Both the position numbers and the translations under genes were made by a program. From Rhabditophanes sp. KR3021 (lineage: Eukaryota; Nematoda; Chromadorea; Rhabditida; Alloionematidae), in contig CAUJLY010000003.1 in NCBI GenBank assembly GCA_963281155.1, forward strand, positions 4,340,001 to 4,404,000: a DNA stretch of 64,000 bases. Direction: 5' to 3'. Numbering within the stretch: the stretch's first letter is position 1; every line of letters starts with the position of its first letter. Below the pieces are notes generated by a model. That model saw only the letters and a program-made list of their open reading frames with translations, was not told the origin of the DNA and searched no databases. Of the stretch, positions 1 through 64,000 are shown piece after piece.

Positions 1-760
1 AAAGTCTCAAGCAGTCCAAGCAGGAAACATGAGCCAAATTGTTCTGTGCAAAAGAGTTTCCAACTCCATCCAACTAATTGATCCAGCCACTTTGCAATGG
101 AATGAGTTCAATGCCGAAAAGTACTGGCGTGATCCTTTTGAGATCTTACTTAACCCTAAGTCCCTCACCGAATTTTACGTTATAGACGTTGAAGAAGTCA
201 AGGATCTTAAACGTGCCACCGGCCATGGGCATATTTCAAAGAAACACGTCCTTGCTGATGTGTGGTTGGTTAGGAATAACCAAGTTGGGCAATCTGATGC
301 CCAGCAGTTTTCCGCCAGAACTCACATTGGCCATTTGTTGAAACCAGGAGATACTTGCCTCGGATATGATTTGGCTAATTGTAATATTAACAATGAATTG
401 TTCGACAAATTGAAGGCTGAAAATGTTCCTGATGTCATCATCTGCAAAAAAGCATATGACCGTGAAACGAGACAAAAGAAGAGAAAGTGGAAGCTCAAGA
501 GATTGTTGCCAAATGAGCTGATGTCTACCACTTCCGCAGGAAATGACTTCGAAAGGTTCATGCAAGATCTTGAAGAAGACGAAACACTTCGTGAAAAGGT
601 TAATATTTACAAAAACCCCGACAAGTTTACAGGAAACGACATGGAAGAAGATGATGATAATGAGATGCCCAATGATGTTACCCTCGCTGAAATGTTAGAT
701 GATTTGAATTTGGATGATGTCGAGATGGCTGAACAACCAACTGAGGAAGCCGAAATGTGA
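1..760 (+). CDS. NMD3: 60S ribosomal export protein NMD3, 3' part
   Basis: NMD3 is the adaptor that carries the nascent 60S ribosomal subunit out of the nucleus through CRM1. The frame is open from base 2, in frame with the first ATG at 29, so the gene continues upstream of the window and the ATG is probably not the start. Visible family features are the stretch YWRDPF followed by LNPKSLTEFYVID (residues about 32-55 counting from the ATG), a KKRKWKLKRL basic segment typical of the NMD3 nuclear localisation region, and an acidic tail with a leucine-rich export-like motif (LAEMLDDLNLDDVEM) just before the stop. The tail pattern is what the family uses to bind CRM1. No intron is seen in this part. 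Identity is firm; the N-terminal zinc-binding half is outside the window. Confidence 0.88.
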   Translation, partial: KSQAVQAGNMSQIVLCKRVSNSIQLIDPATLQWNEFNAEKYWRDPFEILLNPKSLTEFYVIDVEEVKDLKRATGHGHISKKHVLADVWLVRNNQVGQSDAQQFSARTHIGHLLKPGDTCLGYDLANCNINNELFDKLKAENVPDVIICKKAYDRETRQKKRKWKLKRLLPNELMSTTSAGNDFERFMQDLEEDETLREKVNIYKNPDKFTGNDMEEDDDNEMPNDVTLAEMLDDLNLDDVEMAEQPTEEAEM

Positions 761-1269
761 TTGTGTTGTGAGAGGTGGCTTTTGATATTGTTATGCGATT
801 GTTAAAATTTATTAATTTTGTTTGTTTCAATATATATTTGTTGGTTGTCTAATTTGCTCTATCTAATTTTACACATATTTGTTATTATTTAAAATATGCT
901 TTTCTGTTAATTGTACTTGTTTTGTTTGAAATCAAATTAAATTAATGTACACACATCCATATATTTATTAATAACTATAACAAGTAATAATAATTCAATA
1001 GACAACACTTACAATATTTACAATGGTTATATTAATCCATTATCATACATATTCATCCACACATGTTTATATATTTAATTATTAATCAATTTTTGCAGAC
1101 ACATCTTTTTAACATTCAACATATTACCTTGTTACACAACACGCGCAACTAACCAAATTCATAAGCGAAAGATGAATTTCTGAACAAAAAAGAGTTGATT
1201 ATTCTATGAACCTATATAATTATAAAATTATTGCCATATTATTGCTTCATTCATTTCTTTTTTAGAATC
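761..1269. other. Intergenic, NMD3 3' flank to LRRK start
   Basis: AT-rich sequence with no open frame. A pyrimidine tract ending in TTTTTTAG at 1265, four bases before the chosen LRRK start, could be a splice acceptor or trans-splice acceptor, so an upstream non-coding exon is possible. Confidence 0.5.
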
Positions 1270-4200
1270 ATGGCAAATAATTCAAAACGGTATACTGAAG
1301 TTGTCCCTACATCACACGGGACAGGCATATTCCAATTTGATAAAGATGGGCAGACTGCTCTTCATTTGGCTCAGATCAATGCTCATGCAGAAACTAGTAG
1401 TTTAATTATGCCAAATTATCAAGCTACTCAGGAATTAATAGGTGTACTAAGGAAAAATCTGTTAGATGCAGCTGAAACAGGAACACTGTATGATAAAGAC
1501 ATATTTTTTGCCAAGATCTCGTCAATCTCGGAAAGAAAAGTGTTGAACGGAGAATCTCAAAGCGATGAAGGTGTGTTTATGAAGGCTGTGAAGCATGGGC
1601 ATTTAGAGTTTGCTAGAGATTTACTTATATTTCACGACCATTCTTTGCAAGATGCCGAAACAGGAGATACAGCTTTGCACTATGCCGTAAGAACTGGGGA
1701 AAGGGATGTCATTGAACTCGTCTTAGATAACTTTTGTTTCCTGATGTCTTGTAAAAACAAATTAGGTCAAACGCCGATTCACATAGCCTCTACTAATGGG
1801 TATACTGAAGTTGTTTCAGCATTAATTTCACACGGGGCAGACATATTTCAATTTGATAAAGACGGGCATACTGCTCTTCATTTGGCTCAGATCAATGCTC
1901 ATACGGAAACTAGTAATTTAATTATATCAAATTATCAAGCTACTCAGGAGTTAATAGGTGTATTGAGGAAAAATTTGTTAGATGCGGCTGAAACAGGAAC
2001 ATTACAAGATAAAGACATATTTTTTGCCAAAATTTCCTCCATTTTGGAATCCAAAGTTTTAAATGGAGAAAATAATGACGATGAAGGAGTGTTTATGAAG
2101 TCTGTAAAACACGGAAACTTAGATTTTGCTAGAGATTTACTTCGATTTCACAATCATTCTTTACAAGAGGCAAGTACTGGAGATACTGCTTTGCATTTTG
2201 CCGTCAGAACAGGAGAAAAGGACATAATCAAACTGGTTTTAGATAACTTTTGTTTCCTAATGTCTTGCAAAAACAAATTAGGCCAATTACCAATTCATGT
2301 AGCATGTTTTGATGGGGATTCGGAAGTTATAAAGACACTGCTGTACTTCGAATATCCCAAAGAACATTTTGATGAAATAGAGAATTTTGGTAACAATTAT
2401 ACCTACAGATTTATTTGCGATTTAAATGAAATGGATAAAGATTTGCGCACACCACTGTTTTTAGCTGTTCAAGGGCAGAATATTTTGACTGTACATACTT
2501 TATTAGAATTCAAACTACCCTTAATAGATGCCAAAAAAGAAACAACGGAGGCTTGCCCCTTTCATTTAGATGTATATGATTCAAATGGCAAGACATCCCT
2601 TATGATGACTTGCTCTTTCAGTAACGAACCCATTCTGCGCTTATTATTACAAGCTGGGGCTAACCCAAACCTGCCAATTGCTTTAACGGATGATGATATT
2701 TTGAATATGTCTTCCTCTACTGAAATGGTCCGATGTATTGGTAGTGGTGCATTGATTGAAGCATGCCGAACAAAAAACTTGACTTTTGTAAAAATATTGC
2801 TTCACTACGGAGCTTACGATCAGTAAGTTTATTGAAATAATACAAATTAAAAGTACAATTATTGATATGGACGCCTGTACCGTAGAGTTCTTTCAAAGCT
2901 TCACTCCCTTTTAACCCAGTACTCCATCTCTTTAAAACACTTTTCAATATAGTTGTCATATCCTTGCTTCTTGAAAAGGAGATTCTAATGAGATGAAGAT
3001 TATTTTCTAGCCAATATTAATTTTCCACCAATAATGAAATCAAATTTTTATGATCTAAAACATACTAACACGACTCAAAAACGGCGCTTAAAGTAGATCA
3101 ATTTAAGATTAAAAAACTCATCATTTTTCAATGTTTAATCATTATCGTGTTTTTATAGTGAAAATAAAGCTTTGTCGTTGGCTGTTACCAATGAATGTGA
3201 AGATATTTCATCACTACTACTATCTAAACTGTCTTTTCCCGACAATGAACATAGTGTCAATAAAAAAATCTTTCAACCTACCAGTCATATTCCTCCTGCT
3301 GTTTTATTAAACTGGAAGAATTGCAATTTGTCAAATTTTCCCGCAGAATTTATCTTAGCTTCAGTTACAAGAATTTCCCCGAAAATTAAAACTACTCGTG
3401 CTGCTTATGCCAGTTTAACAAAATTAGATTTATCAGAAAATTTGTTGACATCAGTTCCGAGTGTAACATTGCTTCTGCCATCATTAAAATTCCTAAACTT
3501 ATCCAACAATCGTATCACCAGCTTTGAAAAAATAGACTCATTTCAGACTACTGTATTATCGCTTGAAACATTAATCCTAACCAAAAATGAACTAGAGGAA
3601 TTACCAGGTCAAGTATTTAGTTCAATCCATTTTCCTGTCCTTAAATCTCTTAATGCCAGCCATAATAAGATAAAATTGCTCCCTTGCAATATTTGGTCGG
3701 CTACGACATTGAAAGATTTAAACTTATCTAACAATGAAATTGATACTTTACCATCAACAGTTGTTTTGTTTGATCGTCATGCTAGGCCAGGAATTAGTTC
3801 GCCTAAAAAAACAGCCAAGCAAATAATTAAAAATATGCTAATCCCTACTACAATGGATGCTAGGCAAACGTCGCCAGCGGAAGAGGCTACAGAAGTTAAT
3901 GAAAGGGAAGTTGAATTAAAGAGAGTAAATTTGTGGCAAAATAACTTAAGCTTACTAAAGTTTGATTTGGAGGAAGAAGAAGTTGCAGTAGATAAAAGTG
4001 AATTAAATTGCTTGAGCTCTTTGAACTTGGCGGGGAATAAATTCAAGGAAATGCCAATTAACTTAAGTTGCGTTTGCCCTAGACTAGTCAAATTAGATAT
4101 TTCCAATAATCAACTGACATCCATTGGGCCAATAGAATGTTTACCTCACCGTTTAAGACACTTGGATGTGTCAAAAAACAATTTAGCTAAAGCTTTTGAC

Positions 4201-7200
4201 CCATTGACTCGTCACCATATGAATTGTTTTGCCACAAACGGAATGAGTATAAATAATAACAGTTCACGAAATCCAAGGTCACGTTCAAAATCAGTGGCTC
4301 GAAATAGAAGATCTCTTTCCGTTATACGAAATCTACCAGAAACTATTTCTAAAACTAACCAACCTGACATTTGTATTCATAAAGAACACAAGCAATTAGA
4401 CTGCCTCAAAAGCTTGAATATTTCGTACAATCAAATTAAAAATATTCCAATATTTCTACCCTCTTTATGCATTTTATCAACTCCAGAAAACAAAAATTTG
4501 GTGAAATCGTCTTTAATATTTCCAAATATTTCTACAGTTGAAATTGCGGCCAACTTTTTAGATCATGTTCCCAGTGCAATCTCTAATTTGCAATTACTAA
4601 CTTCTCTTAATTTGCAATCAAATACTTTGCTTACAAAGTTGCCTGCAGAATTGGGAATGCTAGACAAACTTTGGTCATTACAGGTAAAACAACATTTTAT
4701 AAGAAGGGACAATTTAAAAATAGATGAACAAACAATTTAAAATGATTAGATGATAAGTTTGAGGTAAATAGAATTTTAGCCAAGATGCTAACTATTTTGA
4801 ATGCATTGACAGCGTGAGTAAATAAATTTTAGGGATAGTACAATTCCCGTGTTGACAGTTTGTTACCTGCGCCTTAAACTTGTGAGAGAAGATATACTCC
4901 AGATTCTTAGCGACTTCCTTTAATGGTATTGGGAGCTAGTACATAACAATATTGTCGACACCTACTAGGCTCATTCTTAACCCTTTCCAATCAAATATGC
5001 GTTTCTTTCAATTCAGCATCAAGCGGTTGTTTAACAAAAGGTTCGGTTCCAGTAGCTTCGTATGAAAATTGCGTATCACTACGGTCAAACTGATCCTGTG
5101 TCCTTTTCCCAACTTGACGGACTGGCTTTGTTTTGTAGCAAACTTTTTCTCCATTTAGTTTAGGCAAACCCAGAATGAGCAATCTAAGTAATGAGATAAT
5201 TAGTAACAAAGGAGGTAATATTAAGATATATGAGACTCATTTGCATGTGACGCCAAAATAATGATGACAAAAGTGAATTCGTGGTCAACGAAAAAGATTA
5301 ATTAAACATTATAGTTTCGAAAAAATAAATTAGGTATACCGTTAATTCTAAAATATACTAAAACATTAGTTTAATATAAAGACTAATATATCTCATCCAT
5401 ACAGTTGAAAGATTGCCCCATCAAAGATTATACTATAAAGGCACTGCTCGAAGCTCCAAATTACAAGACAGTCGACATATTAGCTCATTTAAGATCAAAG
5501 TTAGAAGATTCTCGCCTGCATAATCATTTAAAATTAATAATCTTGGGTGACCAGGAATCAGGAAAAACAAGTTTATTAAATAACCTAATGGGCGAAGGAT
5601 CGATATTGAGTAGGAGATTATCTCCTAATGCTCTGCAATGTTACGAATGGGGAATGGAACCTTTTAGGAAGTCCAAAACAGAACAATCATTCGGACCAAT
5701 CATCTTTAGATCATGGGACTTGCCAGGCCAAAAAGAATTATCCTCGATTCATCAGTATCTGCTAACTAGAAGGGCTATTTACATAGTTTCATGGAATCTG
5801 AATGATCAGGAAGCCCATGCGTTTACACAAATTCAAGATTGGCTAGTTAAAATTCAGGCGAGAGCTCCAAATTGTCCAGTAATTATTGTGGGAACACATT
5901 TTGATGACATTTTAGCTAATTTGGGCAAATTCCCACCTAACTATATTGAATACTTGGAAGCTAAGATTAAGGAACGTTTTATTAATATATCCGATTCAGA
6001 GAAAAAGGGATTACCCAAGGTTTTTGACATTTTCTTTGTTTCAAATAAAACAAAGTTCAACATAAAAAGTTTGTTCAATATTTTATATAAAGCTGCTTAT
6101 GAATTGAAAATAGCTGGTGGAAAGATAAAGGCATTGGAACAAAAAATCCCGTCTACTTTCATTGCCTTCGAAAGAATTATCTTGAAAATTAGAGATACTT
6201 TAATAAACAGTGGGCGGGAGCCATTGATGTTGTTAAGTGATTTGAAAATATTTGCCAATGAAAAAATGATTGAGAAATATGGCAAATCGTTTAGAAACGA
6301 TAATGAATTCGAGAATGCGTGCAAGTTTTTGCACGAAACCGGAACATTGATTAATTTTGACGACGTTTCCTTAAGAGAGTACGTATTTTTGGATGTTCAG
6401 TGGTTGTTTGATGTTTTGTCAAAAATTATTACAATGAAAGAAGTTATTGCAAACTATGGAATCATGGAGATCTCCGTTTTTATGAAATTGACGGCTAAAC
6501 TATGTAATCAACTGGCTCAGCAAAGAAAATCAGGTGAAAAAATTGGAAGCAGATTAGTTGGAGCCCTTGTAGACCTTTTTCACAAATTTGAACTAGGTTT
6601 GACTTTTCAATCAAAGTACATTTTATTGCCATCTTTATTACCCGGAGAATACGAGAAGGTGTAAGTTACAAATAAATATAGCGTCAATATAAGTAAATTA
6701 AATTAATCTAAACACTCCCATTAAAATCCATGATGGAGACCTCAACTTTAATGTATCTCCCAATGGTTCATGCTCCTATTCCAACTGATTATGCGGCACT
6801 GATAATTGATGAATCCTACAGCACTAGTATTTTGGGCGGTGATGTTCTTACACGAATTAATCCTTTGCTAATAATTTTCATAACAAGCTTTGGACGCTTT
6901 TTCATAATTATTCCATGAGAACTTGTCTGGTAATTAGGATAATCTGTCCATTGTTCCGAACAAGCGGTACTGAACAATCAAGGTTTAACTAAGGAAAGTT
7001 TATTATTTAGCCACTTATCAATTTACTTACTTTTATTGAATCATATATGCCTTTTCAAAATTAGGAAAGATCGACTCCCACCAAAATTGACTCGTCCTAC
7101 AATCTCTTTCTATCCTTTTGTGAAGAATATCCTGATAGAGCTTTACTGAATATTTACCCCAGTACTGTTTCATTACATATCCAACGCACTATTAATTACA

Positions 7201-10200
7201 ATTCATCTCCTAAGATTTATAACCGGGAATTATCAACCAATTAGATAATAAATACAATGTTAATATTAACTTATGGTATTGTCATTAGGATCAGACATAT
7301 TAATTTTGATTAATTAACAAAAGTAGTGCTAATTATCTTCCTTTTAACAAACAGTTGTTTAGAGTGACTATTTAAAAAATTAAGTAAAAAGACTTTTTGA
7401 AAATATTTTGTGACACGTTTTTTAATGGTTTTTGTTATCAATTTAGGGCGGGTTACCCTGGCACAGACGTCAAACTGAAGGTCAAATTTCAATCTTGGGA
7501 CATTACTAGATCACTGAAATTAATAAATGAAAGTCAAATGATTCTAGAATCGCATAATATGACTAGTTCAATCATATCACCTAGATTCAAATCTATTGTT
7601 TCCAAATTGTCTTTAGATGATGCCAAGGATGCTTTGATGAGTTCGTTTAGAAAAAGAGATTCAGAGTCTCCGTCAAAGCCATCATTACCAGTACTTGATG
7701 AAGGATATGTCCTTAATTCCATGGAAGATATTCAAACATTTCAAATGTCTGTAAAAAAGATGAATAATCTTCGTATAACTAGATTATTTGCTGTCCAATA
7801 CGTTCCTTATGGCTTTTGGCCTCGTTTGATAACGAGAATCTTAGATGATTTTAGGATTTCATCTATAATCGGAACTTTATTTCATACCAACAAAACCGGG
7901 ATCTCTCTCCAAACTCTGAAGATGATAGCTGATAGCAAATTTTCAAATGCGGAATGGACATTATGGAAAACAGGTAAAATATTAGAAATAGATAACAAAC
8001 AATTTAAAAAAAGATTAGATAGTTATTTTGAGATGGAAATGAATTTTATTCAAGATGTCGATTAATTTGCAAGTATTGGCAGATTCGAGTTGGTGGATTT
8101 ACGAGATAGTACACTTTCTGTGATCATAATTCGGTAATTAGTAATAATTAGTAACTAAGCTAAAGAAATAATATCAAGATACAGATTAATTACGGGCATA
8201 TTTGAACGAGTTGTCAAATGAATAATGAAGATTCATACATTTAAAATATTATTCTTTTGAAAGATAAAACTGATATAATATTCGTCTAAACTTTACTCAA
8301 ACATTCATTTAATTTGATATAGAAATTAATATGGTTTCATTTAACAGGAATTGAAAGCAACGCATTTTCTGAAAACATCTTTTGTTTAAAGCAATTTCTG
8401 GCTATGGCTGATATAAAAGACGTTCCTTATGATCAACTAACCTTAATGTCCAAAGATGAAACTGATACCTGGCGTCCTTTTATTATGAATGATTATTTCA
8501 TGATTGAACTTAGAATTCCATACCTTCAATTTACGGTAAATGTAAATGACAGAATAGGAACTTTTGAAACTAATCCAGTAGTCGCCGCTCAGTTGACAGC
8601 TATCGTATCTAATATTATTGACACTTTATTAGAAGACTGGTATCCAGCATTAGGTATTTGCCTTATTTAGATGTATTTTATTAACTTATTTTATTTTAGG
8701 TTTGTTTAAAACAACCTCAAAATGAGTGATTTTTATCAATTTAAAAAATAATCAAATCAGTCGGTCTTGGAGGTTGTCTCAATGAAACATGTTCATCTAG
8801 AATGTCTTGTCGAATCAGCTGAGCAACTTCGTCTTTTTTCTGAAAACATTTGATATACAATTTTATAAGATGCCTTCTTGAATCAGAATTAGTGTTTACA
8901 TCTCTAGTGTAGTCTATTAGGATGTCCTCAATGTTTTGCGCCATTTTCTTTAACGCAACCATTCCTTTGCCACCACGAAAGACTCTGTTCATTGCTTCTT
9001 CTTTAGAATCGAATAAAGGTTTTCATTCGACTGCTCTGTCGTATTGACACATGTGGTTAGTCATTCGTTTAGTAATGATAGTACTTTCATCGGTAGTATA
9101 TAGAATATGTTTCTTAGCATCTTCAACAGCATGCTTATCATTCTGTTTTCAAAACCATTTGTCTCTCCAATGTAATGGGTTTTTTATTCCTAACGCAATA
9201 TCTGGTGCGATTCGTTTCAGAACCTTCTATGAAAGTTAAAATATATTTCTACATATTAACCAACTTATTAAAAAGCAATATTTTACATTAATATTAATAT
9301 GTGTCTGCTTTAGGAACAAGATTTGTTCATACTTCTGAGGGAAGGTATTTGATTAATAGGTTGGTGCCTTGTACCAGATGTTTAATGGATATTAAAAATC
9401 AACCTAAATCAAAGCAGAGCCAAGACGATTCCGATATTCATACAGTCAAGCAAATGCCGAGCAAGAGTACTACTATGTATAATTTACCTTTGCTTTCAAG
9501 TGAATCATCTCCAAAATTGTATGCTTTTACTATTGAAGAATGTATATTGAAATTCCATGACTCGGTAATCATGAAATGTCCACAACATAATATGGTTGAT
9601 GTAAGACAAGTTTCACCAGATTCAGCTTTCTTAGATATTTCAAAAGACTTGATTATAAACTGTGAAAATTTGCGCAAATCGAAGCTTATTGGACGGGGAT
9701 CATTCGGCTTTGTCTTTTTTGGGTCGGTGAAACTAAAGAATGATTTTATACCCGAAGCTGCTTTAAAAATGCTTGAGCCTGTTGATCCTGGCAATAATTC
9801 AGACGAAGCTACTATAAATACCTACAAAATATCCCATCAAATGTGGCAAAGAGATCCACTTCAGCATTGTTGTAAAGCGTATTGCACCATCCGACAAGAA
9901 CTATCGGTTCTATTCCATTTAAAACATAAGAATATCACAACATTGCTGGGGATTTGTGTTAGGCCATTAACTCTAGTTATTGAATTAGCACCAATGGGTT
10001 CACTGGATTCATTGCTAAGCACGTACAGGAAAAATGGAGTGCATTTAAAACTAAGTGTGATCCAGGAGACGGTCGTACAAATATCAAAAGCCCTCGAATA
10101 CCTGCATTTGAATCACATCATATACAAGGATTTGAAATCTGAAAATGTCTTAGTCTGGCAGTTTCCATATCCTTTTACGACATTGAAAGAAGTTGCATTG

Positions 10201-12270
10201 AAATTAGGTGACTATGGAATATCAAGATGTTCGAATGGCTCTGGGAAATTAAAAGGCTTTGGGGGGACGGAATGTTTTATGGCACCAGAGATGATTCGTT
10301 ACAATGGTGAACAAGAATATAATTCGAAAATAGACTGCTTTTCCTTCGGGATGTTTATTTATGAGTTGTTATCTTTGAGATTACCCTTTGAGGGCCAAGA
10401 ACAATTTAAAGAACTGATTTTAGAAGGCGGGAGACCTCAACTATTTGAAAATGATCTATTGAATCCAAGCAATTATCTAGATCTAATGGTCACCTGTTGG
10501 AATCACTCTTCTGAAGATCGCCCAACCTCGAGTGAAATTGTTTCAATCGCAACTGCCCCAGAATTTAGATTTATTTTGGATGTCGTTGTTATTCCCGAGA
10601 CTTCATTGGAGATATTCACTAATTCCATATCATTCCTAAAAACTGAACAAACTTCTACTGCTTCCTATGACAATATAATAGATGAAATGTTTGGAAACAT
10701 TTGGATTAACTCTTCAAACTCAAGTATCTATTCCATTAAATATAATGCTACTGGGTTTTTAGAATGCAAGAATTTTGCTTTAATCAAAACTTCTGCTAAA
10801 GTAACGTCAATGTGTCATATATTAGGAGCAGTATGGGTGGCAGACTCAAATGGAATAGTCAAAATATTCTCCGAGTCAAACTTCGTTGAAATTTGTTCTT
10901 TCCCAGTAAATTTGTTAGTTAAGAAGCCTATACAGAATCGTAGTATCGTTCAGCAAATGGTTGCTATTCCTGAAAACAAGGACCTAATTTTGTTTGTTCT
11001 TCAGTATACTATTATGATTGTATCGGCAAAAGATGGTTTGTCACAACCTGTAGCGATTTCGCAAATCCAATTGACCAATTCATTATTCTCTGTAATAATA
11101 CCAACTTTTTCAAACGACAAGAAACAAATTTGGACTGGCCATGATTCAGGTCTGCTTTATTGTCATTTTTTGAATGAAAACAATCAGTTCACATTTTCAT
11201 CTTCTTTATCTCACAGTGATATGAGTGGAAAAGATGTTGGTACAATAGTAAGAATGTATCATTCCACATTATCAGAGGAAACCTGTGTTTGGACAAATGC
11301 GGAAAATGAGCCAACTGTCTTTTTATGGTCAGGCAAGTAAATTCATTAAATATAAAATTAAAATAAGAAATTAGATTAGCTTAAAATTGCATCTAAAAAA
11401 AGATCTACGCATTCACCACTCATTTTCGGCTACATGCGATGGACTACTTCAAATGAGAGGTTGACAGAATCCAAGCTGCCATCTTAAAGCGTTATTGAGG
11501 TGCACGTAATACTCTCTGCAGCTTCTTTTTACTGATACTTATTCTTTAATGCCCTTATCATCGAATGTCTTATAATAAGTCACAATATAGACTCTCGATG
11601 AGACATTTAAACTTAAAAAATCAGCTGAGATGTTCAAACTTAGAAATCAAAAAGACATTTAAATTCAATTATTAATCTAATATATATTGCAGAAGGAAAA
11701 ATGAAGAAATTTGTAGATTGCAAAAAGATATTACCATCCTCCGAATCATTATCATCCATCGATTTGGAAATAAATGAAAAAGCTCACATCACGAGCATAG
11801 CTTTACTGGAGCAAGTTTGCTACATTTCACAACTGTTTGTAGGAACGAACAAAGGTGTTCTGATTATATTCGATGCATTTAAATTATCACCACTATACGC
11901 ATTAAGACCCTATTTAGAAGAAATTTCATTTATTTTAACGTTGCCATACCATGAGACAATATCTGCTACAGGTTCCAAATCATCGTCTGTTGAAAATTGT
12001 CCTTCAAGTTTGTCTTCAGACACAAGGCAATCTTCCAAATACAGCAGGTCATCAAATCACACCACTCTAAGTATGGAAAGTTCCAAATTTTATGATAATT
12101 TACCAGAAGCAAACTGCATAATAACACTGGGTAAAGGTTACCGTCCATTGATAGAAAGATTCGTCGATGTCAAACAAAAGCTGAATACTAATGAACTTCA
12201 AAATTCAAGTCTTATTTTATGGCGAACAGATGATTATTCTGTAGACACAATTAAACAATTAAACAATTAA
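1270..12270 (+). CDS. LRRK1: LRRK1-like Roco protein kinase (ANK-LRR-ROC-COR-kinase-WD40)
   Basis: Exons by frame continuity: 1270-2822, 3159-4683, 5405-6660, 7447-7973, 8348-8653, 9314-11332, 11693-12270. They join to exactly 2588 codons, close to the usual 2000-2500 residues of animal LRRKs. Order: ankyrin-type repeats (about 1-500), leucine-rich repeats (about 560-1020), ROC GTPase with P-loop GDQESGKTS near 1073, switch DLPGQ and specificity motif THFD, then COR, kinase from about 1845 (GRGSFGFVFFG, catalytic YKDLKSENVL, DYGISR, APEM), and a C-terminal beta-propeller-like region. DYG in place of DFG is the LRRK hallmark; the ISR context and the LRR-ANK start resemble LRRK1 more than LRRK2. 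The catalytic-loop arginine (HRD/YRD) is lysine here. All six introns are long and element-filled, and the last is GC-AG. LRRKs phosphorylate Rab GTPases and act in vesicle traffic. The exact start is less certain than the rest. Confidence 0.9.
1287..2313 (+). repeat. Tandem duplication of about 515 bp inside LRRK exon 1
   Basis: Bases about 1287-1796 and 1798-2313 are two diverged copies of one block. Each begins near TATACTGAAGTTGT and carries the protein segments FQFDKDG, TALHLAQINAH, NYQATQELIGVLRKNLLDAAETGTL and NFCFLMSCKNKLGQ. The first copy starts with a damaged repeat edge (TEVVPTSHGTG against TEVVSALISHGAD), so the duplication joined imperfectly close to the current N-terminus. Confidence 0.9.
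2823..3158 (-). mobile_element. LRRK intron 1, short family A element (Vsr-like nuclease end)
   Basis: This 336-nt intron is nearly identical over its first ~210 bases to EXOSC2 intron 2, starting at the GTAAG donor. On the minus strand it encodes the C-terminal part of the family A protein: a segment LHLIRISFSRSKDM followed by an ILKSVLKRWSTGLKG helix. The LIRI strand followed by a helix is typical of Vsr/PD-(D/E)XK nucleases. The donor-proximal TTTATT is a polyadenylation signal AATAAA for the antisense gene. The upstream domains and promoter are deleted, which accounts for the small size. Confidence 0.85.
4684..5404. mobile_element. LRRK intron 2, family D repeat
   Basis: A 721-nt GT-AG intron. 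Its first ~170 bases and a block near 5195-5220 align with LRRK intron 4: shared strings include AACAAACAATTTAAAA, GATAGTACA and ATAATTAGTAAC. A minus-strand open stretch (4991-5209, with LPKLNGEKVCYKTKPVRQVG) looks coding-like but matches nothing I recognise. A mobile element inserted as, or inside, the intron is the likely explanation. Confidence 0.6.
6661..7446 (-). mobile_element. LRRK intron 3, family B antisense element
   Basis: A 786-nt GT-AG intron related to neurabin intron 2 and SLC6 intron 1. Read on the minus strand, an ATG near 7291 begins MSDPNDNT as in neurabin intron 2. Further on it encodes VKLYQDILHKRIERDCR, matching [18 protein letters not shown] there, and near 6710-6760 IKVEVSIMDFNGSV, matching IKVGVCIMDLNGSI in SLC6 intron 1. 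Stops and frame breaks show that the copy is dead. A hairpin-forming motif lies at 7348-7378. Confidence 0.75.
7974..8347. mobile_element. LRRK intron 4, shortened family D repeat
   Basis: A 374-nt GT-AG intron aligning with LRRK intron 2 from near the donor (AAATAGAT, AACAAACAATTTAAAA, AAGATG blocks), then jumping to the later shared block ATAATTAGTAAC. The frame runs on past the donor for 30 codons (NKQFKKRLDSYFEMEMNF) with a degraded counterpart in intron 2. It appears to be an internally deleted copy of the same element. Confidence 0.6.
8654..9313 (-). mobile_element. LRRK intron 5, family C antisense element
   Basis: A 660-nt GT-AG intron with a minus-strand coding-like stretch from about 9240 to 8741. 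Recognisable pieces are KRMTNHMCQYDRAVE, LFDSKEEAMNRVF and an ~80-residue C-terminus ending PPRPTDLIIF. A homologous but more decayed copy lies downstream of LRRK at 12361-12830 (LFDSKKKAINKVF). A single stop separates the two visible parts. The protein family is not recognised. Confidence 0.7.
11333..11692. other. LRRK intron 6, GC-AG intron of 360 nt
   Basis: Frame continuity (TGG TCA G joined to AAGGAAAAATG) needs a donor at CAG|GCAAGT, giving a GC-AG intron ending ATTGCAG. The interior shows no clear coding sequence; it is longer than the short class, so it may hold an eroded element. Confidence 0.65.
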
Positions 12271-12360
12271 TTAAAATGGAGTTGTCCTTTATTTTACGAT
12301 GTTTTGAATTAGATAGACTTCAGATATAAATTGCTAATAAATGTGTACAATTTGAACTTT

Positions 12361-12850
12361 TAAACGGTGATACTGATTCATAAGATGGTTTGCCTGAGTC
12401 ACTTGATCTCTGCAGTATTTGATAGAATTGCTTCAACATTCTCAGCGTGTTTCTTTGAGGCACACGTCTTTTTCGAAGCAATGATTTTGTTGGTGGTAAG
12501 AAAAACTTTGTTTATTGCTTTTTTCTTGCTGTCAAATAGGAACGCCAACTTGCCACTCTGTTGTAATCAACTATATGACCAGTCATTCTTTCGTTGATTT
12601 ATGTACTTTCATCAGTATAGAAACATGCTTCCTGCCCAGTTCGGCATCTTTCGATTCATGATCCAGCACCACTAGTTTTTCTCTTGAAATCTTTAGCATT
12701 TGGAAAGAGAGCATCGCAATTCCTGTATTTCACATGGTCGTTACGATTCTTTTGATTTAAATAATATCTTTCACACTCCAACCATTGATAGTTTGCTTCA
12801 TTTGTTGTAGTTTTCATTAAGAGTAACAGAAATAGCCATCTTATGCGTTT
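12361..12850 (-). mobile_element. Family C element copy downstream of LRRK
   Basis: Minus-strand homology to LRRK intron 5. FDSKKKAINKVF aligns with FDSKEEAMNRVF and the preceding Y-TDEST / RMT-H-V-Y pattern also matches. Upstream it reads ECERYYLNQKNRNDHV, which may be the family's N-terminal part. Several stops and frameshifts are present. It lies outside any coding intron I can define, unless LRRK has a spliced 3' UTR. Confidence 0.6.
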
Positions 12851-15800
12851 TTATGCAACAATAGTAATTTGTTTGAAAAAGTTTTGCTACTTTTTAAATC
12901 TCCATTCAGATCCAGCAGTTACCTTCCTCCTTACTCCTGACATAGTTGATCTAAAAACAACATACAATTGATAAAAGTTGATAAACAACATACATTAATA
13001 AAAAACGGTATCAAAAATTGCCAAATACGATTAATCATTTAAATTAAACTAGATACGGAATGCATTTTTCGTAACTTCTTCCTTTATCATTGCGTTGCAG
13101 GCAGCTTATCCCTACTCAAATGAGCCTTTGTCTTTCCACATAAGAGTTCTGATTAATGCAAACCTTTTTTGGCTCGTTTAAACTCATTACAAAAAATAAT
13201 ATTTTTCACCTTTTGTAGTGCCGGAATTTTAGCTAACCCTACAGACAGACCATTTGAGCTTTTAAGTTTTGTTTATGCCACTAGACTCAATTTTTCCAGC
13301 TTTGCGAACTGGCGTAAAATTGTTTTTAAAATCCAACTTGAGGCACATTCTACGAACAACTCTGGAAAAAGTCAAAGTTTCGGACCTTATACCCTCTGTT
13401 ATCGAGACCCAATATTTTTTTCAAAATTCCGCTTATTTAGTTCGAAATACAAAGATTTAATGTACCCAAATCATCAAACAGACTGTAAATATTGCTTTCC
13501 TAGCCTATATGAGAGGCATTAACATAATTTACAAAAAAGTTACAGCCAAATTTACAAATTTCTGCTATGAGTAAATAATGATGATGAAAAATCTACAACT
13601 TTTTTAAATAAACTAACATGTCAAATTAAAATGAATGTATTTAATTAAATTAAAAAACTTTTTTATAAGTAAATAAAAGTATGTACATGTAACGCATACA
13701 TTTGCAAAATATCCAGTTAAGTTTTAAGCAGACTTCTAATTGATTTAAATAATTACCAGCTGACAAAAATCTTTTTCTGCACTTGATTAAGAGTTCTTAT
13801 AAAAAGTGAATATAAAACTAAATTACAAACATGGCACATACACACAACTGCTTCCTATCTATATCCGTCTCTTTGACTTTCATATCTAAAATCTAATTAA
13901 ACTTCAAGTCTTCTAATTTCTTTTCAAAGACTCTCATTATCATGCCCTTTTTTACACATAAACAAGTAATACTTAACTTTAAGAGGAAATAGCTATTTCG
14001 GTATTAAAAATAAGTTTAATAGAAATCATTCTGATACTGCATATTTAATCCTTCATCACTCATAATTACTTTGTTCTTCCAACAAATGCTATATCATTCA
14101 GTTGTATGGATAGATTCATTTTCGAGCATAAAATTTAATTTGTACACTAATAATCATTGGGCCACTTTTGTCAGTTTTTCTTTTTAAAGTCTCTTTTATA
14201 ACCTACAGACCGGTTTATTCCATTTTTATGAGCCCATATCAATCTGTGTTATTTATATTCGTTGACACTTTTATTAACTTCTTCATGGACATATATTTAG
14301 ATATTTTTTACCAAATGTTCATTCAAACACTCAAATCTGCACTTCCATGGTACACATACATTTATTATAATGAAAGAAAGATTTACCATCACACTACAAT
14401 ACCTATATGCGTAGGTTTAACTAACTATACCTAAATATATCTCTAAATGCAACTGTATAATAACAGTTATTACCAGGAAGGCCATAATATACACAATCAT
14501 ACCTGATAATTTTCTTCGGTCTCCCAAATATTTACTTCAAATTTATTATTATGAAGAATTGGCTCACTTTTACCTACGTCTTTATTATTCAAGACATATC
14601 TACCAGAGATATCCTATATAGTTAGTTTATATATTTCATACCCACACGAATAATAGACATAATACACACTCGCAAAAGGTTATTTATTTACCTAGAGAAT
14701 CGCTAATTAATATGGTAGTATTATTTGTTGTGTTTGATTGGGACATGTGATAGTAAAAAGATGCATTTAATCAAAGTAAATATTAAATTTATCTCCTCTT
14801 TCTTTTGCAATAAATAAATTGCTTTTTCCACTCGAATATATCAAAACAATTGGGGTGATTTAGCTATGTATCAATTTAAATACTTAAACTAGCAAATTGA
14901 CATAAACTTCATTAAATATAAATATAATATGTACATTTAAACCCTTTGACTCTGAAAACATAGATATTATATGTATACATATAATAGAGATATTGTTGAA
15001 AGTGATTTATATTAGATCATTTTATCTAATCTGTGCCATCTTTTTTAAACTACAAATGTGATGTTATTTATAAGTATACACTTGCAAAAATGTTGTATCA
15101 TACTTTTTGCTACAATGTTACAATATTTAAAGTAATAATAACAAATAATCAATGCTATCATCTTTAATCAGCATCAAAAATAGTTGAAATTGGTTGTTAC
15201 GTTTGTGTCCACCAACACTTTTTATCATCTACCACTCATACTTTCCGTACAATTTTTAAAATTGATTTACCAAAATCAAACAATATAAAAAAATGCTGAA
15301 TAAATGGTATCAGAAAGTTGCTACTAAATTCCTATTTATTTGTGTTTAATTTTTTTGACAACCACTATACAACATTATTTCATTTTTCCCATCTAAATCA
15401 TTTCCTTCAAAAATGTATATATTTATCATCTCCTTATCATTCTAAAACACAATTTTTTAAACATTTCCTCGTTCCGTTCACTTCTTTTTTGCCAACAACA
15501 GACAAGTATGGTAAAAGCAATCAGTTAAAAAAGCAACATCTTTCCTTCAATTTGTATTACTATTTACAATCAAAAAAATACATCATCATATCTTTCAATA
15601 TTCTTTTTGTTTCTTTTAATGGGCTCTATATACAATTGCTATATATGAATACATGCAAATAAATTATGTACAACAATTTGGTTCACAAAAAGTATTGAAC
15701 AATATTGCTGGTTGCCCTCACTCCATCAAATACACTACTACACACATTACTACCACAACAAACACTTTCTCCTTACCTATTAAATATTCATGTTTATAAA

Positions 15801-18800
15801 ATATATAGACGTAGCTTATTGCAATACTTCTCACAACAAAAAACAAGATACAAATTTATGGCATTAAAAAGTTTGTTAACCGTCTCTTTATCACCACAAT
15901 CATCGAAGCCTTCTTTACTTCCAAAAAATATATTTACAAAAACAAAACTATATTCGGAGATTAGGCATTTTTGAGAGGAATGATAAGTAGAACTACAAAA
16001 AATGACTAAATAAACATTCATCATAATCGTAATGTTAATTCATAATTTTTTTGTTTAGTCCTTCCGCCCCGAATTCACTTCAAATCCACTTGATGAAAGC
16101 TTTATTTTTAATAAACATATCAAATTACTTCTTGGGTCAGCAGCCTTTTTTGTTTGGATTTAGTCTAAAGATAGGCAGTTTTTGTAAATAACATATTAAT
16201 ATCTGTTTATCTGCTCATTATGTTATTTCTATTCTTTACCTTTAAATTTAAATTAACTCCATCTTTTATTTGACAAAAACAAATTTCCCACTTCATTCCT
16301 TATTACTACATTACTTATTTTTAGAATTTTGACAATTTTGAATGGTGTATTTATTGTTTGGCATAAAATATTATTATTCACCACCGCCAGATAAATAAAT
16401 AAACACAAAATTTACTTTGCCCAAATTAAGTGTAACTCAATTTAAAGATTATTATGATTTTCCAAATAAACATCCTATCCCTCCCAAAGCTACAAACCTT
16501 AACGTAAAAAGTTTCCATTAAGGGAGTAAAAAATTCAATTTTTGAAAAGAATCTAATACTTTTAATTATCTACTTTTAGACACAACAAAATTGAGTTTGT
16601 CTTTTTTCTATCAAAATTAGTTTGAGCAATCTCCTTCATTTATCTAACTTAAATATTAATAGCTGTAAAAATCCCCGTATCACTTACATTTCTACATTTT
16701 CGAAAGACCACACTCTATCTATGCCTCAAATCAAAAGCCATCATCATCCCTATTTAAGCCTTGACGCAATATATACCACCCTAGCTTGATGCCAGCTTGA
16801 TGCCAACTTTATTTGTGGTGCTCTAAACAAAAATAGTGGCTTGTTGTTAGCAGATCGCAAAATATACAAAGATATATAATATAATATTTGCCTGCTGACC
16901 CCTATCTTGTATAAATGATCATCATCCACACGGTCACGAATAATATTGGGCCTGGCATTAGTAATAGTCATTGACCCCAACCACTACCCAAAATACAACA
17001 AGGATGAACCAATATAAATGTTAACTGTCTTTTAAGCTTTTCCCTAAAACAAGACCTGACCATCTGGCTGAGTCTAAATTAGTTGTCGACAAGAAACCTT
17101 AAAAGGACCCTACCCTCAAGTGTTTTTCTCCCTTTTTTATTATTCTTGTCACTAATACAAATGCCCCATAAAAACTCCTTTGTTTAGACCAAAAAATTAG
17201 CGTAATAGCGTCATTTTGTACAGCAATTGTTATTAGACAAAACATCAATTAAATGTATAATCCGTATAATTGTCGTAAATTTATAAATGTTAGAGGTATA
17301 TAATGCACATTCAAATAAATGTATTCATATAAAGCTATTGTGTATCACAATTTTATCTAATTTTATCCAATTAATTCCGCTTTTTTGTTGTATTTGAAAT
17401 GTGGCGACGATGATCTCAACGATTATAGTCTTCTTCAATTGTGCAATAAAATAAATTTATGATAAATTAGCGGTACTTTCACCTTCCATCAAAAGGGCGT
17501 CCTAATGACTAATAGCACACTTTTCTTTTACAATAAATTTCTTTCTACGCAATATTCATTAATCATGTTGTATTTCATGCTTATTTAACTACAAACACGC
17601 CAAACTGATAAACGCATAAATATATTTTACTTATTTTATATACGTACATTTAATTATAACATCTAAGTTTGGCTGTCGATTAAATCCTTCTCACAATCAA
17701 TTATCATTTGTAGGTTGTTCGCACTTTGATGGTAATCTTGGGATAAACAAATGTCGCAATGCCACAAACAACATAAGTATGTACGAACGAGTATAAACGA
17801 GTATAAATAAGTATAGATTTGGCCACAGCTTTTGATCATGCTGTTCCTACCTTTTGTATAATTATATCTCACCACCACTAATTATATGCACATTTTTGTT
17901 GTTGCAATCAATGCCATAACAACAAACCTCATTTATATTCCCTTTTTCTCTTCATCATAATGACAACGAGAAATTGTGAGCGTTACTGTATGGCATTTGT
18001 CTTCTATATTCATTTAATATTTGCATTGTAATTGAAGAAGAATATAAAAGTAAATTGAATTTTGTATTCTTTCAAAGCCCATCAAAAACCTAATTAATTA
18101 ATTAACCTTCGCTATAGTAGTTGTATTCGTTTGATGCGTGTACTACCAAACTTAATTTTATTATTCCTCTATATGTCCTCAGTTGAAGAGAAACCCTTTT
18201 TACTCTTTTAAATAATATTGTAAAGATGCCACTTTTAATCAACTCTTTGATGTGGATATACTTTCGGTTGGTGAAATCATTCGATTAAGTTTAGGGACAC
18301 ATAATAACATACATCAACTATTATAATTGATTGTGGCAAAAAGTGGATGGTAATGTAATTTACATTTAGTTTGCATGGTTCAGTAAGTGTAAAAGAGCAT
18401 ACTATATTTATACATTTAGTTTTAGTAAAAATTAGATGTGTAAGTTAATACTATTGTTATGAGATGAAAGTCTTTTTGTTTTGATAAGTTATCACTTAGA
18501 TGAAGAACCATCTCATAAATGAACCTCTCCATTTGCTTTTAACGCAACCTTTGATAACAACAAAAAGGGAAAGTAACAAGCTTGTAGTATCTACCTTCAT
18601 ATCATAGACACCTTCTTCTTTAACACGAAAAGTAGTACTTGGTCGTTGATACAAATTCTTTTTTCTGACAAAATTAAAAATTTGAAGAGTCTTTTTGAGT
18701 TGTGGATAAAAGTTTTGATTTGTTTATTTTAAATAAATAGTTAAAATATTTGAAGTTGTAATAGTAAATTCGAATAAGTTTTTGTATATGTTTTTTGGAT

Positions 18801-19122
18801 TATAGCTTAGCTTATGTAATTTTAATAATTATTAATTACCAATTTTTGATAAATTATCCATTGCTTCGTTTAAAAGCAGAATGTCATACTACATTTTTAA
18901 CTCTCCACCATAACACATACAAATCAGTTACGCAAACAAAATTTATATTATAGTTTACTTTAAGAAAATGACACTATTTATTCTAATATTTATATAATCA
19001 TACAACAATTTTTAACTAAATAAAACTTTGATATTCACTAACATTGATTAAATTAATTCCAGAACCTTCCTTATAATATTTACTAAACTTTTAATTTACT
19101 ATCAAAAGTTTCCACATTCACC
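12851..19122. other. Gene-poor stretch upstream of SLC6
   Basis: No open frame with coding character is seen on either strand; the longest are 60-120 codons of low-complexity AT-rich sequence. From about 13.8 to 16.1 kb the plus strand is notably poor in G and rich in C and T. In a genome whose other gaps are mostly below 1 kb, over 6 kb without genes ahead of a transporter suggests cis-regulatory sequence or an unrecognised non-coding RNA. Confidence 0.45.
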
Positions 19123-22100
19123 ATGTGGTTTGAAGAACGGTCATGGAATAACATGAAAATATCGTCCATCATCGTCGAGGAATGGAGAGATGTGTGGTCG
19201 TATAAGGTTGATTTCCTTATGTGCGGAATTGCATATTTGGTGGCTACAACTAATTTACTCAACTTACCAAAGCTAATACTTGAAAATGGCGGATTGGCTT
19301 TTGTCTCTGCGTATGGTGCTGCATTATTAGTGGTTGTTTTACCTATCATTGTATTGGAGATGTCTGTAGGTAATTTACCGGATCTTACTAAAAAATATAA
19401 AGATTTCAGCTGGACTATATGTCTTGTAAAGGGTCAGAAGTAACATTTATTTTAACACGAGCAAAAACAGTAAAGCACAAATATTACTCCTCAAACTTTA
19501 TCTCAACAAAGTTAGTAGATCTTTTAAAACATATTTATTAAACTAAATATACAAAGCAACGTTAGTATAAAAAACATAAAATTAATCCAAATGCTGCCAT
19601 TCAAATCCATGATGCATACCCCCACTTTAATGTTATACTTCCTAGTTGAGTTTGTAGTTCCGCTCAACTCATTGCCAAGAGATTCTTCCCCATTCATCTG
19701 TAGTAAAAGCTAGCCTATGGCATCATCAATAACATCTTCATAGACACTATCAGAAGTCCTGTTCTTTAAACAAGATATAATTTTTGAAGTGCTACTTTCA
19801 CCAGCATATTGAATGGCTCTTTGATTGTGGCGGAAATAGAGCGTACGGAACCTCTGAATACCAGGATAAACTTGAGGAAATGCAATTGAGTTAATGCTGG
19901 CGAGTTTGATTGAAAATTTGGAATGTGGATATCTAAAATATCACATAAAGCTTTACGATTATTATTAAACTTACCCAGGAGCATAAACATTAACTAAAGT
20001 TAATTATTTTTTTAAAGCAACAGTCGAAAAAGTGACTGTTTAAAAGATGAGGTAACATGTAACCTTACCTTAGTAAAAATTCATAAATGCTATGCCAAAG
20101 TCTTTCTACGATTGTGTATATTTTACTATCATTTTTATTTCAGGTCAGATTACCGGCCGTGGCCCTGTGAAAGCCTTTTATAACATTTGTCCAGCGTTTA
20201 AAGGTGTCGGAGTAGCTCAAATTTTACTATGTATGCTAGCTTTGGCTTATATGACTCGGTTTCTAGGATGGCTATTACTTTATGCGTTCCATTTGTTTTG
20301 GTCAATAGTTGACGAAAGACCTGGTCTTCCTTGGTTGCATTGCAAAAATTATCCAGAATTTCATAGATCAAGCTGCCGTGAAGCCGGATCAATCACAAAT
20401 TTTACCAATATTTTACCCACCAAGTTGTCTACTCTTCAAGAACAAAGTTCTCTTTCTCAATATATGAATGCATTAGAAAATCCTTCAAACTCAATTACTG
20501 AGTTTGGAAATTTCCAATTTTATCTTTTGGGTAACATTTTCCTTTACGACGTTTTCTAATTTTCTCTTCGTTTTAGGTAATTTTTGAAGCAAACATGGAT
20601 AATGAAATCAAAAGTTTATTAAAGAGAGAGAATATTAAAAGTTGACGTATTTTCAATACCATTAATTAGTTTGTCACGCATGTTGCTGATAACAATATCT
20701 GAGATTCTCTTTACAATATAAGGATGCTTTCTAAAGATTACACCATTAGGGTGACCGGAGGATTCGACAATCCATAATAACTGAGTATTCCAGAGCAAGT
20801 ACTTCATTTGAAGATAAGTTGTCAATCTGAACAGCTACAATTTGTCTCTTGTATTTCAAGCTCCCTATGATTAACGAGTCCTTATCATTAAGAGGAATGA
20901 ATCTGGAGTAGAAATGTTTAGCATCCAAAACATGTTCATAGAATCTCCTTTTGACATCTCCAGAAACACCACAGTAGAAGATTAATCTTCCAAATTGGCC
21001 ATAGGTTAACCTTTTAGGATTCATATGAGAAGGAATATCAAGTAATACATAAAGACTTTGTTCACCCTTTGCAATATTGCGAAACTTTTCGTTCTTTAGC
21101 TCACTTTTTAGTTTTAGCCACAACTCAACATAAGTCAATTTCATTTCTTCCTGGTACGTCTTGGCAATTTTGTTTCGCAACTCTGAACATTCTCTCATCT
21201 TCATGACGAATTTAGTTAACATCAAACAAAAAGTACTTTTCCAATTAACTTCTGCTTAGACCAACATTTCATTCAAATTTATATTCTACTAAACATAAAA
21301 ATTGAATTGTCATGGGTGGCATAAATACTTTAAAAATACACATGATATAAGTATATTAAAAATCAAAAATGAATATATTTAATCGCTTTTAGGAGCTCAA
21401 GGGGCAGTTTGGATTATGGTCTTCTTTGCAGTCTGTTTTGGAGTAAGATGGTTAGGGAAAATTATCCACATCACCTTCTTGATTCCCTTTTCTCTTTTCC
21501 TTGGATTAGTATTCCGTTCTTTGACATTACAGGGATCTACTGAAATGCTTGAAAAAGTTTATCATTTAACTAATTGGAATGTTTTGGAAGATTACACTGT
21601 CTGGAAGCTAGCTGTCGAACAAGCCATTTTAGCAACAGGAATTGGCTTTGGATCATTTATTACAATGGCTTCGTACAACAAAAGAACCAACAACTTAGTG
21701 GCAGACTCATTCATAATGGTATCTGTTCATGCGTTGATTTCGTTCTTGCAAGTCGTTTGTGTTTTTGGCTTTATAGGGTTTGTTTCCTCGAAGACTGGAC
21801 TGGCTCCTATTGAACTGCTGGATAAAGGAGAAACACAGATGTGGCATTTGCTGACGTATATGAGTTATCTTTATAACACAAAATTATGGACTGGATTCGT
21901 ACTATTTATAGTCATTTTGACATTGCTTTCAATATTCTACCTATTAACTTTGAATATCCTGTCTACAGTTGAGGATGCCCTAGGCGAAAAGTCATCCAAG
22001 TGCTTGCCTCGATTTATCTTGGCATTATTTGTTTGTACTTTCTGCTTTGCCACATCCCTTTATTTTTCCACACAGGCTGGAAAGTTCGCTTATGAGCTGA

Positions 22101-23223
22101 CTGCTGGTTATCTCAGATATTATACCCTTTGGATAATATTAGCATGTGAACTAATAGCAATTAGTTGGTGCTACTGTGCACATTCTCTCGGAAAGGATCT
22201 ACGTGTTCTATTGAAACCAGCTTGTTGTTGGTGTCTAGGGCATTTTATCCTATTTTTCACCTATTTACTGCCAGCCGTTCCAATCGCAATAGCTGTACTA
22301 AACATCAAAGCATACAATTTCGAAGAATATTCTCCTCAAATCAAAACTTGGCAATTCAGTCAATATGTGGGATTCTTGATAGCATCGCTGCCTGTAAGTA
22401 ATCAAAATTAACCCGAAAATAGGGAATTATATAATTTTGCAAAATTGCAAATAAATTACACGATAAAAGCACCCTTTGCGTAATCTTGAGCTAATATTAT
22501 TTTCAGACCAGACAGATAGAAATAAAAAGGGTTGTGGATGTCATATAATTAAAGTGCCGTAATTTAGTTGTTGTTTATGAATATAAAAAGATAGCATGAT
22601 ATTTATTCATAAGCAAAAGCATCTTTATTCCAGTATTTTGAAAACAACTTGACGGTTCTTGTGCCTTTTTTGCCAAGAAATTACTACGACCCTTTCTGGT
22701 GGCTTTAATTTCTTCTTGATTATTATCCCGGTACTTCTTTATTCTCATTTATCACAAGCAACTGCTTGAACATCCCCTTATTATTTCTCGTTTAATGCAC
22801 CTTGTTGTTCTTTACTGTATTGGACAAAGCTCTCGGAGCTTTAGCACTAATCGAAATAGTATGCTTGTTATTAGCATAGTAAGCCCTACAAATACCCTAA
22901 AAATTTAAGCATAATAAAAATATACTGTGTAATTTTATAATCCTTTCTAATTATTATAGTTACTGCCAATCCCATTATTTGCATTCTTTACTGTTTGCTG
23001 CAATTGCTGCCGTTCCAAAAATATTTCAAGGTGCGAAAGATTGAAAGAATCTTTCCGTTCTCCTCTTCGTTACGATCTCCTCAAAAATCCTCAGAATGAG
23101 TATCATCAGGCAGAAAGAGAGATGGTTACTCCGCCAAAATATGCAGTCAGTGCTCCAGGATATACTCTACTGTCGCCTAACGCAACTAATCATGCTCCTT
23201 TAGCTAATTCTGATGATTTGTAA
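19123..23223 (+). CDS. SLC6-family sodium-dependent solute transporter (atypical)
   Basis: Exons 19123-19369, 20144-20530, 21393-22393, 22960-23223 join to 633 codons, normal for the family. The protein is a polytopic plasma membrane symporter of the neurotransmitter/amino-acid class. Family marks: VDFLMCGIAYLVA at TM1, ENGGLAF, EMSVGQITGRGP at the TM2/loop 1 end, a large second extracellular loop with cysteines and NFT glycosylation sites, GAQGAVW, TGIGFGSFITMASYNKR at TM6, and a tail PPKYAVSAPGYTLL like that of glycine-type carriers. Odd: the TM1 signature N-x-W-R-F-P is NLLNLP, so the tryptophan and the extracellular-gate arginine are missing. Substrate and ion coupling may therefore differ. 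All three introns are long and hold elements, and intron 2 carries a GIY-YIG nuclease gene in antisense. The substrate cannot be named. Confidence 0.88.
19370..20143 (-). mobile_element. SLC6 intron 1, family B antisense element
   Basis: A 774-nt GT-AG intron. The minus strand reads RFRTLYFRHNQRAIQYAG, IISCLKNRTSDSVYEDVIDD and IKVGVCIMDLNGSI, the last shared with LRRK intron 3. A motif AACAGTC...GTGACTGTTTAAAA at 20018-20044 recurs in neurabin intron 2 and, altered, in LRRK intron 3, at a similar distance from the acceptor. Frames are broken. Confidence 0.7.
20531..21392 (-). mobile_element. SLC6 intron 2 with antisense GIY-YIG endonuclease gene
   Basis: The intron is composite. Bases 20531-20576 look like a complete 46-nt short intron ending TTTTAG, followed at once by a second GTAAT donor-like start and an 816-nt insert ending CTTTTAG. 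The minus strand of the insert encodes about 200 residues from 21225 to about 20625. In order these are a charged helical N-terminus, YVLLDIPSHMNP, then GRLIFYCGVSGDVKRRFYEH, then EVLALEYSVIMDC, and a tail FRKHPYIVKRISDIV. YVLLD, FYCG, the R in KRRFYEH and the E in ALEYSVI match the beta-strand, YxG, arginine and glutamate positions of ANKLE1/LEM-3-type GIY-YIG nucleases. One frameshift after MDCR breaks the frame. This is the best-preserved copy. Confidence 0.82.
22394..22959 (-). mobile_element. SLC6 intron 3 with antisense basic, zinc-ribbon-like remnant
   Basis: A 566-nt GT-AG intron. On the minus strand a decayed frame reads CRAYYANNKHTISISAKA, then NNQEEIKATRKGRSNFLAKK. The pattern C-R-x-Y-Y-x-x-N-K with spaced lysine/arginine helices resembles the N-terminal part of many zinc-ribbon homing endonucleases (HNH or Vsr-like), but the catalytic part is not visible. 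Treat as a probable element of unclear family. Confidence 0.45.
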
Positions 23224-23486
23224 ATGACTAGCCAATATACTTTTGACCATAAACATTTCATCACACAACAAAGTACACAATAACAATTAAATTATATATA
23301 GCATGCCTTCCCTCAGCTTCGTTATTTCCAACCTCGACGGACTGAAGGTAAGTCATCAATTAGCATTCACCATTTGTTTTATATATCATTTTACTTTATT
23401 TTGTACACCAATAAAGTCTTACATTACTACCCCAGACACCAGCAACTCTTATATCTTAATACTTTTCTAATTATATTTCATTTTAG
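23224..23486 (+). other. Possible small exon followed by intron-like sequence
   Basis: An ATG at 23303 gives MPSLSFVISNLDGLK up to a good donor (AAG|GTAAGT at 23348). A 139-nt AT-rich stretch with a branch-like CTAAT then ends TTTCATTTTAG at 23486. I could not find a downstream exon that keeps the frame: joining to the acceptor at 24768 meets a stop at once. It may be a broken gene or part of an untranslated region. Confidence 0.25.
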
Positions 23487-24400
23487 GTAATACAAGGGAA
23501 CAATCGAAAATTAAAATCAAAATGTTCATCTGAAAAATGGTAAAAATAGAGCAAATATTAATTAAGTGATACGCTTCATAGGCAACTGCATTCCTCAAGA
23601 ATAATCCTTGAGATTCTTTCGGCAGTAGTAGGATGTTTTTCAAACATCACTTGGTTGTATTGCTCAGATGTAGCGTTATTTGTAAAGTATTTTTGTAGAT
23701 CTAGTATGACAGCATATTCATAGGCCAGGGCTTCATTAATAGTTAAGTCGTCAGGATAAATAGCTGCAAATTGCCTTTCGTTGTGCAGAATATCCATAAT
23801 CTTGGTTTCTTTTCGATTCAAAGAGATAAATCCTAAGAAACGGCGCTGAGTATCCTTCTGATGATTATAAAATTTTGTTTCTAGGCATCAAAGACACCGC
23901 AATAAAAAGTGGCTGTATAAATTGTTTGAGAGATAACAACCTAAATGAATATTTACTGGAATGTCTAACAGAACATAGTCAGTTGATTGACTTTTAAGCA
24001 CCTCATTTAGTCTAGCAGCTTCTCTTCTAATTTGAATGCAAGTTCTTTCCAAGTTATGACAATTCACAAAATTGACAGCAGTGAGTATAGACAATATTCT
24101 TGTTTTGTATCAGAATATTAATCAAATACTCAGCAAAATCATCATCTAAAGCCATTTCGGAAATTAACTTTATTTTCACTTTACTACCGAAATCAACACT
24201 TTCATAAGAAACGTGAGAATTAAGATTGGTTGCTTTTGAACTTTTCCAGAACATTCTTATTATTAGACATTAATTCTGATGAATCGGTAACATTTAGCTT
24301 GTTCTCTTTCAATACATCCTTCATTTTGTCGTAATTTAATTGCAACGCATTTTTGTTGGGAACCACTGAACTCATTAATATTTTTTAAGTATACAATAAG
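23487..24400 (-). mobile_element. GIY-YIG element copy with N-terminal region
   Basis: Begins GTAATAC directly after a TTTTAG acceptor, as in SLC6 intron 2. On the minus strand an ATG at about 24374 starts MSSVVPNKNALQLNYDKMK. After frame breaks the order is SEMALDDDFAEYLINIL, TDYVLLDIPVNIHLG, then IYPDDLTINEALAYEYAVIL and FEKHPTTAERISRIILEE. The YVLLDIP strand, the (A/L)-EY-(A/S)-VI glutamate segment and the KHP...RIS tail match the SLC6 intron 2 protein, but the FYCG/arginine core is lost here. Bases 24401-24768 hold only AT-rich sequence. Confidence 0.75.
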
Positions 24401-24768
24401 CCGCCTTCTTTGAGAAGTAATCGTGCTCACCAATAATCGGCTTGACGAACGTAAGATTCACCCATTCTCTTAGTTTGCTATCAACCAAGAATCTAAAGGC
24501 AGAATCAGCTTTGAACTCCATAATCTGATTGATAGTTGATACTCACCTTTTCAAAAGTGAACTCTTATCTAGTTCATTCTTTCTGGGGCATCTCTTTTCT
24601 TTGGTCCTTCGTAGCTTCCGGCATTCTCTAATTTGTGCTTCATAACGATAAAGTTGAGTTTAAATATTTTATAAAGGAATAGCAATTTACTAGAAAAAAG
24701 ACACTTTTTTAATATCTTATTGAAACATAACATCTATTTTATATTATCATTATTAACGACCTCTTCCA

Positions 24769-24950
24769 GGACTAGTTACACCAAATGACGGAAAATGTCA
24801 TTTGAATGAGGATGGCTTCTATACTAAGAGTTCAGAACAAAACTACCCTTCAATTGCTTTTCTCCATAATTATGGCTTTTGTATGTTTCAAACGGTTGAA
24901 ACTGTTCGTGCTTGGTGCAACGCATCAGAAGGCCTTTACAGCTGAACCAG
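24769..24950 (+). pseudogene. Integrin beta subunit fragment (beta-I-like domain)
   Basis: The frame reads GLVTPNDGKCHLNEDGFYTK and NYPSIAFL. This corresponds to the integrin beta-I-like domain segment G-x-V-x-P-N-D-G-x-C-H-L...Y...YPSI, which carries the ADMIDAS-side loop. The reading then departs from the family and stops about 25 residues later. An AG acceptor-like site (CTTCCAG) precedes it. No other integrin exons are seen nearby, so it is most likely a gene fragment; a single exon of a gene spread over a larger region is less likely. Confidence 0.6.
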
Positions 24951-25978
24951 AAAATTACAATTATATGTATGCAGAACAGAGAAGTGTACGTGTTTCCGAA
25001 ATGTAGTCAATCCTTTTCTGTAGTCACTCTTGTACCCATTTCTTTTAGATCAGATTCATTGCTTCTGATAAATTGTTTATTCTTTCCTCATGTGCCATCC
25101 ATTTTTAAAATTGTTTTATAAAATTCGTATTTTAACAATAAATCGGCTCTCTTTCAGAATATGTATTAAATCGGTGGTGCAAGGAATACATTCTTTTCTC
25201 AAATCTAATTAACTTTCTAATAAAGCTGCTTCAACAAACTTCATCTAATAAAGTTATAAACTACATCAAATAAGTGTTTGAATCAATTGAAACTGAATAC
25301 ATTAACAGATCTTTTAAAGATTATTAAAAGATAACTCGATTAAGTCTAATATTCAAATCAAAGATTATTTAAATAGTTTATTATTTTATGTACATAACAC
25401 GATACTTTTTGCTTTTGTTTCAATAAAACATACATTTACAATATCGTTTAATTATTTTACTTTTTAACCTTTCTAAATATGTATTATACTCAGTCGAACG
25501 ATAACTTCTAAGATCAAGAAGTTATTAAGATACAATAACATAATTAGTACGATATTTAAGCCAATGTTTTTTTCAATCAAAAATAAACCATGCTGTTTAC
25601 CACCTAAAAACATTTTAAGCCAGCCTTTCCTATATAATGAACGCACTGGTATTTTCTAACAATGGGATATTTAACGCAGCAAGAAGAAATGAGTTCTTAG
25701 GCTTATGACCAAGATTTATTTATAATTATTTGAAATAACAGTTTCGTTATTTTGTATGATTTCAATAATTTGATTGGGAAATTCTTGTATATGAAATTTG
25801 CAATCTATAAATAGGATCTTGAGCCACAATGATGCCTAAACTCTTTAAATTTTAATTCAGAACTTTGACAAGCTTGAGGAGATTGTCTTTAAATCAGCCT
25901 CATGGTTTTTAACTAATTATGAACAAAAAGAACTAAAACAATTTATTAAAATAACAACATTTATTTGAATCAATCACA
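24951..25978. other. Non-coding stretch
   Basis: AT-rich, no open frame with coding character and no match to the intron element families that I can see. The 3' flank of the minus-strand TPR gene lies at its right end. Confidence 0.45.
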
Positions 25979-26875
25979 TTAGCTTCCCAACATAGATAAC
26001 AATGCGAGTAGTTCAGGACGATTTTGTCCGAAACGATCAACAAAGTCGACTAAGTTTTGTTTCGTGACATCGTCAAGCAACATCATATTCATATCAAAAG
26101 AAGTACCCAAAACTAATGAATATCCAATAAGCACATCCCCAAAGAAACTAGCTTGTCCTTCTGTTAGCGCTATTTTCTTCAAACCATTAATGGTATTGTC
26201 CAAGAAGGTGTTGTTTGCAAAATGTTGTGTTAACTTTACAAATTTAGAACTATCTGTAAACTGAATAACGTATTTGGTCCAATCTTCAATATTTTTGTTT
26301 AACATCCGGTAGTGCATTTGCATCTCTACCCCAGATGTTGCAAGGGTTTTGGTGAGATTCGGGATTAGATCAGAAGGAACTGAGGTGAAGTCTATTGTAT
26401 TACCTTTGACATTTTTTTCAGGCTTTTTCTGCATTATTTCAAGTTTATGTACCGATTGGGTGTCTTCAAGTTTAGCAGATGGAACAATCACGACAACTGA
26501 GTCTTTTTTGAAGCTTTCATCTGATGTTTTCTTGATTCCAAATTTCTCTGCAGCTTCCTCTGCTAAGATATGCATTTTCATGCCATGCAGTGCTGTTACA
26601 AGTCTAAACTGACTTTTAGCATGTTTCTCATCTAATGAAAGTGCCTTTTGAGCATCGACGTAAGCTAAATCAAAACTAAAACATTGGTCAATAACAATAT
26701 TAATTTGGTAATCTTACCTGTTTAGATTGATAAGTGTTTGCGCTCTATTTGAAATGGCAAGTAGATTGTTGCTATCCTTTGCCAACGATTCAGTATAGGC
26801 ATTTAAGGCATTGTAGTATTTCTTTTCTGCAAAATATTTGTTTCCTTGAAGACGCAAATTCTCAGACTCATCCAT
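25979..26875 (-). CDS. TPR-domain protein, possibly a co-chaperone
   Basis: Two exons, 26719-26875 and 25979-26675, with a 43-nt intron. The join AAC AG|T TTT restores the frame and the joined protein is 283 residues plus a stop. The N-terminus (MDESENLRLQGNKYFAEKKYYNALNAYTESL, then LAISNRAQTLINLNSF and AYVDAQKALSLDEKHAKSQFRL) is a classic three-repeat TPR domain with the carboxylate-clamp style N in GNKYF and N in SNRA. Such domains usually bind the EEVD tails of Hsp70 or Hsp90. The C-terminal ~150 residues are helical and not recognised. It might be a shortened UNC-45 or RPAP3 relative, but I cannot support either name. Confidence 0.75.
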
Positions 26876-28212
26876 TTTGTCAAGGTTTGTTTAATATATA
26901 GAATGTTAAATGTTTTTAAAATAAACTACGCGCTATACCAAACTTTGTTTTTACCATTTCGCTATGAGAAAGTGGTTGAACAAAAATTCAAACTTAAGAA
27001 GATGAAATATCAAATCCTTCTATTTTTTTAATACAAAAAAGGAAGCTGATAAATAATTCACTATTTGAACATAAAACAAACATTTATCTATTTCATTTGT
27101 GGTTCGTTTTAGAGTTATCAAAATGCCAAAAGGTGCAATGGACTTTATTTTTATTCGTAACTTAAAGATATTTAAGATTTCCAATAACGTGTCTCAGTTT
27201 CTATTTCATTCAAAAGAAACATTTAGTATGTCCATTCATATAATATTTTATAACAATATGGTTAAATGGTGTTTTCAGTAGACTACAATTGCACATTCTG
27301 CAAGACATCCTATGCTTGATATTGCACCCGACACGATTTAAATGATTTCATATTTGTAAATTTGTTCTCCACTTGTTGAATTTACATCATCAAGCAATTC
27401 ATTTTTTCTATCACTAATGAAGCTTTTCTCATTCGAGTTGTATTTCAAAGCCAATTCTTTGTCACTATGACCGAAAATTGGCAAGCAACCTCCAATTCTT
27501 TTAAACTATTCTCTTTGAAAATACCAGTTTATCCCTGTTAGCTTCAACTAACTTATATTATGCTGTAATATATTCATCAACATTAAAAATGGTATCTTCT
27601 TTATACCTCTTGAGTTGTTCAATTAATTTTTCTGTCATGTTTAATCCTGAAATTAAGTATCTATATTAATAGATAGTGAGAATAGATTAAAAAGTGACGG
27701 AAAATAGTTGTAAGTTGTACAAGAATAATTGTTTGGAACGGATAAATGCATTAAATTCAAAGTTATTTATACAACAAATATAATTTTATTACCTTTCTGT
27801 CAAGTGGTATATTAGCGATAAGAAGTCAATAGATGTGAAAATGAATCATATCACTATATTACCATGCATATCAAATATTTTAAAATGTATTACTTTCCGG
27901 TATGATATTATAGACCACATTATATTGTTGTATGCATGGAAAAGATTTAAAAGCATTTAGATGGCAAGGAGTTTTTTTATCAATTTGCTTTGTTAAGTTA
28001 TGTAAATAAGCAATTAAACAGTTGTCTCAATCTTGAGATTGAATACAATATTTATTTTTACTGAGATCTTGTTATGTCCATAGATAGAATCTTTCTTTAA
28101 ATTTCAATACCTCACCTCTATTAACACTTTGTAAAACATCCGTTCGGGACAAAAGACGATTCCCCACATTCGAAATATATTCATCAAAAACATAAATACT
28201 TTCATTTCTAAA
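26876..28212. other. Intergenic with decayed minus-strand coding remnant
   Basis: Between about 27285 and 27640 the minus strand reads MTEKLIEQLKRYKEDTIFNV, then after frame breaks GGCLPIFGHSDKELALKYN and ISDRKNELLDDVNSTSGE. This has coding-like composition with several stops, so it is probably an old gene or element remnant of unknown family. The rest (27641-28212) shows nothing. Confidence 0.35.
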
Positions 28213-30169
28213 ATGAATTCAGACTTTAGGTTACAAGATTATGCCAGACACAATATTCGTGAAGGTATACGTGGACGATCAGACGATTTAATTGTGGTTA
28301 TTCCGGGTCAAAGCTTAAATTTAGATAGTGGCGATATTAGGTTTGTTTCTTTCAATATATTTTTAAATACTAAATTATTTTTCAGAGGCAGTGGTATTAT
28401 TGAGGTCAAAGGGGATCCAGTAAGCACAGTGTGTGGAACACTCAACAAAGTTAACAAATTAGTCAAGGTTGCCGCTTACGGTGGTGTTTATCAGTAAGTT
28501 TATTGAAATAATGCAGTACAATTATTGATATTGGACGCCTGTACCGTAGAGTTCTTTCAAAACTTCACTCCCTTTTAACCCAGTACTCCATCTCTTTAAA
28601 ACACTTTTCAATATAATTGTCATATCCTTGCTTCTTGAAAAGGAGATTCTAATGAGACGGAGATTATTTTCTAGCCAATATTAATTTTCCTTTTTGTCAT
28701 AGCTTTCCACCAATAATGAGATCAAATGGTAAGGGCATAGAACGTCCAACCAAACCAGGATATTGTTTCCCTCCATTTAATTTGAATTCTTCCAAAATAG
28801 TCTTGCACCATCATGTTGATATCTTGGCACAGTTAGAACATCCAGTTCCGCAATGCGTTCTGTTAGCGACTCTAGCTACGTAGTTTTCTTACATTTTTTG
28901 TTAGAGCAAATAAAACAAGCATTAATATAAGAGGAAGTTGAGCAAAGGTTATTAACATAAGATAAAATAAAACTTACTGGCAACAAGATGTTTATTGTCA
29001 AAACAAATTTTTTAATTATGTTCATGTGCTCAAAGATCTGGTCAGACATTTTGCAGCCATCAGTTGCATATTTGAAATCACTTCCCGACATAGAACTTCC
29101 GTCTGCTAATTTGAGGATTGGAAGACCTTTTAGTGGCAAATGCTTTTTTATATCAGTGAAATCATTCTTTATTTGAGTCTTTTCTTCAAACCAAATTTAG
29201 CAGGTGATTCCTTCAAAGATAGTTAGTATTAATTGAAGATCTTTTGACCATGTTTTTCTGCCAAAAATTGTAAATGATCTAATTGTATTTTGGACTCCTT
29301 GTATACTAGAGTTGATGGTGAACACACCCTCTAAATTTCGCTATAAGACCTTTTAAAATCATCCTTAAATTGGAGAAAATTACTAGTTTAATTTTGCTAA
29401 ATCGTTATTTTTGATCTAACGCATGGGACTCAAAGATGTATTGTCTTAAAATTTACATAAAAATTCATTATTTATTTACGTTTAATAATTATGGAATTGT
29501 TTTAGTGGTGAAATTGGGGACATCATCGTTGGTCGTGTCATTGAAGTCCAGCAAAAGAGATGGAAACTTGACATCTCTTCAAGGCAAGATGCTACTTTAA
29601 ACTTCATCAACTTCCAATTGCCAGGTGGAAAAAATCAAAGAAGAGGCATAAACGAGGAGATGGCTTTACAAAACTTACTTGTGCGTGGTGATTTGGTGTC
29701 AGGGGAAGTTCAGAATATCGCCCAAGATGGAACCATTCTGATGCAGACTAGATCAAGCAAATATGGCAAATTGGGTAAAGGAGTTCTTGTAAAAGTTCCT
29801 TTCTATCTGATCAGGAGATCAAAGTCACATCAATTCAAGCATTCCAAAGGAGTCTCCTTCGTTTTTGGATGTAATGGCTGGGTATGGGTTTACCCTGCTG
29901 ATCCTAAGTCAGATTTAGCAATTGGGTGGTCTACAGATGCCCAATGTCATATTCCAAAGGAATTAATGGTTGAGACTATCCGTTTTGCCAATTGTATCAA
30001 AATCTTAGCTGCCTACCATTTAGATATCAATGATTGGACTGTATCAAAAACTTATGAAGTATCAGAAATGCACGATTTAAGAAATATTTCACTCCCACAA
30101 ACAATGCATGCTATTGCAACTCAAGTTTTGAACGAAATGAAGAATGCTGGCATGTTTGAAAGTAATTAA
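28213..30169 (+). CDS. EXOSC2: Exosome complex subunit RRP4
   Basis: Exons 28213-28340, 28386-28493, 29506-30169 join to exactly 300 codons, the usual length. RRP4 is one of the three S1/KH cap proteins of the RNA exosome, guiding RNA into the 3'-5' decay and processing complex in nucleus and cytoplasm. Visible: VVIPGQ followed by the N-terminal barrel with GSGIIEV, the S1 domain (YHGEIGDIIVGRVIEV, then KRWKLDISSRQDATL), RRGINEEMALQNLLVRGDLV, and the KH part with the GCNGWVWV segment. Intron 1 is a plain 45-nt intron. Intron 2, inside the S1 domain between CA and T of a histidine codon, is a 1012-nt family A element. Confidence 0.93.
28494..29505 (-). mobile_element. EXOSC2 intron 2, family A element with Vsr-like nuclease
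   Basis: The first ~210 bases are nearly identical to LRRK intron 1, starting at the GTAAG donor. Minus strand, in order: a promoter block (29284-29372), an N-terminal part with LPLKGLPILKLADGSSM, a zinc-ribbon-like NRTHCGTGCSNCAK, WCKTILEEFKLNGGKQYPGL, a strand PFDLIIGG, YDKK, then NNLRLIRISFSRSKDM and ILKSVLKRWSTGLKG. The ribbon, FD-strand, D..K and LIRI order is that of Vsr/EDxHD-type PD-(D/E)XK endonucleases. Several stops, and an apparent deletion at the E-D-G segment, make this copy non-functional. AATAAA for the antisense gene sits beside the host donor. Confidence 0.82.
29284..29372 (-). promoter_or_regulatory. Family A antisense promoter block, EXOSC2 copy
   Basis: On the minus strand it holds a GGTGTGTTCACCATC motif followed by a CTAGTATACAAGG TATA-like box, mirrored in neurabin introns 1 and 3 with the same spacing. 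Confidence 0.6.
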
Positions 30170-30566
30170 ATTTATATATTGTTATATGTTGTTTCTTTTA
30201 ATTAAAATTTTTTGTAATTACATTCTTATAGTATCACTGTTTTTGGTTGGACAACATACATCCTTTAATATAAATACATCTATGTTACACAGGGATAAAA
30301 CCATAGGTCGATTTACAATGTTTATTTACACGGAATAAACCTAGACAATAAATACATATAATATATAAACAATAATAAATATCAATTACCTTACCAACTG
30401 TCTTTAGTTACCACAGCTTCTTGGGGTTATGTTACATAATAATTGGTTTGTTAAATCACAACTTCTTAGCTCATCAGAAAGGTGAGCTATTTATAGGGTA
30501 GAATGCCATCGATCCCAGGCTACACTCAAAAAGACATCTTCCAAGTCATTTAATCCTACCGTAATC
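30170..30566. other. Intergenic, EXOSC2 to unknown gene
   Basis: 3' flank of EXOSC2 and 5' flank of the next gene. A TATTTATAGGG TATA-like string at about 30489-30499 is a possible promoter element for the 30567 gene. Confidence 0.4.
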
Positions 30567-32195
30567 ATGCAGTATACACGTTTTCAACAATATTATTCCG
30601 ATAAAAGAAATGCTCCTTTCGTTAGGCAAATTCCTAGCCTTGGTATTTTCTACGACAGTTTTGTGGAAGCCGAAGAATCTGTGGCTGGTTTGGCTGCTCA
30701 TTTAAATTCAAAGACAATTGAATTGCAAACATGGAAAGTTAGAATGTTTCAATTTGTTCATCATACCAGATTTACAGGCAATGTCATCGAGGTGGAGAGA
30801 CCAAGTATTGCAAGACTCATTATAAGATATAGATATTTTGGCTATGGTGAACAATTTAATAGAAAAATAGCTTTGCAAGATTGCAGTTTAGAACCTAATT
30901 GCCACGCATTTTTTGTTACAAGGGAAGAATCAATAAAGTTCCTGCAAAAACTGTTAAATAAAAAATGCTATCTTAGAGAACTGTACCTTGAAACTGGTGC
31001 TCATCTAAAGCCTCATCCACCTCCAAAGATAATCAGTTACCAGAAAACTCTAGAACAAGAAGCATATTTGTATGATTTTGTTGGTGGCCTCCAGTCGAAG
31101 AAAATCAAGACTTTTACTGGGCTAAATTTGGGACTTCTCTTAAGATTTTTCAAATTGACTGCTTCAGATGAAGGGCAAATATTAAAGAATTTTCCGGCTG
31201 TCACTCAATTGACTTTTGACTTCACCATTGAAAAAAATGAAACCTTTATTTCCATCTCAGAAATTATTATGCTCTGCAATATACTTGAGCGACAAAAAGT
31301 GAAAAAGATCGTCTTTGTAGATAGGGTTGACGAAAGTATTTATGAGAACGACATTATTAACTCATCAAATTACAAATCTCTACTATCATTGATTGCACGC
31401 TTCAAAGGAATGGAGATTGACGTTGGGATGATTATTACCAAAGCTTACTTTCCTTTGAACAGATTTATCAAATCACACCCAAGAATTTTAAACTTTTCTT
31501 GCTTGCAAGACGATAACAAAGATTCAACTAGTAATTCTTTGTGGTTAGGAATGCATGATGAAGATTTGGATGATCTAGTTGAACTTACTATGAACCCACT
31601 TGCTCCCATTGGTAATATTCGCGAAAGTGTAGCCAAAAAGATTAGGATTTGCAAAAAGCTAGAAACCATGTGCTTTAATTTCCGTGGCTTGAAGAATGAC
31701 AAGGATAATATTGATGCAGCAATGTGGCTTTTATATGCTATTCATCCTCCAAATCTCAAGCGTCTTAACCTTAATTCCTACCTATCTTTTGATTCCAATT
31801 TTACCACGGCCTTAGGAATCAAATACAGAAATATCGAAGCTTTCAACTTTGGTTACGATAAAGTTTATACACCTGGAGCTCGATACAATAGTTTCACTGC
31901 TTTTGCCAACTTGAAAGTTTTGTTCACACAATGCCGTGGTCTAGAAAACTACGATTTGCCTCAAACCTTAAGAGTGGTTCGTTTATTTTGCCGCCTCAAA
32001 TCAACTAAGGAGAAGGAAGAAGAACACGCTTCCATTAAATCTACCTGTTTATGTCAAAAATCAACTATGGAAGGATTTATTTACAAAGTTAATATTCACA
32101 TAGATGATTACAAAATTGGGAGAGTCTTGTTTAAAGATATTAAGGATTTTGAAATGTATTTAGATGCGTTAAGATACTTTAATTTGAAGATGTAA
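30567..32195 (+). CDS. Uncharacterised 542-residue protein, LRR/F-box-like layout
   Basis: A single long open frame starting MQYTRFQQYYSDKRNAPF. I do not recognise the family. The C-terminal half has spaced leucine/isoleucine patterns (LKRLNLNSYLSF, IEAFNFGYDKV, LKVLFTQCRGLENYDLPQTL) like the irregular leucine-rich repeats of F-box or similar scaffold proteins. The N-terminal ~100 residues are rich in aromatic residues. No signal peptide or membrane span is evident. Codon use and the lack of stops over 1.6 kb support a real gene. It may belong to a lineage-specific family. Confidence 0.75.
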   Translation: MQYTRFQQYYSDKRNAPFVRQIPSLGIFYDSFVEAEESVAGLAAHLNSKTIELQTWKVRMFQFVHHTRFTGNVIEVERPSIARLIIRYRYFGYGEQFNRKIALQDCSLEPNCHAFFVTREESIKFLQKLLNKKCYLRELYLETGAHLKPHPPPKIISYQKTLEQEAYLYDFVGGLQSKKIKTFTGLNLGLLLRFFKLTASDEGQILKNFPAVTQLTFDFTIEKNETFISISEIIMLCNILERQKVKKIVFVDRVDESIYENDIINSSNYKSLLSLIARFKGMEIDVGMIITKAYFPLNRFIKSHPRILNFSCLQDDNKDSTSNSLWLGMHDEDLDDLVELTMNPLAPIGNIRESVAKKIRICKKLETMCFNFRGLKNDKDNIDAAMWLLYAIHPPNLKRLNLNSYLSFDSNFTTALGIKYRNIEAFNFGYDKVYTPGARYNSFTAFANLKVLFTQCRGLENYDLPQTLRVVRLFCRLKSTKEKEEEHASIKSTCLCQKSTMEGFIYKVNIHIDDYKIGRVLFKDIKDFEMYLDALRYFNLKM

Positions 32196-32387
32196 ATTTT
32201 AGAAAGGCTTGCAATACCTTCAATGAGTTTTTAATCTCTTTTTTAATTTGATTAAGTAATCTGTCTTTGGTATGTTAACTATGATTACTTTTTTAAATAA
32301 AATACATATTATAAACAAAAAATATTTGTATTAACTATTAAAATAACTATGATCACTAACAATGAACGACACACTTTATTTTGACCC

Positions 32388-32960
32388 TCATTCCCTTGGT
32401 GGTGGGATAGGATAACTTTTTGGAACCGATTTCCATTCCTTTTCAGTACGTTTATATATCATCTGACGAGTGAAATGTCCAACCTTTTGATTATCTTTCA
32501 AGTCTTGGACTGATTGACGTTGTGCAGGTGGTTTCAGAATATCTTCTAAATTACATTCAAAGGAAGGTGTTTCCAAGATCTTTGTGTTCACGAAGTGAAC
32601 ATGAAGTAAATCCAAATCATTGACCAAGATACTCAATGCTTTACGTTGTGTCTCAATTGGCATATATGATTTCATGAAGAAGTAACTATGCAATAAATAG
32701 AAGGTAAATTGAATATGTATGTTTAACTTACTTAGATGAATAAACAGGCTCCTTTGTTTGTCTTGACAATCTTTTGTATGGCAAGTCACGGACTCCCAAG
32801 CTTTTCATTTCCGTAATGACTGCTCCGTTATCCAATAATAATGTTGCACTTCTGTGAAGAGCTTTGTACAAATCAGGCTAAAGACCATATTTAATTAAAT
32901 TACTTTGATACTTACCTTTGCCAAATTTCTTGCAATCAACGTAACTTCATATAATGGCAT
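32388..32960 (-). CDS. MRPS6: Mitochondrial small ribosomal subunit protein bS6m
   Basis: Exons 32916-32960, 32732-32877 and 32388-32685, with introns of 38 and 46 nt, join to 163 codons. It is the mitochondrial counterpart of bacterial ribosomal protein S6. The start MPLYEVTLIARNLAKPDLY, the segment LLLDNGAVITEMKSLGVRDL-PY (the bS6 'G-G-x-x-x-x-x-x-x-LG-R-x-L-PY' region), YFFMKSYMP and the strand HVHFVNTKIL follow the bS6 fold order. The C-terminal ~60 residues are the usual mitochondrial extension. The start is 192 bp from the divergent PSMA7 start. Confidence 0.9.
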
Positions 32961-33967
<1,007 letters not shown>

Positions 33968-34889
33968 TTTCGGTGAAGCATTTTCTCATGTAAAATGTTT
34001 AATGTATGACTTTTAAACTATAATTATTTAAAAAATAAAATTTTTTACACATGTGCATATTTAGCATTAAAAATGGCAATAACTTTGTCTTACATTTTTA
34101 TTATTAATAATGATTACATATTCGTTCTTGACTTTTTCTGGTTCTTCTAACTTTGATTCGTAAATTATACTTCAAAACTGCAATCATTTTTAACCTGACA
34201 TTCGAATGTATGGCTCAAATTCTGAAAATATAGTGCTTCTCTTTCAAATCGGCAGCTTCAGAAAAACTAAAAATCAAAGGCAATTACTTTTATAATCTCA
34301 CGTTTGGTAACTGCAAAACTTTGTTTATAGACATTATTCTCATGCCAAAGGTAAAGTAAATGAGACTTTATGTTATTGTACTGAACATATATATGTAAAA
34401 TTAACCATCTCATTATTAAGATACATCTAAAGACCTCATTATAACAACTTTGTAGCTATGAATGGGACAATTTTTTGATCATGTGTAAATATAAAGCATA
34501 TTTTTAAATTGCAATAGTCTCGGATTTTTATTAACTATTTAATTGTGTTCAATTCTCACTTAATATATTTGTGTTCTCCAACTTAATTTTAAACGTACTT
34601 TACATAACTAGCATTGCTACATATCTATTTAAAAGACCATCAATATTCATTTATAATTTACGGTGATTAAATATTTTATCTTGTTTTATTTGAGTTGTCA
34701 AAGAAATGTCTGTGTTGGTAAGCAACTTCTGAATTAATTCAAATGGAGTACTGTCATAAAGCCATCGTTGCATCTCCAGTATTGTAAAAAGAAAAAGGTA
34801 TCCTTATCGATCCCTAGTTCGCTGCTTCTTCTGGATGGCAAGAATAAGAAACTAAATCAACAAATGTGAAAATAATTCTTAAATTTACT
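33968..34889. other. Intergenic, PSMA7 3' flank
   Basis: AT-rich. An AAATAAAATTTTTT polyadenylation-like string lies about 65 bases after the PSMA7 stop. Otherwise only short, broken frames are present, which near 34700-34890 may be the decayed start of the USP remnant that follows. Confidence 0.45.
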
Positions 34890-35360
34890 TTGAAACAACC
34901 AGCTTCATATTTCGTGTGAGAACTGTTTCAAAACTTTATCAGAAAAAGTCACATATGAAAGAATTGCACCCAAACGAAAACATTAGGCAATCAAGAAATT
35001 TAATGATATTCCACGACAATTAGTCATCAATGTGAAGCGAGGAGATTCTATGGCTAAACAAAAGTTTGATTTTTATATGGAAATTAACTTAAAAGAATTT
35101 GTTGGCAAGGGCAACAAATCTCAAAAACTCAGTTTAAGTTCTGTAATTGTTGAAGGCGATAATTTGAATTAGAAAATATTTGTTAGAGATTTGGAATCAG
35201 CATTCCCTCTCTTCTTTTACGAGGATGATGGAGATTTTAAAGCTGCAACAGCCCGACGAATATTTCATTATATTGAAGAAGAATCTGTTCAAATTCAACG
35301 ATTCTGTTGTTGATAACGCAGAGGGTATTAATGATATTAGTTATTCACAGGTTATATGAA
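34890..35360 (+). pseudogene. Ubiquitin-specific protease remnant (USP C-terminal catalytic part)
   Basis: Plus-strand frame with stops: CENCFKTLSEKVTYERIA, then KKFNDIPRQLVINVKRG, FDFYMEINLKEFV, and after a stop FFYEDDGDF. The C-x-x-C pair and the D-I-P-x-x-L-V-I-x-V-K-R strand followed by a helix start (INLKEFV) match the palm/fingers part of USP-type deubiquitinases. In-frame stops (before KIFVRD, among others) and no upstream cysteine box make it a decayed, probably retrocopied, fragment. Confidence 0.55.
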
Positions 35361-36052
35361 CAATGTTATCTAATGAACACAGATTAAAAGAATTTAATGA
35401 AATCAAATCAAAATTGTCTGTCCAAGAAAAATTGAGAACGTAAAAACTGAGAAAATTCATCCCAAGAAACATCCATCATGATTATCCAACTTAAAATGAA
35501 AGCATATATCAATTTTAATTATTGCTAAAATGTCTTCACATAACCATTAGTCTGTTATCCATATATTTAAACAAATATTGTGTTATATTCTAATCATTTG
35601 AATTATTTCTTCTTTTTATGTAATCTAATAAATATAATTCACTATTGTCTCCTTCAATCATTTTTTGAAATGACATCATAAGATTTGTATATTTTTTGGA
35701 TTGCCGCATTATTAAAATATTTAAAGAATTCTAGGAAACTTCTATTAATATATTACGTATTCGAAGAATTCTAATAATTATCAATACATTTATAAAATAT
35801 TAGGATCTGATTGTAGTCAATTTAATAAGTATTTTTTTATTTTTTGATAATTCAGGAAATATTAAAATAATGTCCAATTGATAAGAAACTAGGTGTATTA
35901 TTTTTAAAATACTGATTAACAGAGGTCAGAAATATGACTTTGATGATAATTATTTAATTAACGACCGGTAGTCTATAAAAATTAAAGATCATTCATAAGA
36001 TAAGTAAATTGTACATAAGGAACTTGGGAATGAATTATATCAATCTGTTAAC
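35361..36052. other. Intergenic ahead of trypsin-like gene
   Basis: Very AT-rich with no coding signal. The last ~100 bases (AGTCTATAAAAATTAAAG at about 35970) include a TATA-like box about 75 bp before the protease start. Confidence 0.45.
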
Positions 36053-36997
36053 ATGAATACTTTGCAATTTTTCATAGTAGCTGTGCTTATTTCGGTCGCA
36101 ATTTGTGCATCAACATGTGGACAAACACCAGTCAAGCCAACTATTGACAAATCTGAGGAAAAGATCGTTGGAGGTCATTTTGCTACACCATATTCTTGGC
36201 CATGGCAAGTCGTATTCTGTACGGCTGGCTGGTTTTCAACTTGTTCTCTCGAATGCGGAGGTACCATTATTGCTCCAGGTATGTACCAACTAAACGTTAT
36301 TAAATTACATGTTAAGGGTTCGTGATGACGGCCGGACATTGTGTTTATGGGTCAACTAATGCGCCTAAAACATTCCGTGTCAAAACTGGTGTCTTTGATG
36401 AAGCTACTCAAAATGAAAATGGAGAAGTTATTCATAGAATTAAAGCCATTCATTTGCATCCTAAATATATTCCAGATCCAGATCCCGTTTGGGACATTGC
36501 TATTCTTGAGCTTGAAGATACTATTACATTTAATGATCATGTCCAACCAGTTTGCTTACCAACTCATGATAGTGATGTTGTTGTTGATCCTAATAGTGCA
36601 TGGGTGACTGGTATGTTATTACATTTAAGTATTTAGTTGTATATTTTTAGGGTGGGGGACCACGACCGAAAATGGAAATATTTCGAAGAAATTAAGACAA
36701 GTTAAAGTTCCATTTGTAAATGCCACTCAGTGTGATAGTGAATATCCCCATGAATTGCAAGATAATGTCATGATTTGTGCAGGCAAAAGAGGAATCGATA
36801 CATGCCAAGGAGACTCAGGCGGTCCTTTAGTTGTTCAATCTAAATCTGGAGCCTGGTTCCAATACGGGATCACCTCGTTTGGGTCCGGATGTGCCGAATA
36901 CCGCCACCCCGGTATTTACTCTAGAGTAACAGCTTATTGCGACTTCATTAAAACGACAACCAATGGAAATGTCACTTGCACTGATCCATCTAATTAA
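36053..36997 (+). CDS. Secreted trypsin-like serine protease
   Basis: Exons 36053-36278, 36317-36610 and 36651-36997 (introns 38 and 40 nt) join to 289 codons. It starts with a signal peptide (MNTLQFFIVAVLISVAIC), then a short propeptide and the activation site KIVGG. The S1 triad is complete: His in TAGHC, Asp in DIAILEL, Ser in GDSGGP. The base of the specificity pocket is Asp (DTCQGDSGG), predicting cleavage after Lys/Arg. The paired cysteines typical of the fold and the C-terminal PGIYSRVTAYCDFI are present. As a secreted single-domain enzyme it may serve digestion, host interaction or defence. Confidence 0.93.
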
Positions 36998-39900
36998 TCT
37001 ATTTCCATACTGATAAATATTTTATTAATTCAATTAATTCAAACAACCATAAAGATTTTTAATATCAAACTTAATTCATTCCATCTGGTTGTAAGGACAG
37101 TCTTGACACTTTTCCTCATTATTTGCACGACAATAGATCGCCACTTTTACAAACCATAATGACCACTGCTAACTTGAATGGCCACAAAGATACACCCTAA
37201 ATATAGGCTGTAATAGAGAGAGTGTTATACTAAAATCCATGGACAACTGTCCTCTCTTTGACCAACTCAATTTATTATTATTTTTATGCCATAAATGTAC
37301 AGTTCTAAATAATCGTACTATCTGTCAGTAGACATGACTTTTGATGTTTACTAAACAAAAATGACAAAACCTAATCTCTTCAATCAAAACTTTTTTGCTG
37401 GGCCATTAAAAACAAAGCTTTTTTAGCCTTAATTCTAAAGTACACCCACCCATTTACGACCATGTAAAATATATTATATAAATCAAAATCATAATATTTC
37501 ATGGTATCCTTACTTAAAATAAATGATGAGTGTATGTTCATTGCCCTTTGAAACATTTATTCAATGCCAAATACTTCATTTACTTTCCTATACATATTTT
37601 TTGTAGTGAGTAAACAATTTTTTCATAAATTAAAACCTCCGTCATCTTTTACTCTTGTTATCAATCTTGTCGTCAAAAAGTAAGGAATCTCTTTGAATGG
37701 ATTTAGAATGCGCAAGTTATTTATAAAACTTATATTCACATCTATTTTTTAATCACCCTAAATATAGCTTATTTTTTACAAGTACTTTTTTTTGTTATCT
37801 TTACAAAAAAATTATCCACACTTTAATCCTTTCCACATTGTATTTTGATAAGAGAAAACAGGACAATATATATTTTATTTTGTATAGATGTATTGTAAAT
37901 AAATTATATATCTTCCCATCTCTTTATCACCCAAATCCATCACAACACCATTAATTTAGCATGTTATCTTTTGTGCCTTTTTATTATTATTACAATAACG
38001 ATAAAGATTAAATCATATAAGACAGTTTATAGATGCCTAAAGACTGCACATTACCACATATACTATAAATTTAGATACATATTTAGGAATGAACCAAAAA
38101 TATTAATACATTCTTTTATTTAACTAAGAAACATAAATGCATACACCCTACAAAGTATGGAATAAATCCCAAATGTGTATTAATGGCCATCATAAGGCTT
38201 ATTTGGATTTATAAAGAAGGGGTCTTAAATCGAATACATGATATGTCTACATTATCAAACATTTTTACTTAAAACGCCAATTAATTCACTTTTATGATTT
38301 TGACTCAAGACATCACTTTTAAATGATTTAATAAATTGGCTTATTTTACAAGAAAAAGTTCATCCATGAAATAAACATATTTTACTAATTATTTAAATTG
38401 CTTTTATCTAATAAAAATTTATTACTTAAACATATAGATAGCTACTGAGAAATTGTTTTCAATAAAAAACACATTTACTTTTATTTTTAGCTATGCTCCT
38501 TCTTTTTTGCTTGTTGATTCTTTACTTTGGATTCATTTATTGTCGTTGATTAATTGAGTGTCTAAAAGAAATGTAATATATTATTGAAATAGTGTAAATT
38601 ATTGAGCTTTTTTGAGCTAACATTATTTTTCTTCATCATTACTCCCTTTTTTGACGATGAATAAGTTCAATTTACTTGTTTTTAAAATTTTGACAAATGA
38701 CTTCAACAAATTTGGTGTGTAGGTTGTTAATGTATAGATATGCCTTCATAAATAAATATGTACATATAATTCGCTATAAAATTGTTTCGCTTTATTTGGC
38801 CCAAATTTTATAAAACAATATACATAAAAATGAACATATCCTTCACTTGTTCCAAAAAAGTCTTCATCAATAATATTTGATGAAGACCATTGAATGGGAA
38901 CATTTGAATTGAGTTACTTAATAAAATTTATGATATAAAAAGTCTTTATTTTTAAATAGTATAGAACAATCTTCTCAAGTGTTATGCTTTATTTTACATT
39001 CCTTTTTTGAGGATAATAATAAAGTAAATATACACTCAGATAAATCTTCTTTTTTAAATTTATTTGGATTTTGTAGATACACATAAATTTATTATATTTA
39101 AGCTTTCTTTTTTTGATATAATTATAATCAGAACAAAGGAAGTGGACAGAAACAATTTTTGATGGATAGACATTAAATTTTTCGGTTGATACAATGCAGT
39201 TACTTTTATTGTTTAACTTGAACAATCCTATATTTATATTTAAATTTAAAAAATATGGTTAAAATTGAATCGCAGCCATTATTATTGGTGCTATTTGAGA
39301 AAAGAGATTTGTTTTCATAACAATCATATATAAATACCTATTTAGTTTTCCTTATTTCAAATGTAATTTTAGACAATTAAAAAATAAATAGCCATTTAAC
39401 TATTTAGCCACTTTGACGTGTCGAGGTATTGACCAGTTTTGCAGACAATTTTATAGTGTAATAGAAACCATTTAGTCCATCCACCAAAATCCGGACATTT
39501 CTATTGTACTTCCTTCTTCTATTATATCCATTAATTTTTGTGGACTAACAATGTTTAGTAATGAAGATGAATTTATGGATATTTTATGCAATGTCAAGGA
39601 ATAAAACATTTAAGGTACAAATTTCCCAAAACAAAAATGTTTTTGGTTTTACTAATATTAGTTGTAGTTGTTTAGTCTACCAAGCCATCTTTACAATAAA
39701 ATAAGTATAGAATATTTCACAGTCCATTATGTTCACCTTACGAAAAAGATATGAATAATTTTGTATTTGCAATATGCATAATTTAGTGTCATCAAACAAT
39801 TGTCTTTTTAGACTAATGGCCAGCAAAGAAGTTACAATTGATGGTGTCTTGTAAATTTTTAAGTAATGGACTTTTTCACAAAAGATATTATTATGTATTA

Positions 39901-42900
39901 TGTGCGCATGTTCTTTGTCAAATGTTGCATCGATTTGAGAGTGAATAAATGTAATAGCTATTAATACATTTCTTCTGAATTAAAATTTACCCCTCCATTA
40001 TACATACATACGTTTTTTGACAAACTTAAGTGGTTTACTTGAGTCATTTTAATGCACCAGTCATTTTTTGCCAAGAGTACTTTCAATTATTTTAGAAGAC
40101 TTGATCATTTTTCGTCTTAAACTAATATTCAATCAGACTAAATAAAGCTAAATTCGTTACTACTGTTGAATATATAACTTAATTTGGATAAAAGTTCTTC
40201 TTATTATTCAACTGGTGAATCTATTTATTATATTATTGGCATTGACCTTTTTATAACATACTTTATTATCTTAATACGTACAATTATTATAACTGAACAA
40301 CTATCTGCTTTTTAAGAGTAAGTAAATAAATAAAGTTTGGAGACATTTTTGAAAACCATCAAATGTATTAAAATATTAAAAATTGAATCGACTTCATTCT
40401 CCCAGGAATTATTTAATTTGGAATGCTTAGTTTTAAATGTTTATTTCAAAAGATAATTAATTGGTGATCATTATAAAAAAATAACTAGAATATTGAGGCT
40501 ACTTTCGACAATTTTCTTTTAAATATACCCAAAAACTGTTCGAAACAGTTAATTTGTGTATGATCATTGGCCCAAATTGTTTAAAATTATCCATTTGAAA
40601 GAAGCGAATATTTTTGTTTAACAAGCAAATATTTTGCCATTTTATGTTTGTATTAAAAAATAAATAGTTAACTTGTTGCAAATATCTTTTTAATAGTCCC
40701 ATCTACCCTCTTCTTCATTTAATCTCAATGATACTTTTTTCTTTTACTTCCTCCCTTCATCAGTACACGAATAAAACCGTTTTTGTGTGTTGCAACAAAA
40801 ATCAAAAAAGAGTGTTTAACAGTTGATGATTTAAAGACAATACAACAGCCCACTCGACTCAATCAACTTTCCCAAGGGTAAGATATAGTAGTATGTGTGT
40901 TGAATTACTTTTACCTTATATAAGAGAAGGCAACAATCACAAAGAAAAGGAATGTATAAAGTACTTGTTAAGGTGTGCATTTGTCAGATATACAATATTA
41001 TTATTAATGTATATCTACTACCTACCTATAGATTCATTTAACTCGGGCACAACCAAAACAAGGCCGTCAATTTAGAAAGGACTTTATATATATTATATAT
41101 TATTACTTTTGTATATTATTTGCACACCACCCCCTCAAATGTTTCTTGATTCAAGGGATATCTTTTGAAGTTGTTGTCTTTAGGAGATAGTAGTTTGAAG
41201 GTAAGGTTTTTGGTCATATTAAATATCATAACAATAAATAACTTTTTAAAGCTGTACTGTTGCGTAATAGAACAAATGCCCTTTGACGGCGGTGTCGGAA
41301 TGTTCGAAATGTACACGTCTAAATTTGATCACACAATTAAGTGTAACTATATAGTGGCACTACCACTTAATCAAAAAGACAAAATCTTAACCTTTTTTAA
41401 CCTTTCTTTATTATTATATTATGTTATATTGTAATATATTATATGGGCTGGCACATATCATATCATATGTTGTTACAAATACACAACATATCGTCTATCA
41501 GTTGTTGCCTTGGACTTTTAGACAAATTTTGGCGATCCATCTCTCCTTGCAGAATATATTTATATTGTAATGTCATTATTAATATTATTGTCTTTTACAG
41601 CCATTATTACTATCATAACTCTTTCAATGATACTGCTTTTGATCTAACAAGATCGACTTAACAACTTATTATGTGATATTAAAGTTAATAATCTTTAGCC
41701 CTTATCACACTAACTGACAACGCATCTTTTTTGCCATAAAGCATTCTATATTATTGCCGAAAGCCCCTTTCCTTACATATTGTCAACTCAGCTGAGTGTA
41801 TTTTGTGGCTTTTGAACTTGAAGAGTATACCGTCAACCAATAAAGATCCTTTGATATTAAAGCAATTGGCACAGTGAATTCATAATTTTGGTGGTTAAAG
41901 CAACCACTATAAATACCTACTACTTTTATTGTTATAATTTGGCTGGGCACCAACTAAATATTGCAATATATTGTATTTGACGCTGCATCGCCTTAGCTAG
42001 CGCCAAATGTCCCTCTTCTTAGGTTCTTCTTCTTGTTTTAGTGGTAGTGACTTTTATCTGTTTATTTTTGTTATGAAATTATAGACTTTCGTCCTAATTA
42101 TTTATTAGTTTTATCTAAAGTGGACTTTTAAAGCAAACTTCACGGATTACTATTCACATTCAAGAGACACCCTTTGTTTTGACGCTACATTTAATTTATA
42201 ATTACTTTTATTTTGCCAGATAGGTGAAATTTTAGTTTGAGCTTTAATATTAATATTAATAATTTTAGAATTTATATTTAGATTACCAATTCCATTAGAA
42301 ATATTTTTTCGATCTTACTTATTTGATGAATTGAATGCGTTTGAATATCTAATTGTTTCTTCATAAATTAATTAATTTGTATATATTAATCAGTTGTTTG
42401 CATAAAACGTTAAAATTCTTTTAATGAAGGTTATTTATTTTATTTAACTCAATTATCATATGGCGTAACTTGAAACTGATATATAATGAGTTTCTTTCCA
42501 AGAATTCTAGTTTTTAATATGATACCATTACTTTATCTCGTAATCCAATTTTAAATTCATTTGTCATTTGGGTAAATACATTTACTAGTCATTTTCAGTA
42601 TGTTCCCACCATCCGACAACCACCTTTACAATAAGGAACCTTGTTTACGGCAAATTACCTTCTTAAATAATGTGTACTATTTTCAAACACAAATTTCCGA
42701 CTTATAATTGATATTATGACCGTTCAAATTTAATCAGGGACTATAAAACTAGTCTCCTATGTAATTAAAGTAATTAGAACTTTTGATGATATGGAAAAGG
42801 CAATTCATTTGTATGCATTATTATCTTTAGCTAGATTTTTGTATGTAGATATGTCATTATATGATGTCTATATATCCTTATGTTTTGCACTCCTTTCAAC

Positions 42901-43673
42901 AGTCAATAAACGATTTGAAGGTTTTGTCAACTACTTCGAGCACTTTTATCACAAAAAGTTACCCCGACAACACCAACTCAATAGCTGTCATCTCATGCAT
43001 TTTAAAGAATATATCACATATATTTATTATCAACAATCAAAAGTATAGCATATACTTTTTTCTCATAATAATAACATTCTCTATACCTTGGCAATAAGGT
43101 TTTTTAAATTTTTTCCCAAACCAAAAATACATACACAAGCATGTGTTATGATTTAAATATTTTATTTTAATATATTCACCTAAAGGCGCTTATTTATCAC
43201 ACACTCGCATTTCATGACATATGATTTTGTAATAAATTGCGTGTTCATTATTCACAATATTCAGAACCTTAGGCTTAATTTGGTTTCACATACCTCAAAA
43301 AGAATAGTTAAGTGCACATTTTTTTCGTATTTATTTGATTTGCATCTTGTCATCAGTTGATATGATTTAAAAAATTGAATTATTTACAGATGTTAATAGG
43401 CGCTTAAATTGTACCTTCAAATCAAAGAACTGTTCTCAATTGTCAAATATTTACATTCAATTTTAATTAGCTTAACTGCATACCTCGGCTCTCAGTATAT
43501 CACACAGAGACCGGTGAGCGCAAAAAAGATCCAGTTGAAAATAAATCTAAATATTGAAGAACAACATCGGTATATTTTTTCAATAATTCAAATTGATATT
43601 TATTCAGCTTAAAAAATCGTACCAAAGTGTATTTTTTCTAACAAAATAAGCATACAACAGCCCAAAACAAACA
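36998..43673. other. Gene-poor stretch upstream of neurabin
   Basis: 6.7 kb without any frame of coding character. As ahead of SLC6, the gap precedes a gene expected to be expressed in neurons or epithelia, which fits an extended regulatory region. No intron element family was recognised in it. Confidence 0.45.
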
Positions 43674-46600
43674 ATGATATCTTCAACCCCAACTCCCGAA
43701 TTGCGCTCAAATGATGTTCGATCCAGATTTTCCAATTCAAAGGCTTTGTTCGAACATTTAGAAAGGTCCGACAGGGCTGATATTCCTTCCTTTTACTCGC
43801 CTAGACCACAACGTCACATTAATTTGCATTTAAATTCAATGAATTCAGTTGACTCATCAACTTCCTCTCCACCTTCTATAAAAGCTTTCCCAGACATGGT
43901 GACAGAAACAAGCGCATCACCAGCTACCACAAATATCAACACAGTTACATCTCCCGTTGCCTCACTAGCAGCTAAATTTAACAATCCAGAGGTTGCTATT
44001 TTTAAGAATAATATTGTACCACCACCAGTTCCTCCTAAGCCATCCGTCGTTGATGTTTCTAATTTAAACAATAATAATACACACCACCAAGATTCCCCTT
44101 ACTATTCACCTACCTCGCCTATGTCTCAAGTTGAAGAAAATTTTAACAAAATGGCTTCTGACTTGGATAAAATGAATCATTCCTACTCCGGAACATCTGT
44201 TAGTGAAAAATGTGCCGCCTTCGAACCTTACTGGCGTGATCCTTCTTATTACAAAAAAAGATATGGATTTGAGAATGGGGAAGAGGCAAAGAATGGTGGT
44301 GTCTTTGATAGAAAAGCAAACAACCATTCAAGTGGATCTTCCACTGCTTCTTCTGAAAGTGAGGAAAGTGTCCCCTCCGAACCTATATCATCCAGTCAAA
44401 GAGTATCACCTACAGATAAAGGAGCCACTTTTGCATTGGTTGGATCCAGATTCGAACAAACAAGATCTATGTATGACAATAAACAAGACCAACAAGTCAA
44501 TAATGACTATGATAAGGGTGCATATGCAGGTACTATTGAAAGCACTAGAAATGATTGCATGCTGGTTAGTTTGTTTAATATAAAATTATGCAAAATCTCA
44601 TTTTGAGTAAAAAATTATAAAGATTGCAGGTGGACTATATAGCGAGAGTGTAATAGGATCTTTATCTCGAGATGACTATTATAAGTAATGTTATTCTTTG
44701 CCCGCACCTTCATAGGACTTGGTGATTGGATCACTTTAATAATGCTTCTCTAGACACTTTTAAAAATGGGCATATTCTTAATCAAAGGACTTCTAAGATT
44801 TTTTAAATAACTCTTCGGGTAGGCAATGTCTCCTCTTTTAGACTCATCAAACCAATTTGTGACGCCCAAAATAATAAAAGGTTGTTAATAGAAAATAGAA
44901 ACAAAAAATTCCCTCTAATTAGATCTTTATTGCCGAACACGTACTTCTTTATAATGTTGATGCAGATAAGGGGTTTGCGAGTAAGTTTCCTGTTATAAAA
45001 TGCTGCTTTAAACTTCTCAGCTTTCATAGGTGTTCCATCCGCATATTTGAGCATAGAAAGAGATGTGTTTTGGCAAGCAGGCAATTGCTTTTTTACAGCA
45101 TAAAAATCACTCCTAATCTGTATCTTTTCTTCGACAATTGCTTCAAATCTAGCTGATCATTGACGTTCGGCAAAACAATCTTCATTGGGTTCCATGTAAT
45201 CTTCCAAGCTGTCGTGTAACTCTTCAATCTCATCTTCATCCGAATCAACATTGTATACTGGCCCGACGATACTTTTTCTCTGACATTTTCCAAAAGAGAT
45301 AGAACCTTCTTGCTTTCGTCATCCGAGATAACAATCACTCCTATTCTTGGTTTTTTAATCCGAGAAGAACGAGTATTTTGAGATGATTCCTTTCTTTCTG
45401 ACATGATGAAGCGCCAAAAAATGAAAATGATTTAATGGTATTTTATACCCATTATATACTAAAATATGGTGGTGGACACCTCTAAATTTAGCTATGGGAT
45501 CCTTTAAAATGATCAAATTACTTTTATTTGGCGGTAATTGCTATTTAAACTTTGGTGTAAATCATCATTTATTTATCATGTCTATTAATTATGGTTTTAT
45601 TTAAGATCCGTGGTCTTAGTCCTGAACCTGAATCAGAACTTGATTCTTCCAAGAGAGTCAAATTTTCCTCAAATCCGATACAAGTTTATCCTACACACAC
45701 AGCAGAAGATTATGGTAAGTAACAAAAAAGTAAAATAAGTTTAAGCGGTGGCATTTGTTTGTTTAGTTTAAAAAATATTTGTTTATTATGACCTCACCAT
45801 AGGTGATATGGGGTTTGGCAAGAGACTTAGTGAACGACATCAAGATAGATAGTTTATTATCAAATGAGGGGGTTATATATACTAATAGAACATAAATATG
45901 AATATAATGATATATAGATAATATCTATATGCAGATTATGTTACAGAAGCATAGACACCTCTTTCTGAATCAGGAAAGGTTAATTGCCACAAATACTGGC
46001 GCTTTCTGCAATCTCTCTGTTTTTTTGCAGGATCAAGCACATCGGGATAGAGCTTTACCCTTGTTCCTCCAACTTCAATTTTGCTAGATATCCAACGTAC
46101 TATTAATGCACAATTCATCTCATAACTTCTATAACCGTTTTCAATTGTAAATCAAGTGCGTGGATCCTAAATAGATATTAAATATAACTTAAATATTAAC
46201 TTACGTGTTGTCATTAGGATCAGACATAATAATTGAGATAGTCAAAATTAGGGTTGCCGTATATCCACTAGAAGAAAATAACGAAGTTAAAGTGCCAATT
46301 TTATTATATCACAGTAAAGTAGAACGAGGCTTAGAGTCTTTGACAAAGTAGCCACTTTATCTATAAAGGATGAAGCGGTTAAAGCATGGGATAATTGGGT
46401 AAAATAATCGGGGAATAAGTAATGATAATATGATGACGTGGTCTGTAAAAGGTGGCGACCACTCATGAGTGAACATAAATTTAGAATGACTCAATTACTC
46501 AACTATGATGAAAATGTAATATGTAAATTTATCGTCAAATAGCTCTAGAGCGAAAAGGTAGAGGGGTAAACATCAGATTAAATATCGTTTATCTTGTTAG

Positions 46601-49586
46601 ATTAGTTAATATTATCCTTTCAAAAGCAACAGTCAAAAATGATGACTGTTTAAAATTAATTAACTTTTGGAAAGATTAAGAAAAACGTTTTATCATAAGT
46701 CTCTTTAAACTACATTTATTTTATTTTGTATCTAGATCGTAGAAATGATGATGTTGATCCTGTGAGTGCTTGTGCTGAGTATGAATTAGAAAGAAGACTC
46801 GAAAAGATGGAACTTTTTGATGTACAGTTAGAAAAAGGTCCCGAAGGTCTAGGGGTTTCAATTATTGGGATGGGCGTAGGCGCGGATTCAGGGCTAGAGA
46901 AGTTAGGTATTTTTGTTAAAAATATAACATCTGGCGGAGCTGTACACAAAAATGGAGAAATTCGTGTTTGTGATCAAATTGTTAGCGTGGACGGAATTTC
47001 CTTGGTAGGAGTAAGCCAATTATTTGCTGCCGAGACCTTAAGATCTACCAAAAAGAATGTTGTGTTTACCATTGGAAGGGAACATAATTTAGAAGATTCC
47101 GAGGTAGCTCAATTGATCCAACAAAGTTTAGAACAAGATAGAAGTAGAAATCCTATTATGCCGCCACAATCTATTAACCATAACACACCTACACAAATTA
47201 AGAGCAATAATGCTTACAATCCTCCACCTCCAGTGCCATCGTCAGCTGTTAACAATTCCCATTCCGATAATTCTTCAATTTTCTCAAAGAATTTCATGGA
47301 TGACACTGAGATCAAAGCACGCATTTCTACACTCGAAGTTGAATTAAACGATTCTCAAAAAAGAACCGAAAAGATTCAAGACGTTCTTGAAAGCTCTAGA
47401 AGCCATTGTAAAATACTCGTGAGTTAAATGAAAACCAAAAATATTGGGTTATCTATAGTCTGTTGATTAATACTTTACTACCGAATCTAGTATTTCTTTA
47501 AATATAATAGGAAGAATTAAGCTTTTTATTAAAATTATATAGAAATCAAGATATGATTATTGATATTGCAAGCCTTTGTCATAAAACTTGGCCAAGGTCT
47601 TGTCTTCTCCAAGCCCAAACTCCATCTTTGTAGAACCTCTTTCAAGATTGTCTTCATATCAACAGCTCTTGAATGAGAGATTCTAACTAAGTGGAGTCCA
47701 TTGTCTTCACAATACTTATTTTAATTCTATCATAACGTTGTTGTCTTTCAAATTTAGCTTTTCCATTTTGACGGCCCAATGGTTTGAAATGGTACCACCA
47801 TCTATTTCAAGGAGCAAGACTTTCTTAATTGCGATAGAACGAGTTTGAGTCAAATCCTTGTTATAAAAAGCTTTCTCAAATTGAGCATATCAAATGATTT
47901 CCTTTGGTCAGCAGGTAGGTGCTTCCTGGTGGAATTGAAATCATCTATAATTTGCTTCTTCTCTTCAAAAGGATATTTGTGCGGTAATTTCCCCGAAACT
48001 AGTGGTCATTGACGTTCAACTAGCATTTCTTCAGCAGGTTTCATGTAACCTTCCAATTTATCACGTTCCCCCTGCTTCTCGTCCGAATCAACGTCCTTTG
48101 TTTCTTCTTTGTTGACTCCTAAAACAGATTATTTGACAATGTTCTTTTCAATAACCTTTTCATGCTCCTCATCATCGTTTGAAACTTCTATGTCTTCTAT
48201 TCTTGTCTTTCTGATAAAGAAGATTGCTTAATTTGAGATACCCTTTTCTTTTAGTCGTAACAGAAAAGGACTTAATTGTATTTTCATACCTCTCATATAC
48301 TAAAATATGGTGGTGAACACACTCCTCCAATTTCACTATAGGTTCTTTTAAAATGATCAATTTACTTTCATTTACCAGGAATTTAAAATCGCGCTAAAAG
48401 GGGGGTGTTAAAAACTCATAATTTAGTTATGTTTTGTATAATAAGTATGGCGTTATTTAGGAGCAAAAGTATGACCAAGCAAGAAACTTGTTGGAAAATT
48501 ATCAAAACAGGGAAAAGGAATTACTTGAGAGAGAAGAAATTCACATTGAACAACTTCGTTCAAAAGACAATCAGTATTCAAAGTTGATAGATCAACTAAA
48601 AAATAGAATAGATGCTTTGGAAAAGAAAGAAGCAACCTTGCCACAGCAACCTATTTACTATTCGGGAGACTTTTCTTCTTTATTAAGGAAAAAAGATTCA
48701 GCTGAAAGTAAAGGCAAGGAGTCAAGTATGGGAAAAGAGTCAAGTATTTCATCAGCTAATACTACCTTGGAAAGGACCCCACTAAATCAACAGCCACGTG
48801 TTTATCCTCGTACCAATGCCAATGGAATGACAAGTTCCATGTACTCAAACTCAGGCCATGCCTTCCTTCTTCAACAAAACACTGCCCCTCAGATGAGCCA
48901 ATCTGTATATGCGCCAAATCAAGACAAATCCTCAGACAATGGATCCGTTATTGGAGATTCGAAAAAGCCAAATGATTCTAAGTATATGTCTCAAAACTCG
49001 CTACTTTCTCCTCTTCCTCCCAGAACTTCAGGAAATTCGCCCCAACCTCGCATATCAGAACCAGCTTCACCAGCTACTTCAACGAGATTTTTACAAAATC
49101 AAAGAAGAATTTTGTTTCCCCTGAGAAAGAGATTTGCTATGCACAGTACGTTTGTTTTTTAATTTATTACTTATTTTTTTAGGCGAATGTGAATTCTGGA
49201 GACCATCTTCCGTCGAGCAAGGCCTTCAAGTTTTGTCCTGGAACGCAGACGACATTTGCCAACTATTAATTCAAATCGGTCTCGACAAGTATATTCCCGA
49301 ATTTACAATTAACGGGGTAAATGGGCCAAAATTTCTGGAATTGGATGGCTCAAAATTAAAGAACATCGGAGTCAGTAATCATTCAGATAGAGCCATCATC
49401 AAGAAAAAAATTAAGTCGATTAAGAATAAAATTGAAAAGGAAAGAAAAACACTAGAAAAAATGTCTCGCCAAAGAGCTGTAGCAATAAGTAATGGAGCAT
49501 CGAATCCACCTCAAATTACGGATGTCTTAAGCCCACCACCGCCATCTTCAAACAGATCCGTATCTCCGGGATCAACGGCTGTCTAA
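43674..49586 (+). CDS. Neurabin-type actin-binding PP1 scaffold
   Basis: Exons 43674-44564, 45606-45714, 46736-47418, 48461-49145 and 49183-49586 join to 924 codons. Neurabins bind F-actin and target protein phosphatase 1 at synapses and cell junctions. Order: N-terminal actin-binding-like region ([15 protein letters not shown]), low-complexity linker with PPPVPPKP, the PP1 docking motif KRVKFS in exon 2 (about residue 315) followed by [13 protein letters not shown] and [17 protein letters not shown], which are strongly conserved in the family. Next is the PDZ domain ([14 protein letters not shown] then [18 protein letters not shown]), coiled coil in exon 4, and a C-terminal SAM domain ([19 protein letters not shown]). 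The SAM domain makes it neurabin-1-like rather than spinophilin-like. Introns 1-3 are ~1 kb elements; intron 4 is a plain 37 nt. Confidence 0.94.
44565..45605 (-). mobile_element. Neurabin intron 1, family A element
   Basis: A 1041-nt GT-AG intron. Minus strand from the promoter block (45437-45530): ATG at 45404, [20 protein letters not shown], an acidic stretch ([20 protein letters not shown]), then [19 protein letters not shown] and [21 protein letters not shown]. The last parts match neurabin intron 3 and EXOSC2 intron 2. Frame breaks occur near 45235 and 45150. The zinc-ribbon and nuclease end, expected at 44600-44880, is not clearly readable. Confidence 0.75.
45437..45530 (-). promoter_or_regulatory. 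Family A antisense promoter block, neurabin intron 1
   Basis: Minus strand: TGATCATTTTAAAGG, a TAAATTTAGAGGTGTCCACC block, then TTTTAGTATATAATGGG with a TATA box about 60 bp ahead of the antisense ATG at 45404. Confidence 0.65.
45715..46735 (-). mobile_element. Neurabin intron 2, family B element with its own intron
   Basis: A 1021-nt GT-AG intron. On the minus strand an ATG at about 46229 begins MSDPNDNT and runs into GTAAGTTAATAT, a donor; an acceptor-like ATCTATTTAG follows about 40 nt on, then [18 protein letters not shown] and [19 protein letters not shown]. The embedded antisense gene therefore has its own short intron. A TTATTATCAA/AATAAA-like polyadenylation signal lies near 45860. 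The hairpin motif is at 46627-46652. Confidence 0.75.
47419..48460 (-). mobile_element. Neurabin intron 3, family A element with nuclease core
   Basis: A 1042-nt GT-AG intron. Minus strand: promoter block at 48278-48380, acidic region ([19 protein letters not shown]), [32 protein letters not shown], then [38 protein letters not shown] and [21 protein letters not shown], then D..K, then N-x-LHLVRI is the Vsr/EDxHD nuclease order, more complete here than in EXOSC2 intron 2. Several frameshifts are present. Confidence 0.8.
48278..48380 (-). promoter_or_regulatory. Family A antisense promoter block, neurabin intron 3
   Basis: Minus strand: TTGATCATTTTAAAAG, GTGTGTTCACCACCAT and TTTTAGTATATGAGAGG in the same order and spacing as in neurabin intron 1 and EXOSC2 intron 2. 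Confidence 0.65.
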
Positions 49587-49829
49587 AGTACACTTAATCT
49601 ATTTTTTCTTTTCTTTAAACATTCCATTTATTGGCAACAAAAAGTGATGCTTTTTTGTGTCACTTCTTTGTTTCTGTTTCCTTCTACGCATCTTACAAAT
49701 AATTTATACTGAATAAGGAAATCAACAACAGATATATAAACAAAATTGTATTAACTTAATAATGACTGCTTTTGACAAATAAAATTCCTACATTTTTTTA
49801 TGATTTAATATTTTGCATTTAAATTACAA

Positions 49830-50160
49830 AATGCTCTTCAGTGGAAACGACTTCAATACAGCGAGGTACCAAACGTGATCAAAACGTTGCCTGGCTATTT
49901 GATCATTAATTATTTCTTGGTCGCTATTTGGGTTTCATTAGCAATCCCAGCTCATATTTTCGTACCTTCTTTTGTTATCGGAGCTTGTGGTGGAAGAATC
50001 ATCGGGGAACTGATGGTATTATTGTATCCAAAGAGTTATGTGGCTTGGGTGGACCTCAAATTTATCCTGGGTTGTATGTGATTGGGGATCAGTGACTCAC
50101 TCATTGTCAATTGCAGTAATTGTTTGTGGAACTACTGGTCAACTCTCACCGTTTAAGAAT
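49830..50160 (+). pseudogene. ClC chloride channel fragment
   Basis: Plus-strand reading: YFLVAIWVSLAIPAHIFVPS followed by FVIGACGGRIIGE, then after a frame change GGPQIYPGLYVIGD and after another break VTHSLSIAVIVCGTTGQLSP. These match consecutive ClC segments (the P-x-G-x-F-x-P helix region, G-A-x-x-G-R-x-x-G-E, P-G-x-Y-A-x-x-G-A, V-T-H-x-x-S-x-A-V-I-x-x-E-x-T-G-Q). The two frame breaks, one a stop just before VTH, and absence of flanking parts make it a pseudogene, probably a partial retrocopy. Confidence 0.7.
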
Positions 50161-50202
50161 TTAGCAATAGGAAATAGAAGGAAAAAGGCTTTTATATAAA
50201 TT

Positions 50203-50208
50203 TTTATT
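50203..50208 (-). terminator. Polyadenylation signal of histone H3 gene
   Basis: AATAAA on the minus strand about 50 bases after the stop. No canonical histone 3' stem-loop is seen in between, so the transcript is probably polyadenylated. Confidence 0.6.
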
Positions 50209-50254
50209 AAGATACAATCAAAGAACCAATATCGGGAATTTGCAACATATCCAA

Positions 50255-50662
50255 CTAAGATCTTTCTCCGCGAATTCTTCTAGCAAGTTGTAGATCCTTA
50301 GGCATAATGGTGACACGCTTGGCGTGAATGGCACAAAGGTTCGTGTCTTCAAAGAGCCCTGTTAGATACGACTCAGAAGCTTCTTGCAGAGCCATTAGAG
50401 CAGCAGTTTGGAAGCGGAGATCGGTCTTGAGGTCTTGAGCAATCTCACGGACCAATCTTTGAAAAGGAGCTTTTCCGATAAGTAGTGCAGTTGTCTTCTG
50501 GTATTTCTTGATTTCTCTCAAGGCAACGACGCCTGGGCGGGTGTGCCGGACTTTCTTGATAATATTGCCATATGCAGGAGCTGATTTGCGTGCCATATAA
50601 CGTTTGTTGGCTTCCAAGTTTCCTACAGTTGTTTTGCGAGCTGTTTGTTTGGCACGGGTCAT
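50255..50662 (-). CDS. Divergent histone H3 variant
   Basis: Start chosen at [12 protein letters not shown] (50662), which matches the H3 N-terminus; an upstream in-frame ATG at 50689 would add nine unrelated residues. The product is 135 residues including Met, one shorter than canonical H3. The histone fold is almost canonical ([66 protein letters not shown]) with no loop 1 insertion, so it is not obviously CENP-A. The tail differs: K4, K9 and the ARKS site around K27 are kept, but the K14-K23 region is replaced by NLEANKRYM with a two-residue loss, and one residue is inserted near 35. Single exon, TATA promoter, AATAAA: either a replacement-type or a tissue-specific variant. Confidence 0.93.
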
Positions 50663-50720
50663 GAATGCGATGTATAAAACGTTGTTCACCCAAAGTGAAT
50701 TACGAGGAGAATGAGTAAAA

Positions 50721-50745
50721 TATCACCCCTTATATACTATTTCTT
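50721..50745 (-). promoter_or_regulatory. TATA box of histone H3 gene
   Basis: Minus strand AATAGTATATAAGGGG lies about 70 bp ahead of the chosen H3 start. Confidence 0.65.
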
Positions 50746-51009
50746 GACGGCAAAGTATTATGACAGTGACAGGCGCGAAATAAATTTGCTTTGTGTCGAA
50801 GGGGAGGGGACTGCCGCCAAATAAAAGAATGTACATTGTGTGGATCGAATGGAATAACGTAACTTTTATGGTGTGGATTTTTAATGTATAATAATTGTAC
50901 AAATATAAGGAATATAAATTCAAAAAGACATTATTTGCTAAATTTTAAGTTTGAAAGATAGCTTTAATTCAGTCTAAGTAATAACATCTGATAAATGAAA
51001 GATTAATAA
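50746..51009. other. Gap between H3 promoter and IgGFc-like gene 3' end
   Basis: Head-to-tail spacing of two minus-strand genes; a GGGGAGGGGA tract occurs upstream of the H3 TATA box. No gene seen. Confidence 0.4.
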
Positions 51010-52496
51010 TTAGTGCCGAACAAATCCAGCTAAATAGCCCGCTGCATTAGTGGCAGAATTTACATTTGTGCAAACTACATACATCACATATTTTCCTTCC
51101 AATTCAAAACTGTGTAACCCATATCCATTTAAATTCACAATAAATTGCGTATATTCATTATTAAGTAGTTTAATAACATTTTTTGAAAAACTAAACGTAT
51201 TTAGATTTTTGCCATCAATTGTTATACTATCCATATCACTTCCCGCACCATCCGTGTAAACTTCGATAAAACAATTTTTGGGCAAAATATAAAATTGAGT
51301 AATTCCCGTCACCCATTCACTCGTATTTGGTACATAAGTGGTAAAATGTCCTTCCTCATAAAAACCATTATTTCTAAATATGGTTCCAAGTCTATGCAAA
51401 GTCATTACTCCCTGATTGCTTGTTGTGCTAACTTTGGCTAGACCCTTGAACTCAATTGTAGAAGTACCATCGTTGTAGATTGTTTCATTCTTTCCTGCCT
51501 TTGAATCTTTATATACCGTTAGTTCATACTTTTCTTGGCAATTGTATCCTGAATTCGGTGGAGCCGCATACAATCTGGTGGTGAAGTTTTCAGCCATGAC
51601 ATGGGTAGATGGTTCTAACAAATGTTGGTTGCAGTCACTGCTTACTCTTGGCATAGGCATGTAAGTTATGTAATCATGTGTTTTCACATAACCATTACCA
51701 TCTTCTTCTAAACTCGATACTGCATAAGTTGATGTGAATGAAAGCATGACAGGACGATTTGTAATTATTTCAACCGTGTACTTTACATCATTTTCAATGG
51801 AATAAATTGTTAGGAAAGGTTGATGTTGTCCAATTAAAGTGTTATAATAATGAGTTTGATTTAAATACCAATTGCCATTTGAATACACAACATACGTAAC
51901 TTTTACATCATCTTCGTCTGTATCTCTTAGTGGTAATACCATTACATGTCCTAGTTCAGCAAAAGTCGAAGTTGGAACTGCCAAGAGATAATGCGTGCCA
52001 GCTAACTTAATGCTAGGAACTATAAAGAAGTCCCCCACCCGTTTAAAGGATCGAATATTCTACCGACTAATTTGACTTCACTTTTACAGGAAACAAAAAT
52101 ACGTTTGTCTTGAATGGCAACTATACTGAATAAGTATGGATAATCTCCCATATAATGAATTTTGGCTAGAACTTCTTGACTATCAAGGGTGATCTTTAAA
52201 AAATAAATGAATTACCTAATTATTACTTTATGTCAACTTACTTCATTGGTTTTTCCGTAAAAAACGTTTTTTTGAAGTGTTACAATTTTGTTGTCTGAAT
52301 TTTGAACGTACGTGATAGAACATGTCGTGTCATTTTGAATCGGAATAATCATGATAGTTGTCGTCAAGGCAGGAGATAGTCTTCCTCCCAAGTCTTGATT
52401 AAATGAAAAAACGAAATCTGTGCCATCTGAACTCGAAGCTGTGCATGGTAATAATAAGTTAAGAAGGAAAAAAATAAACATGTAATTAGAAGTCAT
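51010..52496 (-). CDS. Secreted IgGFc-binding-protein-like N-terminal domain protein, frameshifted
   Basis: Exons 52242-52496 and 51010-52193 with a 48-nt intron. Start at MTSNYMFIFFLLNLLLPCTA, a good signal peptide; an upstream in-frame ATG at 52514 adds six residues. The body is beta-rich with many NxT/NxS sites and resembles the IgGFc-binding N-terminal module (GTDFVFSF; LAVPTSTFAELGHVMVLPL; YAAPPNSGYNCQEKYELTVY), usually found in secreted mucus- or cuticle-associated proteins. In the C5 run at 52032-52036 the frame changes: upstream reads FDPLNGWGTSL-stop, downstream GDFFIVPSIKLAG. One extra base in this homopolymer would join them, so an assembly error or a recent null allele are equally possible. 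Confidence 0.65.
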
Positions 52497-52629
52497 GGTT
52501 GAAAAATTAATCATAATAATTGCTTATATAGACTTATATTTAAGTGATGGGGAAATATGAATTCAAATTATTTTGCACACATTTGATACTACATTTTATT
52601 ATTGCCAAGCTAAAGATAAAGTTAGTTAC

Positions 52630-52750
52630 AATTAAAAATACAGATCATTACAAGAAAGATATAGACAAATACAATAAGATACGGATAATTACAAGAAAGA
52701 TATAGATAATTACAACAAAAATATAGTTAATTACAACAAAAATACAAGAA
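52630..52750. repeat. Degenerate tandem repeat, about 20-bp unit
   Basis: Repeats of a unit like ATTACAAGAAAGATATAGAT and ATTACAACAAAAATATAG, five to six imperfect copies. Confidence 0.75.
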
Positions 52751-53246
52751 TGGGACACCAATATTAAACGTTGTCAGGTCTTATCATTAGAGGTATGATT
52801 TAATCATTTTACATTGAGCTTAAAAATATTTAGTTTGATTTGAATAAAAATAATTTATTTTTGAATATTTAATTAAGTATTCAACTTTCAAATACTTACT
52901 TTTATTTAAGAAATACCAAGTAGTATTTACATATTTGAAATCAATGTGTGCTAGATATATAATAACTTAATATTTACATCCGACTTTTTTAAATAATGAA
53001 ATAAAGCAGCTACATCATCAGGCATATAGTAATGCCTATGAAAAGGTATGATATGCGATGGTTTCCACTGGAGTTGCAAGCATCTGCTTTCAAGATTTTA
53101 CAAAAATATCTATATCGTTGATTTTAGAATAATCTTGCTGCCAAAACTGTATTGGTCTTCCAAATAAAAATTGCACGTGAACCTGATCGGAGGAATCTAA
53201 AGTGCATGATTTGTGAAGTTCATGATTTTGTTTTTAATGTGCAATA

Positions 53247-53335
53247 CTAAAAGCATTCACTACTACTTTGAAAAGAACATCGTACAAAACTAAAAGCATT
53301 CACTACTACTTTGAAAAGAACATCGTACAAAAGAG
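53247..53335. repeat. Perfect tandem duplication of about 43 bp
   Basis: Two identical adjacent copies beginning CTAAAAGCATTCACTACTAC and ending with CATCGTACAAAA. Confidence 0.9.
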
Positions 53336-53701
53336 GTTGTATATTTTTTTAAAAATAGAGTTTTGTGTGCAAAGTACAATATAGGAGACATCCTTTAACA
53401 AGTGTAGATTCAAACATATTCTAAACTTATCGTTGTTCATTCTATGTATAAGCACCTATGTGGTAGTGTAAACTTATTTGACAAATTATTAATTTTTTTA
53501 TTTATCAAAATGGGAAATACTGTTGACAAAATAAATAACAAGTGACAACCCAAAATGCTTCGAAGTTTTTCGCAACAATAATATAAAATAATATGAAATA
53601 AAGTAAAAATTATTAAATATTACAAAATATCACAGCCAGCAAAATAACATTCTATATACCTTATTAAATCTTTTAAACAGAATAAACAAATAATAATAAA
53701 T

Positions 53702-55667
53702 TTAAAGTTCAATATGAGCAGATTCGTCATCTTCGGTCTTTTCTTCTTCAGTAGCAGTTTCGTCTTTTCCGTTGGTTTCAAAGAACTTGATAAAGGCCTC
53801 AAGAGTACGGTCTCCAGAGTAGTCTACGGCTTCAGTTGATCCAGCTGGGTAATATTTGATGGTTGGGAATGAGTTTACCTTTAATCCTTCGACTTCATTG
53901 AGGGTAGCGTCCATTTTGGCGATAACGATTGATTCATCATCCTTGAAGTGCTCAGCGAGCTTCTCCCAAACTGGAACGAGTGATTTACAGTGACCGCACC
54001 ATGGTGCGTAAAGCTTGATTAAAGATCTAGTCTTGGGGTCGTGGGCAACTTCGTTGTAGTTCTTTCCAACAAGGACCTGAAAGCATTTAAACAGATGTTA
54101 TATTGTTCGTTTAAATTTTAATGTAGCTATGTACCAAAGGTTTCCTTTTAAAACTACATTTTTTGAATTTTAATACTAATTACTTTCAACTTCGCTGTCG
54201 TCTTAAAAACAGTGATTTGTTTGGCAGAAAGGAGTCAAGAACGGGCAAGATTAAGAACTATCCTGCAGAAACTCTTCATCTCAAGCTTCCGGTACTACTA
54301 AAAATTAGCTGAAAATTTGGAATTCAAGCATTAGATCACCAATTATGATCATGGCAAATACCCCATTCCGGATGTCTACCTTCTGAATTGTGCGAATGCA
54401 TGTGCAGTCGCTGACATCTTGGTTGACAAGATGCTCAAACTGAATGTAAGTGACGAATAATGTACTAATATTTAGATTTCCCCGTTTAACTAGCTTAGTT
54501 TTAATAGATATTTTGTATGAATAACGATACCTTGACTGGGTTTGAGTTCCAATTTTCTGGTACTTCTTCGGACATAAGATGGGCTTTCAATTCCTTGGCC
54601 AAGTACTTCTTAGTGAAGGCGGAGATGTTTTCGGTGGTGATTTCTTGGAAGTCTGGTTTGAATTTGGTCATATCTTCTTCCAATGAGATCAATCTAATGG
54701 CTGGGAGTTCTTCTGATTTAAGTCCGAAGAATTCCATGATTCTGGCGTTGTCTTCAACATCGGTGTTGATAAAGACGAACAAGAGTTTTCCCTTGAATTC
54801 TTTAGCGGCGGCTTGGAATTGTCCGTAGATCTTCTCGTATTCCTCAGATTCTTTGGAGATGAACAAAAGATTGTGAGATTTGATTTCTCCTCCGAAGATG
54901 ATTGAGGCGGTTTCTTGGGTGAATTCGTTGACAAGAGCGAGTCTGTTGGCTTGGATGAATTGCTTGATTTCTGAGGTCTCGAAAGTTCCTTCGAAGTCGT
55001 TTCTGAGTTCATCGAATTTCTTGAAGAGGGTGAAAGAGTTGGCTGCAACCTTCAATTCAGAGGCAACTTCGGCGTCGGAGGTGATGGCGAATGGAACATC
55101 ATCCATGGTGGCGGCAGCTTCGAGGAAAGCCTTGGCTTCGTCAGAGTCTTCGGCCTTGAAGTATCCAATAACGACGACTTCGGCGCTATCCTTGAATTCG
55201 CTAGCCTCGTCAGTAGTCTTCAATGGTTTGGCGGCTGGTCCAGTCTTCTTCTTCAACCAGGCAACGATGGATGCAACGTCTCTTCCTCCAGTGTATTCGA
55301 CAACCTTTCCGTAGCGGAAGAATTTGATGGTTGGGTATCCTTTTACTTCATATTTGGTTGAAATTTCGGAATGAACAGTTGAATCTAAAGTGGCGATTTT
55401 AAGTGTAGATCCTTCCTCTTTTAATTGAGTGGCGGCCTTGGCGAGATTTGGTAAAAGTGTTTTGCAATGTCCGCACCTGAAACGAATTAATAATTGTATT
55501 AAGACAGTCGCAACTTACCATGGAGCGAAGAAAGTGGCTAAAGTAAGATCGTCAGTTCCGGTATGTTCTTCAAAGTTATCAGCGGTTAATTCAATAACAT
55601 CTTCATTAGTTTCATGTGCAGAAGCTGAGACAACCAATAAGGCTAATACAAATAATTTGGCAAGCAT
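53702..55667 (-). CDS. Protein disulfide isomerase (PDIA1-type)
   Basis: Exons 55519-55667, 54531-55476 and 53702-54076 join to 490 codons, the usual length. PDI forms and rearranges disulfides in the ER lumen and is also the beta subunit of prolyl 4-hydroxylase in animals. It has a signal peptide (MLAKLFVLALLVVSASA), domain a with active site WCGHCK split by intron 1, redox-inactive b and b' domains, domain a' with APWCGHCKS, cis-proline segments GYPTIKFF and SFPTIKYY, an acidic C-terminal tail, and a terminal HIEL, an ER retention signal variant of KDEL. Intron 1 is a plain 42 nt; intron 2 is 454 nt with an antisense remnant. The promoter carries two ER-stress elements. Confidence 0.95.
54077..54530 (+). 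mobile_element. PDI intron 2 with antisense coding remnant
   Basis: A 454-nt intron. On the plus strand, antisense to PDI, a broken frame reads DLFGRKESRTGKIKNYPAET and LHLKLPVLLKI, then ITNYDHGKYPIPDVYLLNCA and ADILVDKMLKLN. This is coding-like, but I cannot place it in families A-D or the GIY-YIG family. It fits the pattern of antisense genes in long introns. Confidence 0.45.
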
Positions 55668-57356
55668 ATTAGAATAATATACCTAAACGAATTAAATTAT
55701 TAGATTCACTTTAACGGGAAATATATTAAAACAAAATGTAAAAAATGCAATGCTCAAAAGTGACACGTAGTTTTAAAGTTACGCGTGGAGATGTCTTTCT
55801 CCCAACAATGAGTAAACGGCCAGCTCAAATGAACAAATGATCATCTTTGCAGTTCAGAGGGCACCGACGTTGAATGTGTGGTTACTACAGACTTAAATAA
55901 AGATATGAATGTTTGTTAATATGGGATGTTCCTTTTAAATAGAAGTTATCGGTGACGTGGCAAAGGCGTGACAAATGTGATGTGCCAAATCGCTGACGTG
56001 GCAAGCACTAAGGAAGATTTTGTAAACTTGAACCAACAAGGACAATTATTTTAAACAGCAAATACTATAATTTTAAAAGATCGAAACCTTTATTGCGTCG
56101 AGTCACTCATAATACATCTTACTCCGACACCGATTCCAAAAACTTGGAAAACCGACTCTTGCCTTTTAAAAGGCAAGCAGAGTAAAGGAAATAAGCTGAA
56201 TCTCAAACTAATTACAAAATATGTACAAAGTATTGATGTTGCCAATTTAAGAATAATATTAAATGAATAGTTTTGTCTGCCAAGGTCAGTTTCTATTCTG
56301 GTCAGTTGTCCTTGGAAATATAATGGATTTATCGATATGGAGACGTGACAAGAACAACATAAATTTAAAGAGTGTATAAGAAAGGAAGAAAATACAAAAA
56401 ATTGAAGATATTATTTCAGTTAGCTTTTATAAATATACAGTTAATAAGCAACTGTTTATTTAATACCTTTAAAGACCAAAAATTAAACCTATTAAAAATG
56501 ACTAATTCGATACATCTAAATTCTTTAACAGTTCATAATACATAAAAAATAAATCTTTTACATTATGTAAATAAATACTGATCAACAAGCCAAGCTTGTG
56601 CATTAAATCCAAGATAAAGTAGTTGTTTTTAAACAACATTGGTGATTTATCACATCAAAAATGAAGTGTAATACAATATAATATATGCAAAACATTAATG
56701 TAATCATTAGATTGTAATTTATTAAATGTTAAAAATGACATATCCATTGCCTCAAATGCTTCCTTAACAAGATTGAATTTGTAAATTAAGTGTAATTTAC
56801 GCTTGGTATTAAGTAATTAGTGTCAAATATTCTATCACTTTTTGACAGCTGAAGTTTTATGTTGTAGACCAGTCAACTCCACATTTATGCATTGGTTGTT
56901 TGAAGATAAGGTACCATGGTAATTAATAATGGGAGATTATATGGGAATACAATCAATTTTTTCAATGTTTACTTGACCCTTTTATTTGCTCATGACAACG
57001 AAAGATTTTTTATAAATTTATTCAAAACAAATAGTACGAATAGTACAAAATGTTAGTAAATAATTTTAACCACATCAAAGAGATACATTCAAAAGAAAAT
57101 AATAATAATAATATAATAAAGAGCATCAAACATCTGTATTTGTTTTATTATCAACAACAAATAAATATATCAGAGTATTTAAAATATAATTATAATCCCT
57201 CGAATACTTGGACTCTTGCTTTACCTGAAACCATGAAATAACATTATTTAACTCGAATCGAGTAATTTGATTTTTCGAATTTATATATTGTATAAGTGTT
57301 TCAATTAGAAACAATGTTTTAAAAAAGAGTCGCCCGTGACTGTTTTATGGCATTAG
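55668..57356. other. PDI upstream region and AT-rich spacer
   Basis: The first ~350 bp are the PDI promoter region. The remainder to 57356 is AT-rich without coding frames that look real. Confidence 0.5.
55953..56001. promoter_or_regulatory. Two UPR elements (TGACGTGGCA) upstream of PDI
   Basis: TGACGTGGCA occurs at 55953 and again at 55994, about 290-330 bp upstream of the PDI start. TGACGTGG is the consensus for XBP1/ATF6 binding in the unfolded protein response, and PDI is a classical target, so ER-stress induction is likely. A related GTGACACGTAG lies nearer the gene at about 55765. Confidence 0.7.
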
Positions 57357-57900
57357 ATGTTTTTTCATTTGGCAGTTACAATCGCAATGTTAAGGAAAGA
57401 CAGCACCAGTTACGATGAAACTTCTAAGGAAAGGCCAAACTTAGACGTGACACCAAGGCTAACAAGATGTACAACCCACTGGTACGATGATGGAGAAGGT
57501 AAGTATCAAACGTTCAGCCATTTTAAGCAAATTTCAGATGATGTCAGTGTATTAGGTCAGCAATTAGCAAGAGTGTCGGCAAAAGAATATAGAGTCATTG
57601 GTCTACAAGAAGAATATGGTTTGTTGGTGGAAGAGAATTTTAAATACATATCCTCCATATAAAAAACCTTATTCTAATTCGATGGCAGTTGCTTGTAGTG
57701 CATCCTTTGTCGAAAGCATCGAAGAAATCGGCTATACTGCAATACTTTATAGCTCGATCATCATGGGTTTTCCGAGATATTGGGGACAATCCAAATGTAA
57801 AAGAAAGATGTGGAAATTGAGAGTGAAAAGAATTGTACTGGCTCGGAAAGTCAAATTTAAGTTTTATTATTAACTATAATGTAAGAAAAGGACTTTAAAC
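57357..57900 (+). other. Uncharacterised spliced-looking frame, probably element or dead gene
   Basis: From an ATG at 57387 (MLRKDSTSYDETSKERPNLD) the frame reads RLTRCTTHWYDDGE to a donor at 57500 (GAAG|GTAAGTATC). A 39-nt intron-like gap ends TTTCAG, then DDVSVLGQQLARVSAKEYRV and GLLVEENFKYI follow before a stop. A shifted frame continues KKPYSNSMAVACSASFVESI. I recognise no family. It lies just ahead of a GIY-YIG remnant on the same strand and might be the N-terminal part of that element. Confidence 0.35.
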
Positions 57901-57944
57901 TTGAAGTTAATCAAAAATTGTTTGAACGTGCAGGTTTTATGATG

Positions 57945-58690
57945 TTACTTGAATTATAATTACCTGATGAAAGTGATCCCGACTACTTCGTCAAAAAGGC
58001 TACACATCATTTGTCATCAATGGCTGCTAAGAACAGTGGGATACCTGATCTTACGGAATTATCTGACAATTACAATAATCTCATGGGCTTTCTCTTCAAA
58101 GGAACAGTATGATGAGCAAACTGCACTCGCAATGGAGTATTGCATCGCTCAATCTCATCCTGGTTTTACAAATTCCGCTACAAATCGGATGTCCGCATTT
58201 TTGTTATTGGCAGATGAAGACACAGTCGAAGCATTGGGAAATGCCTTTTACAATGATCTCGTCATTGAGCATGAAGTCTATGAGATTACGAAGACTTCTC
58301 CAAAAACCAACTTTGATTTGGCTGGCAAATTCAAATGTCCGGGAAGAGGATGCAATTTGGAACTAACGATCTCCAATATCTGGTAATACACTGGAAGTCA
58401 CAAGCATGTGCTTAATTGAAAAGAAATATGAAAAGGATGAAAAATTGATTGACGACAAATTATGAAGAAATTGATGGAGAAACTTGAAAAGGCTACTGCT
58501 GGCAAATCATTAAAGAAGTACCACTCAACATACATCTCATTGGACGTCCCTACTGGTGTTGAATTAGATTAATTGAGAAATGTCGATGATTTTGGACAGT
58601 CAAATCACGCGATGTATTTTAAGCATCCTAATATTGTCACGAGAATCAGTGGACTTGCTTTTCGACTAATTTTTGGCCAAATAGCTTCTA
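57945..58690 (+). mobile_element. GIY-YIG element copy between PDI and ERM genes
   Basis: Plus strand with frame breaks: LPDESDPDYFVKKATHHLSS, YDEQTALAMEYCIAQSHPGF, VEALGNAFYNDLVIEHEVYE, FDLAGKFKCPGRGCNLEL, then KKYHSTYISLDVPTGVEL and GQSNHAMYFKHPNIVTRISG. The (Y)ISLDVP strand and GQSN...FKHP-IV-RIS tail match the GIY-YIG proteins of SLC6 intron 2 and ERM intron 2; the YxG/arginine core is deleted. The upstream part includes a C-x-x-x-x-x-C zinc-like site not seen elsewhere. Confidence 0.6.
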
Positions 58691-58749
58691 ATGCCAAGTT
58701 TTTTTGATATTATTATAATATTTTGTTTACTAGTACTATTTGCCCCCTT

Positions 58750-61256
58750 TTAAATAAAATCTGAACCTGAGCCTGCAACACTTTTCCTCAGAGCGGAATA
58801 TTTGTCGATTCCTGTTTGTAGATTTTTTTCGTGGATTTTATCATGCTCCGACAAATATTCATTTCTCTTTAAAGACTCAATTTCAAGTCGGAAATTATGC
58901 AACCGTTCCTGAAGGGCTCTGTTCTTTTCATTGATTTCATTTCTGTAATTGATAAAAAAATTTATTACTTATTATGCACGATTCAAGGTTATCAAAAAAT
59001 GACCTATTTACATGAATGTTTTTAAGACGCAAATTACCTTGACGTTTCTAATTGAGATCGAAGCAATTGTATGTCTCCGTTTAAGACAGAAATCGAACTG
59101 GATGCAGTAATGTTGCGATCATTATTCGATGAAGAGGAATTTGAGTGTGTGGGGATTAAGACATGATTGTTATTATTGTTGTTATTAATAGTTGAGTTAG
59201 TTGAATTGATACTTTGCTGCTTTGGAATATGGACGGCAGAATGGCGCAAAGATGCTTTTTGAAAAGTTGGCATGTCAAAGGTATATTGCTTGCCAAACTC
59301 CGATAAATATATTTGACTTCTATATTGTGGCTTACTTGCAACAGATTGCTCGTACTGTTTCGTCATAAGATCAACTTCACTCATACCGTTCTGGCCAAAC
59401 TTCATGGTCTTGAATGATATATCGGACTGTTGTATATCTTTTTGTAACTTGACATACCGCTCCGATATATCTTCGTAATCTGCTTTTATCTGATCTCTTT
59501 CATTCTCCGCAATCTGACGTTGCAATTTGGCCTCTTCTAATTGTGCTTTTTCGTTCGCCTGTCGTTGCCTATGCTCATTGGCTTGAATTTTCATTTGCTG
59601 GACTTCGAGTACGTCAGGCTGACGACGCCGTAAATATAGATTATGTGTACCACTGCAAAGGTCAAGGACAGATTGATTAACTGAGGAGTGTTGAGCCTTA
59701 AATTTAATCTTTGATTTATCCATGATTTTAATAATGAATAATTTATTTTCAAAAGAAATGCTCCGTATTTCAGAAAACATGAAGAATGGTCGCGGTGTGA
59801 TTTTGTTGGAATTTTTGTAAATACCAATCCCTTGCGCAGAAACACCCAGCAACAAGTCAGTTTCTTTTTGATTGCAAATAGGATAATATTGAATTCCAAA
59901 CATTTCTAATTCCTGGGCAATTTTCAAATACTCAATTTCGGCTTCTTCGGCGGACATACCAGTAATTATCACCCACCACTTCCTTATCCGTTCTTCCCAC
60001 ATTTCAGGTGACATCTCAAATTGGTTTATAACAGATTGGGGGAGCAATTTCCCCAGATCAATCGGCGTTGCATCATTGCACGGACCATACATTTGTTGAC
60101 AAGCATATGAAGCCAGTAAGACGGAAGCTTCTGGTGAACAGTACAATTCCATATTGAGAATGGATTGTTTGATTTGCAGGTAAAAAAGATGCCTCGTTAC
60201 ATCTTGAATCAATTCTTCCTCCACATTTTCAGGATAAAATTTGACCAAAAAATAAAAGTGGTACCTGCAAATGTGAGAAATTCAATAATAAATCGTATTT
60301 AATGTACATAAAAGACTTGGACTACAACGATGTCGATCTATTGAATATTTACAAGTTGCCAAGAATTGTGGTTCTGTTAAAAAATGTAAGCACTCTGTAT
60401 GTGTGCTTTTGGATATTGGAGAAGGTGTTAATTACAAGCCCCTATCTTATGAAGACTTTGTAAGTCATTTTTTAAGTCGGTGTCAGTGGTGATTTGAAAG
60501 AAAGAGTCAACGCTTGAGGCAAAAAATTGAAACAAAGTATTAAAGAAAATCCCACTAAACACCAAGGAAGGTAAATGCAACCCTATTTTGCTGAAGAATG
60601 AAAAAGGTATTGTCATTTATCTTGACGACTTCACATTAATGAGGTTTTGAGGATGGAATACTCGATCATTTTTAAGTTGCAAAAGTGGCTGACTAACTAT
60701 GGTGCTCCTGGACAGTCAAACGAGGTTGTGTAAATAAAACATCCATTGATCGTCCTCAAATTGGCCAAAATAGTTCTACAAAAGTAACTCCAAGCGTCCA
60801 CGTCTATTGCCTTCCAATTTTATGTCTCTTATAAATTTTCATTAAGAGTGTCCCCAATAAAAGTATTTTTTAATGTTTTGGCTATTTTGTAACTTTGAAC
60901 AGCATTTACTTACCCGTATTGATCTTCATTTGATCCATCATGTTTTTGAGTTTGATAATTAAGACATTGCTTGGGAATATCATGTTTGACTATTTTATGG
61001 TCGTTTTGCAACCAACAGAGCTTGTCTTTTTTATCTGTGAACTGTAAACCAAAATAGTAGTGCTCTCGGATGCCCATTATACGACAAACAGCTTGAAACA
61101 ACTCATTTCCCTTCCAATCAGGCTGTAAACACTTTATTAAGAAAATGGCATCGTGTATAAAATTACCCCAATCAAAATCTTTTCCAGATCTGCATTCATG
61201 GCCGTCACCTTGCAATGAATCGGCTTGGAAGCCTGTCCAATTATTTGTGAAAACAT
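58750..61256 (-). CDS. ERM/merlin family FERM-domain membrane-cytoskeleton linker
   Basis: Exons 61167-61256, 60914-61122, 59038-60264 and 58750-58942 join to 573 codons, typical of ezrin/moesin/merlin. It links cortical actin to membrane proteins. FERM marks: NELFQAVCRIMGIREHYYFG, LQFTDKKDKLCWLQNDHKI, VKFYPENVEEELIQDVTRHL, MEEL-type run MWEERI, EYLKIAQELEMFGI, LLGVSAQGIGIY and SEIRSISF. A charged coiled-coil helix follows (EVQQMKIQANEHRQRQANEK onward), then a serine/asparagine-rich linker. The C-terminus reads GIDKYSALRKS but ends GSGSDFI, without the usual RIDEFE- actin-binding end, so F-actin binding may be altered. Intron 2 holds an antisense GIY-YIG remnant. Confidence 0.93.
60265..60913 (+). 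mobile_element. ERM intron 2 with antisense GIY-YIG remnant
   Basis: A 649-nt GT-AG intron. On the plus strand, antisense to the host: KNCGSVKKCKHSVCVLLDIG, EGVNYKPLSYEDF, then about 60640-60770 RMEYSIIFKLQKWLTNYGAP, GQSNEVV and IKHPLIVLKLAKI. VLLDI, the EYSII glutamate segment, the LTN-x-x-x-x-GQSN motif and the KHP tail match ANKLE1-like GIY-YIG nucleases and the SLC6 intron 2 copy. The middle part is deleted. Confidence 0.72.
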
Positions 61257-63516
61257 GTCTCTTTTTAAATATAATTAATAATTTCATAAAAATAACTTAT
61301 CAGACATAGCCTTATTAAAGTTGGTAGTTAAAATAATATAAATAACTGTTTAATTGTTGAATGTATATAAGAAATGTATTAAAATGTATTATATACTTGT
61401 ATACAATGAAACGTTGTGTTTCTCCTTCACCGTTTAGTATCTGCAGCAAAAGTTAGACACATTTATTTTGATTTTTGCCTTCTTTCTTTACTTTCATATC
61501 AATTGCCTGGGTAACGAATCGAATGTATACGTTAATCAAAGACATTGATCGTCACCTACAATTGCTGTGTGGTGTATGTATGTACCAACACAACAATACC
61601 ACTATACAATGCAAATATTTTTGATAAGATGTACATTTTCAACTTCCTTCTACAAATGTTTGTTCATTTACTTGTAGTTAAATCAGAAATTCCGCATATT
61701 AGTAAATTAGCAGGGCTTATGTATCACTCACTCTGAAAAATTTGAAAATTAAATTATTACTAAAGATTTTTTGAATTTAAATTTTACATTTTTTGATGAG
61801 TTTTGATATAAAACTATGATGATATTGTCGTTAGTGACAAATAAAGCATTTTCATAGATTTAAAACGATGGTAAGGTTCTGTTTGAGCAAATTGTCACTT
61901 ATTATATCAGTTATAATGATATCACTCTGAACATTTTGGAAGCGTTAGTATTACTATCACTAATTTTTAAAAAGACTGAGGCTCTAGGAAATTAGCAAAT
62001 TGGTCTTTAACTTTTTTTTGTGAATTATGTTAGTGTCACCCATAGACACTAGGAAAGAGATATCAAAAAACTGTTTGATGATTCTCGCACAATGAATCTT
62101 TGTCTTTCGAAATACATAAGTGGCATTTCGAAGAAATAGTATTTTTTTGTAGTGAGTTTAAAATGGTCAAAATAGGTTTCTAAGTAACCAGAATGCGTAT
62201 ATAAGGTGCTAGAATATTACACATTTATTCAGTATACAACTATAATTTGGGGTTAAATGACTGCATGAGAACACTGATTAAATATAATTTAAAGATGAAC
62301 AATTTTTTAATCATTCTCAAAATGGTGGCAATAATGGGTCTGATAAATACAACTGTTTTGCAATTCAATAATCTTTCTTAAGAAATATATTGAAATAGCT
62401 GAATCTGAATTCCGTCCACCGAAGGATGAAATCTTATAAATATTAGTTTGCAGCTTTTCAAAAAATGTAACAACTTTAATATTAAAAAATATTTCTTACG
62501 ATTTACACAACATTGGACATCACCTTGCACATGCATATCCTTCATTAAAAGAATTGGCAATAACATACTATGAAAGAATGGTTTTGATAATTACGATGAT
62601 GAATATTGTATGCCCTTCACCAAACCCAATATTCTAAATGTAGGCTGTTTAAGTTTTAAGCAATTCAAATTTCCCAAAATTCTTCGTTGTTAAACATTAA
62701 TTGCTATGATAAATTTCAATTTGATATAATGAACTCTGCTTATCCAAGGCGGAATAATAATTCTTACAGAGGAACATTGAGTATTTATTTTAATCCGACA
62801 ACTGATTTGGATTTTTATCACACAAGTCCTTCATACCGTTTTTAAATGTGCTTAAATAAATGAATAATGTTTTTTAATTATCATAATGAAAGTATCTATT
62901 TTATTAATTGGTTATAGAAGTTAAAACGTAAAGTCATTTCGCTACGAACTTGTAATCAAAGTAAATGTATTATCAGATATTATTGAATCTAAATAATACG
63001 TTATTGAGTTTATATAGAATAATTTTTACTAACAATTTAACTTTAACCAACAGCATTAAACTGAATTCTTACTTTAAAATATTTATAAAAATTAAGTTAT
63101 TTAATGAAGCGTCAAATCTAAAATAAGTTGTTTACATAATTGAAAGATATTGTAGCAAAATTTTTTGAAAACATTACACATTATTCAAAATTTACTACTT
63201 CGTGAATTAATCAGAGTATTTTCAAGTTCCTTACTTCCTCCGCAATTTTATGTTTAGACCCATTAAAACTTTTAATCAAAGTCTTTCTTCGTCTCCAAGC
63301 AATGCAGTCTTTTTTATCGGGTTGGTTAAAAGTTACGTTTGTCCAATTAGGTAACAAAATCGGATTGAGATTATATTTGTTAATATTTGGGAAGGCATTG
63401 CATTCCAATTTTCTGCGTCATGGGAAATTAGCATTTCTTGCAAAGAAGGGTTCACGCGCATTTATTTAGAGAATTACACTTATTCCCAAATAACTTTTAT
63501 TCTGAGTTTACGTATC
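61257..63516. other. Intergenic, ERM to HAT1
   Basis: AT-rich, mostly without coding signal. A minus-strand open segment at 63211-63470 (ECNAFPNINKYNLNPILLPN, CIAWRRRKTLIKSFNG) is coding-like and may be a fragment or terminal exon of an unseen gene; I cannot assign it. Confidence 0.4.
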
Positions 63517-64000
63517 ATGGCTACTATAGGTGATGATTGTAAAAGCATCCTGGATTCTGTAATGGCAAATGCTACAGCGAAGTTATTAGCACCATTAAAA
63601 CAGCAAATGGATGAGGAATCACCTGCAGATGATGAAACACCCGTTCCAGAAGAAGAGGTCGAATGGATCAGTGATGCTCTTGAGGTAATCAAGATTCATT
63701 TTATTCAAACTGTTGGCCAAATGGAAGCATCTGAAGGTTACGCGCCCCTATTTACTAACCAGCATTTTGAAAAGGAGGAAATATTTGGGTACAAAGACTT
63801 AAAAGTAGACTTATATTACTCTGCTTGTTCAATGTTTCTTTACCCTAAAATCACATTCTCTCAGTGCTCTAAAGATGTCATCACATCAAGAGAACCAGAC
63901 GATATTTTGATCCTGCTGAAAAATCAATTGCCTAATTGGCACATGGGTATGCTGATTGAAAACTTTTCAGAATTCGAGGTAGAATTAAGAAAACAAGTTG
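63517..64000 (+). CDS. HAT1: Histone acetyltransferase type B catalytic subunit, 5' part
   Basis: An open frame from MATIGDDCKSILDSVMANAT to the window end, 161 codons with no stop or intron. HAT1 acetylates newly made histone H4 on K5 and K12 before nuclear import. The segment GYAPLFTNQHFEKEEIFGYK followed by DLKVDLYYSACSMFLYPKI matches the HAT1 N-terminal domain (P-x-x-T-x-Q-x-F-x-x-x-E-x-x-x-G-Y-x-x-L-x-x-x-x-Y). The first ~60 residues are acidic and less conserved. The acetyl-CoA binding part lies beyond the window. Confidence 0.82.
   Translation, partial: MATIGDDCKSILDSVMANATAKLLAPLKQQMDEESPADDETPVPEEEVEWISDALEVIKIHFIQTVGQMEASEGYAPLFTNQHFEKEEIFGYKDLKVDLYYSACSMFLYPKITFSQCSKDVITSREPDDILILLKNQLPNWHMGMLIENFSEFEVELRKQV

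What the first reader, a model, noticed from the sequence alone, without database searches (positions are those of the whole stretch)
2823..60913. Two intron classes: plain 37-48 nt introns and long introns filled with antisense nuclease-type genes
Of the introns I could place by frame continuity, 11 are 37-48 nt and one is 95 nt; the 15 others are 336-1042 nt. Twelve of the long ones hold a readable antisense gene or remnant; none of the short ones do. At least six show homing-endonuclease hallmarks of two unrelated folds (GIY-YIG and Vsr/PD-(D/E)XK). Antisense placement would keep the element's polyadenylation signal from cutting the host transcript. Together this looks like mobile spliceosomal introns with nuclease cargo in an animal nucleus, a situation well known for group I/II introns but not, to my knowledge, for spliceosomal introns.
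Basis: partly seen in the sequence, partly recalled or inferred. Interest (0 to 1): 0.95.

Follow-up and report, generated by a model that had tools for sequence, protein, structure and literature searches.

The report
Nuclease-carrying mobile introns in a roundworm
A free-living roundworm carries many long introns holding a backwards gene for a DNA-cutting enzyme of a kind known from phage parasites or from animal DNA-repair proteins, and these introns appear to copy themselves into new genes at preferred sites, something so far described for introns of giant viruses.

Summary
Confirmed and extended. The genome is that of the nematode Rhabditophanes sp. KR3021 (two element proteins match its UniRef entries exactly). 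The long introns are real: RRP4, neurabin and SLC6 align through them to solved homologues, and the published LRRK protein has 5 of 6 predicted joins. Two unrelated nuclease families recur genome-wide: LEM-3-like GIY-YIG (151 matches) and zinc-finger EDxHD/Vsr-like homing endonuclease (35 matches; phage homologues to 5e-11). Where my gene finder called an intron around the nuclease, 24 of 24 are antisense (24 of 57 loci examined). New: the GIY-YIG unit starts with its own mini-intron of about 45 nt ending in a recursive-splice-like TTTTAG|GTA (28 of 30 loci; 0 of 30 on the other side); AATAAA lies on the nuclease strand near it in 23 of 28; two copies 98% identical over 1.4 kb lie in different exons; six EDxHD introns share an exon target (0 of 5000 permutations). 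No Rfam group I/II match in the window, no terminal inverted repeats. Best reading: mobile spliceosomal introns spread by their own nucleases; closest precedent mirusvirus 'shintrons' (2025). Splicing, cleavage and homing were not tested directly.

The parts
2823..3158 (+). LRRK intron 1, 336 nt, EDxHD family (A1), deleted copy with antisense C-terminal nuclease fragment; exon target TACGGAGCTTACGATCA|TGAA
   Evidence: join; target; 4.9e-14 antisense
4684..5404 (+). LRRK intron 2, 721 nt, partly similar to 7974-8347; no identified protein
6661..7446 (+). LRRK intron 3, 786 nt, family B (23 DNA matches in genome); no identified protein
7974..8347 (+). LRRK intron 4, 374 nt, partly similar to 4684-5404
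8654..9313 (+). LRRK intron 5, 660 nt; TTTTAG|G 46 nt after the donor as in GIY-YIG elements; antisense ORF not recognised
11333..11692 (+). LRRK intron 6, 360 nt, GC-AG donor likely; the published protein ends here
19440..20144 (+). SLC6 intron, about 705 nt (left border set by hand; the finder put it at 19370), partly similar to family B
20531..21392 (+). SLC6 intron, 862 nt: GIY-YIG element with mini-intron, recursive-type site and antisense nuclease
   Evidence: R1 72.4 bits; join; 9e-56
20531..20576 (+). 46-nt mini-intron GTAACA...TTTTAG at the 5' end of the element, followed directly by GTAATT
20749..21255 (-). GIY-YIG nuclease ORF, 169 aa, antisense to the host gene
22394..22959 (+). 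SLC6 intron, 566 nt, no nuclease recognised
23347..24768 (+). probable long intron (first exon unverified) with a degenerate antisense GIY-YIG gene and a TTTTAG|GTAAT site near 23489
   Evidence: 35.8 bits; 3e-37
28494..29505 (+). RRP4 intron, 1012 nt, EDxHD family (A1), degenerate antisense nuclease; exon target TACGGTGGTGTTTATCA|TGGT
   Evidence: join; 2.5e-14
44565..45605 (+). neurabin intron, 1041 nt, EDxHD family, antisense remnant
   Evidence: open spliced frame; 3e-9
45715..46735 (+). neurabin intron, 1021 nt, partly family B, with a dispersed repeat of about 165 nt
   Evidence: (join)
47419..48460 (+). neurabin intron, 1042 nt, EDxHD family, degenerate antisense nuclease
   Evidence: open spliced frame; 7.6e-18
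54077..54530 (-). PDI gene intron, 454 nt, no nuclease recognised
60265..60913 (-). ERM/merlin-like gene intron, 649 nt, degenerate GIY-YIG gene antisense to the host
   Evidence: 5.2e-12

Best explanation
These are mobile spliceosomal introns that carry their own nuclease gene, read from the strand opposite to the host gene and with its own poly(A) signal. The nuclease cuts a preferred exon sequence (EDxHD subfamily A1: loosely TAYGG, about seven bases, TATCA|TGR; GIY-YIG family: little more than CAG|G, often splitting a glycine codon). Repair of the break copies the intron in from an existing copy, and the spliceosome removes it from host RNA, so the host protein is unharmed. The GIY-YIG unit brings a mini-intron of about 40-48 nt whose final AG is directly followed by GTA, so removal probably runs in two steps (recursive splicing): first a short intron of the size this animal normally splices, then the nuclease-bearing remainder. 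Shown here: intron position and precise joins for several copies, two nuclease families, antisense placement, mini-intron and AG|GT site, nuclease-strand AATAAA, purifying selection on nuclease frames, movement of the whole unit (98% identical copies in different exons), a shared A1 target. Inferred: expression and cleavage by the nucleases, repair-mediated copying, two-step splicing.
Against: No RNA reads: splicing rests on frame, homology and a published protein. Cleavage and homing are not shown; no empty-site comparison was possible. Only 11 of 37 GIY-YIG and 13 of 20 EDxHD loci fell inside an intron that the finder could call (flanks of 1.5 kb or less). Two of the 11 (L005, L006) came from the PF01541 search and are not in the list; without the seven such loci it is 9 of 30 in introns, 9 antisense, and 22 of 24 by nearest exon. 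L018, L023 and, with masking, L040 have the nearest exon on the nuclease strand (unmasked, L040 lies in a called intron of the expected strand). Many listed copies hold stop codons. 9 of 16 long window introns carry no recognisable nuclease. A clear target was shown only for 6 EDxHD copies. Two EDxHD pairs have dN/dS 0.77 and 0.64. Exon end and intron end are more alike than chance (2.82 of 7 against 2.26+-0.19, p 0.004, 28 introns; L015 was aligned by eye at its repeat), a hint of target duplication as in transposons. The two 98% copies lie only 32 kb apart on one contig.
Confidence: 0.8

Rival explanations
1. The nuclease genes are passengers: they invaded introns that were already there, and the introns themselves do not move.
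For: The mini-intron has the size of the animal's ordinary short introns.
Against: In the L036/L037 pair identity starts within a few bases of the 5' splice site, inside the mini-intron, in two different exons; mini-introns are alike beyond 23 plain short introns (0 of 5000); in A1 the shared target lies in the exons, not in an intron.
Confidence: 0.12
2. Ordinary DNA-transposon introners, moved by a transposase encoded elsewhere; the nuclease is incidental or a captured gene.
For: Introners are known from about 5% of surveyed species (PMC9860276, abstract start). A weak sign of target duplication: exon end and intron end share more than chance (p 0.004), clearest at L015, 8654, 20531 and 4684. 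A dispersed repeat of about 165 nt sits inside intron 45715.
Against: No terminal inverted repeats in 9 of 9 elements tested; two unrelated nuclease families under purifying selection, each in the same antisense place; sequence-specific exon target in A1.
Confidence: 0.1
3. Antisense host genes nested in introns (a LEM-3-type family and another) spread by ordinary gene duplication.
For: The genome holds strong LEM-3-type GIY-YIG matches (C2:2186518, 167 bits), and UniRef lists two copies as proteins (P0001, P0002).
Against: Copies share mini-intron and splice signals but not flanking exons; many are broken; the EDxHD enzymes have their relatives in phages.
Confidence: 0.04
4. Group I or II self-splicing introns in nuclear genes.
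For: The same nuclease types are typical of those introns (recalled; also stated in PMC12768974).
Against: No Rfam match in the window at gathering thresholds; GT-AG borders with T-rich acceptors in nearly all introns placed.
Confidence: 0.01

Closest known systems
Spliceosomal homing introns ('shintrons') of mirusviruses (PMC12768974, 2025)
   Same: GT-AG spliceosomal introns that carry GIY-YIG, Vsr-like or PD-(D/E)XK nuclease genes, without group I/II signature, with gene preference.
   Different: Those are in viral genomes. Here they sit in an animal's chromosomes, recur at different genes of one genome, are antisense in every called case, carry (GIY-YIG family) a mini-intron with a recursive-type site, and (A1) show a common nucleotide target. 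The words antisense, orientation and recursive do not occur in that paper's main text; [quoted passage not shown]
Introners (Gozashti et al. 2022, PMC9860276; passages seen)
   Same: Families of similar introns at many gene positions, moving as units that carry splice sites.
   Different: Described there as derived from transposable elements; the words endonuclease, nematod and Rhabditophanes do not occur in the main text. Here the unit carries its own nuclease and shows no terminal inverted repeats.
EDxHD homing endonuclease I-Bth0305I and Vsr (PDB 3r3p, 1cw0)
   Same: Sequence relatives annotated EDxHD in phages, nearest predicted fold, zinc-finger region like PF14311 though under its cut-off.
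   Different: Found in a nematode nucleus inside spliceosomal introns.
LEM-3/ANKLE1-type GIY-YIG nucleases of animals (name recalled beyond the Pfam title)
   Same: PF22945 similarity: 26.9 against 27 bits for P0001, over cut-off in other copies.
   Different: Short proteins with a C2H2-like finger in front, many copies, intron-borne.
Recursive splicing and stwintrons of fungi
   Same: Consecutive introns excised in two steps; sequence-similar stwintrons spread in Hypoxylaceae (titles and abstract starts); AG|GT recursive sites (recalled).
   Different: Here a mini-intron directly abuts a long nuclease-bearing intron.

Membership tests
Spliceosomal homing intron (shintron) | Intron with spliceosomal GT-AG borders inside a protein-coding gene | tested here: met
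   by sequence and homology, no RNA reads
Spliceosomal homing intron (shintron) | Encodes a homing-type endonuclease | tested here: met
Spliceosomal homing intron (shintron) | No group I/II intron signature | tested here: met
   window only, gathering thresholds
Spliceosomal homing intron (shintron) | Target-site specificity | tested here: met
   A1 subset of 6 EDxHD introns; weak for GIY-YIG
Spliceosomal homing intron (shintron) | Nuclease-driven homing into an intronless allele | not testable with these tools
   needs sister species or experiment
Introner | Sequence-similar introns at many different gene positions | tested here: met
Introner of DNA-transposon type | Terminal inverted repeats | tested here: not met
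   0 of 9 elements above shuffles
Introner of DNA-transposon type | Target-site duplication | tested here: inconclusive
   mean 2.82 of 7 matches against 2.26+-0.19, p 0.004 in 28 introns, one aligned by eye; not seen as a constant length
EDxHD homing endonuclease | Catalytic-domain motif and sequence relatives annotated as EDxHD | tested here: met
EDxHD homing endonuclease | Fold of I-Bth0305I / Vsr | tested here: inconclusive
GIY-YIG nuclease | Pfam GIY-YIG / LEM-3_GIY-YIG above cut-off | tested here: met
   7 of 16 over-cut-off PF22945 places and 4 of 14 PF01541 places are in the list; window copy 21 against 22.6 bits, P0001 26.9 against 27
GIY-YIG nuclease | Predicted fold | tested here: inconclusive
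   model pLDDT 54, no GIY-YIG structure among the 50 rows shown
Group I/II intron | Ribozyme core recognised by Rfam | tested here: not met
   window only
Recursively spliced intron | AG|GT site behind a usable 5' intron | tested here: met
   28 of 30 loci
Recursively spliced intron | Splicing intermediates | not testable with these tools
   needs RNA reads

The most novel reading that the evidence does not exclude
An animal nucleus hosts self-propagating spliceosomal introns: two unrelated nuclease lineages (one phage-type, one LEM-3-type) each turned the spliceosomal intron into a homing element that makes new introns inside exons at its own cut site. One lineage carries a recursive splice site that lets a genome with 40-nt introns tolerate kilobase cargo. 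Near absence from one gene-rich contig would then record where and when homing can happen in the germ line.
Probability: 0.6. Interest if true: 0.95.

Novelty: new variant of a known kind. Interest (0 to 1): 0.92.

Why it matters
How new spliceosomal introns arise is an old open question. Here a nematode appears to hold introns that make new introns by site-specific DNA cutting, with recent copies, intact enzymes and readable target sites, so intron gain could be tested directly. It moves a mechanism proposed last year for viruses into a cellular genome, gives a natural gene-drive-like element in an animal, and suggests recursive splicing as a way to hide cargo in a genome that splices 40-nt introns.

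Tried and rejected
Without result: single-protein scans of viral contigs with both nucleases gave no relatives; SL1 gave nothing, and no control genome holds that family, so it says nothing; PDB by sequence gave no hit for either nuclease; fold search with the GIY-YIG model showed no GIY-YIG structure, only zinc fingers among sensible rows. The 5.8-billion-protein search gave 1 protein for the GIY-YIG query (another Rhabditophanes copy, that of L010) and 2 for the EDxHD query (a Rhabditophanes copy, that of L069, and a distant environmental protein).

First idea rejected: elements inserted at the 3' end of pre-existing short introns; the mini-intron proved to be part of the mobile unit. Terminal inverted repeats and group I/II origin not supported.

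Limits: the gene finder was trained on the window. One search masked the nuclease region and used 37 GIY-YIG loci (30 plus 7 of 8; L004 dropped as the same place as L012; the 7 are PF01541 loci outside the list, and L001 may be an ordinary host gene) and 20 EDxHD loci (9 chosen by me for open frames or position among the 35 matches, 11 found by DNA similarity to the RRP4 intron, orientation taken from that match); 6 introns against 31 others; the acceptor of L057 was moved by hand to the aligned TTTGTAG, the left border of L029 in the control set was misplaced, and the six host genes were not formally shown to be unrelated. One search used 23 of 30 loci, with donors that I chose by eye. One search takes only the 28 loci with the motif; contig labels typed from the 150 listed rows. 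dS is above 2 in several pairs.
Full report
What organism. The window is C3:4340001-4404000 of an unnamed 44.8-Mb genome in six contigs. UniRef protein P0001 of Rhabditophanes sp. KR3021 lies letter for letter in the ORF of L010, and the 342-aa ORF of L069 lies in P0002. Taxid 114890 is a nematode of the family Alloionematidae, superfamily Strongyloidoidea.

The introns are real. Because it was trained on this window, I checked joins by homology. Neurabin reads through the 1021-nt intron ([13 protein letters not shown]) against PDB 9gsu; RRP4 through the 1012-nt intron (GGVYH|GEIGD) against human RRP4; SLC6 through the 862- and 566-nt introns against GlyT1. The published Rhabditophanes LRRK protein has 5 of 6 predicted joins letter for letter and ends at the sixth; four Strongyloididae orthologues run through all six without a gap in the 50 residues shown.

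Placement. With the nuclease masked, every nuclease that fell in a called intron was antisense: 11 of 11 GIY-YIG (one is the window copy, two are PF01541 loci outside the list) and 13 of 13 EDxHD; the nearest called exon was opposite in 26 of 28 and 13 of 14. The other 26 of 37 and 7 of 20 loci lay where the finder called no intron. In 28 GIY-YIG loci the stretch between nuclease match and splice site holds AATAAA on the nuclease strand in 23 and on the host strand in 2, against about 7 and 13 sites expected; 23 of the 25 sites lie 22-57 nt from the splice site. Over 31 long introns, with or without a recognised nuclease, the counts are 70 and 26 against 47 and 34 expected (same call).

A mini-intron and a recursive-type site. 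28 of 30 GIY-YIG loci have TTTYAG|G(G)TA 116-315 nt (host sense) before the nuclease match, usually 39-48 nt behind a GT that follows the exon; 0 of 30 have it on the other side of the match, 0 of 30 on the other strand, 12 of 1500 shuffles. The last 40 nt before the site are alike between copies beyond what 23 plain short introns show (0 of 5000 permutations). Most telling, L036 and L037 are 97.9% identical over 1402 columns, starting inside this mini-intron, while the 60 nt in front differ; they lie 32 kb apart on C2. So the mini-intron is part of the mobile unit. AG followed at once by GT is the form of a recursive splice site (recalled; not tested). Since this animal's ordinary introns are 37-49 nt, a two-step removal is plausible.

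Targets. Six close EDxHD introns (LRRK, RRP4, L040, L045, L049, L057) come from a search by intron sequence alone, yet their exon flanks agree at 12.5 of 23 positions on average, against 6.5+-0.68 for random sets of six from these and 31 other introns (0 of 5000). LRRK, RRP4 and L045 show TACGG and L049 and L057 TATGG starting 17 bases before the insertion (L040 has GATGG there); the last bases resemble TATCA, and the right side TGR, in most. LRRK and RRP4 are interrupted in the same codon phase; the others can be read so by eye. GIY-YIG insertions follow (C)AG|G: of 23 loci 22 have G at -1, 17 A at -2, 15 C at -3, and a phase splitting a glycine codon is open in 18. No terminal inverted repeats were found (0 of 9). 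Exon end and intron end are slightly more alike than chance, best at L015 (CCGGTTCAG twice), 8654, 20531 and 4684: a possible short duplication that I cannot settle.

How it works, and how sure. Shown: intron status, cargo, orientation, movement of the whole unit, shared target for A1. Inferred: that the nuclease makes the cut and repair copies the intron in. I put the general claim (mobile spliceosomal introns driven by their own nuclease) at 0.8.

Compared with the known. Mirusvirus shintrons (PMC12768974; passages, the whole of section 9) are the same idea in viruses with the same nuclease superfamilies; [quoted passage not shown] Searches for shintron; homing endonuclease with spliceosomal intron and GIY-YIG; spliceosomal homing intron; and the four-term version with animal and nuclear genome listed no cellular case (listings). 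Rhabditophanes with intron or with endonuclease listed no paper on this by title and abstract start. Introners (PMC9860276, passages) are mobile introns tied there to transposable elements. A survey of nematode introns (PMC9169325, passages) reports no intron gains in Strongyloididae and does not name Rhabditophanes. The library holds only open-licence papers, so absence in print is not proven. I class this as a new variant of a known kind: it meets the sequence criteria of a shintron but is chromosomal, multi-copy, antisense and, in one family, has a built-in mini-intron.

A puzzle. The largest contig, C6, is gene-rich (40 of 130 listed kinase matches) but holds 2 of 150 listed GIY-YIG matches and 0 of 35 EDxHD matches (p 4e-16 by length, 5e-13 against kinases). 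It is not free of everything: 3 of 45 matches of the 45715 intron and 5 of 23 LEM-3 profile matches lie there. If C6 were an X chromosome, homing in a sex or stage with one X would lack a template; this is a guess and untested.

Noticed in passing
G000 contig C6 (whole genome): Largest contig (11.2 Mb, 40 of 130 listed kinase matches) is nearly free of nuclease introns: 2 of 150 GIY-YIG, 0 of 35 EDxHD, 0 of 31 five-prime motifs, though 3 of 45 matches of intron 45715 and 5 of 23 LEM-3 profile matches lie there. Possibly a sex chromosome; untested.
   Followed up: partly
window 45784-45951 (inside intron 45715-46735): A dispersed repeat of about 165 nt; over 20 matches at 78-90% identity around the genome.
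   Followed up: no
G000:C1:2496083 and C6:6767 versus C1:2498294 and C6:4280: Pieces similar to intron 45715 lie about 2 kb from two strong LEM-3-type GIY-YIG matches; perhaps a larger element.
   Followed up: no
window 1289-2328: Tandem duplication (about 520 nt, 81% identical) inside the ankyrin-repeat exon of the LRRK gene.
   Followed up: no
L069 and L071: Two intact EDxHD copies (83% aa identity) with a mosaic pattern: codons 92-241 nearly identical, both ends diverged, as after gene conversion. A PDZ-like coding sequence (Dlg-like, recalled) lies on the opposite strand beside both.
   Followed up: partly
window 13416-13562 and 61988-62136: Inverted pair of a repeat of about 149 nt, 77% identical, outside called genes.
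   Followed up: no
window 52635-52737 and 53239-53324: Short tandem repeats (41/21-nt and 43-nt units) between genes.
   Followed up: no
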